64,000 nt of DNA from an uncultured Dehalococcoidia bacterium (GTDB taxonomy: Bacteria > Chloroflexota > Dehalococcoidia > Lucifugimonadales > CATQGZ01), in assembly GCA_958295685.1 (NCBI GenBank), contig OY282365.1, positions 1,758,975 through 1,822,974 on the forward strand, given 5' to 3'. Position numbers and translations under genes: made by a program. Of this stretch, positions 1-64,000 are shown piece after piece. The notes under the pieces were generated by a model. That model had not been told where the DNA came from, did not search any database, and saw only the letters and a list, made by a program, of their open reading frames with translations. Each line of letters starts with the position of its first letter. Position 1 is the first letter of the stretch.

Positions 1-114
1 GACGAACCGCAGCGCGCCTGAGCGGCCGTCCAGGCGAAAGACATGGATACCGTCATCTCGGCTCGTGGTGTACGTGCCTACGAAGAGGAGGGGGTCGCCG
101 CAGCCGGGTGTCAT
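1..114 (-). CDS. Lactonase-family beta-propeller protein, N-terminal fragment (runs off the window)
   Basis: The reverse strand is open from an ATG at 114 to the window edge, 38 codons. The peptide holds LLFVGTYTTSRDDGIHVFRL, the typical first strand of the 6-phosphogluconolactonase/YbhE-type seven-bladed beta-propeller family (VGTYT followed by GI-x-V-F). Members are cytoplasmic or exported propellers, some hydrolysing lactones. It lies 15 bases downstream of the stop of the thiamine-diphosphate enzyme and on the same strand, so the two are probably co-transcribed. The rest of the gene is outside the window, so the exact substrate cannot be judged. Confidence 0.55.
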   Translation of the reverse strand, partial: MTPGCGDPLLFVGTYTTSRDDGIHVFRLDGRSGALRFV

Positions 115-129
115 GGGACGGATGGCTGT

Positions 130-696
130 CTACGGAGCCCCTGTGACGGCCTCCCGCGCTATCTGCGGGCTCGACCTGCTCATGGCGCGCCGTTTCGACC
201 AGTCCGGGAACAGCGGCGACGACTTCGCCACGATCATCACGGGGCCGTCTTCCTGGAGTATGTCCCCGATGCGGACTGTCCACTCCTCGAGGTCGTCGAA
301 CTCATACGCCTTCGGGTAGCCGGCGGCCTCGGCCAGCTTCTTGAAGGAGAACCCGCCCGCGTTGGGCACCGGCTGTCCGCCAGTGGTCGCGTACATGCCG
401 TTGTCCAGCACGACGTGGTAGAGGTTCCTGGGAGCTTGGCCTGCGATGGTCACGAGAGTGCCGAGGTTCATGAGGAGCCCGCCATCGCCGTCCCAGACGA
501 TCACGCGCCTGTCCGGGCAGGCGAGGGCAAGCCCCAACCCGATCGACGAGCCTTTGCTCATCGCGCTGGTCGGCAGGTCCAGGGAGGGGTTGTCGGTAAC
601 CTCGGCCCATGCGCCGACGGCCATTTCGGTCGGAACCACCAGGTCGCCGTTCCGGTGCCGCAGCACCGCTCTCATGGCCTCGTGGACGTCTATCAT
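130..696 (-). CDS. Thiamine-diphosphate-dependent enzyme, C-terminal (PP/beta) subunit, sulfopyruvate/phosphonopyruvate decarboxylase type
   Basis: A 188-residue protein with the thiamine diphosphate/Mg binding signature GDGG at residues 70-73 closed by the Asn at about 99 (VVLDNG). The size and the content of only the PP-type domain match the beta subunit of split decarboxylases such as sulfopyruvate decarboxylase (ComE) or phosphonopyruvate decarboxylase. The partner alpha (PYR) subunit is not seen nearby. The ATG at 696 was chosen because the protein aligns from MIDVHEAM; the frame stays open further upstream but runs into the region of comF, which is encoded on the other strand. The substrate is not known. 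Confidence 0.7.
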   Translation of the reverse strand: MIDVHEAMRAVLRHRNGDLVVPTEMAVGAWAEVTDNPSLDLPTSAMSKGSSIGLGLALACPDRRVIVWDGDGGLLMNLGTLVTIAGQAPRNLYHVVLDNGMYATTGGQPVPNAGGFSFKKLAEAAGYPKAYEFDDLEEWTVRIGDILQEDGPVMIVAKSSPLFPDWSKRRAMSRSSPQIAREAVTGAP

Positions 697-834
697 TGGC
701 AACTCCTCGATGGGCAGGGGAACGGTTGGGCCGTATCTTAGCACATGGCAGAGCCGCCGGCCTGTTGACCGTCGGATTCCGTTCTCACTAGAATCGTGCA
801 GGCATCGGCTGTTTTCGTGGAGGCGTAGACCGAG

Positions 835-1569
835 ATGTACGGGTCTGTCCGGCAGATGGCGACCGCGCTCTCCAGGCTGGGGAGCGGCGCGCTGGATCTG
901 TTGTTCCCTGTCGGCTGCGCCGTGTGCGGGAAGGAGGGGCGGCATCTCTGCGCGGAGTGTGAGCCGAGTCTGCCCAGGCTCGAACCGCCCTACTGTCTCC
1001 GATGCGCCGACGTCGGGAAGGAGCCGCTCTGCGACTGGTGCGCCGACGCCCCGCCCGCGTTCGACGGCATCCGCGCTCCATACCTCCACGAAGGGGCCGT
1101 CCGCGAGATGGTCCATGCCCTCAAGTACCGAAACGTGAGGAGCCTGGCGCCGGAGCTTGCGGGACTGCTGGCTGCCCACGTGAGGAAGGGTCTCCTGCCC
1201 TCCGGCGTGCTCACGCCGGTCCCGCTTCACGGACGCGCCGAGCGTCAGCGGGGCTACAACCAGTCCGCGCTGCTGTGCGGGGAGTTGGCGAAGCTGGTCA
1301 ACGCTCCCGCGCGCGCCGGGATGCTGAGACGGACGCGCAATACGCCCCCGCAGGTGTCGAGGAATCACGACGAGCGGCGGACGAACATGGTCGGCGCATT
1401 CGAGTGCGTGGTGGACGCGGAGGGGCTGGACGTCATCCTGATCGACGACGTCGTCACCACAGGCAGCACGATAGCGGCGTGCGCGGACGCGCTGAGGGCC
1501 GCCGGGGCCGCGTCGGTCTGGGGACTGGCATTGGCCCGCCAGTCAGGAGACTCTCACCCTGTCGTCTGA
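835..1569 (+). CDS. comF: ComF family protein (phosphoribosyltransferase fold)
   Basis: A 244-residue ComF/GntX-type protein. The N-terminus holds eight cysteines in CxxC pairs (C28/31, C39/42, C54/57, C66/69), a double zinc-ribbon. The C-terminal half is a type I phosphoribosyltransferase domain with the PRPP-binding loop VILIDDVVTTGST at about residues 200-212. In naturally competent bacteria ComF is needed for DNA uptake; many homologues have no proven role. The ATG follows a GGAGG ten bases upstream. It is divergent from the thiamine-diphosphate gene and followed on the same strand by the MFS gene after 51 bases. Confidence 0.85.
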   Translation: MYGSVRQMATALSRLGSGALDLLFPVGCAVCGKEGRHLCAECEPSLPRLEPPYCLRCADVGKEPLCDWCADAPPAFDGIRAPYLHEGAVREMVHALKYRNVRSLAPELAGLLAAHVRKGLLPSGVLTPVPLHGRAERQRGYNQSALLCGELAKLVNAPARAGMLRRTRNTPPQVSRNHDERRTNMVGAFECVVDAEGLDVILIDDVVTTGSTIAACADALRAAGAASVWGLALARQSGDSHPVV

Positions 1570-1620
1570 CTCGGCTGCGTCTTACGGCACCCGACGCGGA
1601 CGTATGGAACGAGCGCGGGT

Positions 1621-3045
1621 ATGAGAGGCCCCTCCCGGTCATCCGCCGGCGGCGTGCAGAGATTCGGCACGTTCCACGCCTTCCGAAATCCGAGCTTCCG
1701 CCTGCTCTGGCCGGCCAACTTCGCCTCCTACACGTCGCGGTGGATGCAGATGACCCTGCTGGCGTGGCTGGTGCTCGACCTGACCGACTCCCCCTGGAGG
1801 GTCTCCCTGGTCGGCTTCTTCAGCATGGCTCCGCTGCTCGCGCTGGGGTTGGTGGGAGGGATTCTGGCGGACAGGATCGACCGTCGGAGGATGCTCCTGG
1901 CCACGCAGACTGCGAATCTGGCGGCTGCGCTTGGGATGGCCGCGCTGCTCCTGGCCGGCCGGGAGGCATACTGGCACGCCTACGTCGTCATGTCCGTCAT
2001 CGGGATGGGCTGGGCGCTCGACAATCCGGCGCGGCGGTCGCTCATCCTCGACCTGGTCGGCAGGTCGGCCGTCACCAACGCCGTCGCCCTCGACTCCACC
2101 GGGATGCACTCCAGCCGTCTGGTCGGCCCGCTCGCGGCGGGGGTGCTCATAGCCACGGTGGAGGTCAGGGGCGCATACGTAATCGTCACCCTGCTCTCGG
2201 TGGTCTCGCTCGTGCTCCTGCGGCTGCTTGGCTCGACCGGGCGGGCCCGGAGCGTGGCCCGCTCCCGGCGGAGACGGCTTCAGGCCTCGGATCAGACGTC
2301 CGGCTTGGCCGGGATGACCGGGAACCTGCTGGCCGGGTTCAGGTACGTGCGGACCAGCAGAGTCGCTCTGGGGGTCATACTCATCACGGTGCTCATGAAC
2401 CTGCTGCTGTTCCCGTACATGAACATGGTGCCCGTGGTGGCGCGCGACGAGCTCGGGGTGGGGCCGGAGCTGATGGGCGTGCTGATGGCGTCGGACGGGC
2501 TGGGCGCGCTGATGGGCGGCGTGATGGTCGCCTCGTTCCGGCGACTCACGCGCCATGGGATCGTCTTCATGGGAGGGGCCCTGCTGGCGATGACCGCGCT
2601 GCTCGGGTTCTCGTTCTCACAGTCGTACGGCCTGTCGCTCCCCGTGCTGCTGGTGCTGGGGGTCGGAATCGCGGGCTTCTCCACCATGCAGTCGACCATC
2701 GTGATGCTGACGGCGCCGGAGGAGATGCGCGGCAGGGCCCTGGGCGTGGTCACGCTGGCCATCGGCGCGGGGCCGATAGGCTCGCTGATAGTGGGCGGGG
2801 TGGCGTCGGCTCGCGGCGCCCCGTTCGCGCTGGGGATTCACGCGGTCATCGGGCTGATCAGCGTCGGGCTGGTCAGCCTGATGATGCCGGCCCTGCGCCG
2901 GCGGATACTGCCGGCCCCCAGGGCCGCGGCGGCTCCGAGAGGCGCGCCGATGGAGAGCGCCGAGCCTAGTGATCGCGGGCCTGGTGATGATAGCGGCCGA
3001 CGACGTCCCCGTCGGAGTCCACGACCAGCGCGTAAGGGAACTTGA
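1621..3045 (+). CDS. MFS transporter
   Basis: A 474-residue integral membrane protein with about twelve hydrophobic segments. The loop after helix 2 carries the MFS motif-A-like stretch GGILADRIDRRR, and the N-terminus has the pattern FRLLWPANFASYTSRWMQM common in the enterobactin-exporter (EntS)/MFS_3 group of drug or metabolite exporters. The last about 40 residues are hydrophilic and Pro/Arg rich. The final 80 bases overlap, tail to tail, the 3' end of the convergent PLP-enzyme gene, so the C-terminal tail is encoded antisense to that gene. The substrate cannot be told from sequence. Confidence 0.85.
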   Translation: MRGPSRSSAGGVQRFGTFHAFRNPSFRLLWPANFASYTSRWMQMTLLAWLVLDLTDSPWRVSLVGFFSMAPLLALGLVGGILADRIDRRRMLLATQTANLAAALGMAALLLAGREAYWHAYVVMSVIGMGWALDNPARRSLILDLVGRSAVTNAVALDSTGMHSSRLVGPLAAGVLIATVEVRGAYVIVTLLSVVSLVLLRLLGSTGRARSVARSRRRRLQASDQTSGLAGMTGNLLAGFRYVRTSRVALGVILITVLMNLLLFPYMNMVPVVARDELGVGPELMGVLMASDGLGALMGGVMVASFRRLTRHGIVFMGGALLAMTALLGFSFSQSYGLSLPVLLVLGVGIAGFSTMQSTIVMLTAPEEMRGRALGVVTLAIGAGPIGSLIVGGVASARGAPFALGIHAVIGLISVGLVSLMMPALRRRILPAPRAAAAPRGAPMESAEPSDRGPGDDSGRRRPRRSPRPARKGT

Positions 3046-4072
3046 CCGTGGTGGTGCAGGCATGGCCGGGCGCGACCAGCGCTAGGCCGCCCACCTTCAG
3101 CCTCTCGCCGTTGAGGGCCACGACCCCGTGCTCCTCGCTCTGAGCCGTGAGCGCCGCGTTCGGATGTCCGACGATCTTGAAGCGGTGTTCCGTCGGCTGG
3201 TCCGGAGAGACCGACTTGGAGCCCGCATCCAGCGTGACGGTGCCCCTCTCCGGGTCGGCGTCGATCACCTGGCTCAGAACTACGGCGGCGACCCTGAAGT
3301 TCAGCTCCGACATCGTGGCGTTGCGGGAGTCCCAGTAGACCCAGGTGCCCGGAGAGACGCGCAGCCGCTCCTCCTTGAGATAGAGGTGGAACGACCACGA
3401 GCCGCCCGCAATGTTGTCGGACACCTCGATGCCGCGCCTGTCGGCGCGGTCCCAGAGGTCGTGGACGTGCTCGATGCTCCTGTCGACTAGCGCGGCCCGC
3501 TCCTCCACGTTCGGCTTGTAGAGCGTGTGGCCGTCGAACACGTGGACGCCCAGAGCTTTCAGGCCGCTCGCCTCCGCGACATCCGCGTAGAAGCCGCCCG
3601 CCTCCGCGCCGGGCTGCACGCCTGTCCTGTGCATCCCGGTGTCCAGGTCCACGTAGACTCCGATCTCGACCCCGGCGTCAGCGGCCACGGAGGAGAGCGC
3701 GGCTAGGTGCTCGCGCGCGCTGGCGATGGCCCTGAACTCGGTCTCCGGGTAGAGCTTCAGCAGGCTGCTCAGCCTCCTCAGCTTGGCCGGATGGAGCATC
3801 GGATAGGCGATGACGACCTCCGCGGCGCCGTGCTCGGCGAGCAGCTCGGCCTCCCTGAGCGTGGCGCACTTGAACGAGGTCATCCCCGCTCCCATCTGCA
3901 TCGCCAGAACCTCGGCCGACTTGTGGGTCTTGACGTGCGTGACGATCCGCTCGGCCGACCCGCATACGCGCAAGACTTCGCGTATGTTGTGCCGCACCAG
4001 GTCCTCGTACACCAGGAGCGCGGGGGTGTCGATCTCCTCGGGTCTGTTCAGGCGGTATCCGGCTATCTCCAT
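2966..4072 (-). CDS. D-threonine aldolase / D-serine dehydratase-like PLP enzyme (DSD1 family)
   Basis: A 368-residue fold-type III (alanine racemase-like) PLP enzyme. The N-terminal HVKTHKS motif provides the PLP Schiff-base lysine (K48), and the C-terminal GHACTT supplies the His-x-Cys metal ligands (H337, C339) typical of D-threonine aldolase and eukaryotic-type D-serine dehydratase. It would act in the cytoplasm on D-hydroxy amino acids. The ATG has AGGAGGG five bases upstream. Repeat element A lies upstream in the same direction. A broken copy of this gene's 5' end occurs at 7371-7474. Confidence 0.85.
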   Translation of the reverse strand: MEIAGYRLNRPEEIDTPALLVYEDLVRHNIREVLRVCGSAERIVTHVKTHKSAEVLAMQMGAGMTSFKCATLREAELLAEHGAAEVVIAYPMLHPAKLRRLSSLLKLYPETEFRAIASAREHLAALSSVAADAGVEIGVYVDLDTGMHRTGVQPGAEAGGFYADVAEASGLKALGVHVFDGHTLYKPNVEERAALVDRSIEHVHDLWDRADRRGIEVSDNIAGGSWSFHLYLKEERLRVSPGTWVYWDSRNATMSELNFRVAAVVLSQVIDADPERGTVTLDAGSKSVSPDQPTEHRFKIVGHPNAALTAQSEEHGVVALNGERLKVGGLALVAPGHACTTTVKFPYALVVDSDGDVVGRYHHQARDH

Positions 4073-4200
4073 AGCGCCCTCCTCATCATCAGCAATAGTA
4101 TCACCTTGCCGTGGTGAGGCGGCCTCTTTCCATGTGTTCGTAACTGTTCAGAGTCGATGAGGTCTCCCTGTCTACAAGCGCAGGGCGGTCGCGGCCTGTG

Positions 4201-4412
4201 GTTTTCGCCGAAAACTGTCCCAAACTGTTCCATTTTGTTCCATCTCGTAGCTGAGGGGTTCGATTTCGTGGGACAAATGTGGGGCAGTTGTGGGGCAGTT
4301 GTGGAACAGATGTGGGGCAGGTCTGGGACAATTGTGGGACAGGTCTTCAGGGCTGTTGCTGGGTGGGCTGCTTCCATATGAACAATATAGTACAGGGGTT
4401 CGCTGTTGTCAA
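4201..4412 (-). repeat. Dispersed promoter/11-bp-array element, copy A
   Basis: Read on the minus strand: -35 TTGACA (4412-4407), 17-bp spacer, -10 TATATT (4389-4384), ATG at 4377 six bases later, then seven exact 11-bp units of the type TGTCCCACAAC/TGCCCCACAAC, the core CCTCAGCTACGA, one inverted unit TGGGACA, and a small palindrome GTTTTCGGCGAAAAC at 4215-4201. From the ATG a leaderless frame of about 100 codons is open, but it is mostly repeat-encoded and probably not a real protein. The element sits about 130 bases upstream of, and points towards, the D-threonine-aldolase-like gene. The remainder of the 4073-4497 gap holds a 25-base stretch (4141-4165) also present at 44635-44659. Confidence 0.75.
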
Positions 4413-4436
4413 GGGGAGAACCCGCAGTGGGCTGAC

Positions 4437-4501
4437 GCAAGCGCGCCTGCGCCCCCTCCGGCAGGCCGACGGCTCCAGCCTGCGCCGCTGCCGTAGTTCA
4501 A
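4437..4501. repeat. 65-bp dispersed repeat, copy 1
   Basis: The block starting GCAAGCGCGCCTGCGCC and ending CCGTAGTTCAA is repeated at 7546-7610 with only a few differences. Here it forms the 3' end of the 93-residue membrane protein gene: the TGA stop (4500-4498 on the minus strand) lies inside the repeat. It contains a short inverted repeat (GCAGGC ... GCCTGC). Confidence 0.8.
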
Positions 4502-4779
4502 GCGGCGAGCTTGCTTCGAGCGCCAAAGTACACCGCGGCAAGCCCGTTCACAAGGCCGAGTATTACGGCAAGGGGAGCTAGAGCCCAGCCGGACGCTATC
4601 CCGTAACCGCCAGACTCACCTTGGGTGTGCTTCAGGAACTCGATCGGTCCGAGTCCGACGGTGAACGAATTCCATTCGCCAATCGCCGCGACCAAACCGA
4701 TCGAAAGCACTATCGCAAAGCCCATCAGGAGCAGTGAAACCGTCCCTTTTGCCCATGCGATCACAAACCTCTTTATCAT
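4498..4779 (-). CDS. Small membrane protein (ABC cassette, paralogue 2)
   Basis: A 93-residue protein with two hydrophobic segments (about residues 10-35 and 63-86) and a conserved middle GEWNSF...GLGPIEF. It is clearly paralogous to the protein at 7039-7329, which has GEWESF...GFGPVQ at the same place. AAAGGAGA precedes the ATG. It lies 15 bases after the permease gene and is last in the ABC operon, so it may be an accessory or small permease subunit; no known family is recognised. Its stop codon is provided by the 65-bp repeat. Confidence 0.6.
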   Translation of the reverse strand: MIKRFVIAWAKGTVSLLLMGFAIVLSIGLVAAIGEWNSFTVGLGPIEFLKHTQGESGGYGIASGWALAPLAVILGLVNGLAAVYFGARSKLAA

Positions 4780-4794
4780 TTCAGTCTCCTTTCA

Positions 4795-6252
4795 TTAGTG
4801 GGGACCCACTGAAGCGGTTGAACGCGAACCCAACGATTCTATTGTTACGCTTAGAGCGCCTGCCACCACCAGCAACAGGAGCCCACTTGTTACCACGGCC
4901 ATGCCGTCCGATCCTAGGGTAGTCCCCAGCTGTGCAACGGACTGAACAACATAGTAAGCAACCGACGCTCCTGCGATTAGAGCAACGGTTGCGACGAGCT
5001 GTCTGAAGGGTGACTGGCGGCTCCATGGGAGAAGTAGACCAACAATGGTCGTGGAGGACGCATAGGCAATTAGCAAGAGCGCCGACGCAATATATCCACC
5101 ACCTTCTGAAAACCCTACTATGGACGGACCCACTGCCAGGCTTCCTATTGCCGCCGTCAACACGGAAACGGTTATCCACCATGCCAATCCAATAAGCGTT
5201 CCGGAGGTCGGAACTGTCTTTATCAGCCAGGAGCCGGCGAAGCGGTCCTCCGAGAAGGTAAGGACTACCACTGCCGTCAGAAGCAGGGTCAAGGTCGACG
5301 TGAGCAGTACCAACACGGGGACTGTGCCGCTATGGGGCCAACGAGACAGCAGCGCCGTCGCCCCTATGCCGGTCAGAAACGTAAGCGCCAACAGACCCCG
5401 GGATTCGCCCTGTCTCAGTATTGTGAGCATAGCCCATGCCGGGAACGCAGTGAGTGGGCCCGTGCCTATGGGAACGCTGAATGCGACTCTTCTTCGGCGC
5501 ATGGGAGGGTCTGGCCGGAGGCTGTATGCCGTCCATGCGGTGACTGACAGAGCCGCTGATACGGCTGCGGCGGCAGCCGCGACGTAGACGACAGGTCGAA
5601 TCGCTATTGCGAATCCGTCGGAATCAATCGAAGCCGCCGGGAGATACGTAGCGAGCCAATACCATGGATCCTCTACGCGGGACGAGGCAAGGAAGCTCAT
5701 GGCAAGTGTGCCCGCCAGAGCCGACGATGCTATGGCAAACAGCCTCCATGAACGGCAGCCTCTCAGAACTTCGGAGACCGCGGCGCCCTGCAACGCCGCC
5801 GTAAGGTAGAGGAGAGCGAAGACGCCGGCCCAGACGCCAGGTGCCGGAACGGTCACGAGCGCATACACGCGCCACATCATGGCCACGAACGGAACTGCCG
5901 TGACACCAACGACCAACAGCAAGGGAAGGCCCCTCAGTCCAGCTAACATTTCGATTGGACGTACCGTGGTCAGTCGGAACTGCTCATCGAAATACTTTTC
6001 TTTCGGGAGGGTGAGCGAAAAAGTATAGCCGGTCACTGATCCGACAAGCAGAAGAAGGATGCTGAAGCCAGAGAGGCCGCCCGGCACAATCGACAGAAGC
6101 GCGAAGAAGTCCGCCGACCGGACAGCGAGGGCCACAAAGCCCGCAGCTACGGCGACGATAGCGACCAGGATAATTGGGTTGGTTCGCGCCAGGTCGAGTA
6201 CCGCCCTCTTCACCCGGCGATATTCACTCTGAAGAAGAACCGCCCAAAGCAT
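4795..6252 (-). CDS. ABC transporter permease, multi-spanning
   Basis: A 485-residue protein made almost wholly of hydrophobic segments (about twelve), with a short cytoplasmic start (LLQSEYRRVKRAVLDLA). It overlaps the 3' end of the ATPase gene by 29 bases, with GGAGGAG just upstream of the ATG at 6252 (a GTG at 6255 is the alternative), which argues for translational coupling. No conserved permease family motif is recognised; it resembles the loosely conserved ABC-2-type permeases of bacteriocin-immunity or antibiotic exporters. GC content is visibly lower than in the flanking housekeeping genes. Confidence 0.65.
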   Translation of the reverse strand: MLWAVLLQSEYRRVKRAVLDLARTNPIILVAIVAVAAGFVALAVRSADFFALLSIVPGGLSGFSILLLLVGSVTGYTFSLTLPKEKYFDEQFRLTTVRPIEMLAGLRGLPLLLVVGVTAVPFVAMMWRVYALVTVPAPGVWAGVFALLYLTAALQGAAVSEVLRGCRSWRLFAIASSALAGTLAMSFLASSRVEDPWYWLATYLPAASIDSDGFAIAIRPVVYVAAAAAAVSAALSVTAWTAYSLRPDPPMRRRRVAFSVPIGTGPLTAFPAWAMLTILRQGESRGLLALTFLTGIGATALLSRWPHSGTVPVLVLLTSTLTLLLTAVVVLTFSEDRFAGSWLIKTVPTSGTLIGLAWWITVSVLTAAIGSLAVGPSIVGFSEGGGYIASALLLIAYASSTTIVGLLLPWSRQSPFRQLVATVALIAGASVAYYVVQSVAQLGTTLGSDGMAVVTSGLLLLVVAGALSVTIESLGSRSTASVGPH

Positions 6253-7003
6253 CACTTATCTCCTCCGGCGTTGCGGCGAACCCGACCTTTGCGAACACTC
6301 CGATCAGGTCCGGCGCCTCATACTCCGATCTGAGTTGGGACGGGGAACCTTCGGCGAACACTTTTCCATCGACGATAAGGTAGACCACGTCGCAGAGTCT
6401 CTCGGCAAAATCGACGTTCTGGGTTGCTATCAAGAAGCTGCGTCCCCTACCTTGGATCTCGTGGACCATCGCCTCCAGAGAGAGGACGGTCTCGGGGTCC
6501 AGACCGTTGATCGCCTCGTCGATGAAGGTAACCGGTCGCAGCAGAGCCGCCGCCGTGATGATAGCAACCTTCCGTCGGTTGCCATGGTTCAACTCCCCGA
6601 GATACCTGTTTCGGAACCCGTCAAGTCTCCACAGAGAGGCGATGCGCTCCGTTCTCGCAACGTAGTCGGAGCCTGCTCCCTGTAACGCGGCGTAGAATCT
6701 GACGTACTCTGCCACTGTGAGGTGATCGAACCCGGTGGGCACGTCCGGAGCGAATGCCAGCTTCGACTTGGTGCGGACGCTCAATTCGTTGGGGTCACAG
6801 CCGTCAAAGGTGGCTTGACCTGTGTCCGGCTTGAGCAGTCCCGCGGCCAGCCTCAGCGTCGTCGACTTTCCCGAACCGTTTGGTCCGATCAAACCGACTA
6901 CGCGCCCATAGGGTACTCTCAAGGAGAGGCTGCGTACGGCATGGATCGATCCGTACGAAAACGTTACTTCCTCCAACGTTAGGACGTCGTTCACCGTTGT
7001 CAC
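6224..7003 (-). CDS. ABC transporter ATP-binding protein with atypical signature and H-loop
   Basis: A 259-residue ABC ATPase. Walker A is GLIGPNGSGKST (about residues 37-48), Walker B with catalytic Glu is VTFIDEAINGLDPE. The ABC signature, normally LSGGQ, reads LNHGN, and the switch His of the H-loop is replaced by Gln (LIATQNVDF). It would power the adjacent permease from the inner face of the membrane. The start is GTG at 7003 with GGAGGGG upstream. The fold assignment is sure; the substrate is unknown and hydrolysis may be asymmetric or weak. Confidence 0.85.
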   Translation of the reverse strand: MTTVNDVLTLEEVTFSYGSIHAVRSLSLRVPYGRVVGLIGPNGSGKSTTLRLAAGLLKPDTGQATFDGCDPNELSVRTKSKLAFAPDVPTGFDHLTVAEYVRFYAALQGAGSDYVARTERIASLWRLDGFRNRYLGELNHGNRRKVAIITAAALLRPVTFIDEAINGLDPETVLSLEAMVHEIQGRGRSFLIATQNVDFAERLCDVVYLIVDGKVFAEGSPSQLRSEYEAPDLIGVFAKVGFAATPEEISDALGGSSSE

Positions 7004-7038
7004 CGTATCCCCTCCTCGTACCCTGGAACACAGAATGG

Positions 7039-7329
7039 CTAATTGGCGTCCCTTCGCAGCGGGCTGAACCTTGACGTGAAGTAGAGTACGCCAAGCCCAT
7101 TCAGCAGGCCACCCAGAATTGAGAGGATTACGAGACCGGGTCCGGTCTCGAACGAGAAGCCTGATTCATAGGACTTGTGATCCATTAGTTGAACCGGTCC
7201 GAATCCAATGGAAAAGGACTCCCATTCGCCGACTGCAGCGACTATGCCTATCAACAGCGCTACGCTGAGGAGGATCGCCAATGTGGAAACTGCTCCGATC
7301 ATTGAGCCGATAAGAAACTTCCTAAGCAT
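7039..7329 (-). CDS. Small membrane protein (ABC cassette, paralogue 1)
   Basis: A 96-residue protein with two membrane segments and the central GEWESFSIGFGPVQ, paralogous to the protein at 4498-4779. It is the first gene of the ABC cassette, 35 bases upstream of the ATPase. AGGGAAG precedes the ATG at 7329; a GTG at 7332 is the other possible start. Having one copy at each end of the cassette suggests a functional role with the transporter, possibly as immunity or accessory subunits, but no family is recognised. Confidence 0.6.
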   Translation of the reverse strand: MLRKFLIGSMIGAVSTLAILLSVALLIGIVAAVGEWESFSIGFGPVQLMDHKSYESGFSFETGPGLVILSILGGLLNGLGVLYFTSRFSPLRRDAN

Positions 7330-7370
7330 CACGCTTCCCTTTCTCTTGTTGGAACCAAGCCGTCTACCAA

Positions 7371-7474
7371 AGCGTGGCGCACTTGAACGAGGTCATCCCC
7401 GCTCCGATCTACATCGCCAGAACCTCGGCCGACTTGTGGGTCTGTGCCGCACCAGGTCCTCCATAGCGCCCTCT
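7371..7474 (-). pseudogene. Fragment of the 5' end of the D-threonine-aldolase-like gene
   Basis: Bases 7371-7446 match the gene at about 3859-3937 nearly perfectly (GTGGCGCACTTGAACGAGG and onwards, with two substitutions). The match then jumps to GTGCCGCACCAGGTCCTC (about 3990-4007) and to CCATAGCGCCCTC at the original start codon (about 4070-4082). So it is a copy of the gene start with two internal deletions and no coding capacity. The copied 5' flank continues to about 7530. Confidence 0.75.
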
Positions 7475-7490
7475 TTCCATCAGTAGACAA

Positions 7491-7516
7491 CCGCCTCACC
7501 TGGCTTGGTGAGGCGG
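7491..7516. repeat. CCGCCTCACC hairpin, three related copies in window
   Basis: CCGCCTCACC-TGGCTT-GGTGAGGCGG is a perfect 10-bp stem with a 6-base loop. Weaker relatives lie at about 4101-4120 (TCACC...GGTGA) and at 10786-10808, where CTCACC...GGTGAG overlaps the 3' ends of two convergent genes. There is no T-run, so it is not a classical terminator. Confidence 0.6.
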
Positions 7517-7545
7517 CCTCCGTCTATGTGTCCTTTCGCGCCGCC

Positions 7546-7610
7546 GCAAGCGCGCCTGCGCCCACTGCGGCAGGCCGACGCTCCAGCCTGCGCCGCTACC
7601 GTAGTTCAAG
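7546..7610. repeat. 65-bp dispersed repeat, copy 2
   Basis: Matches 4437-4501. Again its last bases (GTAGTTCAA) supply the TGA stop of the gene entering from the right, here the lipoprotein at 7606-8016, although that gene is unrelated to the one ended by copy 1. Confidence 0.8.
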
Positions 7611-8016
7611 AGTCATTGGCATTGCGAAGGGCCTGCTGGTCCTGCGGCGGGATGTACCTGTCTTCAAGACCAAGATCGAAGATGCAATCGAGCTCTGCGC
7701 GGTCCACTTCGGGCGGAAAATTCGGCACTGGCCCAGGGGTCGGCGTCAAGATGTGCGGCCCATAATCGGAAGCGTCCGACATCTCGGGGAATTCATCGAA
7801 CCCCGTTCTGGCGGTGATGCACTCACGCACCCGAAGCGTCTGTTCGCGTGTGGGGAAGTTCTCTATAATGTACTTCAGGCTCGCCTCTTCTTTGGCCTTA
7901 TACTGGGCCTCGAGGGCGGCGTCAGGCTCGGGTGTGGGATACGTTTGCGTAGAGCAACCTGCCAGGATGGACAGGCACACTACGGCGGCGAAAAGTATGG
8001 TTCTTGTTCCTTTCAT
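7606..8016 (-). CDS. Putative lipoprotein
   Basis: A 136-residue protein starting with a lipoprotein signal peptide: MKGTR, a hydrophobic stretch, and the lipobox LAGC with Cys at about residue 21. The mature part is hydrophilic and Pro/Glu rich, with a segment KYIIENFPTREQTLRVRECI and two further cysteines. No known domain is recognised. It lies on the same strand as the ABC cassette, so it could be a surface accessory, but 273 bases with a pseudogene and repeats separate them. Confidence 0.55.
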   Translation of the reverse strand: MKGTRTILFAAVVCLSILAGCSTQTYPTPEPDAALEAQYKAKEEASLKYIIENFPTREQTLRVRECITARTGFDEFPEMSDASDYGPHILTPTPGPVPNFPPEVDRAELDCIFDLGLEDRYIPPQDQQALRNANDS

Positions 8017-8043
8017 GATGACATCCTTTCAAACTCTGCCTAC

Positions 8044-8158
8044 TGGTGTGGCACCCGACGAGACGCCGGATGCCACACCAGGGGGTCGCTCGCTTGCCCC
8101 TGCGCGGCGGGATGGGGAGCGGTCCCAGGCATCTACCCCATCCTCAGCCCGCAGGGGC
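8044..8158. other. Nested inverted repeats in the 8017-8381 intergenic region
   Basis: TGGTGTGGCA (8044-8053) is perfectly inverted at 8071-8080. Next to it GCCCCTGCG (8096-8104) pairs with CGCAGGGGC (8150-8158), and nested inside it GGATGGGG (8110-8117) pairs with CCCCATCC (8136-8143). Neither structure is followed by a T-run. They could be a structured RNA, a remnant palindromic element or protein-binding sites. No family is recognised. Confidence 0.5.
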
Positions 8159-8263
8159 CTCGACAGATGCACCGCATTGCGCGGCGCCCCTGGAAATAGA
8201 TCAGCAGTCTAACCATCTGGCGCCTCCCGTGACTTGTGTTACTGTCCATCATAGACGAGTCAT

Positions 8264-8342
8264 GTGAAATGGCCGTGAAAAGCACCCCCTTTTCCGTGAA
8301 AGAACCTGTGAAAGATCTTCAATGACGGGGCCGTGATACAAT
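8264..8342 (+). promoter_or_regulatory. Phased GTGAAA direct repeats and -10 box upstream of the hybrid sensor gene
   Basis: GTGAAA occurs at 8264, 8275, 8296 and 8308, steps of 11, 21 and 12 bases, i.e. on one face of the helix. OmpR/PhoB-type winged-helix regulators bind direct repeats about 11 bp apart. A -10 box TACAAT lies at 8337-8342 with no good -35 box, as in activator-dependent promoters. The downstream gene encodes exactly such a winged helix, so autoregulation is the natural reading, though unproven. Confidence 0.5.
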
Positions 8343-8381
8343 GCCCGGCATTCGCGTCCCATCGCTTGTGCGGCCTCGGGA

Positions 8382-10784
8382 ATGCACAGCATGGTACGGG
8401 GCGGAGCATTGAAGAACGACGATTCGCTGAAACGAGAGAATGAGGCGCTGCGCGCTCGCATTGCCAGGCTGAGCGAGGTCAGCCTCCGCGTCACCGAGAG
8501 CCTCGACCTCGACATCGTTCTGCAAGAGGTCGTGGACGGCGCCCGCTCGCTGACCGACGCCAGGTATGGCGCAGTCGGGATGTTCGACGACTCGAGGCGC
8601 ATACGGGACTTCATCACCACCTCCGGCATCACTCCTGAAGAGTGCCAACTGCTGGGGGACCTGCCCAAGGGGTTGGGAATCCTCGGATATCTGAACGAGC
8701 TTCGAGAGCCGCTGCGACTCGCGGACCTCACTCAGCACCCCAAGTCGGCTGGCTTCCCTGAGCGCGACCCGCCCATGAAGACCTTCCTCGGCGCGCCGAT
8801 CCGTCATCTCGGCGAGTCGCTGGGCAACATCTACCTGACCGAGAAGGAGGGCGGACGGGAGTTCACGCTCGAGGACGAGGAGACCTTGGTCATGTTCGCG
8901 TCTCAGGCGGCGACGGCCATCGGCAACGCCCTCAAGCATAGAGATGAGCAGAACGCAAGGGGTCAGACGGAGATCGAAAGGCAACGCTTGGACGTCCTCG
9001 TCGATACGTCGCCCGTAGGCGTCCTGGTGGTCGACGCCAGGACAAGTACCATCGAGTTCGTCAATCAGGAGGCTGAACGCGTCATCGGCATCCCGGCTGT
9101 GCCCGGCAGCAAGATGGAGGAGTTCCAGAGGGTGGCGATCTACCGGCGGACGGACGGGCGCGAGTACGCTATCGAGGAGCGGCCGCTGACCCGTGCCCTG
9201 GTTCATGGCGAGGTGGTGAGGGCCGAAGAGGTGCTGCTCGACCGCCCGGGCGGAGGAACGACCATGGTCCTCGTCAACGCCACGCCGATCTACTCGGAGG
9301 ATGGCGAGATCACGTCCGCCGTCGCCGTTATCCAGGATATGACGCCCCTGGAGGAGGCCGAACGGCTGCGAAACGAGTTTCTCGCCATGGTGAGCCACGA
9401 GCTGCGAACGCCGCTGACCACGATCAAGGGCTGCGCGTCCATCGTGTTGAGCGGCAGCTCCCGTCCCTCCAGCATCTCTGCGCTCCTTCAGTACTTTCGG
9501 ATGATAGACGAGCAGGCCGATAACCTGAATGATCTCGTCAACAACCTCCTCGACATGACACAGATAGAGGCTGGGGCGTTGTCGGTAACTCCCAAACCCA
9601 CGGACGTGACGACCCTGATTGACGAAGCGAAGAGCGCGTTCGTTCGCCGCGGGGGACGGAATCCCATCGAGGTGGACCTCCCGCCGGACCTGCCCCTGGT
9701 CGCAGCGGATGGGCAGCGCATAGCTCAAGTGCTGAACAATCTGCTGTCCAATGCATCCAAGTACTCAGCGGAGACCGCGGCGATCAGTGTGACCGCGTCA
9801 CCGGACGAATTCTTCGTAGCCTTCTCCGTAGCAGACGAGGGCAGAGGAGTACCCGTCGATCAGTTGACCGTCCTGTTCAATAAGTTCACTCGGATAGATG
9901 AGGGCGGCGGTGAGCGGAAGGTCGCAGGCGAGGGTCTGGGGCTTGCGATCTGCAAGGGAATAGTCGAGGCGCATGGGGGCCGCATCTCGGCCGAGAGTGA
10001 CGGCGAGGGACGAGGCACGCGGATCACCTTTACGATTCCTGAAGCCGTTGCCGTTCAGGAGGCCGGCGGCGATGCTCAGGCCGCTGGGTCGGGTGATGGA
10101 AGGCGGATTCTCGCAGTGGACGACGAACCTCAGATATTGCGGCTCCTCCGAAACATACTCTCGGGCCACGGATACAGGCCGTTTGGGACAGGCAATCCGG
10201 ATGAGATGATGCACCTGTTGCAGATGGAGAAGCCTCACCTTGTCCTGTTGGATCTGATGATGCCCGGGACCAGCGGCTTCGAGTTGATGAGCCGCATCCG
10301 CAAGGTGTCCACAGTCCCGATCATCTTCCTGTCCGCGAACGATCAGGAGGAGAACATAGCAAAGGCTCTCGACATGGGAGCCGACGACTACATAATCAAG
10401 CCCTTCTCTGCGACTGAATTGTTGGCGAGGGTCGCGGCATCCCTGCGAAAGCAAGGATTGGCTGGTACGGCTACTCCGCGTGAGCCCTACCGCCTGGGAG
10501 ACCTGACTATCGATTATGCAGACCGCAGTGTGACCGTATCCGGCCGTCCGGTGCCGTTGTCCTCAATTGAGTATAAGCTGCTCTTGGCGCTTTCCATCAG
10601 CGCCGGACGTGTATTGACCCGAGACCAGTTGTTGCAGCGGGTCTGGGGGTCGGGGTACTCCAGTGAGAGTGGATTGCTTCGTGCTACCGTAAAGAACCTG
10701 CGCCGCAAGCTGGGAGACGACGCCAGAGACCCAGGGTACATCTTTACCGAGCCCCGCGTCGGCTACTCTATGGGCAAGCCTTAG
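8382..10784 (+). CDS. Hybrid sensor histidine kinase/response regulator with C-terminal OmpR/PhoB-type DNA-binding domain
   Basis: An 800-residue soluble protein without membrane segments. Order: short coiled coil (about 6-30), GAF domain (about 35-185), PAS domain (about 205-320), HisKA with the H-box MVSHELRTPL (phospho-His about 338), HATPase with N-box NNLLSNASKYS (about 450) and GLGLAICKG, receiver with VDDEP and phospho-acceptor Asp in LVLLDLMMPG (about 623) and the conserved Lys in IIKPFSA, then a winged helix (about 703-800, LSSIEYKLLLAL...VKNLRRKLG). A full phosphorelay and its transcription output are therefore in one chain. The ATG at 8382 has no clear ribosome site; a TTG at about 8409 with GGAG upstream is an alternative. 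The upstream GTGAAA repeats may be its operator. Confidence 0.9.
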   Translation: MHSMVRGGALKNDDSLKRENEALRARIARLSEVSLRVTESLDLDIVLQEVVDGARSLTDARYGAVGMFDDSRRIRDFITTSGITPEECQLLGDLPKGLGILGYLNELREPLRLADLTQHPKSAGFPERDPPMKTFLGAPIRHLGESLGNIYLTEKEGGREFTLEDEETLVMFASQAATAIGNALKHRDEQNARGQTEIERQRLDVLVDTSPVGVLVVDARTSTIEFVNQEAERVIGIPAVPGSKMEEFQRVAIYRRTDGREYAIEERPLTRALVHGEVVRAEEVLLDRPGGGTTMVLVNATPIYSEDGEITSAVAVIQDMTPLEEAERLRNEFLAMVSHELRTPLTTIKGCASIVLSGSSRPSSISALLQYFRMIDEQADNLNDLVNNLLDMTQIEAGALSVTPKPTDVTTLIDEAKSAFVRRGGRNPIEVDLPPDLPLVAADGQRIAQVLNNLLSNASKYSAETAAISVTASPDEFFVAFSVADEGRGVPVDQLTVLFNKFTRIDEGGGERKVAGEGLGLAICKGIVEAHGGRISAESDGEGRGTRITFTIPEAVAVQEAGGDAQAAGSGDGRRILAVDDEPQILRLLRNILSGHGYRPFGTGNPDEMMHLLQMEKPHLVLLDLMMPGTSGFELMSRIRKVSTVPIIFLSANDQEENIAKALDMGADDYIIKPFSATELLARVAASLRKQGLAGTATPREPYRLGDLTIDYADRSVTVSGRPVPLSSIEYKLLLALSISAGRVLTRDQLLQRVWGSGYSSESGLLRATVKNLRRKLGDDARDPGYIFTEPRVGYSMGKP

Positions 10785-10785
10785 C

Positions 10786-13700
10786 TCACCTGGCCGTGGT
10801 GAGGCGGTCTCCGTCATCGCGCAGGCCGCCGGCCTCGATCAGCTGCTCGATAACCGGGTCTATCACGTCTATGACGCTGTCGGACACTCGCTTGAATCCC
10901 AGGAGTCTTCCGGTCTGTGTGGCCGCGTCCGCACGGTCGATCCCGTAGGAGCGCTCCACGACCATCTTGACCGCCTCGGCGACCTCCTCCGGCGCGACCA
11001 TCTCGATATTCTTCCCTGGAAGATCTGTTCTGTCGCGTACAGAGGGCACGCTCACGTCGGTACTCCACAGGAAGCCGCCCTTCACGACCACCGTTCCCTG
11101 ACGTTCGGCGTAGAGGATGGCATGGTCGAGATTCTCCTCGATCCTCCGGCCGATTTTCGTCACGCCCACGGCGTCCGCGATTCGGCGCCGCGCCTCGCTG
11201 ACGTGAACAGGCCCTTCTACACGGACGATCTCGTCGATCGAGGGCCTCAAGAGATACCACGGCACCTCGTGAAGCTCGAACTGCCGGATGTCTACGCTGG
11301 GCCGCGCCACCTCATATGGCTGGACGGCCGGCTCGCTTGGCCGGTCACCCTCGACCCGCTCGATCTCGGGCTTGGCCCTGCTCTCGACAGGGGCGGCAGG
11401 CGGGGCGGCCTTTGCCTGTTCGATGGCCTCGGCTGCGCGTTTCAACTCGCGGTCGGGATGCTTGAACCAGTCCGTGCTCCATATGCGGTGCAGCCTCCAG
11501 CCCAGGTCTTTCAGGTGCTGCTCCCTGAGCCTGTCCCGGTCTCTGGCCGACCTGGAGCTGTGATAGCTGGCGCCGTCGCACTCTATCCCCAGAATGTATC
11601 TGCCGCGACGCTCAGGATCGACGACGGCGAGGTCTATGAACTTTCCGCCCGATGCCACCTCCTCACGGACGTCGTGTCCCAGGGACCGGAGCCTGTCCGC
11701 GACTGCCTTCTGGAAGGGTGAGTCCACCTCGCGGCCCGACTCCACCGCGGGCTCCTCCAGGGCTCCGGTATCGGCGTATGCGAGGAACGCCTTGAATGCG
11801 CGCAAGCCGCGTGAGCCGGTGCGGTTCAGGTCGATGTCGTCGGCGCGCAGATTCGTAAAGACGTGGCAGCGCATCTTCGCCCTGGTGATGAGCACGTTCA
11901 GGCGCCTCTCGCCTCCAGCCGTGTTCAGCGGCCCGAAGTTCATGGAGACCTGCCCGGAGGCGTCCCGGCCGTATCCGACGCTTATGAAGATCACGTCCCG
12001 CTCGTCTCCCTGGACGTTCTCCAGGTTCTTCACGAAGAACGGCTCATCGGGATGGTCATTGATGAAGAACCCCTCCCAGGAGGTATCTCGCCGCCTGAGC
12101 CTCTCCAACTCGTCCTGGACGGCCTCCCGCTGGGCGGAGCTGAACGCGGCCACGCCAAGGGTCAGATTCGGGGTCTCCCTGGCGTGTCTCATGACAGCCT
12201 TTGCCACTTCCGCGGCCTCTTTCCGGTTCGTCCTGCTCACCGCGCGGTCGTATACCGCGTCCGGGAGGTGGTGATACCTGAGTCCGAGCTCCTCCCTGCC
12301 GGGATCCGGGCTTGGGAAGACGACCAGCCGGTTTTCGTAGAACTCCTTGTTCGATACGGCTATAAGGGACTCGTGGCGGCTGCGGTAGTGCCACCGCAGC
12401 ATCCTGTCGGGCGCTCCCTGGGAGCGGAACAGGCCCAGGATGCTCTCCACGTCCGCGGTCATGCTCTCCTCCTCCTCGTCGTCGGACTGGGTGACGGCGT
12501 CGAAGAAGCTCGTGGGCGGCAGCTGCCGACTGTCGCCCACGACCACCGCCTGGTCGGCGCGCATCAGCGCCCCGACCGCGTCCACCGGCCTCACCTGGCT
12601 GGCCTCGTCGAACACCACCAGGTCGAACCTCACGCTGCCGGGGCTGAGATAGCTTGCTATGGACAACGGACTCATCATGAACACGGGCTTGATGGCCTGG
12701 ATGGCGTTTCCGGCTTGAGCCATCAACCGCCGGATGGGAAGGTGCCTCCTCTTCTTCTCGAACTCCCGTCTCAGGACACCCAACTCCCCGATTGCTCCAT
12801 GCCTGGGAGGGGTCTGGGACGAGTGCGAACGGGCGACTCTGTAGCGGTTGTGGTCCAGCGCGAGTTCATCCATCGAGCGGAACCGCTCTATCAACCCCTC
12901 GTGAACCTCACGGTCGAAGCTGCTGAGGGCGGGCCGCTCCTTCATGGCGCGGGATAGGACGCCCTCGTACCGCGCTCGTTCCAGGACGGTCTTCAGGTGA
13001 TCGGCCGCTCCCGGCCACTCATGGGCAAGCTCCACCATTGCGCCGAGACCCTCCTTCTCGGCATTGTGAGCGGCGGCATTGAATCCGACGAGGTCCTGCG
13101 CCTCGTCTTCCCGGTCGGCCCAGGTGGTGAGTGTGCGCCGCTGCTCCGTGAACGGAAGCGCCAATATCCTCTCGTTGTCGATCTGCAGGAGGTCCTGAAG
13201 CGCCTTGGCGCGCTTCGCGTGAGAGTCCGAGGCTGCCCTGGCCCGGGTCAGCAGACCGTCCACCTGCGCCGCGTCAATGTCGTCACGCAGAGACCTGACG
13301 ACGTCAGGTGCGATCTCTCCGTTGGCTACGTCACCGAGCAGGTTCGCCGTCCACTCTACGATTCGTCTGAGGGCATCCCAGTCTGATTCCGTGCCCTGCC
13401 ACTTCGCGCCCAGCGCAGCGCCGGCAGCCGGAGACAGCTGCTCGAATGTCCGGCGGTAATCCTGCTCTTCCAGAATCGCCTCGGCGGTCTCTATCTGGCT
13501 CTCGATACTGTCGGGCAGGTCAGCGCGGCACAGACTGGAGAGATGCGCGTTGGCTCGCCGGATCTCGTTATTTTCCCTGGACCATGCCGCGAGGATGTCT
13601 CCTTGCTCGGCATAACGTAGGCGAGTCCCGACGATATCCACGTCGAGGGCAGAGTGAAGCTCTTCGACGCGCCCGTTATGAGAATCCGAGGCTGCCATGG

Positions 13701-16299
13701 CTTTGTCGAACAGATCACGCACGTGCGCCGCGTCAATGTCGTCACGTATGTATCTGACGACATTCGGCGCAATACCGCCGCTGTCGACGTCGTCGAGCAG
13801 GTTCGCCGTCCATCCTACGATCCTGCTGAGGGCATCCCAGTCTGATTCCGTGCCCCGCCACTTCGCGCCCAGCGCAGCGCGGGCAGCCGAAGACAGCCGC
13901 TCAAATGTCCGGCGATGCTCCTGCTCTTCGAGGACCGCCTCGGCGGTCTCTATCTGTGTCCCTATGTCAAAGGGCGGATAGGCGCGATACAGACTCGCGA
14001 TATGCTCCTTGGCCCGGCGGTAACTAGGGGACAGAAACTTCCAGAACTTCCGCCCAACCGAGGCGAGAATGTCACGTGTCGCCCGCACGTCGACACCCCA
14101 GGCGTCCGGCTTCAGAATGGCGTCGTACTCGGAGCGGAGCCTGGCCCATGAGACGCCCGCGTCCGCCAGGCGTTTCATCTCGTCGCGTTGGGAGCGCGGC
14201 TCGAACACGGTCAGATCGACCCCCTCGATGCTGGGAGCCTTTGCCGCGTGTTCGGCCACCCGCATGAGGGCTCCGGTCTGTGCCATGTCTTCCGGCGAGC
14301 CCAGCCCGATGGCGTCGCTGAGGTCGTGAACTGCCTTCGTAAGCATGTTCAGCGACTCTATCGCCGCGTCTATTAGTTCCTGGGATATACCTGGGTTATT
14401 CGATGCAAGATGGAACTGGGGACGCGCCAACTTCCAAAACTTTCGACCGACCGAGGCGAGAATGTCACGTGTCGCCCGCACGTCGACACCCCAGGCGTCC
14501 GGCTTCAGAATGGCGTCGTACTCGGAGCGGAGCCTGGCCCATGAGACGCCCGCGTCCGCCAGGCGTTTCATCTCGTCGCGTTGGGAGCGCGGCTCGAACA
14601 CGGTCAGATCGACCCCCTCGATGCTGGGAGCCTTTGCCGCGTGTTCGGCCACCCGCTGGACAGCTAGGGTTCGCGCCGCGTCTCCCGGCGGGCTCAGTCC
14701 CAGAGCGGAGCTGAGGCTGCGGGCCGCCTCATCGAGCGCGTTCAGAGAACTTATCGCAGAGCCGATGCTCTCCCCTAGGGATGCCTGCTCGTCCGGCAGG
14801 AGCAGGCGCAGCCGCGAGCCCCAGAAGACGTGCTCGCTGGGCACGCCGACGCGTTCGAGCCGGGTCTGGAGCTCGGAGACGATCTGCAACTTCGAAGCGA
14901 AGTCCGCGGCTGACCAGGAGGCCGCGTCCGCAATCTGAACGCGCGGCAGCTGGACCCCGCCCTTCTCCAGGTCACGAATCCGAACGAGCTTGCCGTAGGC
15001 CTTGTACGGGGTCGTTCCGGTGCCGCCGACAGGTGAGTTCACCGCCTCGGCGTATTCGTTCAGCCTGCTCCGAGTATCTTTGAGCCTTGTGAAGTCGTCT
15101 TCCATGCCCTCGGTACTCGGCTCCCCCAACTCCCACGTCTTCCTCAATTCGTCTAGGACGGCCCGCTTGGTGGTCTTGTGGCTGTGCATCTCGAGGCAGG
15201 CGGCGCCCAGGCCGATGGCGTCCAGCCTGCGCTTCACCACCTCCAGGGCGGCCATCTTCTCGGAGACGAACAGTACCTTCCTGCCCTCAGCGAGGGCCTC
15301 CGCTATGACGTTCGTAATGGTCTGTGACTTGCCCGTTCCCGGCGGGCCCTCTATTACCAGGTTTCGACTCTGGTTGACGTCGAGTATCGCCAGCGCCTGG
15401 GATGAGTCGGCGTCCATGACGTGGTGGACGTCCTCGGGGGCTAGGTGGTCGTCCAGGTGGTCCGACTCCCCGATCCTAGGGTCGGGCTCCGAGAACCCCT
15501 CCCCGAACAGGGCGCGTATGATGGGGCTGTTCCGTGGGCCATACCCGCCGGGCCAGCCATCGCTGGAGGGGTCGAGGTCTCTGTACATCAGGAACTTGTT
15601 GAACGAGAAGAGGCCGAGCACGATGCTGCTGCGGTCGACGGTCCAGCGCTTCTTGTCCTCGATGCTGCGCGAGACTTTCGAGAAGTACTCGTCGACGTCG
15701 AGGTCTTCGTCTTCTGGCAGGCCGGGTATCTCTATACCGAAGTCGTTCCGCGCCTTTTCGATGAAGGAGAGATTGGCGCCCAGCTCCTCCTCTGTGTAGC
15801 TGACGTAGAACCTGTCCCGGGCGCCGGCGCGGTCGAGCTTGACCGGTATCAGTACGAGAGGCGCCCTGCGCGAGATGTCGCTGGCGTCGGATTCGTACCA
15901 CTCGACCATGCCAAGGGCGGCGAACAGTGTGTTGACGCCCTGCTCCTGGATCACGGTGTTGGCGGCATAGTAGGTCTTGAGAAGGCGGGACTGCAGCCGG
16001 TCGGACGGCTCGTTGGTCTGCAGGCGGTTGTCCGTGTGCCGTCGAGCGGGCGTGTCCGGGTCGTCGTCGAAATCGGGCTGACCCATCTCGTAGTCCTCAT
16101 CGTCGTCCGGGCGTGGCAGGAACGACATTGACCGCCCCTTGCGCGACAGGATGTCGAAGACGGCTGACGGGAGCTCGTCGACGACCTCCACCCCTCTGGA
16201 CTTGAGCAGGCGGTAGTTCAGCAGGGGGTTGCGCAGGCCGAGGTCGAGAAGCTCACTTCTCGATTTGTCGATCTCGGTGATGATCGATTCGAGGGTCAT
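10786..16299 (-). CDS. Giant DUF4011-helicase-Vsr-like-DUF3320 protein (defence helicase)
   Basis: A protein of about 1837 residues. The N-terminal DUF4011 region (ELLDLGLRNPLLNYRLL) leads into an SF1 helicase with Walker A EGPPGTGKS (about 318), motif II VVFDEASQVRP (about 1230), GDSRQLPPT and a C-terminal LNVLITRAK. A Vsr/MTES_1575-type nuclease follows (about 1530-1610, FIDLAV...GIECDGASYH), then a DUF3320 region. DUF4011-helicase-Vsr proteins (named hhe) have been reported as anti-phage proteins. Between motifs Ia and II lies a large insert (about 480-1200) built from internal duplications. The start is the ATG at 16299, which overlaps the stop of the upstream hydrolase as ATGA; a longer frame exists but enters that gene. 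Confidence 0.85.
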   Translation of the reverse strand: MTLESIITEIDKSRSELLDLGLRNPLLNYRLLKSRGVEVVDELPSAVFDILSRKGRSMSFLPRPDDDEDYEMGQPDFDDDPDTPARRHTDNRLQTNEPSDRLQSRLLKTYYAANTVIQEQGVNTLFAALGMVEWYESDASDISRRAPLVLIPVKLDRAGARDRFYVSYTEEELGANLSFIEKARNDFGIEIPGLPEDEDLDVDEYFSKVSRSIEDKKRWTVDRSSIVLGLFSFNKFLMYRDLDPSSDGWPGGYGPRNSPIIRALFGEGFSEPDPRIGESDHLDDHLAPEDVHHVMDADSSQALAILDVNQSRNLVIEGPPGTGKSQTITNVIAEALAEGRKVLFVSEKMAALEVVKRRLDAIGLGAACLEMHSHKTTKRAVLDELRKTWELGEPSTEGMEDDFTRLKDTRSRLNEYAEAVNSPVGGTGTTPYKAYGKLVRIRDLEKGGVQLPRVQIADAASWSAADFASKLQIVSELQTRLERVGVPSEHVFWGSRLRLLLPDEQASLGESIGSAISSLNALDEAARSLSSALGLSPPGDAARTLAVQRVAEHAAKAPSIEGVDLTVFEPRSQRDEMKRLADAGVSWARLRSEYDAILKPDAWGVDVRATRDILASVGRKFWKLARPQFHLASNNPGISQELIDAAIESLNMLTKAVHDLSDAIGLGSPEDMAQTGALMRVAEHAAKAPSIEGVDLTVFEPRSQRDEMKRLADAGVSWARLRSEYDAILKPDAWGVDVRATRDILASVGRKFWKFLSPSYRRAKEHIASLYRAYPPFDIGTQIETAEAVLEEQEHRRTFERLSSAARAALGAKWRGTESDWDALSRIVGWTANLLDDVDSGGIAPNVVRYIRDDIDAAHVRDLFDKAMAASDSHNGRVEELHSALDVDIVGTRLRYAEQGDILAAWSRENNEIRRANAHLSSLCRADLPDSIESQIETAEAILEEQDYRRTFEQLSPAAGAALGAKWQGTESDWDALRRIVEWTANLLGDVANGEIAPDVVRSLRDDIDAAQVDGLLTRARAASDSHAKRAKALQDLLQIDNERILALPFTEQRRTLTTWADREDEAQDLVGFNAAAHNAEKEGLGAMVELAHEWPGAADHLKTVLERARYEGVLSRAMKERPALSSFDREVHEGLIERFRSMDELALDHNRYRVARSHSSQTPPRHGAIGELGVLRREFEKKRRHLPIRRLMAQAGNAIQAIKPVFMMSPLSIASYLSPGSVRFDLVVFDEASQVRPVDAVGALMRADQAVVVGDSRQLPPTSFFDAVTQSDDEEEESMTADVESILGLFRSQGAPDRMLRWHYRSRHESLIAVSNKEFYENRLVVFPSPDPGREELGLRYHHLPDAVYDRAVSRTNRKEAAEVAKAVMRHARETPNLTLGVAAFSSAQREAVQDELERLRRRDTSWEGFFINDHPDEPFFVKNLENVQGDERDVIFISVGYGRDASGQVSMNFGPLNTAGGERRLNVLITRAKMRCHVFTNLRADDIDLNRTGSRGLRAFKAFLAYADTGALEEPAVESGREVDSPFQKAVADRLRSLGHDVREEVASGGKFIDLAVVDPERRGRYILGIECDGASYHSSRSARDRDRLREQHLKDLGWRLHRIWSTDWFKHPDRELKRAAEAIEQAKAAPPAAPVESRAKPEIERVEGDRPSEPAVQPYEVARPSVDIRQFELHEVPWYLLRPSIDEIVRVEGPVHVSEARRRIADAVGVTKIGRRIEENLDHAILYAERQGTVVVKGGFLWSTDVSVPSVRDRTDLPGKNIEMVAPEEVAEAVKMVVERSYGIDRADAATQTGRLLGFKRVSDSVIDVIDPVIEQLIEAGGLRDDGDRLTTAR
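14059..14656 (-). repeat. Perfect 205-bp in-frame duplication inside the helicase gene
   Basis: Bases 14059-14263 and 14452-14656 are identical by eye, 393 bases (131 codons) apart, both encoding a segment running from VAEHAAKAPSIEGVDL to ASVGRKFWK. Identity at third codon positions as well means a recent duplication or gene conversion. A second, older pair (around 13960-13660 and 13500-13200; IETAEAVLEEQ against IETAEAILEEQ) lies just downstream. Confidence 0.9.
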
Positions 16300-17195
16300 G
16301 AGGCGGCCTGGCGTCCCTTCAGGAAGTCGAGTATCTCGGCGGCGGTCTCCTGCGGGGCCTCCTCCGGGAGGAAGTGTCCGCAGTCGATGGCCCTGCCGCG
16401 CACGTCGTGGGCGCGCTCGCGCCACACCGTCAGCATGTCCAGCCTGTCGCCGGTCTGCCAGCCCGGCCGCTTCGCCATGCTGCCCGCCCACAGCGCGAGC
16501 ACCGGTACGTCCAGCTTCCGGCCCCTGTCCGCGTCGTCGTGGATCAGGTCGAGTTCGATCGCGCGGTAGTCCATGCAGGTCGCGCGGATCGTCTCCGGGT
16601 CGCTGAAGCAGCGCAGGTACTCGGCGTATGCCTCATCGGTGATCGCGCCTTCGACGGCGGTCCACCGCTCCAGCAGGAAGTCGAGGTAGAGCTTGGCGCT
16701 GTTGGCGATCAGCGTCTCGGGGAACGGAGAGGGCTGGCGCATCAGGTGCCAGTGGAACCAGGCGAAGGCCAGGCTGGCGTCCATGTTCTCGAAGGCGGCC
16801 TGTGACGGGACGACGTCGAGCGAGGTGAGCGTGCGGACGCGCTCCGGGTGGTCGAGGGCCATCCTGTGGCCGACCCTGACTCCCCTGTCGTGGCCTACGA
16901 CGTGGAACGACTCGAAGCCGAGGGCGGCCATCACCTCGACCTGGTCGTTGGCCGTCGTGCGCTTGCAGTACGCGGCGAGGCCGTCGGACGGGGGCTTGCC
17001 GCTGTCTCCGTAGCCGCGCAGGTCGGGCGCGACCACCGTGTAGCTCTCGGCGAAGATCGGGGCGACCCTGTGCCATTCCACGTGGGTCTGAGGGTAGCCG
17101 TGCAGGAGCAGCAGGGGCGGCCCATGCCCGCCGCGCGCCAAGTTTATGGTCGTGCCGGATGTCTGTATCAGTTCCCGAACGAATCCCTCGAACAC
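16296..17195 (-). CDS. Alpha/beta hydrolase, haloacetate (fluoroacetate) dehalogenase-like
   Basis: A 299-residue alpha/beta hydrolase. The oxyanion motif is LLLHGYPQT, the nucleophile elbow is VGHDRGVR (Asp nucleophile, as in dehalogenases and epoxide hydrolases), FHWHLM matches the halide-binding His-Trp pair of fluoroacetate dehalogenases, and the catalytic His is in DCGHFLPEEAP. It would cleave carbon-halogen or similar bonds of small acids, but these enzymes are promiscuous. The start is GTG at 17195. Its TGA overlaps the ATG of the giant helicase, so the two are translationally coupled. Confidence 0.75.
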   Translation of the reverse strand: MFEGFVRELIQTSGTTINLARGGHGPPLLLLHGYPQTHVEWHRVAPIFAESYTVVAPDLRGYGDSGKPPSDGLAAYCKRTTANDQVEVMAALGFESFHVVGHDRGVRVGHRMALDHPERVRTLTSLDVVPSQAAFENMDASLAFAWFHWHLMRQPSPFPETLIANSAKLYLDFLLERWTAVEGAITDEAYAEYLRCFSDPETIRATCMDYRAIELDLIHDDADRGRKLDVPVLALWAGSMAKRPGWQTGDRLDMLTVWRERAHDVRGRAIDCGHFLPEEAPQETAAEILDFLKGRQAAS

Positions 17196-17343
17196 GCCTC
17201 TCCCCCTTTCAGAGTACGGGTGACAGCGAGACAGTAGTTGCCTCGCGCTGGCGTGTCAAACCGGGCCGGCGGGGACAGGGCGGCGGCATCCGGGGGCTGG
17301 GCCTCGATTCGAGCCGAAATCTGTTCCAAATTCCCTAGACCCC

Positions 17344-17592
17344 TTGATTGGGCCGAACCACTGTGCTAGAGTATGCCCATGACACAGCCGACCATCTCCA
17401 CAAACCAGCCCGCAGGACTCCTGAAGCGCCTGTCACAAAAGTGTCGCAAAGTGTCGCATAAGTGTCGCATGAGTGTCGCATGAGTGTCGCATGAGTGTCG
17501 CATGAGTGTCGCATGAGTGTCGCGTAGTGTCAGCCAAAATCGACCCTCTCAGCTACGAAATGCCCCTAAAATGTGACACTTTCGCCGAAAAA
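17344..17592 (+). repeat. Dispersed promoter/11-bp-array element, copy B
   Basis: Plus strand: -35 TTGATT (17344-17349), 17-bp spacer, -10 TAGAGT (17367-17372), ATG at 17379 after six bases, then about ten units of 10-11 bp (TGTCGCATGAG and variants, about 17431-17535), the core CTCTCAGCTACGAAATG (17546-17562), an inverted unit TGTGACA and the tail TTTCGCCGAAAAA. The leaderless frame from 17379 ends at 17483 after 34 codons, within the array. The next gene in the same direction is the aldo/keto reductase, but 600 bases and a CRISPR-like array lie between. The rest of the 17196-18199 gap (17593-17871) shows nothing recognisable. Confidence 0.75.
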
Positions 17593-17871
17593 TCTCCCTG
17601 ACGCCGCCCCGCCGAGGCCGCCGGACACAGAGTCGCCGCGTCATCCGCAGTCGATCAGGCGCGGGATTTGGCATGACGTGTGGGCCGGGGAGGGCCGGCT
17701 CCGCTTTGTAGGCCCGCGAGGGATGAGAATTGGCTCGCCTCTCCTGGCTGGATCAGAGCGTCTGACCTGGGGAAGTCCCTCCTAGGTCTCACGAAGACCG
17801 GACAGCTACGGCCGGCCGGGCGACTGTCGTAACCGTTCAACCTCTGTGGGTCCGAACGGGGAGTCCAGAGG

Positions 17872-18123
17872 GGTTCTCCCCTCTGGCAGGAGGGTCTGGC
17901 TACCCTGACGCCGCACGTCACCGTCGGGGCAAAGTTCTCCCCCTCTGGCAGGGTGTCTGGCTGGAGCCGCCCTACAGAGCCTGGTGCGGTAGCGGTTCCC
18001 CTCTCAGGCAGGGGGTCTGGGGCCACGTAGTCTATCGCGGGAATCAGTGCGGTGGGTTCTCCCCTCAGACAGGGGGTCTGGGGGCTTTGCCCCCAGATTC
18101 CAAAATGGGTGGGCGGGTGGGGG
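17872..18123 (-). repeat. CRISPR-like 61-bp array 1 (four units, no cas genes)
   Basis: Four imperfect palindromic units (GGTTCTCCCCTCTGGCAGG type) start at about 17872, 17933, 17994 and 18055. The three spacers of 33-34 bp are all different. The array ends in the hairpin CTGGGGGCTTTGCCCCCAG and a CCCACCCGCC-rich stretch (to 18123), the same leader as in the other arrays. Repeats differ from one another at several positions, unlike a live CRISPR. Confidence 0.8.
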
Positions 18124-18199
18124 AAGACCACCGTTTCCGATTGCCGTCGTGGGGCGGCGCGGCTAGAATTGGGCGTACCGATACGGCCTAGGAGAGAAT

Positions 18200-19105
18200 A
18201 TGGAAAAGAGAACCCTCGGCAGGACAGGGATCGAGGTGACCCGCCTGGGTCTGGGGCTGGCGGAGATCTCGCGCTATGAGCAGCGCGGAGAGGCGGGAGC
18301 GGACGCGGCGCGGGTGCTCAACCTGGCGCTGGACGTCGGGATCAATTTCCTGGACACGGCCGCGTGCTATGCCTCGACGGAAGCGCTGACAGGCTCCGCC
18401 GTGTCTCACCGCAGAGACGAGTTTTTCTTGGCGTCGAAGTGCGGCCACGCCGTAGAGACGGACGCGGAGCCGTGGACGGCCGAGGTGATAGCCGAGAGCG
18501 TGGATCGCAGCCTGAGACGTCTCAGGACCGATCACCTGGACGTCCTCCAGCTGCACTCATGCGAATTGGACGTCCTGGAGCGGGGCGAGGTCATCGAGGC
18601 GGTGCTCAGGGCGCGCGAACAGGGGAAGACGCGCTTTATCGGGTACAGCGGCGACAACGAGGCGGCTCTGTGGGCCGTCGGGAGCGGCGTGTTCGACACG
18701 CTCCAGACGAGTTTCAACCTGGTGGACCAGAGCTCGCGCGGGGAGCTGCTGGGGGCCGCCCGCGCCGCGGGGATGGGGATAATCGTCAAGCGTCCGGTGG
18801 GCAACGGCGCGTGGGGCCGCGCCAGCAGCCCCTACTCGTATGCGGACGAGTATTTCCGACGCGCACAGATCATGAGGGACGTGGGGCCTGTCCCAGGCGC
18901 GCCCGAGGAGCCGATCCTGCTGGCGCTGGGCTTCCTGTTCGCCCACGACGAGGTGGACACGGCCATCGTGGGCACCCACAACCCGGCTCACCTCCAGGCC
19001 AACGTCAGGATGGTCGAGGACGATCTGCCGATCCCGGCCGAGGCCGTCGAAGACCTCCGCCGCCGCTTCGACGCCGTAGGCTCAGCCTGGCCCGGCATGG
19101 GCTAG
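18200..19105 (+). CDS. Aldo/keto reductase
   Basis: A 301-residue (beta/alpha)8 oxidoreductase of the AKR family using NADPH. The start LGRTGIEVTRLGLG is typical, and the tetrad residues are visible: Asp and Tyr in NFLDTAACY, Lys in FLASKCGHA, His in DVLQLHSCE. NADPH-binding residues are expected near VGTHNPAHLQANV. AGGAGA precedes the ATG. It stands alone, 75 bases after the leader end of array 1. The substrate is not known. Confidence 0.85.
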   Translation: MEKRTLGRTGIEVTRLGLGLAEISRYEQRGEAGADAARVLNLALDVGINFLDTAACYASTEALTGSAVSHRRDEFFLASKCGHAVETDAEPWTAEVIAESVDRSLRRLRTDHLDVLQLHSCELDVLERGEVIEAVLRAREQGKTRFIGYSGDNEAALWAVGSGVFDTLQTSFNLVDQSSRGELLGAARAAGMGIIVKRPVGNGAWGRASSPYSYADEYFRRAQIMRDVGPVPGAPEEPILLALGFLFAHDEVDTAIVGTHNPAHLQANVRMVEDDLPIPAEAVEDLRRRFDAVGSAWPGMG

Positions 19106-19198
19106 CCAGCACGGCACGGGAAGGCCTCCCCAAATCAACCGCCTCCGGCATGGGTTAGCGGCCTGCGCAGGAAGGGCTGGAGGTGCAAGAAGCCTGCC

Positions 19199-20044
19199 CT
19201 AATCAACCGTCTCCGGCATGAAGAACGACAGCCAATTCAGGACAGTCTCCATATCTCGCCGAGCCTCCGTGGTCCCAATGCCGTAAGCATCGGCCAACGA
19301 TTGGGCGGCGGTGGGCGGTTCGGTGTCATGCACACGCATCACGGCGCCCGTGAAGGGCGCGGCAAGAAGGCAGGCCGATGCCCAGTCTCGAATCTCACAG
19401 GCTGCTAGACCTGGCGGGAACTGCAATGCCTGGATGTCACGCTGGGCCGCGCGCTGTTCGTCGAACGAGGCTATCTCGCCGGTGTTTCCCTGATATGCAG
19501 TAATGAGGTGCCTGGGGTCACGAGTCGCCGGACGCCAAGCGCCGACTCTGGGAGGATCGACGCCCGTCACGGCCCCTCTCCTGATTTCTATCCTCTCCAC
19601 GGCTTGCCAGCGCTCGAACTCCGCATCGCTGACCTCTCTTGAGTCTGCCAAAAGGTCTTGTTGAAATGCGCACGCGTCAAAGTCGGGGCCTGCACGGCAA
19701 AGAATCTCCAAGTTGGGCTGCTCTGACCAACCCAACGCGGATGATGTGAGATTGGCGGAGCCAATCAGAACTACATCATCGATACGGTAGAACTTAGCGT
19801 GTAGCGACGAGTGCAATCTGAACGAACCGCCAGAATCAATGACAAGGCTGCGGCATTCCACGTCGGAAGCGCCGACGGTAATGTCGTGTGGATCCCATCT
19901 CGTGACACAGATGAGAGACGCCTCAGCATTAACGACGGCCAGAACCTTGGACAGTGCATCAGCCTTGATGTATGGGGCTACGATAAGAAGCTGATCGGCT
20001 CCATCGCACAATTGAATGAGTACGTCCCCAGGCCGACCCGACAC
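19199..20044 (-). CDS. Phospholipase D-like nuclease, last gene of a putative defence operon
   Basis: A 281-residue protein with one complete HKD motif, HAKFYRIDDVVLIGSANLT (His, Lys, Asp, then GSAN), preceded by the usual beta-strand LLIVAPYIKADAL. One HKD per chain implies a dimer, as in Nuc and in nuclease subunits of restriction systems. The start is a GTG immediately after the TAG of the GHKL ATPase gene, so it is strongly coupled to it. It probably supplies the DNA-cutting activity of the operon. Base composition is AT-richer than the surroundings. Confidence 0.75.
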   Translation of the reverse strand: MSGRPGDVLIQLCDGADQLLIVAPYIKADALSKVLAVVNAEASLICVTRWDPHDITVGASDVECRSLVIDSGGSFRLHSSLHAKFYRIDDVVLIGSANLTSSALGWSEQPNLEILCRAGPDFDACAFQQDLLADSREVSDAEFERWQAVERIEIRRGAVTGVDPPRVGAWRPATRDPRHLITAYQGNTGEIASFDEQRAAQRDIQALQFPPGLAACEIRDWASACLLAAPFTGAVMRVHDTEPPTAAQSLADAYGIGTTEARRDMETVLNWLSFFMPETVD

Positions 20045-21907
20045 CTAATCTTCTCTATCACGGAGTTGAGATATTACCTTGTCCACCTGACGGCCCCAAT
20101 TTCTGGCGATCTCCTGAATACGCGCTCTCTCGTCCCTAGATTCGGTCTGATCTTCCATGCGCGCCCACGAAGAGAGCAGTAACCTGAGCGCGACAACGGC
20201 CTGGAATTCAGGCGCGTTCTCGTCGATGTTCTCGTCGAGGCGACCCTCGACTTGCCTGAGCAGATCGTAGATTCGGTGGTCGGTGTTCAGATTAATGTGC
20301 AGAATCCCGTGGTTCGAGCGCACGCTGAACATCTGAAACCCGTCAAGCAGAGTCGGATTGAACTGGTATGACAGGTTGTCTCGCACCAACATCCTTGCGA
20401 GATCGCGTGCCTCATCTTCCGGCTGGCCGGATGCTATGAACTGTTCGGCAAGTCCGACCATCCTTTCCTCGTTTGCAATCTCCTCTCGGTCAGTGTCGGT
20501 ACGAGTCTTCTTCTCAGCACCCGATTCAATGGCATCTCTATCAGCGTCAGTCTGGGTCTTGATCGCCTTTCCCTCTGGAGTCTTCTTTCCACCGCCGGTT
20601 CCGACAGATTTCCGCTTCTGGGCGAACATCTGCCTGATCGTGGCCATCATGGCCCCTGCCTGATCACGGATGTCCCCTACGATCGTGTAGATCGTATCGT
20701 CGTCGACGCCCATCTCGTCCAAGACGACTTGCCTAGGGCGGTCATCGCGGGCAAGAGCCTTAGCAGCTTGTGTAAAATTCGCAACCATTTGTTTATTGTG
20801 GTCCACGCCAAACAACTCGTCACAGCTGCGACCAAAACTCACTTCACAGCCCCACCAGCGGTTCTGTGGGTTCTCGGCGCTACCTCCCTCTCTGAGGAAT
20901 GCGTCCTCGAGGACTATTTCTCTACCCTCTCGAACAACTGACACCCCAATGTTGTGTCTGGCGTGCCGACCTCTAGGTGTCCCACCTGGGTTCTGTGTAA
21001 CCAAGTCTGTTCTGAGCGCGTCGGGCTTCACGATGGAATACTTGACGCCGATCGTCTCTTCCCGGCCGCTCACGATACCCTGATAGTACTTGATGTCACC
21101 CCATTGCTCGAACATGGGTGTATCGTTCCATGGCTCTTCGGGAACAGAGGTTGGGCTCATGAGGTAGAGAGGATCGTTCGCAACTACAGCAGCGTCATAT
21201 TCGGGTTCGCTCGGTCGATTCGCTAAGAAGGATGCAGTCCGTATTCTGGTAATGCCGGCGGCAATGAAATGGCGGTGAATGCGTCCAACTTCCCGCGATG
21301 TATTGTCGATAATCGCACGTCCGGTCTTCCATTGAACTTTGTCCAGATCGCTCCACACTACAAGAGTGCCTGAGCAGTGTTGATAGATAGTGCCGCAGCC
21401 GGCTGCCTTCCATCTGTCTGGTATCGGTGTACCTCGGTCAGGAATAGGAACATTGTGATGGCCGCTCTCGATTGCCTCGGCATCAAGGCTGGAATGCCAA
21501 ACCGAATCTAGGCCGTCTTGCCAGGTCCACACGTCCACTTTCTTGCACTGGGACATCGAGGACGTAGGCAGGCCCATGCCATATTTGCCGATTCCCCTCG
21601 TGGAGTCATGCTTGGTGCCTCCTCCAAACTTAAGAGCATCTAGGAGCGTCCTCGCATCCATGCCTGCGCCGTTGTCCAAGACAGCTATCTCAGAGACTCT
21701 CCGACGGGTACGGGGCTGAACAAGTTCCGCTTGCTCTATGCAAAGCAACTCAACACGCTCGGCACCAGCCTGTATCGAGTTGTCGATGAGTTCCGCTATG
21801 GCATAAGCGGTGTTGTGATAGCGACTGTCCCTAATGGCGCGGATGGTGAAGCTGCCGGGAAACAGGCTGCGGTCGGCATCTCTTAGCTCGTCGAATTGTT
21901 CGACCAT
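20045..21907 (-). CDS. GHKL (Bergerat-fold) ATPase, MORC/MutL/Hsp90-like
   Basis: A 620-residue protein. The N-terminus carries the Bergerat ATP-binding motifs: AELIDNSIQAG (Asn for Mg), VLDNGAGMD, and the lid GIGKYGMGLPTSS. The middle is a transducer-like domain, and the C-terminal part holds a charged, probably helical segment (about 440-500, repeated TDADRDAIESG/TDTDREEIANE). Related MORC-type ATPases are known in bacterial restriction-like operons with helicases and nucleases. Its start overlaps the end of the helicase gene by 25 bases. One stretch (20041-20100) has 28 G/C of 60, far below the neighbouring genes, suggesting transfer. Confidence 0.75.
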   Translation of the reverse strand: MVEQFDELRDADRSLFPGSFTIRAIRDSRYHNTAYAIAELIDNSIQAGAERVELLCIEQAELVQPRTRRRVSEIAVLDNGAGMDARTLLDALKFGGGTKHDSTRGIGKYGMGLPTSSMSQCKKVDVWTWQDGLDSVWHSSLDAEAIESGHHNVPIPDRGTPIPDRWKAAGCGTIYQHCSGTLVVWSDLDKVQWKTGRAIIDNTSREVGRIHRHFIAAGITRIRTASFLANRPSEPEYDAAVVANDPLYLMSPTSVPEEPWNDTPMFEQWGDIKYYQGIVSGREETIGVKYSIVKPDALRTDLVTQNPGGTPRGRHARHNIGVSVVREGREIVLEDAFLREGGSAENPQNRWWGCEVSFGRSCDELFGVDHNKQMVANFTQAAKALARDDRPRQVVLDEMGVDDDTIYTIVGDIRDQAGAMMATIRQMFAQKRKSVGTGGGKKTPEGKAIKTQTDADRDAIESGAEKKTRTDTDREEIANEERMVGLAEQFIASGQPEDEARDLARMLVRDNLSYQFNPTLLDGFQMFSVRSNHGILHINLNTDHRIYDLLRQVEGRLDENIDENAPEFQAVVALRLLLSSWARMEDQTESRDERARIQEIARNWGRQVDKVISQLRDRED

Positions 21908-23133
21908 AGGTCCTCCCAGTTTGTGAAGGCATCAGTCACTGACCCGAAGCCCGGAAGGTTCGTATCAGCAACTGTCATGATCTCCGCGGTTCGGTTTCCA
22001 CCTGCCCTAGGACCGCGCATAGCTCGGCCCGCCATCTGCGAGTAAAGGACTAGCGACATGGTTGGGCGGGCGATGATGACACAACGGGTGCGGGGGGCAT
22101 CAAAGCCAGCAGTTAGCACGCCATAGTTGAATATCACCATGTGCTCTCTGCTGTCGTCCTTGAAGGCATCTATTATTGCTCGACGCTCTTCACTAGGCGT
22201 ACTTGCAGTAACCACTTGGCTCAGGTTTCCTTCGCGTTGAACGAGTCGATTGCATTCAATGGCGCTCTCGACCGAAGGACAGAAGACGATGGTTCGAGGG
22301 TGATGCGCCACCGCGTGCTTGGCGAGTTCGACGATCTTGTATGTACGCTCATCGTTGCGCCCCAAGCTATCGAGATCGTCCCTGGTATAGTCCATGCCTG
22401 GTTCAGGCTCTGGAACCGCAATGCCTGAGTCAAAGCTGATAGGCACAAAACGTGGATCTGCCAGATACTGGTTCTGAATCAAGTATGTGACGGGGCTATC
22501 GTGCCCCATGGGGTCTATCGAAACTTTGGTCTGGTTGAATATGCGGGCAAGTTGGTAGTCGGCGTCAGTCAACTTGGCCGTTCGCCCCGGCGTGGCCGTG
22601 AGGCCGAGTAGTGGAGGACGAGTGCTGCATAGTTGCTCGGTTATGAACGAATAGGTCTTGGCGACCGCCTGATGGGCTTCGTCAAAGATAACAGCCGACG
22701 CGCGGTCAGCAAGGTGTGCAAGCAGGGTGTGGTCCGAGTCCGAAGCGGAGCGCAGCTTGGCTAGACCAGTCACCAGGAAACCGGACGCAAGCTTGCGCAA
22801 GTTGAGCGAGCGATTTCCCCAGTATCGATGGACATGGACTTCTCGCAAGCCAAGGTGCACCCAAGCTCCGGAAATCTCATCCGCGGCCTGTTCACAGAGT
22901 TCTTCCGTGGAGACTAGCCATACGATAAGGGCGCCGTCGGTGTCCGTCTCGTTCAGCAGACGGCAGGCTGCATGCGACGCGATCCTGGTCTTGCCAGCGC
23001 CAGTAGGAAGATGAACGACGACTCGACGCTCGGGAGATGACACTGCACGGAGGATGTCGCGTAGGACCTGACGCTGATACGGGTACAGCGAGTACCCGGG
23101 ACTGACCTTCTTGGCATGCGTCTCAGACGCCAC
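21883..23133 (-). CDS. SF2 DEAD/DEAH-box helicase of a putative defence operon
   Basis: About 416 residues. Motif I is HLPTGAGKT, motif II VIFDEAHQAV, motif III GLTATPG, and motif VI QMAGRAMRG, as in type III restriction and DISARM/Hachiman-like SF2 translocases. YPYQRQVLRDIL near the start is the Q-motif-like region. I place the start at the GTG at 23133 (AGGGG upstream, ten-base overlap with the PAPS-reductase-like stop); GTG 23145 or a longer form from 23247 are possible. It would translocate on DNA to feed the nuclease partner. Confidence 0.75.
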   Translation of the reverse strand: MASETHAKKVSPGYSLYPYQRQVLRDILRAVSSPERRVVVHLPTGAGKTRIASHAACRLLNETDTDGALIVWLVSTEELCEQAADEISGAWVHLGLREVHVHRYWGNRSLNLRKLASGFLVTGLAKLRSASDSDHTLLAHLADRASAVIFDEAHQAVAKTYSFITEQLCSTRPPLLGLTATPGRTAKLTDADYQLARIFNQTKVSIDPMGHDSPVTYLIQNQYLADPRFVPISFDSGIAVPEPEPGMDYTRDDLDSLGRNDERTYKIVELAKHAVAHHPRTIVFCPSVESAIECNRLVQREGNLSQVVTASTPSEERRAIIDAFKDDSREHMVIFNYGVLTAGFDAPRTRCVIIARPTMSLVLYSQMAGRAMRGPRAGGNRTAEIMTVADTNLPGFGSVTDAFTNWEDLWSNNSTS

Positions 23134-23992
23134 ACAGCCCCTCACATTCTTCGTTGAAGGGATTGTCTCCGTTCTGAGGGCTTGCCTCTCGTTCCGCGAC
23201 GACGCTGGCGAGGGGTCTGCGTGCGGCGTGAAGGTAAGGGCGACCATTCAGCAATTTGCGTACCGGCGTCTTGGTACTGCTACGGAGCCAGCGGTCGGCG
23301 TGCACGGCTTCTTCGTAGCTGTCTGGCTCAGACCGCTTCAATTCCAGCCAATGTTCATCGGAACGATAGGGGCATATGACGCAAGCCGAACGGGGCAGGT
23401 AGCGGCCAGGGTACTGGGAGGCGAACCATTCGGCGCAGTCGCGTCGTGTCATTCCGACGTCTACCAGCGGCCATCGGTGTCTAACCCACGGCTCTCGGCT
23501 GGGTTTCATGCGGGCCACCTCGTCATTTGAGATTCCGAGCCACATCTCGACATGGTGTTCCTTTGGAAATGGCCGACCACGCCGTCCACCAGCAAGCTCC
23601 CTGATCCGTCGGTGAATGGGCCTGATCTTGTAGTGGTTGGTGCATTGCCGGCGCAACATCCCGTTCTTCCCGTTCTCATTGACCGTGAACAGGGGAACGT
23701 CGACGAAGTGGTGACCCGACACCGTGAGGCCCCTTTTAAAATTAGCCTTCAGATTACCTTCAGACACACGAATCAGTGGATACTGGAGTTGCTCCTCGAG
23801 CCAGTCCAGGTGACGATACACATAGTCCGGCTCCCATCCGGTGTCAGCGAAGATGGCAACGTCGGGTTTGGGATAGCCTGACTTGACCAAACGCGGGTCG
23901 GAACGGGACAGCAGGAGCGCCAAGACCGAACTCTGCACGCCGGCTCCCAGGCTGAGCGCTCGGTAGACGACTCGGCTAGTGTCTGTGGACAC
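23123..23992 (-). CDS. PAPS reductase-like (PP-loop ATPase/sulfotransferase fold) protein, first gene of putative defence operon
   Basis: About 289 residues. The PP-loop is LSLGAGVQSSVLAL at the N-terminus. Cysteines in RRQCTNHYKIRP and ACVICPY, plus a C-terminal pair in ECEGLCGV, could bind an iron-sulfur cluster, as in DndC and phage-encoded relatives. DndC-type proteins take part in DNA phosphorothioation, and PAPS-reductase-like proteins also occur in some BREX systems; here no DndB/D/E is present. The GTG at 23992 has GGAGA upstream; an upstream TTG at 24007 is the alternative. It starts the four-gene overlapping operon. Confidence 0.75.
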   Translation of the reverse strand: MSTDTSRVVYRALSLGAGVQSSVLALLLSRSDPRLVKSGYPKPDVAIFADTGWEPDYVYRHLDWLEEQLQYPLIRVSEGNLKANFKRGLTVSGHHFVDVPLFTVNENGKNGMLRRQCTNHYKIRPIHRRIRELAGGRRGRPFPKEHHVEMWLGISNDEVARMKPSREPWVRHRWPLVDVGMTRRDCAEWFASQYPGRYLPRSACVICPYRSDEHWLELKRSEPDSYEEAVHADRWLRSSTKTPVRKLLNGRPYLHAARRPLASVVAEREASPQNGDNPFNEECEGLCGV

Positions 23993-24037
23993 TCTATCTC
24001 CGTTCAAGGCGGCCGGAAGCGTCCCCTGGGGCGGGCG

Positions 24038-24388
24038 CTAGTCGACCAGGGTGATTTCGATGTTGGCTGTTGGGAAGACTGCCATGAGGCTGGCCTGCTT
24101 GCCGGACCGGTTGACGAATCCGTGCCTGACGCCGGCGGGCGCGAGTACGGTCTGCCCGGCCTTCACGGTCGTAACCTCGTTGCCTAGCACGGCGTCGAGC
24201 TCGCCTTCGACTAGCAGCATGGCCTCTTCGGTCGGGTGGGTGTGATTCGGGACCGCGGACTCCGGCTCAAAGGTGAGGTGTCCGAGGCTCAGGGCTTCGG
24301 CCCCCTTGCCGCCGTCGACTACCTGCCAGCGCTTCACGCCGGGGAAGCGTTCTTCGACGTCGGATTCGTTCTTGTCCAGGATAGGCAT
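24038..24388 (-). CDS. Cupin domain-containing protein
   Basis: A 116-residue single-domain cupin. Motif 1 is PNHTHPTEEAMLLVEGE (two His and Glu as metal ligands) and motif 2 is APAGVRHGFVN (third His). Such small cupins bind a metal and act as oxygenases, isomerases or binding proteins. GAGGAGG lies five bases before the ATG. It is 31 bases upstream of nothing related: the next gene downstream is the PAPS-reductase-like gene, from which its GC content differs. Confidence 0.8.
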   Translation of the reverse strand: MPILDKNESDVEERFPGVKRWQVVDGGKGAEALSLGHLTFEPESAVPNHTHPTEEAMLLVEGELDAVLGNEVTTVKAGQTVLAPAGVRHGFVNRSGKQASLMAVFPTANIEITLVD

Positions 24389-24419
24389 GGTTCCTCCTCG
24401 GTAGCAGCGGATGCGTGAC

Positions 24420-25325
24420 CTAATCTGCCGGCGACGGGCGCTCGCCGACGGAGTCGAGGCGCCTCTTGGCCTCTTCGTAGACGGAGACGGGGAGCGGCCT
24501 CTTCGTTACGGCGGCCAGGTTCTCGCGCAGGTGTTCCTGTCTAGTGGTGCCCACGATGATGGTGTGGGCCTCCGGGTGGGTCAGCGTGAAGCGGAGTACG
24601 AAGGCCGAGGGGCTTTCGCCTTCGTCGAGGAGTTCGTGCAGGCGGGCGTCCTCAAAGAGCCGCCAGCGCTCCTGGCTGCCGCGCCCCACGCCTGCCGCGC
24701 CCTGGGCGACTCCTCCGCGGATGATGATTCCCACGCCCTGCGCGGCGGCACGCGTGATCCAGTCTTCGTGTTCCCGTTCGAGGGCTGAGTATGGTATCTG
24801 CATCACGTCGAACACGCCCCAATCGAGGAAGCGCGGCAGGTGGGGCAGGGTGGTGGAGACTCCGATCCAGTCGACCAGCCCCTGCGCCTTCATGTCGGAC
24901 ATGGCCTCGGCCAGCTTGCCGGACTCGCACTCATCCACCGTCGGGTTGTGGAGCTGGAGGATGTCCACGCTGTCTCTGCCGAGCCGGCGCAGGCTGACTT
25001 CCAGTCCTCTGAACAGGTTGTCGCGGGTCCACTCGTGGTCGGAGCTGTTCAGTTCCGGCCTGGAGTCGGTGCATCCGCCCTTGGTGGCCAGGTGGAACTC
25101 GCCGTATCTGTGGCCCAGGATGCCGCCGATCCACTCCTCGGCGAAGACGTAGTCGTAGGCGGTGTCGATGAAGTTAATGCCCGAGTCGAGTACCGCGTTG
25201 TAGAGTCCGACGGCACGTTGGCGAGTCCATTGGGGCTTGTCGACGCGGTAGAGCGCGCTGCCGAAGCCCAGGCGCGTGACCTGGAGCCCCGTCCGTCCGA
25301 GGGTTGCGGTTGGGAGTCGGTGCAT
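24420..25325 (-). CDS. Aldo/keto reductase
   Basis: About 301 residues, AKR superfamily, NADPH-dependent. The start LPTATLGRTGLQVTRLGFG and tetrad positions NFIDTAYDY (Asp, Tyr), HLATKGG (Lys) and DILQLHNPT (His) are visible. GGAGG five bases before the ATG at 25325 decides the start over an in-frame GTG at 25337. It is distantly related to the reductase at 18200-19105 but too different to be a recent duplicate. It forms a probable unit with the cupin gene, 31 bases downstream. Confidence 0.85.
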   Translation of the reverse strand: MHRLPTATLGRTGLQVTRLGFGSALYRVDKPQWTRQRAVGLYNAVLDSGINFIDTAYDYVFAEEWIGGILGHRYGEFHLATKGGCTDSRPELNSSDHEWTRDNLFRGLEVSLRRLGRDSVDILQLHNPTVDECESGKLAEAMSDMKAQGLVDWIGVSTTLPHLPRFLDWGVFDVMQIPYSALEREHEDWITRAAAQGVGIIIRGGVAQGAAGVGRGSQERWRLFEDARLHELLDEGESPSAFVLRFTLTHPEAHTIIVGTTRQEHLRENLAAVTKRPLPVSVYEEAKRRLDSVGERPSPAD

Positions 25326-25351
25326 TCGGGCCTCCACGCCGGGAGTCGTGT

Positions 25352-25978
25352 CTATGGGGCCGAGCGCAGGAACTGGACTAGGGCCCAGCGGTCGTTTTCG
25401 GGGAGCAGTTTTCCGAACTCGGGCATGGGAGAGGCGGATGGGCGGCCGCGCAGGATGGTGGAGAGTCCCTGTCTGCCGCCGCCGGTGATGAAGCCGAAGA
25501 GTTCGCCGTCGGAGGAGCTCTGGGTGAGGTCGAGTGTGAGGTCTGCCGGGAAGGGGCCTCTGGTCATGAATGGGAGGATGGGCCCGTCTCCCCGAAGGCC
25601 GGGGCCGTGGCAGACCTGGCAGTTGGTCTCGTACAGCTTGCGCGTGGCCTCGTGGTCGTAGTTCTCTTTCGCGGCCTGCGGGACGGACAGATCGGCGTAC
25701 TCTTCCAGGCTGGTGTACCTGATCTCGCGGCCCGTGACGGGCACGGAGTCTTCAGGCGGCAGGATGCGCGGGCCTTCCTGGATGCGGTAGGAGGGCTGGT
25801 AGTGCATTTCGGTGAAGACCTGTACGGTGTTGTCGCCGGTCTCAGGGAACGCGGGGAGCTTGAAGTTGACTCCTGGTCCGACCTCGGTGCGTCCGGAGTT
25901 GTTGTCATAGCAGCCCACGGCGGTGACGGCCACCGCGGCGGCGAGCGCAAGCCAGGCTATCCGCTCTTTGAGAAGCAT
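25352..25978 (-). CDS. actE: Alternative complex III subunit ActE: monohaem cytochrome c lipoprotein
   Basis: About 208 residues. The N-terminus is a lipoprotein signal (hydrophobic run then AVGC at about residues 20-23). One haem site, CQVCHGPGLRGDGP, is followed by a Met region near the C-terminus (ASPMPEFG). This is the arrangement of the membrane-attached monohaem cytochrome of alternative complex III, which hands electrons to cytochrome oxidase. It is the last gene of the operon here. The start is ATG at 25978 (or GTG at 25981). Confidence 0.8.
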   Translation of the reverse strand: MLLKERIAWLALAAAVAVTAVGCYDNNSGRTEVGPGVNFKLPAFPETGDNTVQVFTEMHYQPSYRIQEGPRILPPEDSVPVTGREIRYTSLEEYADLSVPQAAKENYDHEATRKLYETNCQVCHGPGLRGDGPILPFMTRGPFPADLTLDLTQSSSDGELFGFITGGGRQGLSTILRGRPSASPMPEFGKLLPENDRWALVQFLRSAP

Positions 25979-26048
25979 CACCGCGCCTTCAGTCCTCTTC
26001 CGTGGAGAGCCGACGAGGGTGGGGGCAGCGTTTCTCGTGGGACACCGT

Positions 26049-26564
26049 TTACTCCCAGCCTCGTTTGATTTCCTCGACGCCCGCAGTGTTCAGCACCTCT
26101 TCGGCCTTGCCGATGCGCTCCGGGCTGGTGGTCACCGTGACGCCTATGTGGCCTTCGGTAATTCGGGTGTCGTAGGCGCCCATGAATATTCTGGGCAGTC
26201 TGGACTCGAAGATGATCCCGATGACGGTGAATATGATGGCGCCGAGCATGGTGCCTTCGTACATGATGATCGCCATCGGTGGGATGCCCAGGATGGGCTT
26301 GCCGCCGGTTACGAGGGGATAGGCGAGCTGGGTTCCGGCCGTGAGCACCAAGCCGACGATGAAGCCGCAGGCGGCTCCCATTAGGGGCCATCTGTACAGT
26401 TTGTGCTCGGGTTCGTGTTCGCCGAAGGCGCCTTCCGGATAAGGGGTGCCGGTCAGCACCTCGTACTCGTTGGTGTCGTACCCGGCCGAGTTGAGCGCGT
26501 CCAGGGCGTTGGCCGCGGCGTTCTCGTCGGTGTAGAGGCCGATTATGCTTCTCTTGTTCAGCAT
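26049..26564 (-). CDS. actD: Alternative complex III subunit ActD (DUF3341)
   Basis: A 171-residue DUF3341 protein: an N-terminal ferredoxin-like domain (IIGLYTDENAAANALDALNS), then two membrane helices (about 75-100 and 115-140) separated by a short loop, then a C-terminal domain. ActD is a peripheral-plus-membrane subunit of the quinol:electron-acceptor oxidoreductase, with no known cofactor. It lies between the second NrfD-like subunit (10 bases) and actE (67 bases). Confidence 0.85.
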   Translation of the reverse strand: MLNKRSIIGLYTDENAAANALDALNSAGYDTNEYEVLTGTPYPEGAFGEHEPEHKLYRWPLMGAACGFIVGLVLTAGTQLAYPLVTGGKPILGIPPMAIIMYEGTMLGAIIFTVIGIIFESRLPRIFMGAYDTRITEGHIGVTVTTSPERIGKAEEVLNTAGVEEIKRGWE

Positions 26565-26574
26565 GGCAACAACC

Positions 26575-27951
26575 TTACTCTCTGACTGTGGCCGGGACGG
26601 TGGCCCGGCCTATCTTGACCTCGTCTCTGACGACCATCCCCTCCTTTATGTCGAAGAGGGGTACGAGCGGGAATACGCGTGAGAAGAGCAGCATTCCGAG
26701 GGCCACCCAAGCGAACGTCCCCGCGACCATTAGTATCTCTATCAGGCTGGGATGGTAGGTTCCCCAATCGAACGTGAAGGGGGTCTTTCGGGCGAGGCCG
26801 GGTATGATGATCAGGAACCTTTCGAGCCACATGCCCACGTTGACGAGAACGGTGGTCCAGAACATCACCCAGACCTTCCGCCGGGCGTTCTTGAACAGCC
26901 ATACGGGGACGGGGATGAAGTATGCGGTGAGCAGGAAGATGAGGAAGAGCCAGACGTATGGGTGCTGGAATACCTGGAGTTCTCGGAGGGCGATCTCGGG
27001 GGCCTCGAGGGTGTAGAGGGCGAATACCCATTCCAGGAAGAAGAAGAAGAACCAGGTGGTCGCGACGATGATGAGGAGCCGTCCGATGGCGTCGAAGTGG
27101 TCTGGTCGGATGTATTTGTCGAGCTTCCACAGCCATACCATGAGGGCCATGATCATAGCGACGGCGGAGACGCCGGAGTGGATGGCGCCGATGATGAAGT
27201 AGGGGGCGAATATGGTAGAGTGCCAGCCCTCAACGCCTATGTTGACGGCGAAGTCCCACGACACGATGCTGTGGACGGACACGAAGACGGGCAGCACTAG
27301 GGCGGAGAGCAGGATGCCCGCGATGGCCTGGAGCTTCCACTGCCTCGGTGTTCCCCGCCATCCGAGGCAGAGGAGTCCGTATACCTTCTGGGCGATGCCC
27401 GTGCTGCGGTCGCGTATGACTGCCAGGTCTGGGAGTAGCGCGACGAAGACGAACAGGGAGCTGGCGGTGAGGTAGGTCATGACGGCGCTGGGGTCCCATA
27501 TGAACGGCGATCGGATGTTGGGCCACACGCCTCTGGCGAAGTCGTAGGGGAACACCCACAGGGCGGCGCGCCAGGGTCGTCCTACGTGGACCAGCGGAGC
27601 GGCCATCAGCGCGGCCGTCAGGGAGAATACGGTGAGCACCTCTGCCGCACGGGTTATGGGGCGCCTCCACTCGGCCTGGGTGAGCCGCAGGATCGCCGAT
27701 ATCATGATCCCGGCGTGGCTTATTCCTATCCAGAAGACGAAGTTGGTCATGAAGAAGCCCCACATCACGGGCCTGTTCAGACCTGTCACTCCCACGCCCT
27801 TGTTGAGCATGTATCCGAACGCGCCTGCCCCGGCCAGGAAGACGACGAGCAGGAAGATGGTGAGTCCCGGCCACCACCTGATGGTGTTGGTCACCCCGTA
27901 CAGGAGGTCCCTGTTTACCTCTTTTTGAGTGAACTGGACGTGTTCTTGCAT
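26575..27951 (-). CDS. actF: Alternative complex III NrfD-like membrane subunit (ActF/ActC type)
   Basis: A 458-residue NrfD/PsrC-family protein with about ten membrane helices, including the conserved early region WGFFMTNFVFWIGISHAGIM and FAPYFIIGAIHSGVSAV, where the quinol site of this family is built. It is one of the two large NrfD subunits of alternative complex III; assignment as ActF rather than ActC rests on its position after the other NrfD gene. It is 57 bases downstream of that gene. Confidence 0.85.
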   Translation of the reverse strand: MQEHVQFTQKEVNRDLLYGVTNTIRWWPGLTIFLLVVFLAGAGAFGYMLNKGVGVTGLNRPVMWGFFMTNFVFWIGISHAGIMISAILRLTQAEWRRPITRAAEVLTVFSLTAALMAAPLVHVGRPWRAALWVFPYDFARGVWPNIRSPFIWDPSAVMTYLTASSLFVFVALLPDLAVIRDRSTGIAQKVYGLLCLGWRGTPRQWKLQAIAGILLSALVLPVFVSVHSIVSWDFAVNIGVEGWHSTIFAPYFIIGAIHSGVSAVAMIMALMVWLWKLDKYIRPDHFDAIGRLLIIVATTWFFFFFLEWVFALYTLEAPEIALRELQVFQHPYVWLFLIFLLTAYFIPVPVWLFKNARRKVWVMFWTTVLVNVGMWLERFLIIIPGLARKTPFTFDWGTYHPSLIEILMVAGTFAWVALGMLLFSRVFPLVPLFDIKEGMVVRDEVKIGRATVPATVRE

Positions 27952-28008
27952 CTGTGTTGCCGCTTCTCTCCGTCCGGGCCCAACCCGGCCATGAGCGTCG
28001 TTGGCCGG

Positions 28009-29439
28009 CTAGTCCTTCTTGCCCAGTACCAACACTTCGGTCTTGTGGAACGGTTTATGTACCTTATACAGCAGCAGTTCGCGCTGCTCCCAGATGTTCA
28101 CGAGGGGGATGATCCTGGAGGCGATGAGATACGCGAGGATCACCGCCGAGATTCCCCCGACGATTATGAACACGTCGGGCAGGCCCGGGAGCACGGCGTT
28201 CATCTTCTCCACGGCCTCCAGCTCCAGCTCGTGCTTGTCAATCAGGGGCTCGCCTATTCCGGGCACGGAGTAGGCGGCGACGTACAGCCTTATGCGGTCG
28301 AAGAAGGTGCCTATGAGCACGGAGGCCGCGATGATGGTCGGACCCCAGATGCTCTTCCTCAGTGGGTTCCAGATCATGGTGAACAGGGGCACGACGAAGA
28401 CCGTGATGAAGGTGACGAAGAAGATCGGCAGGTATGGGCCGACCATCAGGAGTTCCAGGGCGGCTTGTTCGTTGGGTCTCTTGCCGTACCATAGGACGAT
28501 GAAGCTGGAGAACCAGAACCAGAACCAGAGCAGCGAGAGGGCGAACATCAGCTTGCCGAGTCCCCAGAATTGGTCGAGCCCGATGTAGTCTTTGTACCCG
28601 CCGAACTGTCGCAGGAAGAACATGGTCAACAGCATCGTCGCGGCGGCGGCCTGGAGCGCGTTGGCCGCGTGGGTCGCGGGGTAGAGGGCGTCTATCCATC
28701 CGGGGACCAGCGCCATCAGGAAGTCGACGCTGATGAGGAAGTGGACGAAGACGAGCATCATGAAGTAGAGGGCTCCCAGGATGCCGAGCCTGTGGTAGAG
28801 CATGTTCCATTGGCCGGAGGTGCCGCGCCATCCGAGGGCCAGGCGCGACGCCCAGCGCTGGCGCCAACCGGTGAGGTTGTCTCTCATCGCGGCGAAGTCA
28901 GGGAGGGACGAGACCCATAGGAGGGCTATCCCGAGAGCAACGAGGCCCAGTATGGCGGCGGTCGCCCAGAGGTGCGGCGAACTGACGGGGACGCCGGCGA
29001 AGTCTGGGTCTGTCGGGTCGAAGAACCACAGCGTGCGCCGCCCGTCCTCCAGTGACGGCAGTATCCACAGCATCGGGATGAAGATCAGCAGGCCAACGAT
29101 CCCAGTGATCGACCACATCTCGGCGGCCCTGGATATGGGTCTGCGCCAGTGGGCTTTGGCGAGGCGGGGCGCGATGGCTACCATGGGAGCAGCCTGCGCG
29201 GTGGTCAGGATGAACGCGAAGGTGGCCGCATAGTATCCCCAGAGGCTCCTGTCGTCGACGCCATCCAAGACGCGCATGACGAAGCCAACGATACCCAGCA
29301 CGGTGAGCAGCCCGAAGGCGGCTACCGCACGCCAGTACAGTCCGGTGGTCCGGTCGTGGCGTTCGAGCAGGTCGCGGACCACGCCCCTGGGCGTGTCCTG
29401 AATCCCGCTGCCGACGTGCCCGACTGCGTGACTATCCAT
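28009..29439 (-). CDS. actC: Alternative complex III NrfD-like membrane subunit ActC
   Basis: A 476-residue NrfD/PsrC-type protein with about ten helices (for example WGYYAATFAFILTTAQAAPM and LYFMMLVFVHFLISVDFLM). In alternative complex III ActC docks under the iron-sulfur protein and contains the quinol-oxidation site. Its ATG overlaps the end of the iron-sulfur gene by eight bases, so expression is coupled. Confidence 0.85.
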   Translation of the reverse strand: MDSHAVGHVGSGIQDTPRGVVRDLLERHDRTTGLYWRAVAAFGLLTVLGIVGFVMRVLDGVDDRSLWGYYAATFAFILTTAQAAPMVAIAPRLAKAHWRRPISRAAEMWSITGIVGLLIFIPMLWILPSLEDGRRTLWFFDPTDPDFAGVPVSSPHLWATAAILGLVALGIALLWVSSLPDFAAMRDNLTGWRQRWASRLALGWRGTSGQWNMLYHRLGILGALYFMMLVFVHFLISVDFLMALVPGWIDALYPATHAANALQAAAATMLLTMFFLRQFGGYKDYIGLDQFWGLGKLMFALSLLWFWFWFSSFIVLWYGKRPNEQAALELLMVGPYLPIFFVTFITVFVVPLFTMIWNPLRKSIWGPTIIAASVLIGTFFDRIRLYVAAYSVPGIGEPLIDKHELELEAVEKMNAVLPGLPDVFIIVGGISAVILAYLIASRIIPLVNIWEQRELLLYKVHKPFHKTEVLVLGKKD

Positions 29440-30169
29440 GTGATGCCGACTTGGCTCCTTCTTCGACCTTCTTGAGGTAGACGACGCTCGGTTCGGTACC
29501 GTAGTTCTCGAGGAGGCGGTACGCGCGTCCGTCCTCCTTTTCTTCCTGTTCCTTCAGCCTGGAGACCTTGCTTTCGGGGTCGGCGAAGTCGCCGAACACG
29601 AGAGCGCTGGTCGGACAAGCGTTGACGCAGGCCGGGCTGAGCGCGCGGTCGCCGTCATCGAGGTCCACTCCATCCCGCTCAGACTCGCGCTCAGTGCGCC
29701 GTATCCGCTGCACGCAGAAGGTGCACTTCTCCATTATGCCCCTGCTGCGGACGGTAACGTCGGGGTTGAGCTGGTTCGTGAGGGTCTCCGGCCACTCCGG
29801 TTCCCAGAAGTTGAAGAACCTGACGTGGTACGGGCAGTTGTTGGCGCAGAAGCGTGTGCCGACGCAACGGTTGTAGACCTGGACGTTGAGGCCCTGGTCG
29901 TTGTGGTAGGTGGCGAACACGGGGCAGACGGGCTCGCACGGGGCTTCGCCGCAGTGCTGGCACAGGATGGGGATGAAGCGCGCCTTGACGTCGGGGAATT
30001 CTCCTTCCCAGTAGCGCTCGACCCTGATCCACTCTATCGCCCGCCGCTGGTTGAAGTGCTCCTCCTCGTTGATGGGGATGTTGTTTTCGGACTGGCAGGC
30101 GACCACACATGCCTGACATCCGGTGCACTTGTCCACGTCTATTACCATTCCCCAGCTTTTTTCGCCCAT
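29432..30169 (-). CDS. actB2: Alternative complex III iron-sulfur subunit (C-terminal half of ActB, separate gene)
   Basis: A 245-residue ferredoxin-type protein with four cysteine groups: CTGCQACVVAC, CQHCGEAPCEPVCP, CVGTRFCANNCPY and CTFCVQRI...CVNACP, enough for up to four clusters as in the DMSO reductase B/NrfC family. In most alternative complex III operons this domain is fused behind the molybdopterin-like domain of ActB; here it is a separate gene 50 bases downstream of it. It acts on the periplasmic side as the electron wire to the pentahaem subunit. Confidence 0.85.
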   Translation of the reverse strand: MGEKSWGMVIDVDKCTGCQACVVACQSENNIPINEEEHFNQRRAIEWIRVERYWEGEFPDVKARFIPILCQHCGEAPCEPVCPVFATYHNDQGLNVQVYNRCVGTRFCANNCPYHVRFFNFWEPEWPETLTNQLNPDVTVRSRGIMEKCTFCVQRIRRTERESERDGVDLDDGDRALSPACVNACPTSALVFGDFADPESKVSRLKEQEEKEDGRAYRLLENYGTEPSVVYLKKVEEGAKSASHG

Positions 30170-30219
30170 GCCGCTCTACCCTCGACTCTCTCTTTGCTCG
30201 GATCCGATTGCGTTGCGCC

Positions 30220-32517
30220 TTAGTGGACGCCGCCCGAGTCAACGGGCGTTATCTTTATGATCTCGTGGTGTTCGTCCCGGGGCTCCTCCGACACTGCGTT
30301 TTCGAATTTTGGCAGCCGCATCCAATCGCCGGTCTTTTCGATTTTGACCCTGGTGGCAGCCCAAGCCAGGGCGCCGGTCTCGCTGTCCGAGCCAGGGCCT
30401 AGAATAGACAGCACGTTGGAGCCTCTGTTTCTGGCATACCTGCCACCAGCGCGGTGGCCCTGTCCGACGGGCACTGCCACGACCTTGAACGGGGTGGCCG
30501 GGTTTGGGAAGGCGAGCGCTTCCATGGAGCCGTGGGCTGACGTGATTCTTACGACGTCACCCTCGCGTATGCCCATGTCGTCGGCGACGGACGCGTTGAT
30601 TTCAACCCACGTGCGCCACGTGGCGGTCGAGGTGGGGTCGGGAGTGGCCTGGAGCCAGGGAAGGGCCGCGCCGCGGCCATCCGTAAGCGAGGCGGACGCG
30701 AACGGTATCAGATGCATTGGGTGGCTGTCAGGGTCGCCGTCGAAGACGGGGTCTGTGGGAGTCGGCAGCGAGGGCGCTCTCGACGGAACGCTGTCGGTGG
30801 AAACGGCGCCGACATCCCACCAGCCTCCCCTCTGGAGCACTCCGTTCCAGAATGACCGGAAGTCAGGAGCGCTGACCGACCCGCGCCTCAGGTTGAACAG
30901 CCTTCTTGCGCCGTCCTGCAACACTTCCCTGAACGTCTCTCCGGGGAGGCCGAGGTCCACGTTCAGGTCCTGGGCAATCGTCATGAGCACGTCGCCGAAT
31001 CCTCTGGCGCCGAGGTGCCGGCCGCGCTCCTCGAAGAAGGGCCGCACCACGGGCTGCTGGAAGCTGACCATCTGGTAACCGGGGCCGGGGTCGGGAATGT
31101 CAGTGTCCCAAGTCTCGAGAGGGTCAAGCTCAGGCAATACAAGGTCGGACATGGCCGTGGTGTCGTCCATCGTTCCCGAGAAGCTGAATATGTAGGGAAC
31201 TTTGAAGCTGGCCGCTCTAAAGCCGGCGCTGTCGGGCAGTCCGTAGAACGGATCGGCGCCGCGCACCATCATGACCTTGACGCGCTCCCGGTTCATTTCG
31301 GAGATCAGGCTCTGCCACGTGGAGAACGGGGTTGTCGTCTGGGAGGCGGGCACGTCTTGGAGCGGAGGCCTCGGGTTGAATACTATGCCGCCGGGCCTGT
31401 CTACGCTGTCCACAAGGTAGTTCAGCGAGTATATGGCGGCCATGTTGAACAGGCCGTTCGTGTGCGCGGCGGCGGAGCCGCCTCCGAAGGCGAGAGATGG
31501 CCTGTGTTCTGCGAAGCCGCGGGCGACCTGCCTGATGTCATCGGCCATTCGGTCAGAGGGGACCGCGGTCGATATCTTCGACGCGACCCTCTCCGGCGCG
31601 AAGGCGTCCAGGTCGATATATCCGCCGTCGGTGAGCTCGTCTGCAGCCGCGCTGTTTCCGAGGCCCTCCGAGACGATCACCTGCGCGATGCTCAGAGCCA
31701 GGACACCTTCCGAGCCTGGCTCGACGTGGAGCCACCTGTCGGCGTTGGCCGCGGTCATCGAGAATCTCGAGTCTGCGTGGACGAAGGTTCCCCTCTTGCG
31801 GTCGCCTTGGCGGAACTCGCCGTAGCCGCGTGAGTACCTCACGGGCGAGATCCAGGTGTTCAGCCAGTCGGCTCCGAAGGATAGTACGTAGGCCGCTCTC
31901 TCGACGTCGAGGTCGGGCATCACGTCCTGGTCAAAGACTCGCTTGACCACGCTGCGAAGGACGGTTCGTTCGAGAGGCTCGTACGAGACGCGGCGTCCGC
32001 CGTAACGGGCCAGGAACCGCTCGGCCACCATCCCTGTGTGCCCAGCCAGCGGTTCCGTGACCATAGCGAGGGCGGATTGATCGCCCGAGTCGCTGAGCCG
32101 GCGAAGCTGGAGGGTGAGCCTACCGATCGCGTCGGTCCAGCTTATCTCCTCGAAGCGGCCTGACCCGCGCTCTCCGGAACGAACGAGCGGTCCTCTGATC
32201 CTGTCCGGGTGGTAGAGGGCCTGGAGGCCGGCCTCGCATCGCGCGCTGTGAGTGCCGCGGTTGATGGGGTGGTCAACGTTGCCCTCGACCTTCTTGGCGC
32301 GGCCCTCCATGACCTTGACGACGATGCCCTCACCGGTGGGGCACCATCTGCAGGTGGTGGCATACCAGTTCTGTAGGCCCGTGACTATGTCTTCGGGCAT
32401 ACCGATCGGAGCCTGTACCTTCAGCTCGTCTTCGGGCACGCCGCAGGCCTGGAATATGACGGCGGCGGCAGCGGAGCCGCCGGTCAGAGTCAGGAATTGT
32501 CGTCTGGTTAGAGGCAT
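30220..32517 (-). CDS. actB1: Alternative complex III molybdopterin-oxidoreductase-like subunit (N-terminal half of ActB)
   Basis: A 765-residue protein of the molybdopterin oxidoreductase family. The N-terminus is a twin-arginine signal, LTRRQFLTLTGG, with a possible lipobox (IFQAC). An N-terminal cysteine group CRWC...ARCEAG could bind one 4Fe-4S cluster. In characterised alternative complex III the domain has the fold but no molybdenum cofactor; I cannot tell whether this one binds it. It sits between actA (10 bases) and the iron-sulfur gene. Confidence 0.85.
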   Translation of the reverse strand: MPLTRRQFLTLTGGSAAAAVIFQACGVPEDELKVQAPIGMPEDIVTGLQNWYATTCRWCPTGEGIVVKVMEGRAKKVEGNVDHPINRGTHSARCEAGLQALYHPDRIRGPLVRSGERGSGRFEEISWTDAIGRLTLQLRRLSDSGDQSALAMVTEPLAGHTGMVAERFLARYGGRRVSYEPLERTVLRSVVKRVFDQDVMPDLDVERAAYVLSFGADWLNTWISPVRYSRGYGEFRQGDRKRGTFVHADSRFSMTAANADRWLHVEPGSEGVLALSIAQVIVSEGLGNSAAADELTDGGYIDLDAFAPERVASKISTAVPSDRMADDIRQVARGFAEHRPSLAFGGGSAAAHTNGLFNMAAIYSLNYLVDSVDRPGGIVFNPRPPLQDVPASQTTTPFSTWQSLISEMNRERVKVMMVRGADPFYGLPDSAGFRAASFKVPYIFSFSGTMDDTTAMSDLVLPELDPLETWDTDIPDPGPGYQMVSFQQPVVRPFFEERGRHLGARGFGDVLMTIAQDLNVDLGLPGETFREVLQDGARRLFNLRRGSVSAPDFRSFWNGVLQRGGWWDVGAVSTDSVPSRAPSLPTPTDPVFDGDPDSHPMHLIPFASASLTDGRGAALPWLQATPDPTSTATWRTWVEINASVADDMGIREGDVVRITSAHGSMEALAFPNPATPFKVVAVPVGQGHRAGGRYARNRGSNVLSILGPGSDSETGALAWAATRVKIEKTGDWMRLPKFENAVSEEPRDEHHEIIKITPVDSGGVH

Positions 32518-32527
32518 CTTGTCTCGT

Positions 32528-33214
32528 CTAGTAGTGGCACGTGGTGCAGTCGGTGGGCGCGCCGTTGTCTCGGTGACAGTCCACGCAGTCGCTCATCTTC
32601 AGAGACCTGTCTTGCCGTACCGTGGTCATGGCGGCGACCTCGCCGTGACAGGTGGAGCAGACCTGAGAGGCCGGGACGCCGTCCCTCTCAGTGAAGAAGC
32701 GTATGTGGGCTTCGTGGACGAAGTGGACGTGGTCGGGGACCCGATGCACGCGGGTCCAGTCGATGGGGGTCCCTGTGTCTGCGGCCTGGCGCAGCTTCTC
32801 GATCTCGTCATTGCCGTCGCCGACAGTCACGTGGCACGACATGCAGAGCCCGACCGAAGGGATGGTCGCGGCGGCCTCGGTGGCAGCCATGCGGTGGCAG
32901 AAGGTGCAGTCGAGTCCCAATCCGCTCATCACGTTCACCCGCTGCGGTTGGCCCTCTTCGTCGAGCCTGGGCGAGCCGTCTGCGTTCAGGAGCGGGCCTA
33001 CGCCGGCGTGTACCGTGTGAGGGAAGGCGATGGGCTGAGCGGGGCCGTCGTCGTAGCCGAAGACGATGGGCCGCCCGAACCACGCCGAGATGACGAAGGT
33101 CACCACCAAGACCGTCCCCGCAAGAACTGCGACCCCAACGAGGCTGATGAGCCCGGCCAACACCAACCTTCTTTTGTCTGGGCGTCTTCTAAGCTGGAAG
33201 TCTCCTGGTATCAA
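32528..33214 (-). CDS. actA: Alternative complex III pentahaem cytochrome c subunit ActA
   Basis: A 228-residue protein with one N-terminal membrane anchor (about 18-42) and exactly five CxxCH haem sites: CTFCH, CMSCH, CSTCH, CVDCH and CTTCH. Five haems on one anchored chain is the hallmark of ActA, which receives electrons from the ActB clusters on the periplasmic side. The apparent start is TTG at 33214, followed by IPGDFQL; no better start is seen. Confidence 0.85.
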   Translation of the reverse strand: MIPGDFQLRRRPDKRRLVLAGLISLVGVAVLAGTVLVVTFVISAWFGRPIVFGYDDGPAQPIAFPHTVHAGVGPLLNADGSPRLDEEGQPQRVNVMSGLGLDCTFCHRMAATEAAATIPSVGLCMSCHVTVGDGNDEIEKLRQAADTGTPIDWTRVHRVPDHVHFVHEAHIRFFTERDGVPASQVCSTCHGEVAAMTTVRQDRSLKMSDCVDCHRDNGAPTDCTTCHY

Positions 33215-33267
33215 TTCCGGCGAGTCCTAGTGGGGCTCGGAACGTCCGTGTTCGGTGTCATCAGTGG

Positions 33268-33558
33268 CTATATCCAGTAGTCTTCCCAGATTCTCCGCAG
33301 CACGGCGGCCTCGCTGATGACTGCCGTGAGTAAGACCATGGCGACGATAAAGCATACCACGGCGATGAGGTAGAAGGCGGGGCGAATCCTGTTCAAGACG
33401 ACAGGGATGTCTTTGGACGCGACCAGCGATGGGATCACGTTGTGGCCCAGTATCATGTTCGCGGAGAACAGGACGATGAACAGTACCACCAGCCAGAGGT
33501 TGGTAAGAAGGCTGCCCACGTCCCTCCATTCTTGTAAGCCTACGGCCGTAGGGTCCAC
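33268..33558 (-). CDS. Small two-helix membrane protein heading the alternative complex III operon
   Basis: A 96-residue protein with two hydrophobic segments (about 20-42 and 61-84) joined by a short loop with NVIPSLVASKD. It is 53 bases upstream of actA and follows a good promoter, so it is the first gene of the operon. Small unnamed membrane proteins at this position are seen in Chloroflexota operons, but I do not recognise a named family. The start is GTG at 33558. Confidence 0.65.
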   Translation of the reverse strand: MDPTAVGLQEWRDVGSLLTNLWLVVLFIVLFSANMILGHNVIPSLVASKDIPVVLNRIRPAFYLIAVVCFIVAMVLLTAVISEAAVLRRIWEDYWI

Positions 33559-33620
33559 TGGTCAGCCAACCTCATGGGCTCCGATGGGAGCGGTCTCCGC
33601 GCCCGCCGCGGTAGCGTGAA

Positions 33621-33649
33621 AACTATCACGTAGTCAGAAATGGTGTCAA
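33621..33649 (-). promoter_or_regulatory. Probable promoter of the alternative complex III operon
   Basis: On the minus strand TTGACA (33649-33644), a 17-base spacer and ATAGTT (33626-33621) lie about 65 bases upstream of the first operon gene. Confidence 0.55.
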
Positions 33650-33696
33650 GGGTTGCGGCGGTGAGATGGGGCAGGGCCTTACGCTGCCGGTGGGAG

Positions 33697-33766
33697 AGAA
33701 TTTTCGCGGGATCTGTAACGTTTGAACTCATTCTGGGGGTCATTTCGTAGCTGTGGAGGGCGGATT
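33697..33766 (-). repeat. Truncated copy F of the promoter/11-bp-array element (core and tail only)
   Basis: On the minus strand the core CAGCTACGAAATG (about 33753-33741) is followed by a tail ending GCGAAAATTCTC (33708-33697), as in copy D. The promoter and 11-bp array are missing. The core encodes the last residues and TGA stop of the VOC-family gene. Confidence 0.55.
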
Positions 33767-34150
33767 GGGGCCACAGTCCGGGGATGGGGTTCGAGCGGGC
33801 TGCTGGAGCAGTTGAAGGATGTTGCCGTCGGGGTCGGAGAAGGTGGCGACCCAGCCTCCCCAGTGCTCCCGCTCCGGGGCTCTGATGAAGGTCACTCCCT
33901 GGGCTGCGAGGGCTTCGTGGACGCGGTGGATGTCTGTGACGCCGAGGTTGACCATCACGCGGTAGGGGTCCCGGGTCCGGCCCTCCACACGGGAGTGCAG
34001 GCCGACGTTGAGCCGGACCGAGCCGAGGTCAAAGGCCACGAAGTTTGGGCGTGTCGAGTGTGTGGGCAGCTTGAGGACGCCGTGATAGAAGTCGCGCAGG
34101 CGATCGACGCTGTCTGTCCAGATCGTGACGCCTGCGACGCTCTGAATCAC
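33740..34150 (-). CDS. VOC (glyoxalase/bleomycin-resistance) family protein
   Basis: About 136 residues of the vicinal oxygen chelate fold: VAGVTIWTDSVDRLRDFYHGVL at the start and WVATFSDPDGNILQLLQ near the end (metal Glu position replaced by Gln/Asp context). Members are glyoxalases, dioxygenases or binding proteins. I choose the GTG at 34150, with GGAGG upstream; a TTG at 34210 would add 20 residues. The last codons (PSTATK and TGA) are formed by the truncated repeat F. Confidence 0.75.
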   Translation of the reverse strand: MIQSVAGVTIWTDSVDRLRDFYHGVLKLPTHSTRPNFVAFDLGSVRLNVGLHSRVEGRTRDPYRVMVNLGVTDIHRVHEALAAQGVTFIRAPEREHWGGWVATFSDPDGNILQLLQQPARTPSPDCGPNPPSTATK

Positions 34151-34244
34151 CGGGGGGCCTCCGCACGGTCTGTGTGAGGCGATGTTATGGGCGAGGGCCG
34201 CGGCGGTCAAGTCTGCCTGAGTTGCGCGGGCTGGGCCGGGAACA

Positions 34245-34413
34245 TGTTACAATGGGGGCCGGAGACGTGGGAGGCGGCTGATGAAAGGCTCTGGAGGGTC
34301 TCTGGAAAGGAGGCTGCCCGTTGGACAGTAGTAGGAGGCGGGCCAGGTAGGTGTTCTCTGGAACGCCTCTAGGTAAAGGGCTCCACGGCTTGGCCGTGGA
34401 GCCCTTTTTGTTG
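34245..34413 (+). ncRNA. Candidate non-coding RNA with promoter and intrinsic terminator
   Basis: An extended -10 box (TGTTACAAT, 34245-34253) is followed by about 150 bases without a convincing reading frame, including a small stem GGTGTTC-TCTG-GAACGCC (about 34350), and ends in a strong plus-strand terminator. The flanking genes are both on the minus strand, so the terminator serves an independent plus-strand transcript. I could not match it to 6S, SRP, T-box or a known riboswitch. The remainder of the 34151-34492 gap shows nothing else. Confidence 0.5.
34378..34409 (+). terminator. Strong intrinsic terminator
   Basis: GGGCTCCACGGC (34378-34389), loop TTG, GCCGTGGAGCCC (34393-34404), then TTTTT: a perfect 12-bp stem. 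On the other strand only three Ts follow, so its main direction is plus. Confidence 0.9.
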
Positions 34414-34492
34414 CGCCTGCCCGGTGGTGGCTCCCGGTGACAAGATTGTCTCCATCCGCCCGCGCGGACAGTGTGGCAGAGCAGACGCAGAG

Positions 34493-35737
34493 TCAGCCGT
34501 TCAGCCCATCGAGCAGGGCCTGTCGGAGCAGCTCGACGGCGTTGAAGCTCATCCTGGCACGGTCGGGCCGGCCGCGGCCGCCGAAGCGGTAGCTGCGTTC
34601 CCGGAATCCGGCTCCGTCGGTAACCGCGGCGTAGGTGCGGCCCTTGCCGAGGTTCTGGGCCTGCTCGTCGGGGTCGAGCACGGCGTGCAGCGCGACGCCG
34701 AGGTCGGAGCCTCCCCTGGATCGGACGGCCACGGCGAGTCTGCGGGTGAGCTCTTCGGGGGTTGCCGGCGGGTCGGGGGAGCACCCCGACTCTAGGAGCA
34801 GTCCGTCGATGCCTGTCTTGCCGCTGCCGATCACGCCCAGGCCGAAGTGTTCGGGGGCGGCCTGCTGCATGCGGCCGGCGAGCAGTCCAGCGGTTGCGTC
34901 TTCAAAGACAGAGACCGTCTTGCCGCGCTCTCTCAGCATCGTCCCGACGGTCTGCTCGAGCGTTTCGTCGTCCGAGGCGAAGACGTGGACTCCGAGCAGT
35001 CTCCGAACCTCCTCTTCGACCGGGGCGATCAGTTTCATGGCTTCGTCGGTGTTCGAGGCCTTGGCCGCGATCCGCACGTCGACCTGGCCGGGGCGCGCCA
35101 GGACGCCGACGGTGGGGTTGGAGGACTGGGCGATCAGATGGCCGATGCGATGGTCCACGCTGCTTTCGCCGATTTCGGCGACCTTGATCACCCTGTAGAC
35201 GATGGTGCCGGTCAGTCCGAAGCGCCGGCGCAGATACGGCGCGACCTCGTTGTCGAAGAGCCACTTCAGTTCGAATGGGACTCCTGGGAGGGCGAACACG
35301 ACGCCGCGTGGGTCTTCGACCACGAATGACGGCGCTGTTCCGTTGGGGTTGTGAACCGGCTCCGCGCCTCTTGGGATTCGGGCCTGGCGCTCGTTGTTGG
35401 GGGTCATTATCAGGCCGCGGCTGCGGAATCTGCTATGGATCTGTTCCAGCAGGCCGGGATCGACGACCAGAGGACGCCCTGTGACTTCGGCTATGGCCTC
35501 TCGCGTGAGGTCGTCCTGGGTGGGGCCCAGGCCGCCGCCTGTGATTACGACGTCCGACCTTTCGAGAGCGCGGGTGAGCACCTCCTTCATGCGGCCGGGG
35601 TTGTCGCCCACGACGGTCTTGTAGAAGAGGTTCACACCGATGTCCGTGAGGCGTTGGGCCAGCCAGGCCGCGTTGGTGTCAACGATCTGCCCCAGCAGCA
35701 ACTCGGAGCCTATGGATACAATCTCGGCGTTAGGCAT
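34493..35737 (-). CDS. cinA: CinA family protein (nicotinamide-nucleotide amidase / MoCF-type)
   Basis: A 414-residue CinA. The N-terminal COG1058/MoCF domain begins NAEIVSIGSELLLGQIVDTN and has GGLGPTQDDLTREA, binding ADP-ribose or molybdopterin-like ligands. The C-terminal amidase domain (about 255-414) is the NMN deamidase (PncC) part, which recycles NMN to NaMN; its start LEQTVGTMLRERGKTVSVFE carries the TAGLLAGR sequence. The gene is often competence- or damage-linked, but nothing nearby confirms that here. Confidence 0.9.
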   Translation of the reverse strand: MPNAEIVSIGSELLLGQIVDTNAAWLAQRLTDIGVNLFYKTVVGDNPGRMKEVLTRALERSDVVITGGGLGPTQDDLTREAIAEVTGRPLVVDPGLLEQIHSRFRSRGLIMTPNNERQARIPRGAEPVHNPNGTAPSFVVEDPRGVVFALPGVPFELKWLFDNEVAPYLRRRFGLTGTIVYRVIKVAEIGESSVDHRIGHLIAQSSNPTVGVLARPGQVDVRIAAKASNTDEAMKLIAPVEEEVRRLLGVHVFASDDETLEQTVGTMLRERGKTVSVFEDATAGLLAGRMQQAAPEHFGLGVIGSGKTGIDGLLLESGCSPDPPATPEELTRRLAVAVRSRGGSDLGVALHAVLDPDEQAQNLGKGRTYAAVTDGAGFRERSYRFGGRGRPDRARMSFNAVELLRQALLDGLNG

Positions 35738-35745
35738 GTCGCATC

Positions 35746-35841
35746 ATTCAACCACACTTTCGCGCAGCAGGTCTCTGATTGTCACGAGCTTCTCTCCGTA
35801 GGCGTTGAGTTGTCTGCGCGCTATTCAACCACACTTTCGCG
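35746..35841. repeat. Direct repeat ATTCAACCACACTTTCGCG, two copies
   Basis: The 19-base sequence occurs at 35746-35764 and 35823-35841, 77 bases apart, just upstream of the pyr promoter and just before the cinA start. Exact repeats at this position may bind a regulator of either gene. Confidence 0.6.
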
Positions 35842-35884
35842 TGGCGGGTTAGCCCCCAGACCTACGACCCACCTAGTACACGGC

Positions 35885-35914
35885 TTGAATCCCCGGAGGT
35901 GCCTCCGGTAGAAT
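35885..35914 (+). promoter_or_regulatory. Promoter of the pyrRBC operon with a palindrome in the spacer
   Basis: TTGAAT (35885-35890), an 18-base spacer and TAGAAT (35909-35914). The spacer contains CCGGAGGTGCCTCCGG (35893-35908), a perfect 7-bp inverted repeat that could be an operator. Confidence 0.6.
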
Positions 35915-35935
35915 GGCCGGAGCAATCGCATATAT

Positions 35936-37646
<1,711 letters not shown>

Positions 37647-37655
37647 GAGCCGCCG

Positions 37656-39005
37656 ATGAGAAAGCTGCTGATAAAGGGTGGACGAGTCATCGATCCCGGC
37701 CGGGGCGTGGACCGGGTGGCCGACGTACTGGTGACAGACGGGGTGGTGAGGGGGCTTGGCTCGGGGATCGACCCGCCTGAGGGGTCGGCGGTCATCGACG
37801 CCGCAGGGATGGTCGTCTGCCCCGGCTTCATAGATCTGCACTGCCACCTGCGCGAGCCCGGCTTCGAGTACAAGGAGACGATCTCCACGGGCACTCTCGC
37901 GGCGGCCCGGGGGGGCTTCACGACCGTGTGCGCCATGCCCAACACCAGCCCAGCGATGGACACGCGGGCGACCGTCGATTTCGTGACGCGCACCGCCAAG
38001 GAGCAGGGGTCGGTTCGCGTGCTCTCCATCGGATGCGTCACGAGGGGGAGCATGGGCAAGGAGCTTGCAGAGATGGGCGAGCTGGCCGAGGCGGGGGTGA
38101 TTGGTTTCAGCGACGACGGGCTGCCCGTGTCCGACTCGAATCTGATGCGGCAGGCCCTCACCTACGCCTCGGCGCACGGTCTCCCGATAATAGACCACTG
38201 CGAGGCGACGGGTCTGTCCCGCGACGGGGTCGTTAGCGAGGGGTGGGTGGCGAATCACACCGGACTCAGGAGCGTGCCGCGCTCCGCCGAGGACGTGATG
38301 GCGGCGAGGGACATCTCGTTGGCGGAGCTTACGGGCGGCAGGCTGCACATTGCGCACGTCAGCACGGCTGGGGCTGTGCGGGCGGTGCGCGACGCCAAGG
38401 CTCGCGGGCTGAACGTGACCTGCGAGGCGACGCCGCACCATCTTACCCTGACCGACAGGGCCGTGCTGGGTAGGCACGGCGGGGCGGCGCCGGGTGAGTT
38501 CGACCCGCTGACCCCTGCGGCCTATGACACCAACTCCAAGGTGAATCCCCCGCTGCGGGGCGCTGAGGACGTGGACGAGCTCGTCCGCGCCCTCGCGGAG
38601 GGGGTGGTGGACGTGATAGCGACGGATCACGCGCCGCACGGCGCCGTGGACAAGCTCTGCACCTTCGACGAGGCCGCCTTCGGCATCAGCGGGCTGGAGA
38701 CGGCTCTGGGGTCAGTGACGTCGCTGGTGCACGCGGGGAAGATCGGTCTGTCTTCTCTGATCGAGAGGCTGACCGTCGGGCCTGCGAGGTTCCTGATCGA
38801 TTCTTCGGCCGCGGTCGACCACCGTATCGGCACTCTACAGGATGGCGCGCCCGCCGACGTTACCGTCTTCGACCCCGGCGCCGAGTGGGTGGTCGATCCG
38901 TCGGAGTTCGCGTCCAAGGGCAAGAACACTCCACTGGACGGGGCCACGCTCAGGGGCAGGGTGACGGCGACGGTGGTGGGCGGCGAGGTGCGGTATGCGC
39001 TCTGA
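37656..39005 (+). CDS. pyrC: Dihydroorotase
   Basis: A 449-residue amidohydrolase of the type I dihydroorotase class. Metal-binding DLHCHLREPGFEYKE, AMPNTSPAMD, and the later HCEATG and ATDHAPH motifs are visible. It cyclises carbamoyl-aspartate to dihydroorotate after PyrB. AGGAG precedes the ATG; the gap to pyrB is nine bases. CRISPR-like array 2 begins 17 bases after its stop. Confidence 0.93.
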   Translation: MRKLLIKGGRVIDPGRGVDRVADVLVTDGVVRGLGSGIDPPEGSAVIDAAGMVVCPGFIDLHCHLREPGFEYKETISTGTLAAARGGFTTVCAMPNTSPAMDTRATVDFVTRTAKEQGSVRVLSIGCVTRGSMGKELAEMGELAEAGVIGFSDDGLPVSDSNLMRQALTYASAHGLPIIDHCEATGLSRDGVVSEGWVANHTGLRSVPRSAEDVMAARDISLAELTGGRLHIAHVSTAGAVRAVRDAKARGLNVTCEATPHHLTLTDRAVLGRHGGAAPGEFDPLTPAAYDTNSKVNPPLRGAEDVDELVRALAEGVVDVIATDHAPHGAVDKLCTFDEAAFGISGLETALGSVTSLVHAGKIGLSSLIERLTVGPARFLIDSSAAVDHRIGTLQDGAPADVTVFDPGAEWVVDPSEFASKGKNTPLDGATLRGRVTATVVGGEVRYAL

Positions 39006-39021
39006 GGGTTCTCCTGGGTTT

Positions 39022-39579
39022 CCCCACCCACCCGCCCATTGGAAACTGGGGGCAAAGCCCCCAGACCCCCTGCCAGAGGGGGGAACCGGCCACGCCGGTA
39101 GAGATCTGGAGCTTCGTCCACCCAGACCCCCTGTCAGAGGGGGGAACCATCCCGAGCCCTGCTCGCCGGGCTCGGGCGGCGCCAGACCCCCTGTCAGAGG
39201 GGGGAACCTCGAGCTCGCGGAGCGACTGGAGGTAATAGTTGCACCGAAACATTACCGTTTCAGAGGGGGGAACCTCGAGCTCGCGGAGCGACTGGAGGGC
39301 TGTGTGCCCCAGACCCACTGCCAGAGGAGGGAACCACTGGCGGCCAAGACCTGGAATTCGCGGGCGGGCCCCAGACCCCCTGCCAGAGGGGGGAACCACT
39401 GGCGGCCAAGACCTGGAATTCGCGGGCGGGCCCAGACCCCCTGCCAGAGGGGGGGAACCACTGGCGGCCGAGACCTGGAATTCGCGGGCGGGCCCAGACC
39501 CCTTGCCAGAGGGGGAACCTCGAGCTCGCGGAGCGACTGGAGGGCTGTGTGCCCCAGACCCCCTGCCAGAGGGGGAACC
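39022..39579 (+). repeat. CRISPR-like 61-bp array 2 (nine units, no cas genes)
   Basis: A leader (CCCACCCACCCGCCC, then the hairpin CTGGGGGCAAAGCCCCCAG) is followed by units of the form CCAGACCCCCTGCCAGAGG at about 39061, 39122, 39182, 39250 (degenerate), 39309, 39371, 39432, 39493 and 39554. Spacers are about 34 bp. One spacer (ACTGGCGGCCAAGACCTGG...) occurs three times in a row and another (TCGAGCTCGCGGAGCGACTGG...) three times, so the array grew by duplicating unit plus spacer. The rest of the 39006-39675 gap has a GGAGGGAG site for the next gene. Confidence 0.85.
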
Positions 39580-39675
39580 TCTCTGGACTCCCCGTTCATT
39601 GGTGGGGGGCGCGGTCAGGCTCCGGGTACGGATGAGACGACGGAACGAGCCCAGCAAGAGCATGGAGGGAGATGA

Positions 39676-40344
39676 ATGATGCCGGAACGGCTTGACAGGG
39701 AGGTGGTGGCGATGAGGGTGGCGCGTGAGCTCATGGACGGTGACGTGGTGAATCTCGGGCTGGGGATCCCCACCCTCTGCTCGCAGTTCGTGCCGGAGGG
39801 CAGGAGCATCGTCTACCACAGCGAGAACGGGGTTCTCAACTATGGGCCGATGGCCGAGGAGGGCGAGGAGGACATCGATCTCACCAACGCGGGAGGTGAG
39901 TTTCTGGCCTGGGTTCCTGGCATGGCCTTCTTCAATTCGGCGGAGTCCTTCGCCATGATCCGCGGGGGTCACGTCGACGTCACCGTTCTCGGAGCATTGC
40001 AGGTCTCCGAGAGGGGCGATCTGGCGAACTGGATGCTGCCGAGCCGGGGTATAGGCAACGTGGGCGGCGCGATGGATTTGGCGGTCGGGGCGAGGCGCAC
40101 CATCGTGGCGATGGAGCACGTCGACAGGCGGGGGGAGCCGAAGATCGTGCGGGAGTGCAGCTTCCCTCTGACGGGGCGCGGGTGCGTGAGTCTGATAGTG
40201 ACCGACGCGGCGGTGATCGAGGTTGCTCCCGGCGGGCTGTCGCTGAAGGAGACCGCGCCCGGCTGGACGCCCGAACAGATTCAGGCGATTACCGAGCCGA
40301 CGCTGTGTCCGGCCGACGACCTCCGGGAGATGACGCTCTGGTGA
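39676..40344 (+). CDS. CoA-transferase subunit B (3-oxoacid CoA-transferase type)
   Basis: A 222-residue family I CoA-transferase B subunit. The catalytic Glu is in the SENGVLNYGP motif (about residue 52), after VVNLGLGIPTLCSQFVP. It transfers CoA between short-chain acyl groups together with an A subunit. The A subunit normally lies directly upstream; here the only A subunit in the window is at 50035-50748 on the other strand. GGAGGGAG precedes the start. Confidence 0.9.
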   Translation: MMPERLDREVVAMRVARELMDGDVVNLGLGIPTLCSQFVPEGRSIVYHSENGVLNYGPMAEEGEEDIDLTNAGGEFLAWVPGMAFFNSAESFAMIRGGHVDVTVLGALQVSERGDLANWMLPSRGIGNVGGAMDLAVGARRTIVAMEHVDRRGEPKIVRECSFPLTGRGCVSLIVTDAAVIEVAPGGLSLKETAPGWTPEQIQAITEPTLCPADDLREMTLW

Positions 40345-40363
40345 CAGGGGCCTCCTCATCGGG

Positions 40364-41311
40364 CTAGGCCGGGGAGTCCGATGAGGTGTAGTGGCGGCGT
40401 ATCTCCGAGGCGTACCGCCTGCCGAGGGTTTCCGCGTTCTCCTGGAGCCAGTCCGACAGCCTCGTCTGTCCCGTGGTCGGTCCATCGGAGACCAGCAGGC
40501 CGTTCATCAGTCCCTCGATTTCTTCGCGGGTAAGCACCTCGTCCCTGACGAGCTGTCCCACGATCCTGGAGAGGAATAGAGCGGCGGCGGGCCTGAAGCG
40601 GAGTGTCTTCGTACGGGCGCCGACCCGTTCGGCGACGAGTTGGACGAGCTTCTCGAAGGTGAACGTCTCCGGTCCGACGGCGTCCACCAGGAGGTTGTCC
40701 GAGCGGCTACCGGCGTCGACGGCTATGGCGGCGACGTCGCCTACGAACACCGGGCGCACTCCGTAGAGGCCGGATCCGGGGATTGGGAAGAACGGGAAGC
40801 GTCTGGCCGCCCAGGCGATGTTGTTGAGCAGGACGTCGCCTTCGCCGAACACCAGGGTGGGCCTGACGATGGCCCACTCGATGCCCGATCCCGTGACGGC
40901 GTCCTCGACCATTGCCTTGCCTCGAAAGTATGGAAGGGGGCTGCGGGTGGAGGCGTTGGTGATGCTCACGTGTACGATGCGGCGCACGCCCGCTCTCCCG
41001 GCGGCGTCTATGAGCGTCCTGGAGTTGGCGACGGCCGAGTCGAAGGTGGTGCTTCCGAGGGGGAAGCGTACCCAGTAGGTGTTGTAGAGCGTCTCGGCTC
41101 CCTCCAGGCTACGGGCCAGCGCGTCGGGGTCGTCGAAGGCCAGGGGTTCGACTTCGACTCTGTCTCCGAACGGACTTTCGCTCGCGGAGCGCGACGTCAG
41201 GGTCTTTACCCGCTCGCCCATAGAGAGGAGCCGCCTAGCAACGTGTCTGCCCGTGTACCCGAAGGCGCCGGTGACTACGTTGAGGCGGCGGCTCACGGGG
41301 CTTGCGTTCAT
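40364..41311 (-). CDS. NAD(P)-binding epimerase/NmrA-like protein
   Basis: A 315-residue Rossmann-fold protein of the atypical short-chain dehydrogenase group. The nucleotide motif is VTGAFGYTGRHVARRLL near the N-terminus, and the central IVHVSITNAS and YFRGKAMVEDAV follow NmrA/complex I NDUFA9-like proteins rather than the YxxxK type. The ATG shares one base with the stop of sbcC (TGATG), so it is coupled to it. Its substrate is unknown. Confidence 0.75.
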   Translation of the reverse strand: MNASPVSRRLNVVTGAFGYTGRHVARRLLSMGERVKTLTSRSASESPFGDRVEVEPLAFDDPDALARSLEGAETLYNTYWVRFPLGSTTFDSAVANSRTLIDAAGRAGVRRIVHVSITNASTRSPLPYFRGKAMVEDAVTGSGIEWAIVRPTLVFGEGDVLLNNIAWAARRFPFFPIPGSGLYGVRPVFVGDVAAIAVDAGSRSDNLLVDAVGPETFTFEKLVQLVAERVGARTKTLRFRPAAALFLSRIVGQLVRDEVLTREEIEGLMNGLLVSDGPTTGQTRLSDWLQENAETLGRRYASEIRRHYTSSDSPA

Positions 41312-43881
41312 CAGACCACGGCGAAGGAGGAGCCCATCTCGGTCTTGGTCACTTCGATACGGACCGGGAACGCCTCTTTGATCTGCTCTACGTGGGTGAT
41401 GACGATGATCTTTTGGAAGTCGTTCTGGATCGACCTGATAGCCTCTATCAGGCGCTCCTGTCCGGCGCTGTCCTGTGAGCCGAAGCCTTCGTCTATGAAC
41501 AGGATCGGGAGCGGCGCGCCGGCCCTTCTGGCGAGGAGCTTCGACAGGGCGATTCGCAGGGCGAAGTTGATTCGGAAGGCCTCGCCGCCGCTGAAGGTCT
41601 CGTAGCTGCGTGTGCCGACCTCGTCGGCTATCCTGACGTCCAGTTCTTCAGAGGGCTGGCCCCTGTGCATTCTGCCTCTTTGCAGCTGGAGCTTCAGGGT
41701 CATCCTGTTCTCCGTCAGCCGCTTGAGAATCTCGTTGGAGTCGGTCTCGAGTTGAGGGATAGCCGTCTCGATGATCATGGCCTGGACGCCGTTCTTTCCG
41801 AAGGCCCTTGCGAGTTCATCATAGATGGATTTCTCGCGTTCGAGTCTTCGCCGCTCGCGTTCGTATGCCTTCAATTCCCGCTCCAACTCCACGGCCCGGC
41901 TGATCTGCTGCTCGAGGACGGCCTGGTTTTTCAGGGCGCTGCTTCTGTCGGCGTCCAGTTCGGCCGCCTGGGCTTCAGCGTCATCGAGTCCGGCCTCGCG
42001 CGCCGGGAGGTCGGCCAGTTCCTGCTGGAGGGCCTCTCCGCTGCGCTCGGCATCGGCGATTTCCTGATTCAGCCGCCGGAGCATTTCCTGTGTCGAGGCG
42101 AGGGCCTCGCGCTCTTCGGGGAGTCGGCTGAGCGCCTCCAGCATCTTTCGGCGCAGTTCGTCGTATGGTTCAAGAGCGCGGGCGCTTTCGCGCACCCTCG
42201 TGTGGCGTTCGGGGTCGTACCCCAATGCGGAGAGGTCGGCGTTGATAGTTTCGAGCAGCTTCCGTTCCTCGTGGGCAAAGTCTCCTGCGGCGATGGCACG
42301 CTCTCTTCGTTCGAGCTCTTCGGTCGTGCGGTCGATCTCGGCACTCGCCTTCAGGGCGGCTGCGCGGTCGTTTTCCAGGGCAGCCTTCCCGCGCTGGATG
42401 CGCCGGTCGGTCTCAACGAGTTCGGCCTCACCTCTCTTCAGCGTCGACTCCAGGTTCTGGTGTCTATGCCGGAGGGCTCTGTCTTCGTTCCGGTTCTCGT
42501 CGTAGCGGGTCCTGCCTTCCCGTCCCAGGGCCTCGTACTCCTTTCTGAGGTGTTCCTTGCCATCGGGGCCGAGGGTCTGGCTACACAGCGGGCAGAGTGA
42601 GTCGCCGCGTTCGAGCATGTCGAACTTCCTGCGGGTGTCCTCCATTTGGGAGCGTATTCTGTCTTTCTCGGCGTCGAGGTCTCTCATGCGGTCCGCGGTC
42701 ATCCGGCTTTCCCCGCGGCAGCGTTCGAGGGCCTCCCTGCGCTCCGCGGCGGCCGCTTCGTCGAGGGCCAGCCGCGCGGTCCGCGAGTCTATTTCTCCGA
42801 GGCTGTCGGCCCTGGGCCGCAGTTCCTTTTCGACGAGCGTTCTCAGCTGCGCGGCCTCGCTGGAGAGGCGCTCGCGCCTCACGGCGATTTCCTTCTCGAT
42901 TCTGAACCTCTCCGCGTCGAGTTCCGTCCTGCGGTGGAGGGCCTTATCGAGGAGGTCCCTGTCGTCCCGGAGGCGCTGCAGTTCGGCGAAGTTCCGGCGG
43001 ATATCGGTCTCCCTGGCTGCCGTCGATTCGTAGTCACCGATCCGCGAGGCGAACCCCTGAAGCTGAGCCTGGAGCCGTCCGACATCGCTGCGTTTCGATG
43101 AGAGGGCCGAGTGTACGTCGGCCAGTTCGCTTCGCCGCCGGTGGAGGAACTGGACGGAGGAGCGCAGCCGGTCGACCTCTTTCCGCTGGGCGGCGGCCTC
43201 GCGGGTGACGCGCTCCAGGGCGGCGTTAGTGGCCGCGAGGTTTTTTTCGTGCTCACGTCTGCCCTCTGTCTCCCGCTTTCGCCAGGCGGTTTCCCTGTCG
43301 ACGCCTGCGGCCTCGATCTCGGCGGCTCGGCTGTGTTCCCTCGCCCTGGTCTCCAGCTTCTCGTATCGAGAGAGGTCCAGTACCTCTGCGAGTGTTTCTT
43401 TGCGTTTGGACGGCGTGCTGGTGGTGAAGCGGTCGGCGTCGCCCTGTTTCAGGAAGGCCGTGTTGATGAAGGTTTCGTAATCCATGTGGATGAGGTCGTT
43501 GACGTGGGCCTGGGTTTCCCGTGTCACGCCGCCGGTCAGGGGTGTGGCTCGGTTATCGGTGAGGAGCTGGAGTTCCAGCAGGGCGGCACCCTGACGGACA
43601 CGCCCCGAGCGGGAGTGCCGCCGAATGACCCTGTAGCGCTGGCCGCGGCTCAGGAAGTCCAGTTCCACGTACACATCGGTAAGGCCTTGGTGGATGATTT
43701 CTTCCTGGGTGCGCGCCCTCGCCTTGCCCCAGAGGGCCCAGGCGATCGCGTCGAGCAGCGCCGTCTTGCCGTGGCCGTTGTCTCCGCACAGGCAGGCGAC
43801 GTGGATGCTTTCGAGGTCGAGCGTGGGGGCGTCGTCTCGGTAGCACATGAAGTTCTTGAGGGTGAGACGGAGGGGTATCAT
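41311..43881 (-). CDS. sbcC: SbcC/Rad50-type SMC nuclease-complex ATPase
   Basis: An 856-residue coiled-coil ATPase. N-terminal LKNFMCYRDD and Walker A CGDNGHGKTALLDAI, long coiled coils on either side of a zinc hook with CPLCSQTL (about residue 430), and the C-terminal signature EAFRINFALRIALSKLL, Walker B FIDEGFGSQD. With SbcD it opens hairpins and processes double-strand ends. It is shorter than the roughly 1000-residue enterobacterial protein. No sbcD is next to it. Element C ends six bases before its ATG. Confidence 0.88.
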   Translation of the reverse strand: MIPLRLTLKNFMCYRDDAPTLDLESIHVACLCGDNGHGKTALLDAIAWALWGKARARTQEEIIHQGLTDVYVELDFLSRGQRYRVIRRHSRSGRVRQGAALLELQLLTDNRATPLTGGVTRETQAHVNDLIHMDYETFINTAFLKQGDADRFTTSTPSKRKETLAEVLDLSRYEKLETRAREHSRAAEIEAAGVDRETAWRKRETEGRREHEKNLAATNAALERVTREAAAQRKEVDRLRSSVQFLHRRRSELADVHSALSSKRSDVGRLQAQLQGFASRIGDYESTAARETDIRRNFAELQRLRDDRDLLDKALHRRTELDAERFRIEKEIAVRRERLSSEAAQLRTLVEKELRPRADSLGEIDSRTARLALDEAAAAERREALERCRGESRMTADRMRDLDAEKDRIRSQMEDTRRKFDMLERGDSLCPLCSQTLGPDGKEHLRKEYEALGREGRTRYDENRNEDRALRHRHQNLESTLKRGEAELVETDRRIQRGKAALENDRAAALKASAEIDRTTEELERRERAIAAGDFAHEERKLLETINADLSALGYDPERHTRVRESARALEPYDELRRKMLEALSRLPEEREALASTQEMLRRLNQEIADAERSGEALQQELADLPAREAGLDDAEAQAAELDADRSSALKNQAVLEQQISRAVELERELKAYERERRRLEREKSIYDELARAFGKNGVQAMIIETAIPQLETDSNEILKRLTENRMTLKLQLQRGRMHRGQPSEELDVRIADEVGTRSYETFSGGEAFRINFALRIALSKLLARRAGAPLPILFIDEGFGSQDSAGQERLIEAIRSIQNDFQKIIVITHVEQIKEAFPVRIEVTKTEMGSSFAVV

Positions 43882-43887
43882 GGGTGA

Positions 43888-44100
43888 TTTTTTGCCGAAA
43901 GTGCCAGATTTGTGGGCATTTCGTAGCTGAGAGGGCCGATTTTGCCTGACACTATCCGACAGTAATCTGACACTTATCCGACACTATCTGACACTTTCCG
44001 ACAGGCCCATCCGGGCGCTTGGGGAGTTCTGCGGGCTGGTTGTGGAGAGAGGCCGGCTGTGTCATGGATAGACCGTAGCACAGCGGTTCGGTGTCGTCAA
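43888..44100 (-). repeat. Dispersed promoter/11-bp-array element, copy C, directly upstream of sbcC
   Basis: Minus strand: -35 TTGACG (44100-44095), 17-bp spacer, -10 TACGGT (44077-44072), ATG at 44065 after six bases, about six units of TGTCGGATAAG/TGTCAGATAG, the core CTCTCAGCTACGAAATG, an inverted unit TCTGGCA and tail TTTCGGCAAAAAA. The leaderless frame is 37 codons. Transcription would run straight into sbcC, whose ATG is at 43881. Confidence 0.75.
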
Positions 44101-44354
44101 GGGCGGGATTGTCTGAATCAGGAACCCGTCCCAGATTGGTAGGCAATTTATGAAGAAGGTGCCTCGACTCGGTCACCACCGTCCTGGCACGCGACCTCAC
44201 CGACCGCAGACTCTTCGGCCTGGCTCGTGTCAGCTTGTCATCCAGAGTCAGCAGACGGCGCTCGGCCAACTCATAGGCGCATCCCTGCCGATAGACCTCC
44301 TGGTTGACTGGGGCGACGCGCCGGTCCTTGCGTCCGGGGGCCTCCGGGGGTCGG

Positions 44355-44619
44355 CGGCGGCGGGAAATTTTCGCGAAAGTGTCGCATTGCGGGTATTTCG
44401 CAGCCACTTCGTAGCTGAGAGGGCCGATTTTGGCTGACACTACGCGACACTCATGCGACACTATGCGACACTTTCGCGACACCTGTGCGACACTTATGCG
44501 ACACTTGTGCGACACTATGAGACAGGTCGTCCGGGCGCTTGGGGAGTTCTGCGGGCGGTTTGTGGAGAGAGTCGGCTGTGTCATGGGGATACTCTAGCAC
44601 AGCGGTTCGGGGTTGTCAA
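44355..44619 (-). repeat. Dispersed promoter/11-bp-array element, copy D
   Basis: Minus strand: -35 TTGACA (44619-44614), 17-bp spacer, -10 TAGAGT (44596-44591), ATG at 44584, then about nine units of TGTCGCACAAG type, the core CTCTCAGCTACGAAGTG, the inverted unit TGCGACA and tail CTTTCGCGAAAATTT. It lies 250 bases upstream of copy C in the same direction. A frame open across D and C (210 codons) is best seen as chance. TGTCTGAATCAGG follows on the plus side (44620-44632), as beside C and E. The remaining stretches of the 43882-44782 gap carry no gene. Confidence 0.75.
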
Positions 44620-44696
44620 TGTCTGAATCAGGGGTAACTCTTCAGAGTTGATGAGGTCTTCGGCCAGCGCAGTCCTGATAAGCGGACGGCTGGTTT

Positions 44697-44762
44697 CCCC
44701 ACCCACCCGCCCATTTGAAACTGGGGGCAAAGCCCCCAGACCCCCTGCCTGAGGGGGGAACA
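44697..44762 (+). repeat. Single unit of the CRISPR-like family with leader
   Basis: CCCACCCACCCGCCC, the hairpin CTGGGGGCAAAGCCCCCAG and one unit ACCCCCTGCCTGAGGGGGG. It matches the leader end of arrays 1 and 2 and may be a founder or a collapsed array. Confidence 0.8.
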
Positions 44763-44782
44763 GTGGGGAGGGGATAGAGGCT

Positions 44783-45439
44783 TCACGTGGTCGTGGGTGG
44801 GGAACACGTGGGGGTGTCGGGCGTCCGGTCGAAGAATGGGATGGGGAGTTCTCCGCGGATCAGTCTGAAGACGAGAGGGACGGCTCCATCGTGGCCGGGC
44901 GAGAGTGGAGGCAGGTCTTGCTCGGGGAAGAAGCCCGCGTCCGTGGTCTCCGGGCCGGGGGAGGGCTGCGGGTCCTCGGCCTCGACGAGGAAGACAGGGT
45001 GATAGAAGTGGGTCTTGCTGCGACTTCTCCATAGCCGGGAGTCGAGAATTGCGAGCAGATTCGAGGCACGGCCCACCACGTTGGCCTCTTCCCGGAGTTC
45101 GCGCACGGCCGCTTCGGCGAGAGTCTCGCCGACCTCGACCATCCCGCCGGGCATGGCCCAGAGGCCGTTGTCTTCGCGTCTGATCAGGAGTATTCGGTGG
45201 TTTCGGAGGACTGCGGCGCTGGCCGCCGCCTGCGGTGTCATGCGGCCGAGGTTGTCGTCGTAGGAGGCTAGGACGTCCTCCGGCGGTCGGTTCTCCAGGG
45301 CGGCGACGATCCGGGCGCTCGCGGCTCGGACGCGGTCGTATCTCTCCCTGTCGTAGGGGTTTTCCGAGAATCGCAGGCCCGCGTTGGCGATGGCCTGCAT
45401 CTCGTCTGCGATCAGGTAGAGGTCCTCGGTCGACGGCAT
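44783..45439 (-). CDS. NUDIX hydrolase
   Basis: A 218-residue protein. The NUDIX box reads GMVEVGETLAEAAVRELREEANV, a full match to GX5EX7REUXEEXGU except for Asn in place of the last Gly. An N-terminal helical domain (about 1-65, with DEMQAIANAGL) is the kind found in ADP-ribose or nucleotide-sugar pyrophosphatases of this group. It would cleave nucleoside-diphosphate-linked compounds. It follows carB after 73 bases on the same strand. Confidence 0.85.
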   Translation of the reverse strand: MPSTEDLYLIADEMQAIANAGLRFSENPYDRERYDRVRAASARIVAALENRPPEDVLASYDDNLGRMTPQAAASAAVLRNHRILLIRREDNGLWAMPGGMVEVGETLAEAAVRELREEANVVGRASNLLAILDSRLWRSRSKTHFYHPVFLVEAEDPQPSPGPETTDAGFFPEQDLPPLSPGHDGAVPLVFRLIRGELPIPFFDRTPDTPTCSPPTTT

Positions 45440-45512
45440 GGGTGTCTCCTGGGGGGTGTGGGGGAGCGCCTGCTCCCGAGCCTCAGGGGCGCCAGGCGGT
45501 TCAGTGGCGCTC

Positions 45513-48500
45513 TCAGTGAGCGAGGTAGTCCCTGAGGGGCCTGACGTCGTATCGCGGGCCGCCTTCGAGGAGGCTTTCGACGGCGGCCCTTGCGGTGTCG
45601 AGAGACGTGAAGCATGGTATTCGGCGGTCTACGGCGGCGCGTCGTATCTCGAAGCCGTCCTCCAGGGATTCCCTGTCTCCTTCTATGGTGTTCACGACGG
45701 CGTCGACGGTGTGGTTGGCGATAACGTCGACGGTGTTGGGGCGCTCTCCGGTGTGGGCTTTGGGGACTGTGGTCACTTCGAGTCCGAGCGCGCGTATCAT
45801 GGCGGCGGTGCCCTCGGTGGCGTAGAGGCCATAGCCCACCTGCGCCAGCTGTCGTATCATGGGTACGGCCTCGGCCTTGTCGCGGTCGGCAATGGTCAGC
45901 ATGAGGGCGCCTTGGGGGGGCAGCATCACGCCTGCGGCCATGAGCGCTTTGGCGACGGCGGCGGAGAAGTCCTTGTCTATGCCCATGACCTCGCCGGTGG
46001 ACTTCATCTCCGGCCCCAGGTAGTTGTCGACGCCTGCGAGTTTGGACATGGAGAAGACGGGGGCCTTTACGGCCACGAGTTTTTGCTTCTTCCACAGTCC
46101 GCTGCCATATCCGAGGCTGCGGAGGGTGCGGCCCAGCATGGTTTTGACAGCCAGCCTGACCATGGGGACGCCCGTCACCTTGGAGATGAACGGTATGGTG
46201 CGGCTGGAGCGTGGGTTGACCTCTATGACGTACACCTGCGTATCGGCTCGCGGCGCGCCGTTCCTTTTGGCTGCCGGGCTTCTGTACGCGCCTCCTCCGA
46301 CCACCACGTATTGGATGTTCATGAGGCCCTTGACCTGAAGCGCACGGCCTATCCTGGTGGTGTAGTCGACGACGGTATCGACCTCGTCTTCGGTGAGTGT
46401 GAGTCCGGGGTATATGGCGGTGGAGTCGCCGCTGTGGACGCCGGCGCGTTCGACGTGCTCCATGATGCCGGGTATCAGGACGTCCTGGCCGTCGCAGACC
46501 GCGTCCACCTCGACCTCTCGTCCCTCGAAGTATTTGTCTATCAGGACCCTGCGGCCGCTGCCGGCCTCCAGGGCGCCTGCGACGTATCTCACGAGCTCGG
46601 TGGCGTTCTGGACGATCTCCATTGCGCGGCCGCCCAGGACGTAGCTCGGCCGGACCAGGATGGGGTAGCCGATCTCCTGAGCGACGTTGAGGGCCTGTTC
46701 CAGGTCGGTCACGGCGGCGCCTGGGGGGTTGGGTATTCCGACGCGGGCGAGGAACTCCTCGAACAGGTGCCTGTCGGAGGCGGTGTCGATCGACTGGGCG
46801 GTCGAGCCGAGTATGGGTAGGCCCGCTCCGTCGAGGACCTGCGAGAGGTTTATGGCGGTCTGTCCGCCGAATTGGACCATGATGGGGGGCGGTTCGAGGC
46901 TGCCGTCCTGGGAGGGCGCGATCTCGTTCTCGATCACATCGCGGACGCTCTCTTCGTCGAGGGGTTCAAAGTAGAGTCGGTCGCTGGTATCGAAGTCGGT
47001 CGAGACGGTCTCCGGGTTGGAGTTGACCATGACGCTGCGGATGCCCTCTTCCTGGAGGGCCCAGGCCGCATGTACGGAGCAGTAGTCGAACTCGATGCCC
47101 TGTCCGATGCGTATGGGGCCGCTGCCGACCACGACCGCCCTGCGCCCTGGCAGCGGCTCGGCCTCGTTCTCCTGCTCATATGAGCTGTAGAAGTAGGGTG
47201 TCTGGGCTTCGAATTCAGCGGCGCAGGTGTCGACCATCTTGTAGACGGCCCTGATGTCCCAGCGGCGGCGGAGGTCCCGGACGGCTTCGCCGGAGCGGTC
47301 GGTGAGGATTCCGATCTTCTCGTCGGAGAAGCCGAGGCGCTTGGCTTCCCTCAGCAGGCCGGCGTCGAGGTACTCCGACATGAGCCTGGCTTCCATGGCC
47401 GCGATGTTCTGGAAGGCGCGGGTGAACCAGGGGTCTATGCCTGTCAGGCGGGAGATGCGTTCGGGTTCTACGCCTCGTCTCAGGGCGGCCATGACACTCC
47501 AGAGTCTTTCGTCGCTGGGTTCAAGGGGCAGGCTCTCCAGGAGTCCGGGGCCGCTGCTCCATTCGGGGTTCTCCCAGAGGATCGAGCGGTTGGCGATCTC
47601 CAGGGATCTCACGGCCTTCTGGAAGGCGGCCTCGAAGGAGCGGTCTAGGGCCATGACTTCGCCGGTGGCCTTCATCTGGGTGCCGATGCTCCTGTCGCCC
47701 TTTGGGAACTTGTCGAAGGGCCATCTGGGTATTTTGACGACGCAGTAGTCGAGGGCGGGTTCGAAGGCGGCGGCCGTCTTCTTGGTCACGGCGTTGGCGA
47801 TCTCGTCCAGTCTGCGTCCCACGGCTATCTTCGCGGCGACGCGCGCGATGGGGTATCCGGTGGCCTTGCTGGCGAGGGCGGAGCTGCGGCTGACTCTGGG
47901 GTTCACCTCAATCACGTAGTATCTGCCGGAATCGGGGGGGCCGCCCGGCAGGGTGGCGCCAACCACATCGCCTGGGGCGAGCGCGAATTGTATGTTGCAG
48001 CCGCCCTCGATGCCGAGGGCGCGAATGATCTTGAGGCTGGCCGAGCGTAGCATCTGGTATTCCCTGTCGGACAGCGTCTGGCTGGGTGCGACGACTATGC
48101 TGTCGCCGGTGTGGACGCCCATGGGGTCGATGTTTTCCATGTTGCATATGGTGATGCAGTTGTCTGCGGCGTCTCTCATGACCTCGTACTCGACCTCTTT
48201 CCAGCCGATCAGAGAGCGTTCGAGCAGCACCTGGGATATGGGGCTGGCGGCCAGTCCGCCGGCCACGATGGTTTCCAGTTCGCGGGGTTCGCGGGCGATA
48301 CCGCCGCCCGTGCCTCCGAGCGTGTACGCTGGGCGCACCACTAGGGGGAGGCCCATGCGCTGGGCCGCGAGTTTGGCTTCTTCGACGGAGCCGACGGCAG
48401 CGCTTGGGGGGAGCGGCTCGTCAATGGAGGCGAGCAGGCGCTTGAACATTTCCCTGTCCTCGGCGGCCCTGATCGTGCTGAGCGGCGTGCCGAGCATACG

Positions 48501-48866
48501 GACGCCGTATCTGTCGAGGACGCCGTCGTCGGCCAGGTCGACGGCGAGGTTCAGGCCGGTCTGTCCGCCGAGTGTCGGGAGGATGCCTTCCGGCCTCTCG
48601 GCCTGGATGATTCTGGAGACCACCTCGACGGTGAGGGGTTCGACGTAGACCACGTCGGCGATGCCCTCGTCGGTCATGATGGTTGCGGGGTTGGAGTTCA
48701 CCAGGACGGTTGTCACGCCCTCCTCTCGGAGGGCTTTGCATGCCTGTGCGCCTGCGTAGTCGAACTCGGCGGCTTGGCCTATGACGATGGGGCCGGAGCC
48801 GATTACGAGGACTTTGGAGGGTTTGGACACCGGCGGTTTGCCGTCTACGTTCAGCGCGGCGCGCAC
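45513..48866 (-). CDS. carB: Carbamoyl-phosphate synthase large subunit
   Basis: A 1117-residue CarB with the two homologous halves, each with an ATP-grasp domain ([14 protein letters not shown] in the first, [14 protein letters not shown] in the second), an oligomerisation region, and the C-terminal allosteric domain. It makes carbamoyl phosphate from bicarbonate, ATP and ammonia from CarA, feeding PyrB. The start is GTG at 48866. It follows carA after 41 bases. It is about 8 kb from pyrRBC and on the other strand, so it is not under the pyr attenuator seen here. Confidence 0.93.
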
Positions 48867-48907
48867 GTCATTGTCTCATCATCAGGATATACCGCCATGA
48901 TACACCG

Positions 48908-50002
48908 TCACGAGGCATCGTCGATCATCTCGAGGAACTCGTCGAAGAGGTATTCGTTGTCTCGTGGGCCTGGGGATGCCTCGGAGTGGTACTGGATGCT
49001 CATGACTGGTAGGGAGGTGTGTCGGAGGCCCTCGACGGTGCCGTCGTTCAGGTTGACGTGGCTGACCTCCACGTCGGGCGGGAGGCTGTCGGGGTCGACG
49101 GCGTAGCCGTGGTTCTGGGAGGTGACGTGTATGAGACCCGTCCGCAGGTCTTTGACCGGGTGGTTGCCGCCGCGGTGTCCGAACTTGAGTTTGTAGTTGC
49201 GTCCGCCGACCGCCTGGGCGATGACCTGGTTTCCCAGGCATATGCCCATGATCGGGACCTTGCCGATCAGCCCTGCGGCTGCGCGGACGGCGTAGTCGAG
49301 GAGTTCCGGGTTGCCCGGGCCGGGTGAGAGCAGTACGCCGTCGGGCTTTCGGTCGAGTATCTCCTGGGCGGTGGTGGAGGCGGGGACCGCGGTTACCTGG
49401 CAGCCTCTGTGTCGGAGAATGCGGAGGATATTGTACTTGAGGCCGTAGTCGTCGACGACGATTCTGCGCCCGCCGGGGCTGCCTGGTTCGTGCCAGTCGT
49501 AGGCCTTCCGGGTGGAGACCCTGTTTACGAAATCGACGTCGGCGTACGTCGGCAGGCTCCTGAGCCGCTCGAGGGCCTCCTGTGGTGACCGGCCTGCGGC
49601 GATGACTCCCATCATGACTCCGCGAGTTCTGAGGCGTCGGGTGACGGCTCGGGTGTCGACTCCGCTGATGCCTGGGACGCCCTGGGATTTCAGGAATTCG
49701 TCCAGGGTCATGGAGCTGTCGGGGTGGCTGGGGCGTGTGGAGCGCTCCCGCACCACGAAGCCTGAGACCTGGGCCATGCGTGACTCGCCGTCTCGGTCGT
49801 TGATGCCGTAGTTGCCGATGAGTGGGTAGGTCGGGACGACGATCTGACCTGCGTACGAGGGGTCGGTCAGCATCTCCTGGTATCCGGTCATGGAGGTGTT
49901 GAAGACCACCTCGCCGTGAGCGGCTGGGGCGGCTCCGAAGGGTCTTCCGTGGAAGACCGAGCCGTCTTCGAGAGCGAGGAAGGCGTTGTCGGGGGGTCTC
50001 AC
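48908..50002 (-). CDS. carA: Carbamoyl-phosphate synthase small subunit
   Basis: A 364-residue CarA. The N-terminal half has FNTSMTGYQEMLTDPSYAGQ, and the C-terminal class I glutamine amidotransferase has the nucleophile Cys in IMGICLGNQV and the His/Glu pair in QYHSEASPGP. It supplies ammonia from glutamine to CarB. The start is GTG at 50002, 32 bases after the CoA-transferase A gene. Confidence 0.93.
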   Translation of the reverse strand: MRPPDNAFLALEDGSVFHGRPFGAAPAAHGEVVFNTSMTGYQEMLTDPSYAGQIVVPTYPLIGNYGINDRDGESRMAQVSGFVVRERSTRPSHPDSSMTLDEFLKSQGVPGISGVDTRAVTRRLRTRGVMMGVIAAGRSPQEALERLRSLPTYADVDFVNRVSTRKAYDWHEPGSPGGRRIVVDDYGLKYNILRILRHRGCQVTAVPASTTAQEILDRKPDGVLLSPGPGNPELLDYAVRAAAGLIGKVPIMGICLGNQVIAQAVGGRNYKLKFGHRGGNHPVKDLRTGLIHVTSQNHGYAVDPDSLPPDVEVSHVNLNDGTVEGLRHTSLPVMSIQYHSEASPGPRDNEYLFDEFLEMIDDAS

Positions 50003-50034
50003 GTGGGTATGGCGCGAGGCGGGGCTCTGGCGCC

Positions 50035-50748
50035 CTACGGCGTCTTCACGACGCGGTCGACGAAGATCCCGGGCGTGTGTATGGCTTCGGGGTCCAGGTC
50101 ACCGACATCGACGACTTCGTCTACTTCCAGCACGGTGATATTTGCGGCGGTGGCCATGACGCCGTTGAAGTTTCGGGACGTGCCGCGGTATACGGTGTTT
50201 CCCGATGCGTCGGCTCTGTGGCCTCTGAGCAGGGCGAAGTCGGCTCTGAGGGCGTGTTCGAGCAGGTTTTCACGTCCGTCGAATTCACGGACCTCCTTGC
50301 CCTCGGACATCAGCGTTCCGACGCCCGTGGGGGTGTAGAAGGCGGGTATGCCTGCTCCGCCGGCTCGGATTCTCTCGGCGAGCGTTCCCTGGGGGACGAC
50401 TTCCAGCTCGACCTTGCCTTCCAGGTATGCCTTTTCGAAGGAGGTTGGGCGTGACGGGGATGGGGAGACGGGGAATGAGGCGACCACCCTCTTCACCTGT
50501 TGGTTGTCGACGAGGACTCCGATGTCGATCGGGCGGTCTCCCGGGACGACGCCGAAGCCGATCACGCTGGCGAGTCCGGCGGTGTTGCTGATGATGGTGA
50601 GGTCTCCGGCGCCCTGGTCTCTGAGAGCGGCGATCAGGTTCTGGGGCGTGCCGCCTGGTCCGGCGAAGCCGTCGATCATGAGGGTGGCGCCGTTGGGGAC
50701 ATCGGCCACGGCGGCTTGGAACGAGCTTACAACCTTCTGTATCACCAC
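50035..50748 (-). CDS. CoA-transferase subunit A (3-oxoacid CoA-transferase type)
   Basis: A 237-residue family I CoA-transferase A subunit with GFAGPGGTPQNLIAALRDQG and NTAGL, the CoA-binding pattern, and GVGTLMSEGKEVREFDGRE in the second half. It should pair with a B subunit such as that at 39676-40344, ten kb away and divergent. The start is GTG at 50748 (or the next GTG). It is followed by carA. Confidence 0.88.
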   Translation of the reverse strand: MVIQKVVSSFQAAVADVPNGATLMIDGFAGPGGTPQNLIAALRDQGAGDLTIISNTAGLASVIGFGVVPGDRPIDIGVLVDNQQVKRVVASFPVSPSPSRPTSFEKAYLEGKVELEVVPQGTLAERIRAGGAGIPAFYTPTGVGTLMSEGKEVREFDGRENLLEHALRADFALLRGHRADASGNTVYRGTSRNFNGVMATAANITVLEVDEVVDVGDLDPEAIHTPGIFVDRVVKTP

Positions 50749-50766
50749 TCGCGGGGGACGGGTAGG

Positions 50767-51585
50767 CTATACCCTAACCGCTACGACCCCCAGCCAGTTG
50801 CGGTAGACGTGGTCGACGCCGAGTTCCTGGAAGGTCTCGACGGCGGCCTGGCGGAGGGCGTCGCTGGCGGTGTCGAGGGGGACTCCAGGGATGGCGCCGG
50901 TGATGAAGTCCTCGAAGGAGCTGATGTCCAGCCATCCTTCGAGGGGGACGGGGACGGGATCGATCTTCTGCTTGACCACGATGAGGCCGTGCGCCTCGAC
51001 CAGCTCACGGTACTGGTCGGCCGAGAGGTGGCGCCGGGATTCCACCTTGTCGGCCCTGGATGGCCGGAGGCCGTGCTTGCTTCTGAGGATTCGCACGGTC
51101 TTGAACATCCACTTTCGGTAGAAGAGGGTGGTTTCCGGGGGCTGGCCGCCCTGGTAGAAGGAGGTGTTGAAGACGAACTTGCCGCCCGGCTTCAGCAGTT
51201 TGGATATTTCGGACACGACCGCGTCTTTGTCGGAGACGTAGTGTATGGCGTTGAGGAAGAAGACGGTATCGACAGACTCCTTGACTGTGTCGGAGATCTG
51301 TTCGACCCTGCTCTGGACGAACTGGACAGCGGCGTCTCTGGCGTCCTTGAGGTTCTCCATTGCCTGCTTCAGGGAGATGGCCGACTGGTCGATGCCGATG
51401 ATCACCGAGTCTCTGGCTCCGCGCAGGCGCTCGGCGATCATCGCGGTCACGGCGCCCGTTCCACAGGCGAGGTCGACGATGCGCTGGCCCGGGCCCACTT
51501 CCGCCATGTCCACCAAGCGCTCGTTGAGGGCGCTGTAGAAGGTGTTTGCGGAGAATTTTCCGAACGAGAAGTCTTGCGTTGTCAT
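50767..51585 (-). CDS. Class I SAM-dependent methyltransferase
   Basis: About 272 residues. Motif I is VDLACGTGAVTAMI, with VIIGIDQSAISL (acidic end of strand 2) and VFFLNAIHYV (post II), as in UbiE/Coq5-like small-molecule methyltransferases. GGAGG six bases before the ATG at 51585 decides the start; longer forms lack a site. Element E lies upstream in the same direction. The substrate is not known. Confidence 0.8.
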   Translation of the reverse strand: MTTQDFSFGKFSANTFYSALNERLVDMAEVGPGQRIVDLACGTGAVTAMIAERLRGARDSVIIGIDQSAISLKQAMENLKDARDAAVQFVQSRVEQISDTVKESVDTVFFLNAIHYVSDKDAVVSEISKLLKPGGKFVFNTSFYQGGQPPETTLFYRKWMFKTVRILRSKHGLRPSRADKVESRRHLSADQYRELVEAHGLIVVKQKIDPVPVPLEGWLDISSFEDFITGAIPGVPLDTASDALRQAAVETFQELGVDHVYRNWLGVVAVRV

Positions 51586-51765
51586 TCTATGCCTCCGCTC
51601 TCGGCGCACGACGGCACTCGCTGCGCGCACCGGTCAGCCAGAGAGATTATAGCACCTGTCTCGTTCGGACGCCAAATCGGTAACTCGACGGCTGCCTCAA
51701 CGGGCACGGCTTCCGGCGGCGATCCCCCAGATCCCCCTAGGCAATCGCATCTGAAGGGCCTCTGC

Positions 51766-52018
51766 CTGCGGTTTTTGCCGAAAACTGTCCCAAACTGTTC
51801 CATTTTGTTCCATCTCGTAGCTGAGGGTTCGATTTCGTGGGACAAATGTGGGGCAGTTGTGGGGCAGTTGTGGGGCAGTTCCGGGACAGTTCTGGGACAA
51901 TTGTGGGACAGGCCCCGGGGCAGGGGCGCCCCTGCGATGATTCGGTGAACGTGGTTCGGCATGACCGCAAACGTGTGTTCCATGCGGATATTGTAGTACA
52001 CGAGTTCGCTGGCGTCAA
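51766..52018 (-). repeat. Dispersed promoter/11-bp-array element, copy E
   Basis: Minus strand: -35 TTGACG (52018-52013), 17-bp spacer, -10 TACAAT (51995-51990), ATG at 51983 after six bases, seven 11-bp units of TGTCCCACAAT/TGCCCCACAAC, the core CCCTCAGCTACGAGATGG, the inverted unit TGGGACA and tail GTTTTCGGCAAAAAC. Copy E is closely similar to copy A in its array and beyond. On the plus side it is bordered by TGTCTGAATCAGGATT and further AGGATT units (52028-52070). The remaining gap to 52134 holds a piece of the CCCACCCGCC leader. Confidence 0.75.
51912..51983 (-). pseudogene. Possible RAYT (REP-associated tyrosine transposase) fossil inside copy E
   Basis: The leaderless frame of copy E starts MEHTFAVMPNHVHRIIAG. 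VMPNHVH plus two hydrophobic residues is the HUH signature of Y1/RAYT transposases, in which the two His bind the metal. Only about 20 codons are recognisable. A match this short could be chance, but RAYTs are the usual movers of palindromic repeats. Confidence 0.4.
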
Positions 52019-52134
52019 GGGGTTTTGATTGTCTGAATCAGGATTCTCAGGATTGGAGGATTAGCAGGATGAGGGAGCAGACGGCTCCCCACCCGCCCGC
52101 CCATGTGAAATTATGAAAGACGTGAGGAGGAAAA

Positions 52135-53055
52135 ATGACTGAACCGACTGAGCTTTCGGGAGCGGGTGTGAGGTATGAGAAGTTCCGCCCGCCGACGATA
52201 GTCCATGACCCCGAGATACTGGCGAGGCGGTGTGAGGACATGTTCTGGGTTGCATCGCAGATCGAGCCGAGGCCGTATCGCTTCGCGCGGACGCTAGCGA
52301 ACATCCCGCACAGCTACAGCCTGCGCCGCCAGTGGGAAGACCCCGAGGCCTACGATAGGGTCAGGCGCCTCGCCACGCACTATGGCCAGAAGACGTGGTA
52401 CAGGACGCCGGGGTCGGTGAACGGGTACTACTACCGGGAGCTGTGGGTCAATGGCTACACGTACTGGGCCATCGACTACATCCTGAACCGCCGGCGGATC
52501 TACTACCCCTCCGTGTATGACGACCTGGCGCCGACCTACGACTCGTCGTATACGGCTCCGCAGTTCACGGCGGAGAAAGAGGAGGTGCGCCGTCTGATCG
52601 GGCCTATCGGCCCCGACGAGCAGGTACTGGACATCGGCAGCGGTACGGGGCTGCTGCTTGACCTGTATCCTGATCTGAAGCCGGAGCAGTACACCGGCCT
52701 GGAGCCGTCGGTGCTGATGTCGAAGGAGTTCTCGGCGGCACACCCGGCGCACCGCCATCGGCTGGTGCACTGCGTGTTCGAGGACTACTGGCCGTGGCAC
52801 AAGCAGTTTGACGTCGTCCTGGCGCTGTTTGGCGCAGGGGAAGCCGTCTACGACATATTCAAGCTGCGCCGGATGCTGAAGCCCCAGGGCCGCGCCTACA
52901 TCATGAGGTACGGTCAAGGCGATCCCAGCTTCTGGAAGCGGTTCAACATCGCCGACGTGCGCCACGTTCTCTACCCGGAACTGGCTGAGGCTCTGGGAGA
53001 GGGCAAGCCAATCGGTGAGCACTTGGTCCACGCTCTCACGCGAGGGGCTCGATGA
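52135..53055 (+). CDS. Class I SAM-dependent methyltransferase
   Basis: A 306-residue protein. An N-terminal, Trp/Tyr/Arg-rich segment (about 1-135) precedes the methyltransferase domain with motif I VLDIGSGTGLLLDLYPD (about 160) and YTGLEPSVLM. GAGGAGG lies four bases before the ATG. It is not a close relative of the methyltransferase at 50767-51585. Possible substrates include small molecules or RNA; nothing in the context settles it. Confidence 0.75.
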   Translation: MTEPTELSGAGVRYEKFRPPTIVHDPEILARRCEDMFWVASQIEPRPYRFARTLANIPHSYSLRRQWEDPEAYDRVRRLATHYGQKTWYRTPGSVNGYYYRELWVNGYTYWAIDYILNRRRIYYPSVYDDLAPTYDSSYTAPQFTAEKEEVRRLIGPIGPDEQVLDIGSGTGLLLDLYPDLKPEQYTGLEPSVLMSKEFSAAHPAHRHRLVHCVFEDYWPWHKQFDVVLALFGAGEAVYDIFKLRRMLKPQGRAYIMRYGQGDPSFWKRFNIADVRHVLYPELAEALGEGKPIGEHLVHALTRGAR

Positions 53056-53124
53056 AGATGCACCTCCGGTTTCCAGTCCAGCAGGGCCGTGACCCTGACA
53101 AGGCGCGGACGTACTGCGGCCGAT

Positions 53125-53336
53125 ATTGGAAACTGGGGGCAAGCCCCCAGACCCCCGGCCAGAGGGGAGTGGCCAGTGGTCAGTGGCGAGTCGTCAGTGG
53201 GGAGTGAGGAGTGGAGAGTGCTCCTTAGACTCCCTGCCAGAGGGGAGAACGTGGCGAGTCGTCAGTGGCGAGTCGTCAGTGGGGAGTGAGGAGTGGAGGG
53301 TGCTCCTTAGACTCCCTGCCCCGAGGGGAGAACTCC
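53125..53336 (+). repeat. CRISPR-like array 3 with longer spacers
   Basis: The hairpin CTGGGGGCAAGCCCCCAG is followed by three units at about 53147, 53225 and 53305 (GACTCCCTGCCAGAGGGGAG type). Here the spacers are about 50 bp, low-complexity (GTGGCGAGTCGTCAGTGG), and nearly identical to each other; spacing is 78-80 bp. It fills the 53056-53366 gap. No gene is visible there. Confidence 0.75.
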
Positions 53337-53366
53337 TTCGGACCTCGTAGAGTCCGGCTCGGTTTT

Positions 53367-54767
53367 TCACAGATCGGGGTCGTCCATTATCATGCGGGCC
53401 ACGCGCCTGCCCATGCGGACGCTGTAGTTGGTGCCTCGGTCTTCGGGGTATACCTGGGTGGTGTTGGCGAGGTAGAGGCCGCCGATGGGTGTGCGGTGGT
53501 CCGGGATGCGTGACGAGTAGTCGACTTCGACGACCGGCTGGGCGGCGTCGACCCGGTGATGGTAGCTTTCCCGTATCCACTCCTCCCGGAAGGCGGGGTT
53601 GATCTTGCGCAGGTGCGGGACGTACTCCTTCAGGATGTCCTGGTGGGTCATTGCGTACATGGGGTCGTCCCGGCTCAGGTAGTTGGACAGATAGACGACG
53701 TGGCTGCCGCCGTAGCGCTCCGGGGGCAGGAAGTTGGTTTGCTCGATCACGCCGACGAAGGGTATGGAGGGGTCGGCAACGTTGAGCCAGTAGACGTGTG
53801 AGAGGGGCCTGTCCAGCACGAGGATGACGAGCACGGCGGCCAGGTAGCGGGTTCCCGACAGCTTCTCGAGGTACTCGGCCCGCATCTCGGGTACGAGTTT
53901 CGGCATGAGGTAGGACGGGGTGGTCGAGAGCACGGCATCGAAGTCGTGGTAATGCGGCGGCGCGGGAGCGGGCTCGACGGGATGCGGGCGGGCGTCCGGT
54001 TCCCCGTAGGTCAACGGCTGAGGCGACATCCATTCGGCGGGAGTGGCGAGGGTGTAGAGTCCCAGGGCGCGGTTGTCCTTCACCTCGACGCGTGAGACCG
54101 TCGTGGACGTCTCGACGGTTCCGCCGTGTTCCCTGACCCGGTCTGCGAGAACGTCGAACACCTCACCGAAGCTGCCGATGGGGTATCCGAGCATTTCGCG
54201 TCCCAGTCCCCTGCGCCTGGACGCGACTCTGGTCTGGACCTTGCCCCAGACCCAGGTCATTCCGATTCTGTGGTGGAACTCGTCTCCGAACTTTCCCCTG
54301 AGGAGTGGGCCCCAGAAGGCGTCGTAGGTCGGTTTTCCGGCCCACTTCATGAGCCACTCTCTCGCGGTGACGGATTCGAAGGAGCGCCAGTCTTTTCTTC
54401 GGCCGAGGTAGAGGGTGAGCAGGCCCAGTCGGAGGCGGTCTAGGATGCCTAGGGGCTTGAAGCGCATCAGGTCGAGGGCCGAGACGAAGTCGTATATTCG
54501 TCCTCCGTGGAAGGTTCCGACGCTGGACTCTATCCATCGCATGCGGTCGCCGAGGCCGATCTCGGCGATCAGGTCTGTGACGTCGGTGTCGCTGGTGAAG
54601 AGGTGGTGGTATCCCCTCTCCAGGGGCGCGCCGCAGAGATCGAACGTGGATGCCTGGCCTCCGACGAACGGGGCGCGTTCGTAGACGGATACGTCGTGTC
54701 CGCTCCTGACGAGGTCGTATGCGGCGGCGAGTCCGGCCGCTCCGGCCCCGACGATGCCCACTCTCAT
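53367..54767 (-). CDS. FAD-dependent amine oxidase/protoporphyrinogen-oxidase-like protein
   Basis: A 466-residue flavoprotein. The dinucleotide motif is VGIVGAGAAGLAAAYDL, then YERAPFVGGQASTF, as in protoporphyrinogen oxidase, UDP-galactopyranose mutase-like and carotenoid desaturase families. The C-terminal FAD motif is GGLYLANTTQVYPEDRG. Similar genes in surface-glycan clusters are thought to act on lipid-linked sugars. The ATG overlaps the upstream membrane-protein stop by four bases, so both belong together. Confidence 0.8.
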   Translation of the reverse strand: MRVGIVGAGAAGLAAAYDLVRSGHDVSVYERAPFVGGQASTFDLCGAPLERGYHHLFTSDTDVTDLIAEIGLGDRMRWIESSVGTFHGGRIYDFVSALDLMRFKPLGILDRLRLGLLTLYLGRRKDWRSFESVTAREWLMKWAGKPTYDAFWGPLLRGKFGDEFHHRIGMTWVWGKVQTRVASRRRGLGREMLGYPIGSFGEVFDVLADRVREHGGTVETSTTVSRVEVKDNRALGLYTLATPAEWMSPQPLTYGEPDARPHPVEPAPAPPHYHDFDAVLSTTPSYLMPKLVPEMRAEYLEKLSGTRYLAAVLVILVLDRPLSHVYWLNVADPSIPFVGVIEQTNFLPPERYGGSHVVYLSNYLSRDDPMYAMTHQDILKEYVPHLRKINPAFREEWIRESYHHRVDAAQPVVEVDYSSRIPDHRTPIGGLYLANTTQVYPEDRGTNYSVRMGRRVARMIMDDPDL

Positions 54768-55849
54768 TCGTGTCCTCTCCTGTCGGATGCCGGGGTGAGG
54801 TCTGTGTCGGAACCGGCCTGGCTGGAGAGGCTACGCAGGGAGAGGTGTTCCATCCAGAGGAATAGCTGTCCGAGCGCGATCATGGGTAGGAGCAGCACGG
54901 CGTGAGTCACCGTGGAGAAGGCTGCGGCGACCGATCTGGACGTGTCGGCCATAGGCAGGAGCAGTAGCGTCTCCCTGGTCACCAGTTCAAACAGGCCGAC
55001 GCCTCCGGGCGCGGCCGGCAGCGCGCTGCCGATGTTGGTGATGGAGGACAGGAGCACCATACCGACTGCCATGCCGGCCGGGTCCGTGAATGCGGAATCG
55101 AGGTCGAACGAGTATCCGACGAGGAAGAACGTGCCTGCTTCGAGGAGCCAGATGGGCAGGGTCAGGATCAGGAGGGTGGTCAGCGTTCGCGGGCTTCGGA
55201 GGGGGGCCAGTCCCGTCAGGAAGAGGTCTGTGATGCCTCCGACCCGCGCCCTGAGCGGGCCTGGCAGGGGTTTCAGCACGGCCATGACAGTGTTTCCGGT
55301 CTTTTCGGGATTGGCGGCGAACGCTATCAGCAGTCCCAAGGCCAGGATGAATGGGGCGCTGAAACCGAAGACGAGCAGGGGAGCGGGTACGCCGAGCCGC
55401 TCCCCGAAGGCGCCCGTGATGGTGGAGATCGGCACGAACAGGGCTATTAGCGCGATGAGCATCAGGAGGGTGACCGCGTCGAGCACTCGCTCGACGAGTA
55501 TGGTGGCAAGGGCCGCGGATTTGCTCACTCCCTCGCGTCGGCTGACGTAGTAGCTGCGCACGAGTTCGCCGAGCCTCAGAGGGAGGAGGTTGTTGGCCAT
55601 GTATCCGACGATGACGACGGGATAGAGCCGGGTGACTTTCACAAGGCGCATGTGGCGCATCAGCATCTGCCAGCGTATGGTCCTGAACAGCAGGGAGACG
55701 AGGTAGAGGCCGATCGCCGGGGCGGCGTATCCGTAGTCGGCGTCGGCGAGGGCGTCGAGCATCCTTCCGACGTCCACGGTGGTGAGGAAGATGCCGATCA
55801 GGACGACGCTGAGGGCCATGCCGACCCACATCTTCGGGGAGCGTATCAC
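54764..55849 (-). CDS. Flippase-like membrane protein (lysylphosphatidylglycerol synthase transmembrane family)
   Basis: A 361-residue protein with about eight membrane helices, UPF0104/AglD-type. Characteristic parts are YVVSRREGVSKSAALATILVERVLD and PAAPGGVGLFELVTRETLLL near the C-terminus. Members move or modify lipid-linked intermediates. Start GTG at 55849. It is coupled to the FAD oxidoreductase (ATGA overlap). Confidence 0.85.
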   Translation of the reverse strand: MIRSPKMWVGMALSVVLIGIFLTTVDVGRMLDALADADYGYAAPAIGLYLVSLLFRTIRWQMLMRHMRLVKVTRLYPVVIVGYMANNLLPLRLGELVRSYYVSRREGVSKSAALATILVERVLDAVTLLMLIALIALFVPISTITGAFGERLGVPAPLLVFGFSAPFILALGLLIAFAANPEKTGNTVMAVLKPLPGPLRARVGGITDLFLTGLAPLRSPRTLTTLLILTLPIWLLEAGTFFLVGYSFDLDSAFTDPAGMAVGMVLLSSITNIGSALPAAPGGVGLFELVTRETLLLLPMADTSRSVAAAFSTVTHAVLLLPMIALGQLFLWMEHLSLRSLSSQAGSDTDLTPASDRRGHE

Positions 55850-55901
55850 CTAAGCCATCCTCGGCCGGCGGGGGTGTGTTTGTGTTCTAGGAATGACAGA
55901 C

Positions 55902-56642
55902 CTACGCTACTATCAGCTTCGCGCCACGGGGGGCTGCGGAGGGCGGGAGGGTGTAGAAGGTGGCGAGGTACTTGCGGTCGGCGATGAGGCGCTGGAAGAC
56001 GCGTCCCGGGAGGTCGTGGGCGTTGGCGATGATGGCGCAGGCCATGCGTCTGGTCTGGGACACATCGATCATTCCCAGCAGACGTGCGATTTCCGTGTTG
56101 ATTGCCGGGCGGCTCTTGTCCATATCGTCCAGTATCGCCGCGACTCGCTCAATGCCCTGCTCCATCGAGTCTGCAGCTGTGTGGACGGCCTGCTGGGGAA
56201 CGGACACGAGGCGGATCAGGTCGGCGAGGTCGGATGCGGATCCGCTGAGCCAGCCGGATTCGGGGAAGCGTGCGAGGCCCTTCGGGTCGTGAGTGAGGAC
56301 GCAGTAGGAGAGACGGGCGTTTCCGAGGGCATCGTCCAGATCGGCGGCGGCGACCTCATCCGGGTATCGCAAGGCAATGGCGGCCTCAATGGATCGGGAG
56401 CTCACACTGACCGGCAGGCCAAGGCGTGAGCGGGCATCTTCTTCTGCGGTGAGCGCGGGCATGAACTCGGCCTCGATCACGACGGGGGAACGGCCGGGGG
56501 CCGTAATCAGGACGTCGGGCCGGAGGCCGGGGCGCCCGATGATGACCTGGGTGTTCTCCGAGCGCACGTCGCTGCTACCCAGCATGGCCCTGAGCAGGGC
56601 GCCGAGCGCGTTGTTGGCGTTGGGTTCGGTCTGTCGAGGCAT
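55902..56642 (-). pseudogene. Truncated DNA N6-methylase-like protein (N-terminal part only)
   Basis: A 246-residue product. It looks like the N-terminal region of large restriction-modification methylases (type IIG/BREX-like): an endonuclease-type core VLITAPGRSPVVIEAEF with D-x-n-ExE-like spacing, and at the end HDLPGRVFQRLIADRKYLATFYTLP, the segment that normally leads into the methylase domain with its NPPY motif. Here the frame changes to PRGAKLIVA and stops, so the catalytic domain is absent. The truncation may be recent, since the frame itself is intact. Confidence 0.6.
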
Positions 56643-56699
56643 GGCTTATACTGGCGACGGGGTCATGGCCGTGTCATCAAGGGCCGTATGGCATCCGGC

Positions 56700-58328
56700 T
56701 CATAGCTTGGCGTGCTTCTCGTGGATTCCGGTGGCGCCGCTTGGCCGGTTGCCCCTCTCGGTCTCGATCTGCGGAACGCCGTCTGCTTCCGCGCACCTGA
56801 CCTCGAACTTGTGTTGGCCGGCCTCGAAGGGCCAGTCGTAGCGCCAGAGGACCCAGGTGGTCTCGGACAGTGGGGATCGGAGTCTGGCTTCCCTCCAGGG
56901 GCCGTCGTCGACGCGGACCTCGACCTTCGAGATTCCGCGCGCGCCGGCGAAGGCTATGCCGCCCACGGGCACGAGGGTTCGGCCTTCGCTTTCGTAGACT
57001 GCGTCCTGGGCGACGGTGTCTATGACCGAGGTGGTGTTGACCCTGGCGACCTTGTCCCAGCCACGCTCGACCCAGTAGCCGTCTCTGTAGTCTTCGACGA
57101 CCGAGATTTCGGTTATCCACTTGGGCTGCTTCATGCCGTAGCGGTCTGGCAACCAAATGCGGAGTGGGAAGCCGTGGTCTATGGGTATGGGGTTGCCGTC
57201 CCAGGCGTAGGCCAGCATGATGCGGCTGTCGGACGCGATCAGGTCGAGGTCGACCGTTTCGTAGAAGCCGTCGCCGCTTCTGATGAAGAGGTATTGGGCC
57301 TTTTCGGTGGGGCTGACGTCGGCCAGGATGTCCTGGAGACCGGCGCCCGTCCACATGGTGGTGCTGATCAGGTCTGTGCCTATGCGTCCTGAGATGCACG
57401 ACAGGGTTACGAATTGGTCGCGCGGCTCATAGTTATTCCGTAGGTCGTCGATAGTCATGGAGACGGGGTTGTCCACCTCGCCCGAGATGGGGAGCGTCCA
57501 TGCGCTGCCGTCGATGACGGTGGGCTCGGAGCGTATGAATACCTTGTAGTGGTCCTTGAGCGGGGTGTACTCAGGGCGGGTGCCTGGGGCGGGCATCAGG
57601 GGGTCTCCGGCGTTCGGGAAGGACAGCCTCGGGTCGGTGGAGACCGTTTGGTGGGCCATGGACGAGGCGGCGGTCTCGATCTCCCTGCGCGCGCGTCCCG
57701 CCAGCAGGGTTCCCAGTCCGGTGCTGGCGACGGTTATGACAGCCGTGGCGGTTCCGACGCGGACGAGGAACTGTCTCCGTCCGATGGTGGATGCCGGCTG
57801 GGCGCCTTCGGGGTGATGCTCGGACGGAGCCGGGATGACTCTGAGGTAGGCTTCCCTGAGCGCCCATCCCCATGCGAGGAAGACGGCGACCGTCCACAGT
57901 ATCACCAGCAGCGGGTTTATCGTCGATCCCTCGATGGCGACGCTGATGGCCGCCATCGGAAGGCCTGCCATTGCTCCCGCGATCAGGCCACCCGCTATGT
58001 CCGGCCGCGCGCGGCGGAGTGCGAAGACCGCGAAGAAGACGGCTCCGCCTGCGACGCCCATGAGGAACATTAGGATGACCGCGGCCAGCTTCTCGGCGGT
58101 CTTTGCGGTGTCGGCTACGCTCACGCCGAGAAGCGTGAGGGTGTCTACCATCCGGTCGATCCCGAATGTGACGAGCGCGCCGGGCAGTACGCGGGCCATC
58201 CAGTCGAAGAGGTCGTAGGGAGGGAACGGCAGCTCGGCGAGTTCGCGGGCCAGGAAGAGCAGGGCTATGAGGGGGGCCGTCAGCAGCGCGCCCGTGAGCG
58301 CTCCGTATCCGATTGCGAGCTTCTTCAT
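56700..58328 (-). CDS. Molybdopterin-dependent (sulfite oxidase-fold) oxidoreductase with N-terminal membrane domain
   Basis: A 542-residue protein. The first about 155 residues contain four or so membrane helices; then a twin-arginine-like segment GRRQFLVRVG and another helix (about 185-210) precede the periplasmic domain. That domain is of the sulfite oxidase/YedY class, with the molybdenum Cys in VTLSCISGRIG and the C-terminal dimerisation part. It would oxidise or reduce a small molecule and may use the membrane part for quinone contact. ATG at 58328; it lies between the truncated methylase and the TIGR03663 gene. Confidence 0.85.
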   Translation of the reverse strand: MKKLAIGYGALTGALLTAPLIALLFLARELAELPFPPYDLFDWMARVLPGALVTFGIDRMVDTLTLLGVSVADTAKTAEKLAAVILMFLMGVAGGAVFFAVFALRRARPDIAGGLIAGAMAGLPMAAISVAIEGSTINPLLVILWTVAVFLAWGWALREAYLRVIPAPSEHHPEGAQPASTIGRRQFLVRVGTATAVITVASTGLGTLLAGRARREIETAASSMAHQTVSTDPRLSFPNAGDPLMPAPGTRPEYTPLKDHYKVFIRSEPTVIDGSAWTLPISGEVDNPVSMTIDDLRNNYEPRDQFVTLSCISGRIGTDLISTTMWTGAGLQDILADVSPTEKAQYLFIRSGDGFYETVDLDLIASDSRIMLAYAWDGNPIPIDHGFPLRIWLPDRYGMKQPKWITEISVVEDYRDGYWVERGWDKVARVNTTSVIDTVAQDAVYESEGRTLVPVGGIAFAGARGISKVEVRVDDGPWREARLRSPLSETTWVLWRYDWPFEAGQHKFEVRCAEADGVPQIETERGNRPSGATGIHEKHAKL

Positions 58329-58343
58329 CTTCGCCTCCTGCCG

Positions 58344-60536
58344 CTAGGGGCTGGTGTCCCGTTCGGATGGCTGGCTGTTGCTGGGGAAGTATGCGACGGC
58401 GTCCTCGCTGCCGATCCTCTCGCGGATCCCTTCTCGGTCGAGCAGGTAGCTCATCACGGCGCGGCGCGAGTCGCCGTCCAAGAGGCCGGAGAGGAATTTG
58501 CGGATCGTCAGATTCCTGTAGGCGTCCTCCGGGAACCACCAGCGGTGTCTGAACCTTCGGCCTTCGGCGTAGGAGTCGGGGGCCTCGTCGTCCGTGGCTG
58601 CCTTGTTGTTCAGATGTACGAGCACGACCGATGGGTCCTCGGACTGCTTAATTATAGAGCCGCCGTAGTCGGTGAGGTAGTGGACTTCCGGACGGTCTCT
58701 AAGATACCACGCCCAGGGCCACGAGAACCCGCTGGTCTGGTCGATTTTGACTGGGAGGACGTCCCCCTGGCCGCCGGACGAGCCTGTTTTCTCGATACGG
58801 TTCATCAGTTCCACGACGTCGGGCGTCGTCTGGGTGTACACGAGCAGTTCGACGGGGGTGTCGGCGTTGTGGTAGGCAACGGTCACGCCGGCGCGGAGGC
58901 TGAAAACGGCGAGCATGAGGGCGAGGGAGAGCGCGGCGGCGGCGGCGAAGCTGCGCGGGCCAACCACTCGTGCCAGGTATACGCCGAGGGCGGCGATTCC
59001 TGCCGCGGCGAGGGCGGCGAGGGCCATCCAGGGGCCCGGGTCGTAGTATGCGATGGTCCAGAGCAGTACGGCGAGGAGCGGAACGCCCGGGAGGGCGAGC
59101 CAGCCCCCGCGGGAGACGACTCTCTTCCATGCGACGCGCTCGACGGCTTCGCCGAGGAGTTTGCCCGTGAGTACGATAAGGGGGAGCGTGAGGTTTACGA
59201 GGAGCCAGGGCATCTTCTCGCTGGCGGCCGTGTACATGGCGAGGGTCATCAGCGCCCAGTATGCGAGGAAGGCGCCGAAGGGGTCGCGCCTGCGGACGTA
59301 GTAGACGGCGGCGAGCATCCCGAAGATGAGTGGGAGGAATTCGTAGACCGAGGTTATCATGAAGTAGTAGTACCAGGGCTGGTTTCCGCGTGCGACGTCC
59401 TGCTGTATGACCCAGTAGCCCAGGGACTGCCATATGCCGGATGCGATTCCGGCGGGGTTGGTGAAGAAGGTGGAGTATGTGAGAATCCATATCGCCCAGA
59501 AGATGAGGGCGCATTTCCACCAGACGGACCAGTTCCATCTGTATCCCCAATATATGGACAGCGCGAGGAGGCCAGCAACGACGAGGAAGGCTATTACGAG
59601 GCCGCTTCCTGCGGGGGCGCCGATGTTTGCGCTGCCGACGGGCTGGGCGAGCACGAGGTTGGACCATCTCAGCAGAGGTGTGTCCTGGAGGTAGCTGACG
59701 AGGGCGGACCACTGGACGAGGGAGAGAGTGGCCAGCATGGTGAGGAATGCACCGTGCCGCTCGGCTCCTTCGAACAGAGGTCTTGCGAGTCCTGAGCGGA
59801 TGCCGCGGAAGAGGGTCCTGGCGGCTTCGGGCGGGGACAGTCCTTCGAGGTCGGCGGCGGGTCTCATCGAGGGCGACCTATGGACGAGTATTTGCAGCAC
59901 GAGATATGAGCCGAGTATCGAGACCAGAATGAACGCGGTCTCCTTGGTGGCGAACGCGAGGGCGAGTAGGGCGGCTCCGGCGTAGAGGTATCGGCTGCGG
60001 CCCTCTTCGAGGTAGCGCCACATGGCTATCACGAGGCCGAGAGACCAGACGGCCATGTATATGTCGTTGCGGGCGAAGCGGCTGAAGTAGAGCATGGCCG
60101 GGGAGACGGCGATGCCGGCGGCGACTATGAGGGCTCCGGGCCTTCCGAGGCGCGCCCGGAACAGCATCGGGAGGGCGATGAGCAGGACGCCCATGACGGC
60201 GACGCCGAGGCGCGCGGTATAGTCGCTGTCGCCGAACGCGAAGAAGATTGCGGCGTTGGATTCGAACTGGAACGGCCCGTGCATCATGGGGTTGTGGGTG
60301 TAGCCGTCGCCTGAGGCGAGGTTGTAGGAGTAGAGGGCGTGGAGGCTCTCGTCGTGGTGCATCGCCCTGGAGGCGAGGTCCCAGAGCCGCATCGCAGCGC
60401 CCGCGGCGATCAGGCAGGCGTATCCGGCGATTTCCCACCGGGCAAGCGGGAGCGGCGTGCCGAGCAGCGCCTTCGCTATTCCCCGGAGGCCATCGACGGA
60501 GAGTCTATCCTTCATCGCCTTCATCCCGGTCTTCAC
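58344..60536 (-). CDS. TIGR03663/Agl23-type GT-C membrane protein
   Basis: A 730-residue, many-helix membrane protein of the GT-C glycosyltransferase fold. The first loop carries MHHDESLHALYSYNLASG, the catalytic acidic motif of these transferases, and a soluble C-terminal domain (about 560-730) follows. Members in Chloroflexota and Archaea are usually beside DUF2298 proteins, as here (38 bases from that gene). The likely role is transfer of a sugar from a lipid carrier. Start GTG at 60536; ATGs at 60524 and 60515 are alternatives. Confidence 0.85.
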   Translation of the reverse strand: MKTGMKAMKDRLSVDGLRGIAKALLGTPLPLARWEIAGYACLIAAGAAMRLWDLASRAMHHDESLHALYSYNLASGDGYTHNPMMHGPFQFESNAAIFFAFGDSDYTARLGVAVMGVLLIALPMLFRARLGRPGALIVAAGIAVSPAMLYFSRFARNDIYMAVWSLGLVIAMWRYLEEGRSRYLYAGAALLALAFATKETAFILVSILGSYLVLQILVHRSPSMRPAADLEGLSPPEAARTLFRGIRSGLARPLFEGAERHGAFLTMLATLSLVQWSALVSYLQDTPLLRWSNLVLAQPVGSANIGAPAGSGLVIAFLVVAGLLALSIYWGYRWNWSVWWKCALIFWAIWILTYSTFFTNPAGIASGIWQSLGYWVIQQDVARGNQPWYYYFMITSVYEFLPLIFGMLAAVYYVRRRDPFGAFLAYWALMTLAMYTAASEKMPWLLVNLTLPLIVLTGKLLGEAVERVAWKRVVSRGGWLALPGVPLLAVLLWTIAYYDPGPWMALAALAAAGIAALGVYLARVVGPRSFAAAAALSLALMLAVFSLRAGVTVAYHNADTPVELLVYTQTTPDVVELMNRIEKTGSSGGQGDVLPVKIDQTSGFSWPWAWYLRDRPEVHYLTDYGGSIIKQSEDPSVVLVHLNNKAATDDEAPDSYAEGRRFRHRWWFPEDAYRNLTIRKFLSGLLDGDSRRAVMSYLLDREGIRERIGSEDAVAYFPSNSQPSERDTSP

Positions 60537-60573
60537 TGCGGTATCAGCTCGTCGAGGAGCGTGGGGATGGTGC

Positions 60574-62898
60574 TCATCGTACTCGGAAGATGGTCACGCC
60601 GCCGCTGGAGAAGGCGACGTCCATGAACTCCCTGAACTTGTCCAGGCCCTCGGTTCCGTACTTGGCCGTTTCTCGCGGCCCGACGTACACGTATTCAACG
60701 CCGTAGCGTGCCATCAGGTTCTTGGCGTGTTCCCAGTTCATACTTTCGTATACGTCGGCCACGTCCTGCTCCCTGCTGCCGAACGCGGCGGCTGATCCTC
60801 TCCACTGGACTTCGTGTCCGGGCCAGTTGAAGACGGTGGGCACGCCGGTGCTGCGCGAGATCAGGCCGAACTCGAACCACTCGCCGACGGCCTCCATGAT
60901 GGTCGTGTCGGGGTCGGCCTCTGTCCTCATGAATTCTATAGCATCGCGCTCGTCGGGGCGCAACTGGGCCAGGTATGCGAGTCCGTCGAGCGTTGGAGAG
61001 CCGGAGAACTGGGCCGCCTTGCTCGCGGCTGCGGCTGGGGCGTAGTACAACGAGGCGACGAGCAGGAGCGAGACCACGGCGGCCCAGGCGGTGGTCACCG
61101 CGCGTTTCCATCCACTGAGCCGTTCCCGCAGGCCGATCCAGTGACAGAACACGAGACCGGCGGGCACTGAGAGCATCGTCCACGCCTGATAGTAGAGCTT
61201 GAAGAGTGTGTTCATGCGGGTCCCGAACGAGTCGACTACGAACAGCAGCTCGGGGCCCATGATCAGCATGAGCGCCAGGGCGGACACGGCGAGGGCAAAG
61301 GCGGTTCCCGTCGGCCCCTCCCGCCGCACGATCTGGAGCGCGGTGTGGACTGCGACCGCTATGAGGAAGACAAGCGGGAGCGCGCCGAACAGGCGGCCTG
61401 GGACGTCTCCTGCCGCCCCTCCACTTCCGGTATGAAGCAGGGCCCAGACTGCGACGGGCGATGCCGCGATGCCGAGCGCCACGACCATGGCGCGGCCCCA
61501 GCCCCTGGAGAGTGTGGATCTCCAGAAGGCGCCGACGATGAACGGGGCGATCACCGCGAGGTGGAGGCCCCAGACGACGGCCAGGTGCACGGGCCGGGTG
61601 GCCGCAGCCTGCACCGGCGCGATGCCGCCCACAGCGACGCGGAGTGTTAGGTAGTAGGGGAGGAAGAGGAGGAAGGCGAGGGCGATGCTCCCAGCAGCGA
61701 TGAGCAGGGGGGCTGTCCATGGGGCGCCGGGGTCCCGGGTTCGGAGCGAGTAGCTCTTGATGGCGGCGACGGCCAGGAGGAGGGCGGAGTAGGTCGGGAG
61801 GTCCCACATGTTGGTGAACGCGAGTCCACCAAGCGCGAGCGCGACGGCGAGCATGTGTGCGTAGGAACCCGGTTGGCGGCGCCAGTCTGCCCGTGGGTCG
61901 AAGTCCCTTCGGTAGAGGTCCCAGCAGAAGGCGACGACCAGCAGGGCGAACGGGACTGACATCACATGCGGGTGGAGGTCGCCCAGCAAGTGGCTGAAGA
62001 AGGGGAACTCCTGTATTGTGTAGTCGATCCACTGTGCGCCGTCGAAGGTGTTGATCACGCGGGTGGCTCGGAACCACCACCAGAACTCTTCCGGAGTCCA
62101 GCCGCGCATCGGCTCTCCCAGAGGGCCTGTGAGTCCTTCGATCCCGATCCAGTCCCAGAAGCCCTGGGAACCCATAGCGCCTGCCTTGATGAATTCGAGC
62201 GCTCCCTCGAGGTTGGCGGCTATGCCGAGCATCAGGACGGCTCCGATGGATCCTGCGACGGCGAGGGTCATTCCGTATGCCTGAGAGCGGATGACGCCGT
62301 ATGCCAGGCCGAATACGGCCTGTGCGGACATGGCTGGGACGAGGGCCATGGCGAGGTTGTATGACAGGTTGGAGGCGATGCCGGTGAGTTCGCTGAGGGC
62401 GCCCATCATCCAGTAGCCGAAGTAGTAGTAGCTGACGGGCGCTCCGCTCAGCCAGGGGTCTTGGGGGGCGCCTGTGGTGGTTTGGATAGAGGCGTTGAGG
62501 AACGCGAAGTCCATCGGCTGCTCGGTGTGGTTGATGGCGGGGTCGTAGGCTCGGTAGAGGGTCCATCCGGCGAAGAAGATTAGGAAGACGACCTCGGAGA
62601 TTACGATTACGCGCCACTGCTCGCGGAGGAAGGTCATCATCTCGGCCCTGCGCGTCCAGACGATGCGGCCCGAGAGCGCGGCCATGACCAGGAGCACGGC
62701 GGCGAGGGATAGGCGGACGCTGGGGACCAGGTGCAGCTGGCTGAGGATCCAGGAGGCGTAGCCGATCAGCAGGAGGCCCAGGGGCTTGCTGACGCTGTAA
62801 CCCCTGTCGCGGAGGCCGGGTATGAGCCGGAAGGCTAGGGGAAAGGCCGCCAAGCCGACGGCCTCGACGACGAGGAGCCACCATAGAGGATTCAGCAT
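60574..62898 (-). CDS. DUF2298 (Chlor_Arch_YYY) membrane protein
   Basis: A 774-residue protein with many membrane helices. The family name comes from the tyrosine motif, seen here as SYYYFGYWMMGALSELTG, next to GAPVSYYYFG. Related proteins occur in Chloroflexota and halophilic Archaea only in part and are thought to be GT-C-like enzymes. The C-terminal part (about 640-774) is soluble. The ATG at 62898 directly follows a short gap after ftsY. Confidence 0.85.
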   Translation of the reverse strand: MLNPLWWLLVVEAVGLAAFPLAFRLIPGLRDRGYSVSKPLGLLLIGYASWILSQLHLVPSVRLSLAAVLLVMAALSGRIVWTRRAEMMTFLREQWRVIVISEVVFLIFFAGWTLYRAYDPAINHTEQPMDFAFLNASIQTTTGAPQDPWLSGAPVSYYYFGYWMMGALSELTGIASNLSYNLAMALVPAMSAQAVFGLAYGVIRSQAYGMTLAVAGSIGAVLMLGIAANLEGALEFIKAGAMGSQGFWDWIGIEGLTGPLGEPMRGWTPEEFWWWFRATRVINTFDGAQWIDYTIQEFPFFSHLLGDLHPHVMSVPFALLVVAFCWDLYRRDFDPRADWRRQPGSYAHMLAVALALGGLAFTNMWDLPTYSALLLAVAAIKSYSLRTRDPGAPWTAPLLIAAGSIALAFLLFLPYYLTLRVAVGGIAPVQAAATRPVHLAVVWGLHLAVIAPFIVGAFWRSTLSRGWGRAMVVALGIAASPVAVWALLHTGSGGAAGDVPGRLFGALPLVFLIAVAVHTALQIVRREGPTGTAFALAVSALALMLIMGPELLFVVDSFGTRMNTLFKLYYQAWTMLSVPAGLVFCHWIGLRERLSGWKRAVTTAWAAVVSLLLVASLYYAPAAAASKAAQFSGSPTLDGLAYLAQLRPDERDAIEFMRTEADPDTTIMEAVGEWFEFGLISRSTGVPTVFNWPGHEVQWRGSAAAFGSREQDVADVYESMNWEHAKNLMARYGVEYVYVGPRETAKYGTEGLDKFREFMDVAFSSGGVTIFRVR

Positions 62899-62934
62899 TG
62901 CAGCATTATATGCCCGCGGAGCCGGTCGTGGATG

Positions 62935-63885
62935 CTAGGCTGCGCTGCCTCCGGGCCCTCCGAGGAGGCCGTCGACCATGCCGCGTGGGTCGAATACGGC
63001 GACGTCGTCCGGCTGCTCGCCCGTGCCGACGTAGAGTACGGGGAGTCCGAGGTCGTCTGCGATTGAGAGGACGACGCCGCCCTTGGCGGTTCCGTCCAGC
63101 TTTGCGAGGAAGACGCCTGCGCACTCGATTGCCTCGGTGAAGGCGCGTGCCTGGATGAGTCCGTTCTGTCCGGTCGTGGCGTCGAGGGTCAGCAGGGCTT
63201 TCCGGGACTCGGCTTGGACACGGCGTCCGACCACTCTGTGGACCTTCTTCAGTTCCTCCATCAGGTTCTTCCGGGTGTGCAGGCGTCCCGCGGTGTCGAT
63301 AATGACCACGTCGGCGCGTCGGGATGCGGCCGCTTCGAGGGTGTCGAAGGCGACGGCGGCTGGGTCGGCTCCCTGCCGTGGAGCAATGACGTCTATATCC
63401 AGGCGGCGGCCCCATGCCTGAAGCTGGTCGATTGCGGCCGCTCTGAAGGTGTCCGCCGCTCCGAGGATGACGGAGCGTCCCTCCTGTCGGAAGGCGTGGG
63501 CCAGCTTGGCGATGCTGGTCGTCTTGCCGGCGCCGTTGACGCCGACCATCAGGAGTACGAGGGGAGGCTCCCGAACCAGCAGCCTGTCCGAGGCGCCGTC
63601 CACGTCGAGTATGCGGAGCATCTGCTCTCTGAGCAGATCGAGCGCCTGCGCCGGGTCGTCGAGGCGGCGCTCACGCACCTGCCCGCGCAGGCCGTCCAGG
63701 AGCTTCTGGGTGGTGGGCACTCCCACGTCGGCGGATATGAGCGCCTCTTCGAGGTCGTCCCACAGGTCGTCGCTCAGGCGCGGGCGGCTGAAGATCGAGG
63801 TCACCCGCGAGAGCCAGGCGCTGCGGGTCTTCTCGACGGCGCGGGCCGTCTTGTCTCTGTCGCTGCGCCGTAGGAATCTGATCAC
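62935..63885 (-). CDS. ftsY: Signal recognition particle receptor FtsY
   Basis: A 316-residue FtsY with the N domain (about 25-100) and the G domain with GVNGAGKTTSIAKLA (G1), DTFRAAAIDQL (G2 insertion box), DTAGRLHTR (G3), and LAKLDGTAKGG (G4 region). It docks ribosome-SRP complexes at the membrane for insertion of proteins. The acidic A domain of E. coli is missing, as in many bacteria. Start GTG at 63885. Confidence 0.93.
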   Translation of the reverse strand: MIRFLRRSDRDKTARAVEKTRSAWLSRVTSIFSRPRLSDDLWDDLEEALISADVGVPTTQKLLDGLRGQVRERRLDDPAQALDLLREQMLRILDVDGASDRLLVREPPLVLLMVGVNGAGKTTSIAKLAHAFRQEGRSVILGAADTFRAAAIDQLQAWGRRLDIDVIAPRQGADPAAVAFDTLEAAASRRADVVIIDTAGRLHTRKNLMEELKKVHRVVGRRVQAESRKALLTLDATTGQNGLIQARAFTEAIECAGVFLAKLDGTAKGGVVLSIADDLGLPVLYVGTGEQPDDVAVFDPRGMVDGLLGGPGGSAA

Positions 63886-64000
63886 TGTGGCTTACATGCT
63901 GCGTGGAGCGGTTGGTCCTCGCTGGACCGAGTGGTCATCCAGGGTACCACCGACTTCAAACGCGAAGAGTTCGGCTGTGCTGGCATCTAGGGCCTTCGCA

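Follow-up and report, generated by a model that had tools for sequence, protein, structure and literature searches.

What are the arrays of short repeats that recur between the genes of this Dehalococcoidia genome, each headed by a promoter of the same layout? The first-pass annotation of the window (the whole stretch of 64,000 nucleotides analysed here) described five such copies and read them as a selected promoter with a leaderless transcript. We lean towards a different answer. Each copy is probably the 5' end of a gene akin to terS, the phage small terminase gene, standing alone without the rest of it: its 3' part matches the starts of such terS-like genes, and front ends of this kind are also found on full-length genes. 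How these regions would be bound and spread is set out conditionally below.

A dispersed family of two classes

All five copies, A to E, are present with the plan that had been described: a -35 box, a spacer of exactly 17 bp containing CGAACnnnTGT (GAACnnnTGTnC), a -10 box, an ATG starting at the seventh base after it, an array and a core. The arrays had been given 6-10 units of about 11 bp, in agreement with our counts of 7, 9, 6, 8 and 8 (A-E); units are spaced 10-12 bp apart, most steps being 11, and array length ranges from 59 to 94 bp. Copies A, C, D and E lie on the minus strand and B on the plus strand; the heptamers that follow the core had not been recorded before.

Copies A and E belong to class A. 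In copy A (4201..4412, minus strand), the -35 box TTGACA (4407-4412), the operator GAACCCCTGTAC (4390-4401), the -10 box (4384-4389) and the RTG (4375-4377) lead into seven TGYYCC units (4269-4341), the core (4245-4255) and three start-region heptamers TGGRACA that begin at 4242, 4232 and 4222, with a period of 10. Copy E (51766..52018, minus strand) repeats this order with TTGACG (52013-52018), the operator GAACTCGTGTAC (51996-52007), the -10 box (51990-51995), the RTG (51981-51983), eight units (51838-51922), the core (51815-51825) and three TGGRACA heptamers, again at period 10 (51812, 51802 and 51792). The first gene after copy A encodes an Ala_racemase_N / D-ser_dehydrat protein (2966..4072, minus strand) and the first after copy E a methyltransferase (50767..51585, minus strand).

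The class B copies carry a single heptamer after the core, inverted relative to the array. Copy B (17344..17592, plus strand) has its -35 box TTGATT at 17344-17349, the operator GAACCACTGTGC at 17355-17366, the -10 box at 17367-17372 and the RTG at 17379-17381, followed by nine units, mostly TGTCGCA (17431-17524), the core (17548-17558) and the inverted heptamer (17571-17578); an aldo/keto reductase gene comes next (18200..19105, plus strand). Copy D (44355..44619, minus strand) stands immediately upstream of copy C (43888..44100, minus strand). Copy D comprises TTGACA (44614-44619), operator (44597-44608), -10 box (44591-44596), RTG (44582-44584), eight units, mostly TGTCGCA (44443-44524), core (44409-44419) and inverted heptamer (44380-44387). 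The corresponding parts of copy C are TTGACG (44095-44100), operator (44078-44089), -10 box (44072-44077), RTG (44063-44065), six TGTC(A/G)GA units (43945-44003), core (43921-43931) and inverted heptamer (43902-43909). Both precede a gene for an AAA_23 / SMC_N / SbcC_Walker_B ATPase (41311..43881, minus strand), whose called ATG lies just past the 3' end of copy C.

The five-copy family is real, and its number had been set too low. A pattern search of the 2.67-Mb genome returned 103 exact matches of CTCAGCTACGA(N)ATG, counted as CTCAGCTACGAN{0,1}ATG, against none for the reversed control pattern, so the family is not a product of chance. We put its size at about 100-115 copies. Within the window CTCAGCTACGA occurs five times, always inside copies A-E; 99 distinct sequences carrying it were read across the genome, of which at least one, L084 on the minus strand, has a core that apparently arose by chance. 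CGAA[CT]N3TGTNCTAN3T lies within 1000 nt upstream in 90 of the 99. In 85 of these it falls within 230 nt of the core, and the other five matches, 333-664 nt off, probably belong to an adjacent copy. Unit steps are 11 (253) in class A arrays and 11 (160) or 10 (59) in class B arrays. The inverted heptamers after the core, one in copies B, C and D and three in A and E, step by 10 (122); an 11-nt period for them was rejected on this count. The dispersed copies consist of the front end only, without a full terS-like gene, and being short, intergenic, multi-copy and non-coding they share these traits with MITEs.

The claim of selection on the promoter holds well in this genome, where a sigma-70-type promoter is under constraint and has a single spacer length. 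The spacing is only partly kept elsewhere: in G040, from another family of the order, spacers counted by eye are 17 bp in four and 18 bp in three of seven promoters, and the start codon position varies. Among six of these promoters judged by eye, ATG/GTG stands one base farther than in the source genome in three, at another distance in one, and is absent from two. The leaderless coding transcript fared worse. A leaderless gene with repeats would account for the fact that 80 of the 85 near-promoter copies have an ATG or GTG where one is expected, but we consider it extremely improbable. The start codons in these 85 (ATG 66, GTG 14, ACG 4, CAT 1) stand in all three phases to the core (40/23/22), heads differ in length by one base, and frames differ between copies and meet early stops, running from 4 to 210 codons over all 90 promoter matches. 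The copies were examined for an open frame conserved from the +1 start onwards, and none was found. Leaderless coding, largely contradicted by the frames, was rejected; conservation of the RTG may reflect no more than transcription starting at a purine.

Similarity of the 3' part to terS-like gene starts

Comparison at the sequence level establishes a dispersed family, in two classes, whose 3' part resembles terS-like starts behind such leaders. Past the core, the sequence matches a gene start, from the Shine-Dalgarno region into the first codons; the gene encodes a small helix-turn-helix (HTH) protein, which profile matches identify as a relative of the phage small terminase. This protein, P0001, matches 85 places in the source genome. 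Three are full-length HTH genes, and most of the others are the 3' part of dispersed copies. Elsewhere it matches four places in G040, three in G001 and two in G004, and none in G006 or G011.

Full-length genes with such front ends are three in the source genome, and three of four in G040 have the core. At L292/L323 the start is preceded by the element promoter, an array of class A and a core that differs at one place, while L301/L351 and L297 have class B arrays with CAGCTACGAAAAGGAG and, as in class B copies, one heptamer after the core. The element promoter is found at L292 only of the three. In G040, L293, L296 and L300 show promoter, CAGCTA core and start, and the fourth gene, L303, is without the core. 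Direct repeats of the kind expected for pac, at a terS promoter and gene start, were found at L292/L323 and, as start repeats, at L293 and L296 of G040; L301/L351 stands under a different promoter, without CGAACnnnTGT, and for L297 no promoter was seen by eye.

Three profile searches matched the PHROG terminase small subunit (E 4.2e-11, 5.5e-11 and 1.6e-9). One locus reads terS-ORF2-terL-portal, with E 6e-33 for the terminase large subunit and 5e-74 for the portal (PF04860). Of the three terS-like genes in the source genome, one is followed by terL and portal; the neighbours that were scanned or called at L352, L354, L357 and L358 included neither, and no capsid family matched in five frames scanned behind the portal. 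The naming as TerS rests on profiles: a PDB search ranked designed alpha-repeat proteins first, with TerS structures at E 0.07-0.12, and a match of P0001 to HTH_Tnp_1_2 stayed below that profile's cut-off.

Homologues of the HTH protein occur in 5 of 50,697 phage records, at 26-31% identity, all in Streptococcus satellite phages and annotated there as hypothetical or not at all; plasmids gave no match to it. A scan of named genomes for the class A 3' pattern found three stretches, all in one Dehalococcoidia MAG, CATOSD01, which we take to be G040 because the promoter strings agree. Viral contigs contained no match to the 3' pattern. They held at least 120 stretches with the short core, and among the 80 scored the matches cover mainly the pattern itself.

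LexA-type operator and phased heptamers

The operator in the element spacer resembles that of recA and lexA in the source genome, which makes SOS control of the element promoters plausible as far as sequence can tell. The elements read GAACnnnTGT(A/G/C)C, recA GAACTTTTGTCC and lexA GAACGAATGTCC, the last once per orientation, so that the elements of this genome carry the operator form of its own lexA and recA. The promoter upstream of recA, TTGACACGGCGAACTTTTGTCCGTATACT, has the same layout as the element. Genome-wide, GAACNNNTGTCC is in no excess (20 against 26 in the control), and it is promoter context that sets the recA, lexA and element sites apart. The element spacers of G040 mostly read GCACAnnnGTGC; GNACN4GTNC was not found upstream of lexA or recA there, and the LexA-type assignment does not extend to that genome. 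The site lies upstream of lexA in four and of recA in two of six genomes.

Heptamer triplets, differing in sequence by locus, recur at terS starts across the order. Over 17 non-redundant starts the period-10 triplet score averaged 16.29, against 10.92 (sd 0.34) in shuffled sequences; 11 of the 17 loci have a clear triplet (a score of 15 or more) and six have none, L351 scoring a low 13. Upstream of L323 lie five inverted matches of the start heptamer, at 11/22-nt steps, against 1.1 expected. L346 of G064 has seven against 1.02 expected, one of them 448 nt apart, and its heptamer letters (GCTCATT/AATGAGC) are unrelated. Outside the source genome L346 is the only one of the 17 loci with an array. 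Leader arrays whose letters match the start heptamers were found in two families of the order, and a second family with other letters and the same plan would let recognition rules be read from covariation.

Proposed solo gene fronts and competing explanations

If the copies are solo terS fronts, each would begin with a promoter whose spacer holds a LexA-type operator, followed by a leader in which heptamers repeat about once per turn of the helix (11 bp); the fixed core would stand directly before the Shine-Dalgarno site, ahead of the first terS codons with an inverted heptamer of the same kind at period 10. A TerS-like HTH protein, acting as a ring, could meet the heptamers once per turn, bind, and wrap the array of 59-94 bp. 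At its own gene such binding may control expression, mark the start of packaging, or both, and expression may rise upon DNA damage via the LexA-type operator. Solo copies would be non-autonomous and would have been dispersed, placing an inducible promoter and a TerS-binding array before host genes. We infer both the TerS-like binding and an effect on downstream genes. According to PMC4737164, TerS forms rings of 8-11 subunits whose HTH motifs are set about a helical turn from each other, and the ∼100 bp pac DNA of SF6/SPP1 is said to suit wrapping, which is proposed there. The same source describes the SF6 TerS HTH domain as binding pac DNA without sequence specificity, unlike the specificity that covariation calls for here, a point against the recognition model.

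A bolder extension seems quite unlikely to us: that the copies are about 100 working pac-like sites at which, upon DNA damage, TerS-like proteins of two specificities bind and set off packaging, so that host DNA would be loaded from these fixed places into the particles of a phage or a gene-transfer agent. If true, this would be a gene-transfer system with addressed start points in place of random packaging.

Selfish dispersal without function, by a MITE-like repeat with a chance terS front end and a position bias left by purging elsewhere, is a possibility we take seriously without expecting it. Copies are lineage-specific, their flanks are repeat-rich with composite units co-duplicated, and subsets are flanked by the inverted repeats TAACTGTTCAGA...TCTGAACAGTTA. 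However, terminal repeats common to the whole family were looked for and not found, and scarcity in convergent regions is the opposite of what we would expect from neutral insertion. Private changes in 19 copies of the E type are, in small numbers, fewer in heptamers (0.10 per site) than in array spacers (0.45 per site). No transposase was found. MPNHVHG, read in many E-type heads, looks like the HUH motif of RAYT transposases; a RAYT/REP identity was rejected, PF01797 (Y1 transposase) having no match in the source genome (94% complete) and matches in 5 of 14 control genomes.

The same private changes would suit a host regulon, in which a TerS-like protein has been domesticated as a regulator and copies are kept as operators for the genes behind them. 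So would the positions: of 99 copies, 56 are divergent, 20 tandem co-oriented, three tandem opposed and two convergent, 18 have one flank uncalled, and none lies inside a called gene (window intergenic bp: tandem 8712, divergent 3593, convergent 1992). Genes were called with a simple script based on codon usage, and some genes escape it. Of all downstream genes counted, 89 of 95 lie on the same strand, a figure that overstates the bias, since orientation cannot be read from divergent regions; in tandem regions, the only ones that show it, the ratio is 20 to 3, for which a one-sided binomial calculated by hand gives about 0.0002. Most copies stand before ordinary host genes, a Pfam scan of 50 of 83 downstream proteins (E 1e-5) finding a family in 46, and these include pheS, nusA, rho, S1-domain, sufBD and pdxS families and lexA. 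Yet the annotated genes show no apparent theme, and for lexA and copy E an own promoter between element and start seems kept (by eye). G001, of the same genus, has no exact core and no match to the 3' model, and two of its contigs homologous to the window at 36-54 kb are without arrays. Such genes do without the element there, which counts against a regulon, and we consider it rather unlikely. G001 is ∼69-79% identical in longer matches; element flanks did not align, so that it offered no alignable empty site for comparing target duplications.

Control at the RNA level is improbable. On this reading, leader heptamers (UGUUCCA) would base-pair to UGGAACA in the Shine-Dalgarno/start region and so keep terS from being translated, and solo copies would be leftovers or decoy RNAs. 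Array units are indeed reverse complements of the start-region heptamers, and class B unit/anti-unit mismatches favour G-U over A-C by 80 to 20 cells. Other mismatches, however, break pairing, the 10- and 11-nt steps suit DNA, and folding of 90 copies gives mean z-scores that do not differ between the strands (-1.87 and -1.86), with the sense strand forming the more stable fold in just two of them. Rfam gave no gathering match in the window.

BOX elements of Streptococcus pneumoniae are likewise numerous intergenic repeats built from modules, the middle one being variable. They are not known to have a LexA-type promoter with a phased heptamer array, or a terS start. The statement that no described element has this plan stands for the literature searched, phage pac regions and BrickBuilt MITEs coming close in the available parts of PMC4737164 and PMC4596501. 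In SPP1 the pac region takes in promoters as well as the beginning of terS (PMC4737164). The present system differs from SPP1/SF6 pac, as presented there, in its 11-bp arrays of heptamers that vary in sequence from gene to gene, in the inverted heptamers found at the start codon, in an operator of LexA type, and in the roughly 100 chromosomal copies that stand alone, lacking terS. BrickBuilt of Porphyromonas gingivalis shares the intergenic dispersal, the order of leader, minisatellite and tail, the promoter activity and the variable unit number; its own features are a 23-nt unit, small inverted-repeat ends and 19 copies in ATCC 33277, and the available description contains no phage terminase gene or inverted partner units (PMC4596501). 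The TAACTGA repeats of Beggiatoaceae are heptamer direct repeats, too, mostly oriented toward start codons, in 169 sets before mixed genes, some presumably essential; they use one fixed heptamer, 2-6 copies per set, near the start codon, and no promoter, core or phage gene appears in the available description (PMC4679880).

PMC4737164, in its available part, calls pac DNA recognition by small terminases poorly defined. The roughly 100 array copies fall into two classes and share their genome with the proteins presumed to be cognate to them; they form a natural set for this question. On the solo-front reading, phage packaging DNA would have turned into a dispersed promoter-and-array element before host genes, some of them probably essential.

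A dispersed element in two classes

The five copies in the window, A (4201-4412, minus strand), B (17344-17592, plus), C (43888-44100, minus), D (44355-44619, minus) and E (51766-52018, minus), share the plan described in the first-pass annotation: a promoter, a 17-bp spacer with CGAACnnnTGT, an ATG from the seventh base after the -10 box, and the core CTCAGCTACGA, which occurs five times in the window, always inside these copies. All five carry arrays, of 6-9 units by our count rather than the 6-10 claimed. In the whole genome, CTCAGCTACGAN{0,1}ATG is found at 103 places, compared with none for a control pattern. We read 99 distinct core-bearing sequences, drawn from 30 whole-genome pattern loci, 60 further stretches and the window; the set excludes the last six of 66 planned stretches and three unlisted places, one of which, the copy by lexA, was read separately.

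Copies fall into two classes. Class A has array units such as TGTTCCA or TGTCCCA at a step of 11 nt (253 steps) and three after-core heptamers (GGGACAAAATGGAACAGTTTGGGACA, period 10; step 10 in 122 cases). Class B has units of the form TGTC(A/G)(C/G/T)A at steps of 11 nt (160) or 10 nt (59) and one after-core heptamer (e.g. ATCTGACA). Class B units are alike within one copy and often approximate the reverse complement of the after-core heptamer, with exceptions that include copies L038 and L077. In 19 E-type copies, private changes amount to 0.10 per site in array heptamers and after-core repeats versus 0.45 in array spacers, which, within these small numbers, suggests constraint in place. Every letter of TTGAC is kept in 88-90 of 90 promoter matches, and several adjacent spacer positions are free to vary, the matches having been chosen by a pattern that itself contained CGAAC and TGT. 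Four further copies deviate from this pattern by one base. For five of the 90 matches the distance to the core is 333-664 nt, and these are probably part of a neighbouring copy.

Several local arrangements were also seen. At L281 (G000:C1:1428709) the inner order is swapped, with promoter, GGAACA-type heptamers, core and then a TGTCCC array. Short class A copies (L009, L026, L074, L079 and others) are bracketed, as if by terminal inverted repeats, by TAACTGTTCAGA (about -195 to -211 relative to the core) and TCTGAACA(GTTA) (about +102). CTGATTCAGACA / TGTCTGAATCAG, which belongs to a CAGGAT-type repeat, is found immediately to the left of many copies (window 44110-44121, 44620-44631 and 52030-52041; many of class B). 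Class B and class A copies about 355-395 bp apart are co-duplicated at three places (L002, L018, L064). A tandem repeat of 62/123 bp at window 39261-39581 contains CCCAGACCCCCTGCCAGAGGGG, a string also present near several element copies.

By simple gene calls, 56 of the 99 copies lie between divergent genes, 20 in co-oriented tandem, three in opposed tandem and two between convergent genes; 18 have one flank uncalled, and none lies inside a called gene. Set against the intergenic sequence of the window (tandem 8712 bp, divergent 3593, convergent 1992), these counts indicate, within the limits of a 64-kb baseline, a preference for divergent regions and an avoidance of 3' ends. The genes downstream are a mixed set, with pheS, threonyl-synthetase-like, nusA, rho, S1-domain, sufBD and pdxS families among them. 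By eye, lexA, with a copy about 370 bp upstream, and the gene behind copy E appear to have their own promoters closer to the start.

A terS-like gene with the same front end

The copy at L274/L292, whose core has one base changed, continues directly into a gene that encodes an HTH protein of 137 residues, with the ATG inside the after-core heptamers (AAAATGGAACAG = K-MEQ). Against PHROGs, the protein matches terminase small subunit (E 4.2e-11). All eight relatives match HTH_Tnp_1_2 with E no higher than 0.1, the best being 1.5e-7, and solved TerS structures reach just E 0.07-0.12, ranking below designed alpha-repeat proteins. Relatives number three full genes in the source genome, four (39-53%) in G040, a genome of another family, three matches in the same-genus genome G001 and two in G004; at E 1e-12 they occur in 28 of 247 genomes of the order, with up to eight per genome. 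The protein also matches at twelve places with no listed exact core within 400 bp; three of these are the full genes, so up to nine additional copies carry a changed core.

There is good support for reading the elements as solo front ends of a terS-like gene, scattered in about a hundred copies. In the source genome, L292 pairs the element promoter with a class A array. L301 combines a class B array and CAGCTACGAAAAGGAG with a different promoter, which closely resembles the one at copies L001 and L005; L297 has a class B array and CAGCTACGAAAAGGAG with no promoter seen. In G040, promoters stand with CAGCTATGAGGTGGAACAGAATGGAACAAAACGGAACA (L293, L296), with CAGCTAGGAG (L300) or without a core (L303). 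Our confidence in the overall explanation, with its proposed binding and control, is slightly reduced by the absence of the element promoter from two of the three terS-like genes of the source genome, and we favour it by a modest degree.

Several loci have a second short frame, ORF2, after the terS-like gene. At L353 the order is terS, ORF2, terminase large subunit (E 6e-33) and portal (E 5e-74), followed by a DNA methyltransferase and an endonuclease. Among the genes scanned or called, phage-like neighbours were not apparent at the other two terS-like genes of the source genome or at loci L357 and L358. At L358 (G064:C1:466000-484000, in another family), a terS-like gene with ORF2 is preceded, at a distance of a few hundred bp, by a run of nine GCTCA-type units.

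What may read the heptamers

The leaderless gene first proposed for these elements was rejected. Among 85 near-promoter copies the start codon is ATG in 66, GTG in 14, ACG in four and CAT in one, and the codon phase to the core is spread 40/23/22; across the 90 promoter matches, open frames run from 4 to 210 codons. Pairing of the heptamers in RNA is disfavoured by fold z-scores that are equal on both strands. Binding by a TerS-like protein is a plausible reading of the sequence. The pac site of SF6/SPP1 contains direct repeats and covers promoters and the terS start; TerS rings are usually built of 8-11 subunits, their HTH motifs spaced by roughly one turn, and a DNA length of about 100 bp would be suitable for wrapping (PMC4737164). 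Arrays in the five window copies span 59-94 bp. One heptamer per helical turn suits a ring of HTH domains. The TerS-like protein would bind the arrays and thereby control its own gene, which may be under SOS-type expression.

The best evidence for a common reader of array and start-region heptamers comes from comparing terS-like loci. Of 34 terS-like loci listed, a motif placed 25; sufficient upstream sequence was present for 24, and 17 were non-redundant. At these 17 starts, period-10 heptamer triplets have a mean best score of 16.29, versus 10.92 (sd 0.34) for shuffled sequence; periods 9, 11 and 12 give 11.59, 12.82 and 11.94, and 11 of the 17 starts score 15 or more. The heptamer letters vary between loci (TGGAACA, ATGCAAC, GCGGAAA, AATGAGC). 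Upstream of the class A gene L323 (5 versus 1.1 expected) and of L346 in another family (7 versus 1.02, one of the seven far off), inverse-heptamer arrays stand out; they are also visible by eye at L351 and L297, and none of the remaining terS-like loci tested showed them. Since the same plan recurs with unrelated letters, array and start heptamers may well be read by the same thing, a suggestion resting on two families.

In copy E (window 51766-52018) and in many of the E-type copies, 19 of which were aligned, the heads read ...MPNHVHG..., which we take to be the HUH motif of RAYT transposases; despite these HUH-like heads, Y1_Tnp has no match in the source genome.

Distribution and a possible SOS-type operator

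G001 has neither the exact core nor a hit of the element's 3' model, and arrays are missing from its two contigs with homology to window 36-54 kb. Under strict filters the 3' model matches in three of 250 genomes of the order: the source genome (at least 23 scored candidates among the matches listed), G040 (14) and G004 (1). Of 12 G040 loci read, seven have a TTGAC promoter ending in ...GTGCTA; its spacer is 17 or 18 bp long and in most cases contains GCACAnnnGTGC. In none of the 12 were 11-bp arrays seen. The called downstream gene is co-oriented in 9 of the 11 G040 loci that have one, although divergent regions cannot show orientation.

SOS control of the elements is plausible from the operator sequences. 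Upstream of recA, the source genome has TTGACACGGCGAACTTTTGTCCGTATACT, whose 17-bp spacer contains CGAACnnnTGTnC as in the elements, and its lexA has GAACGAATGTCC in both orientations. GNACN4GTNC lies upstream of lexA in four of six genomes and of recA in two of six, where shuffling predicts 4-8% each; G040 departs from this pattern. GAACNNNTGTCC is not in excess across the source genome. A promoter outside the elements, L275 (G000:C1:545921), shares the element operator layout (TTGACACGCCGAACGCCTGTCCGTACAAT) and lies 49 nt upstream of a gene for what may be a type ISP restriction-modification enzyme.
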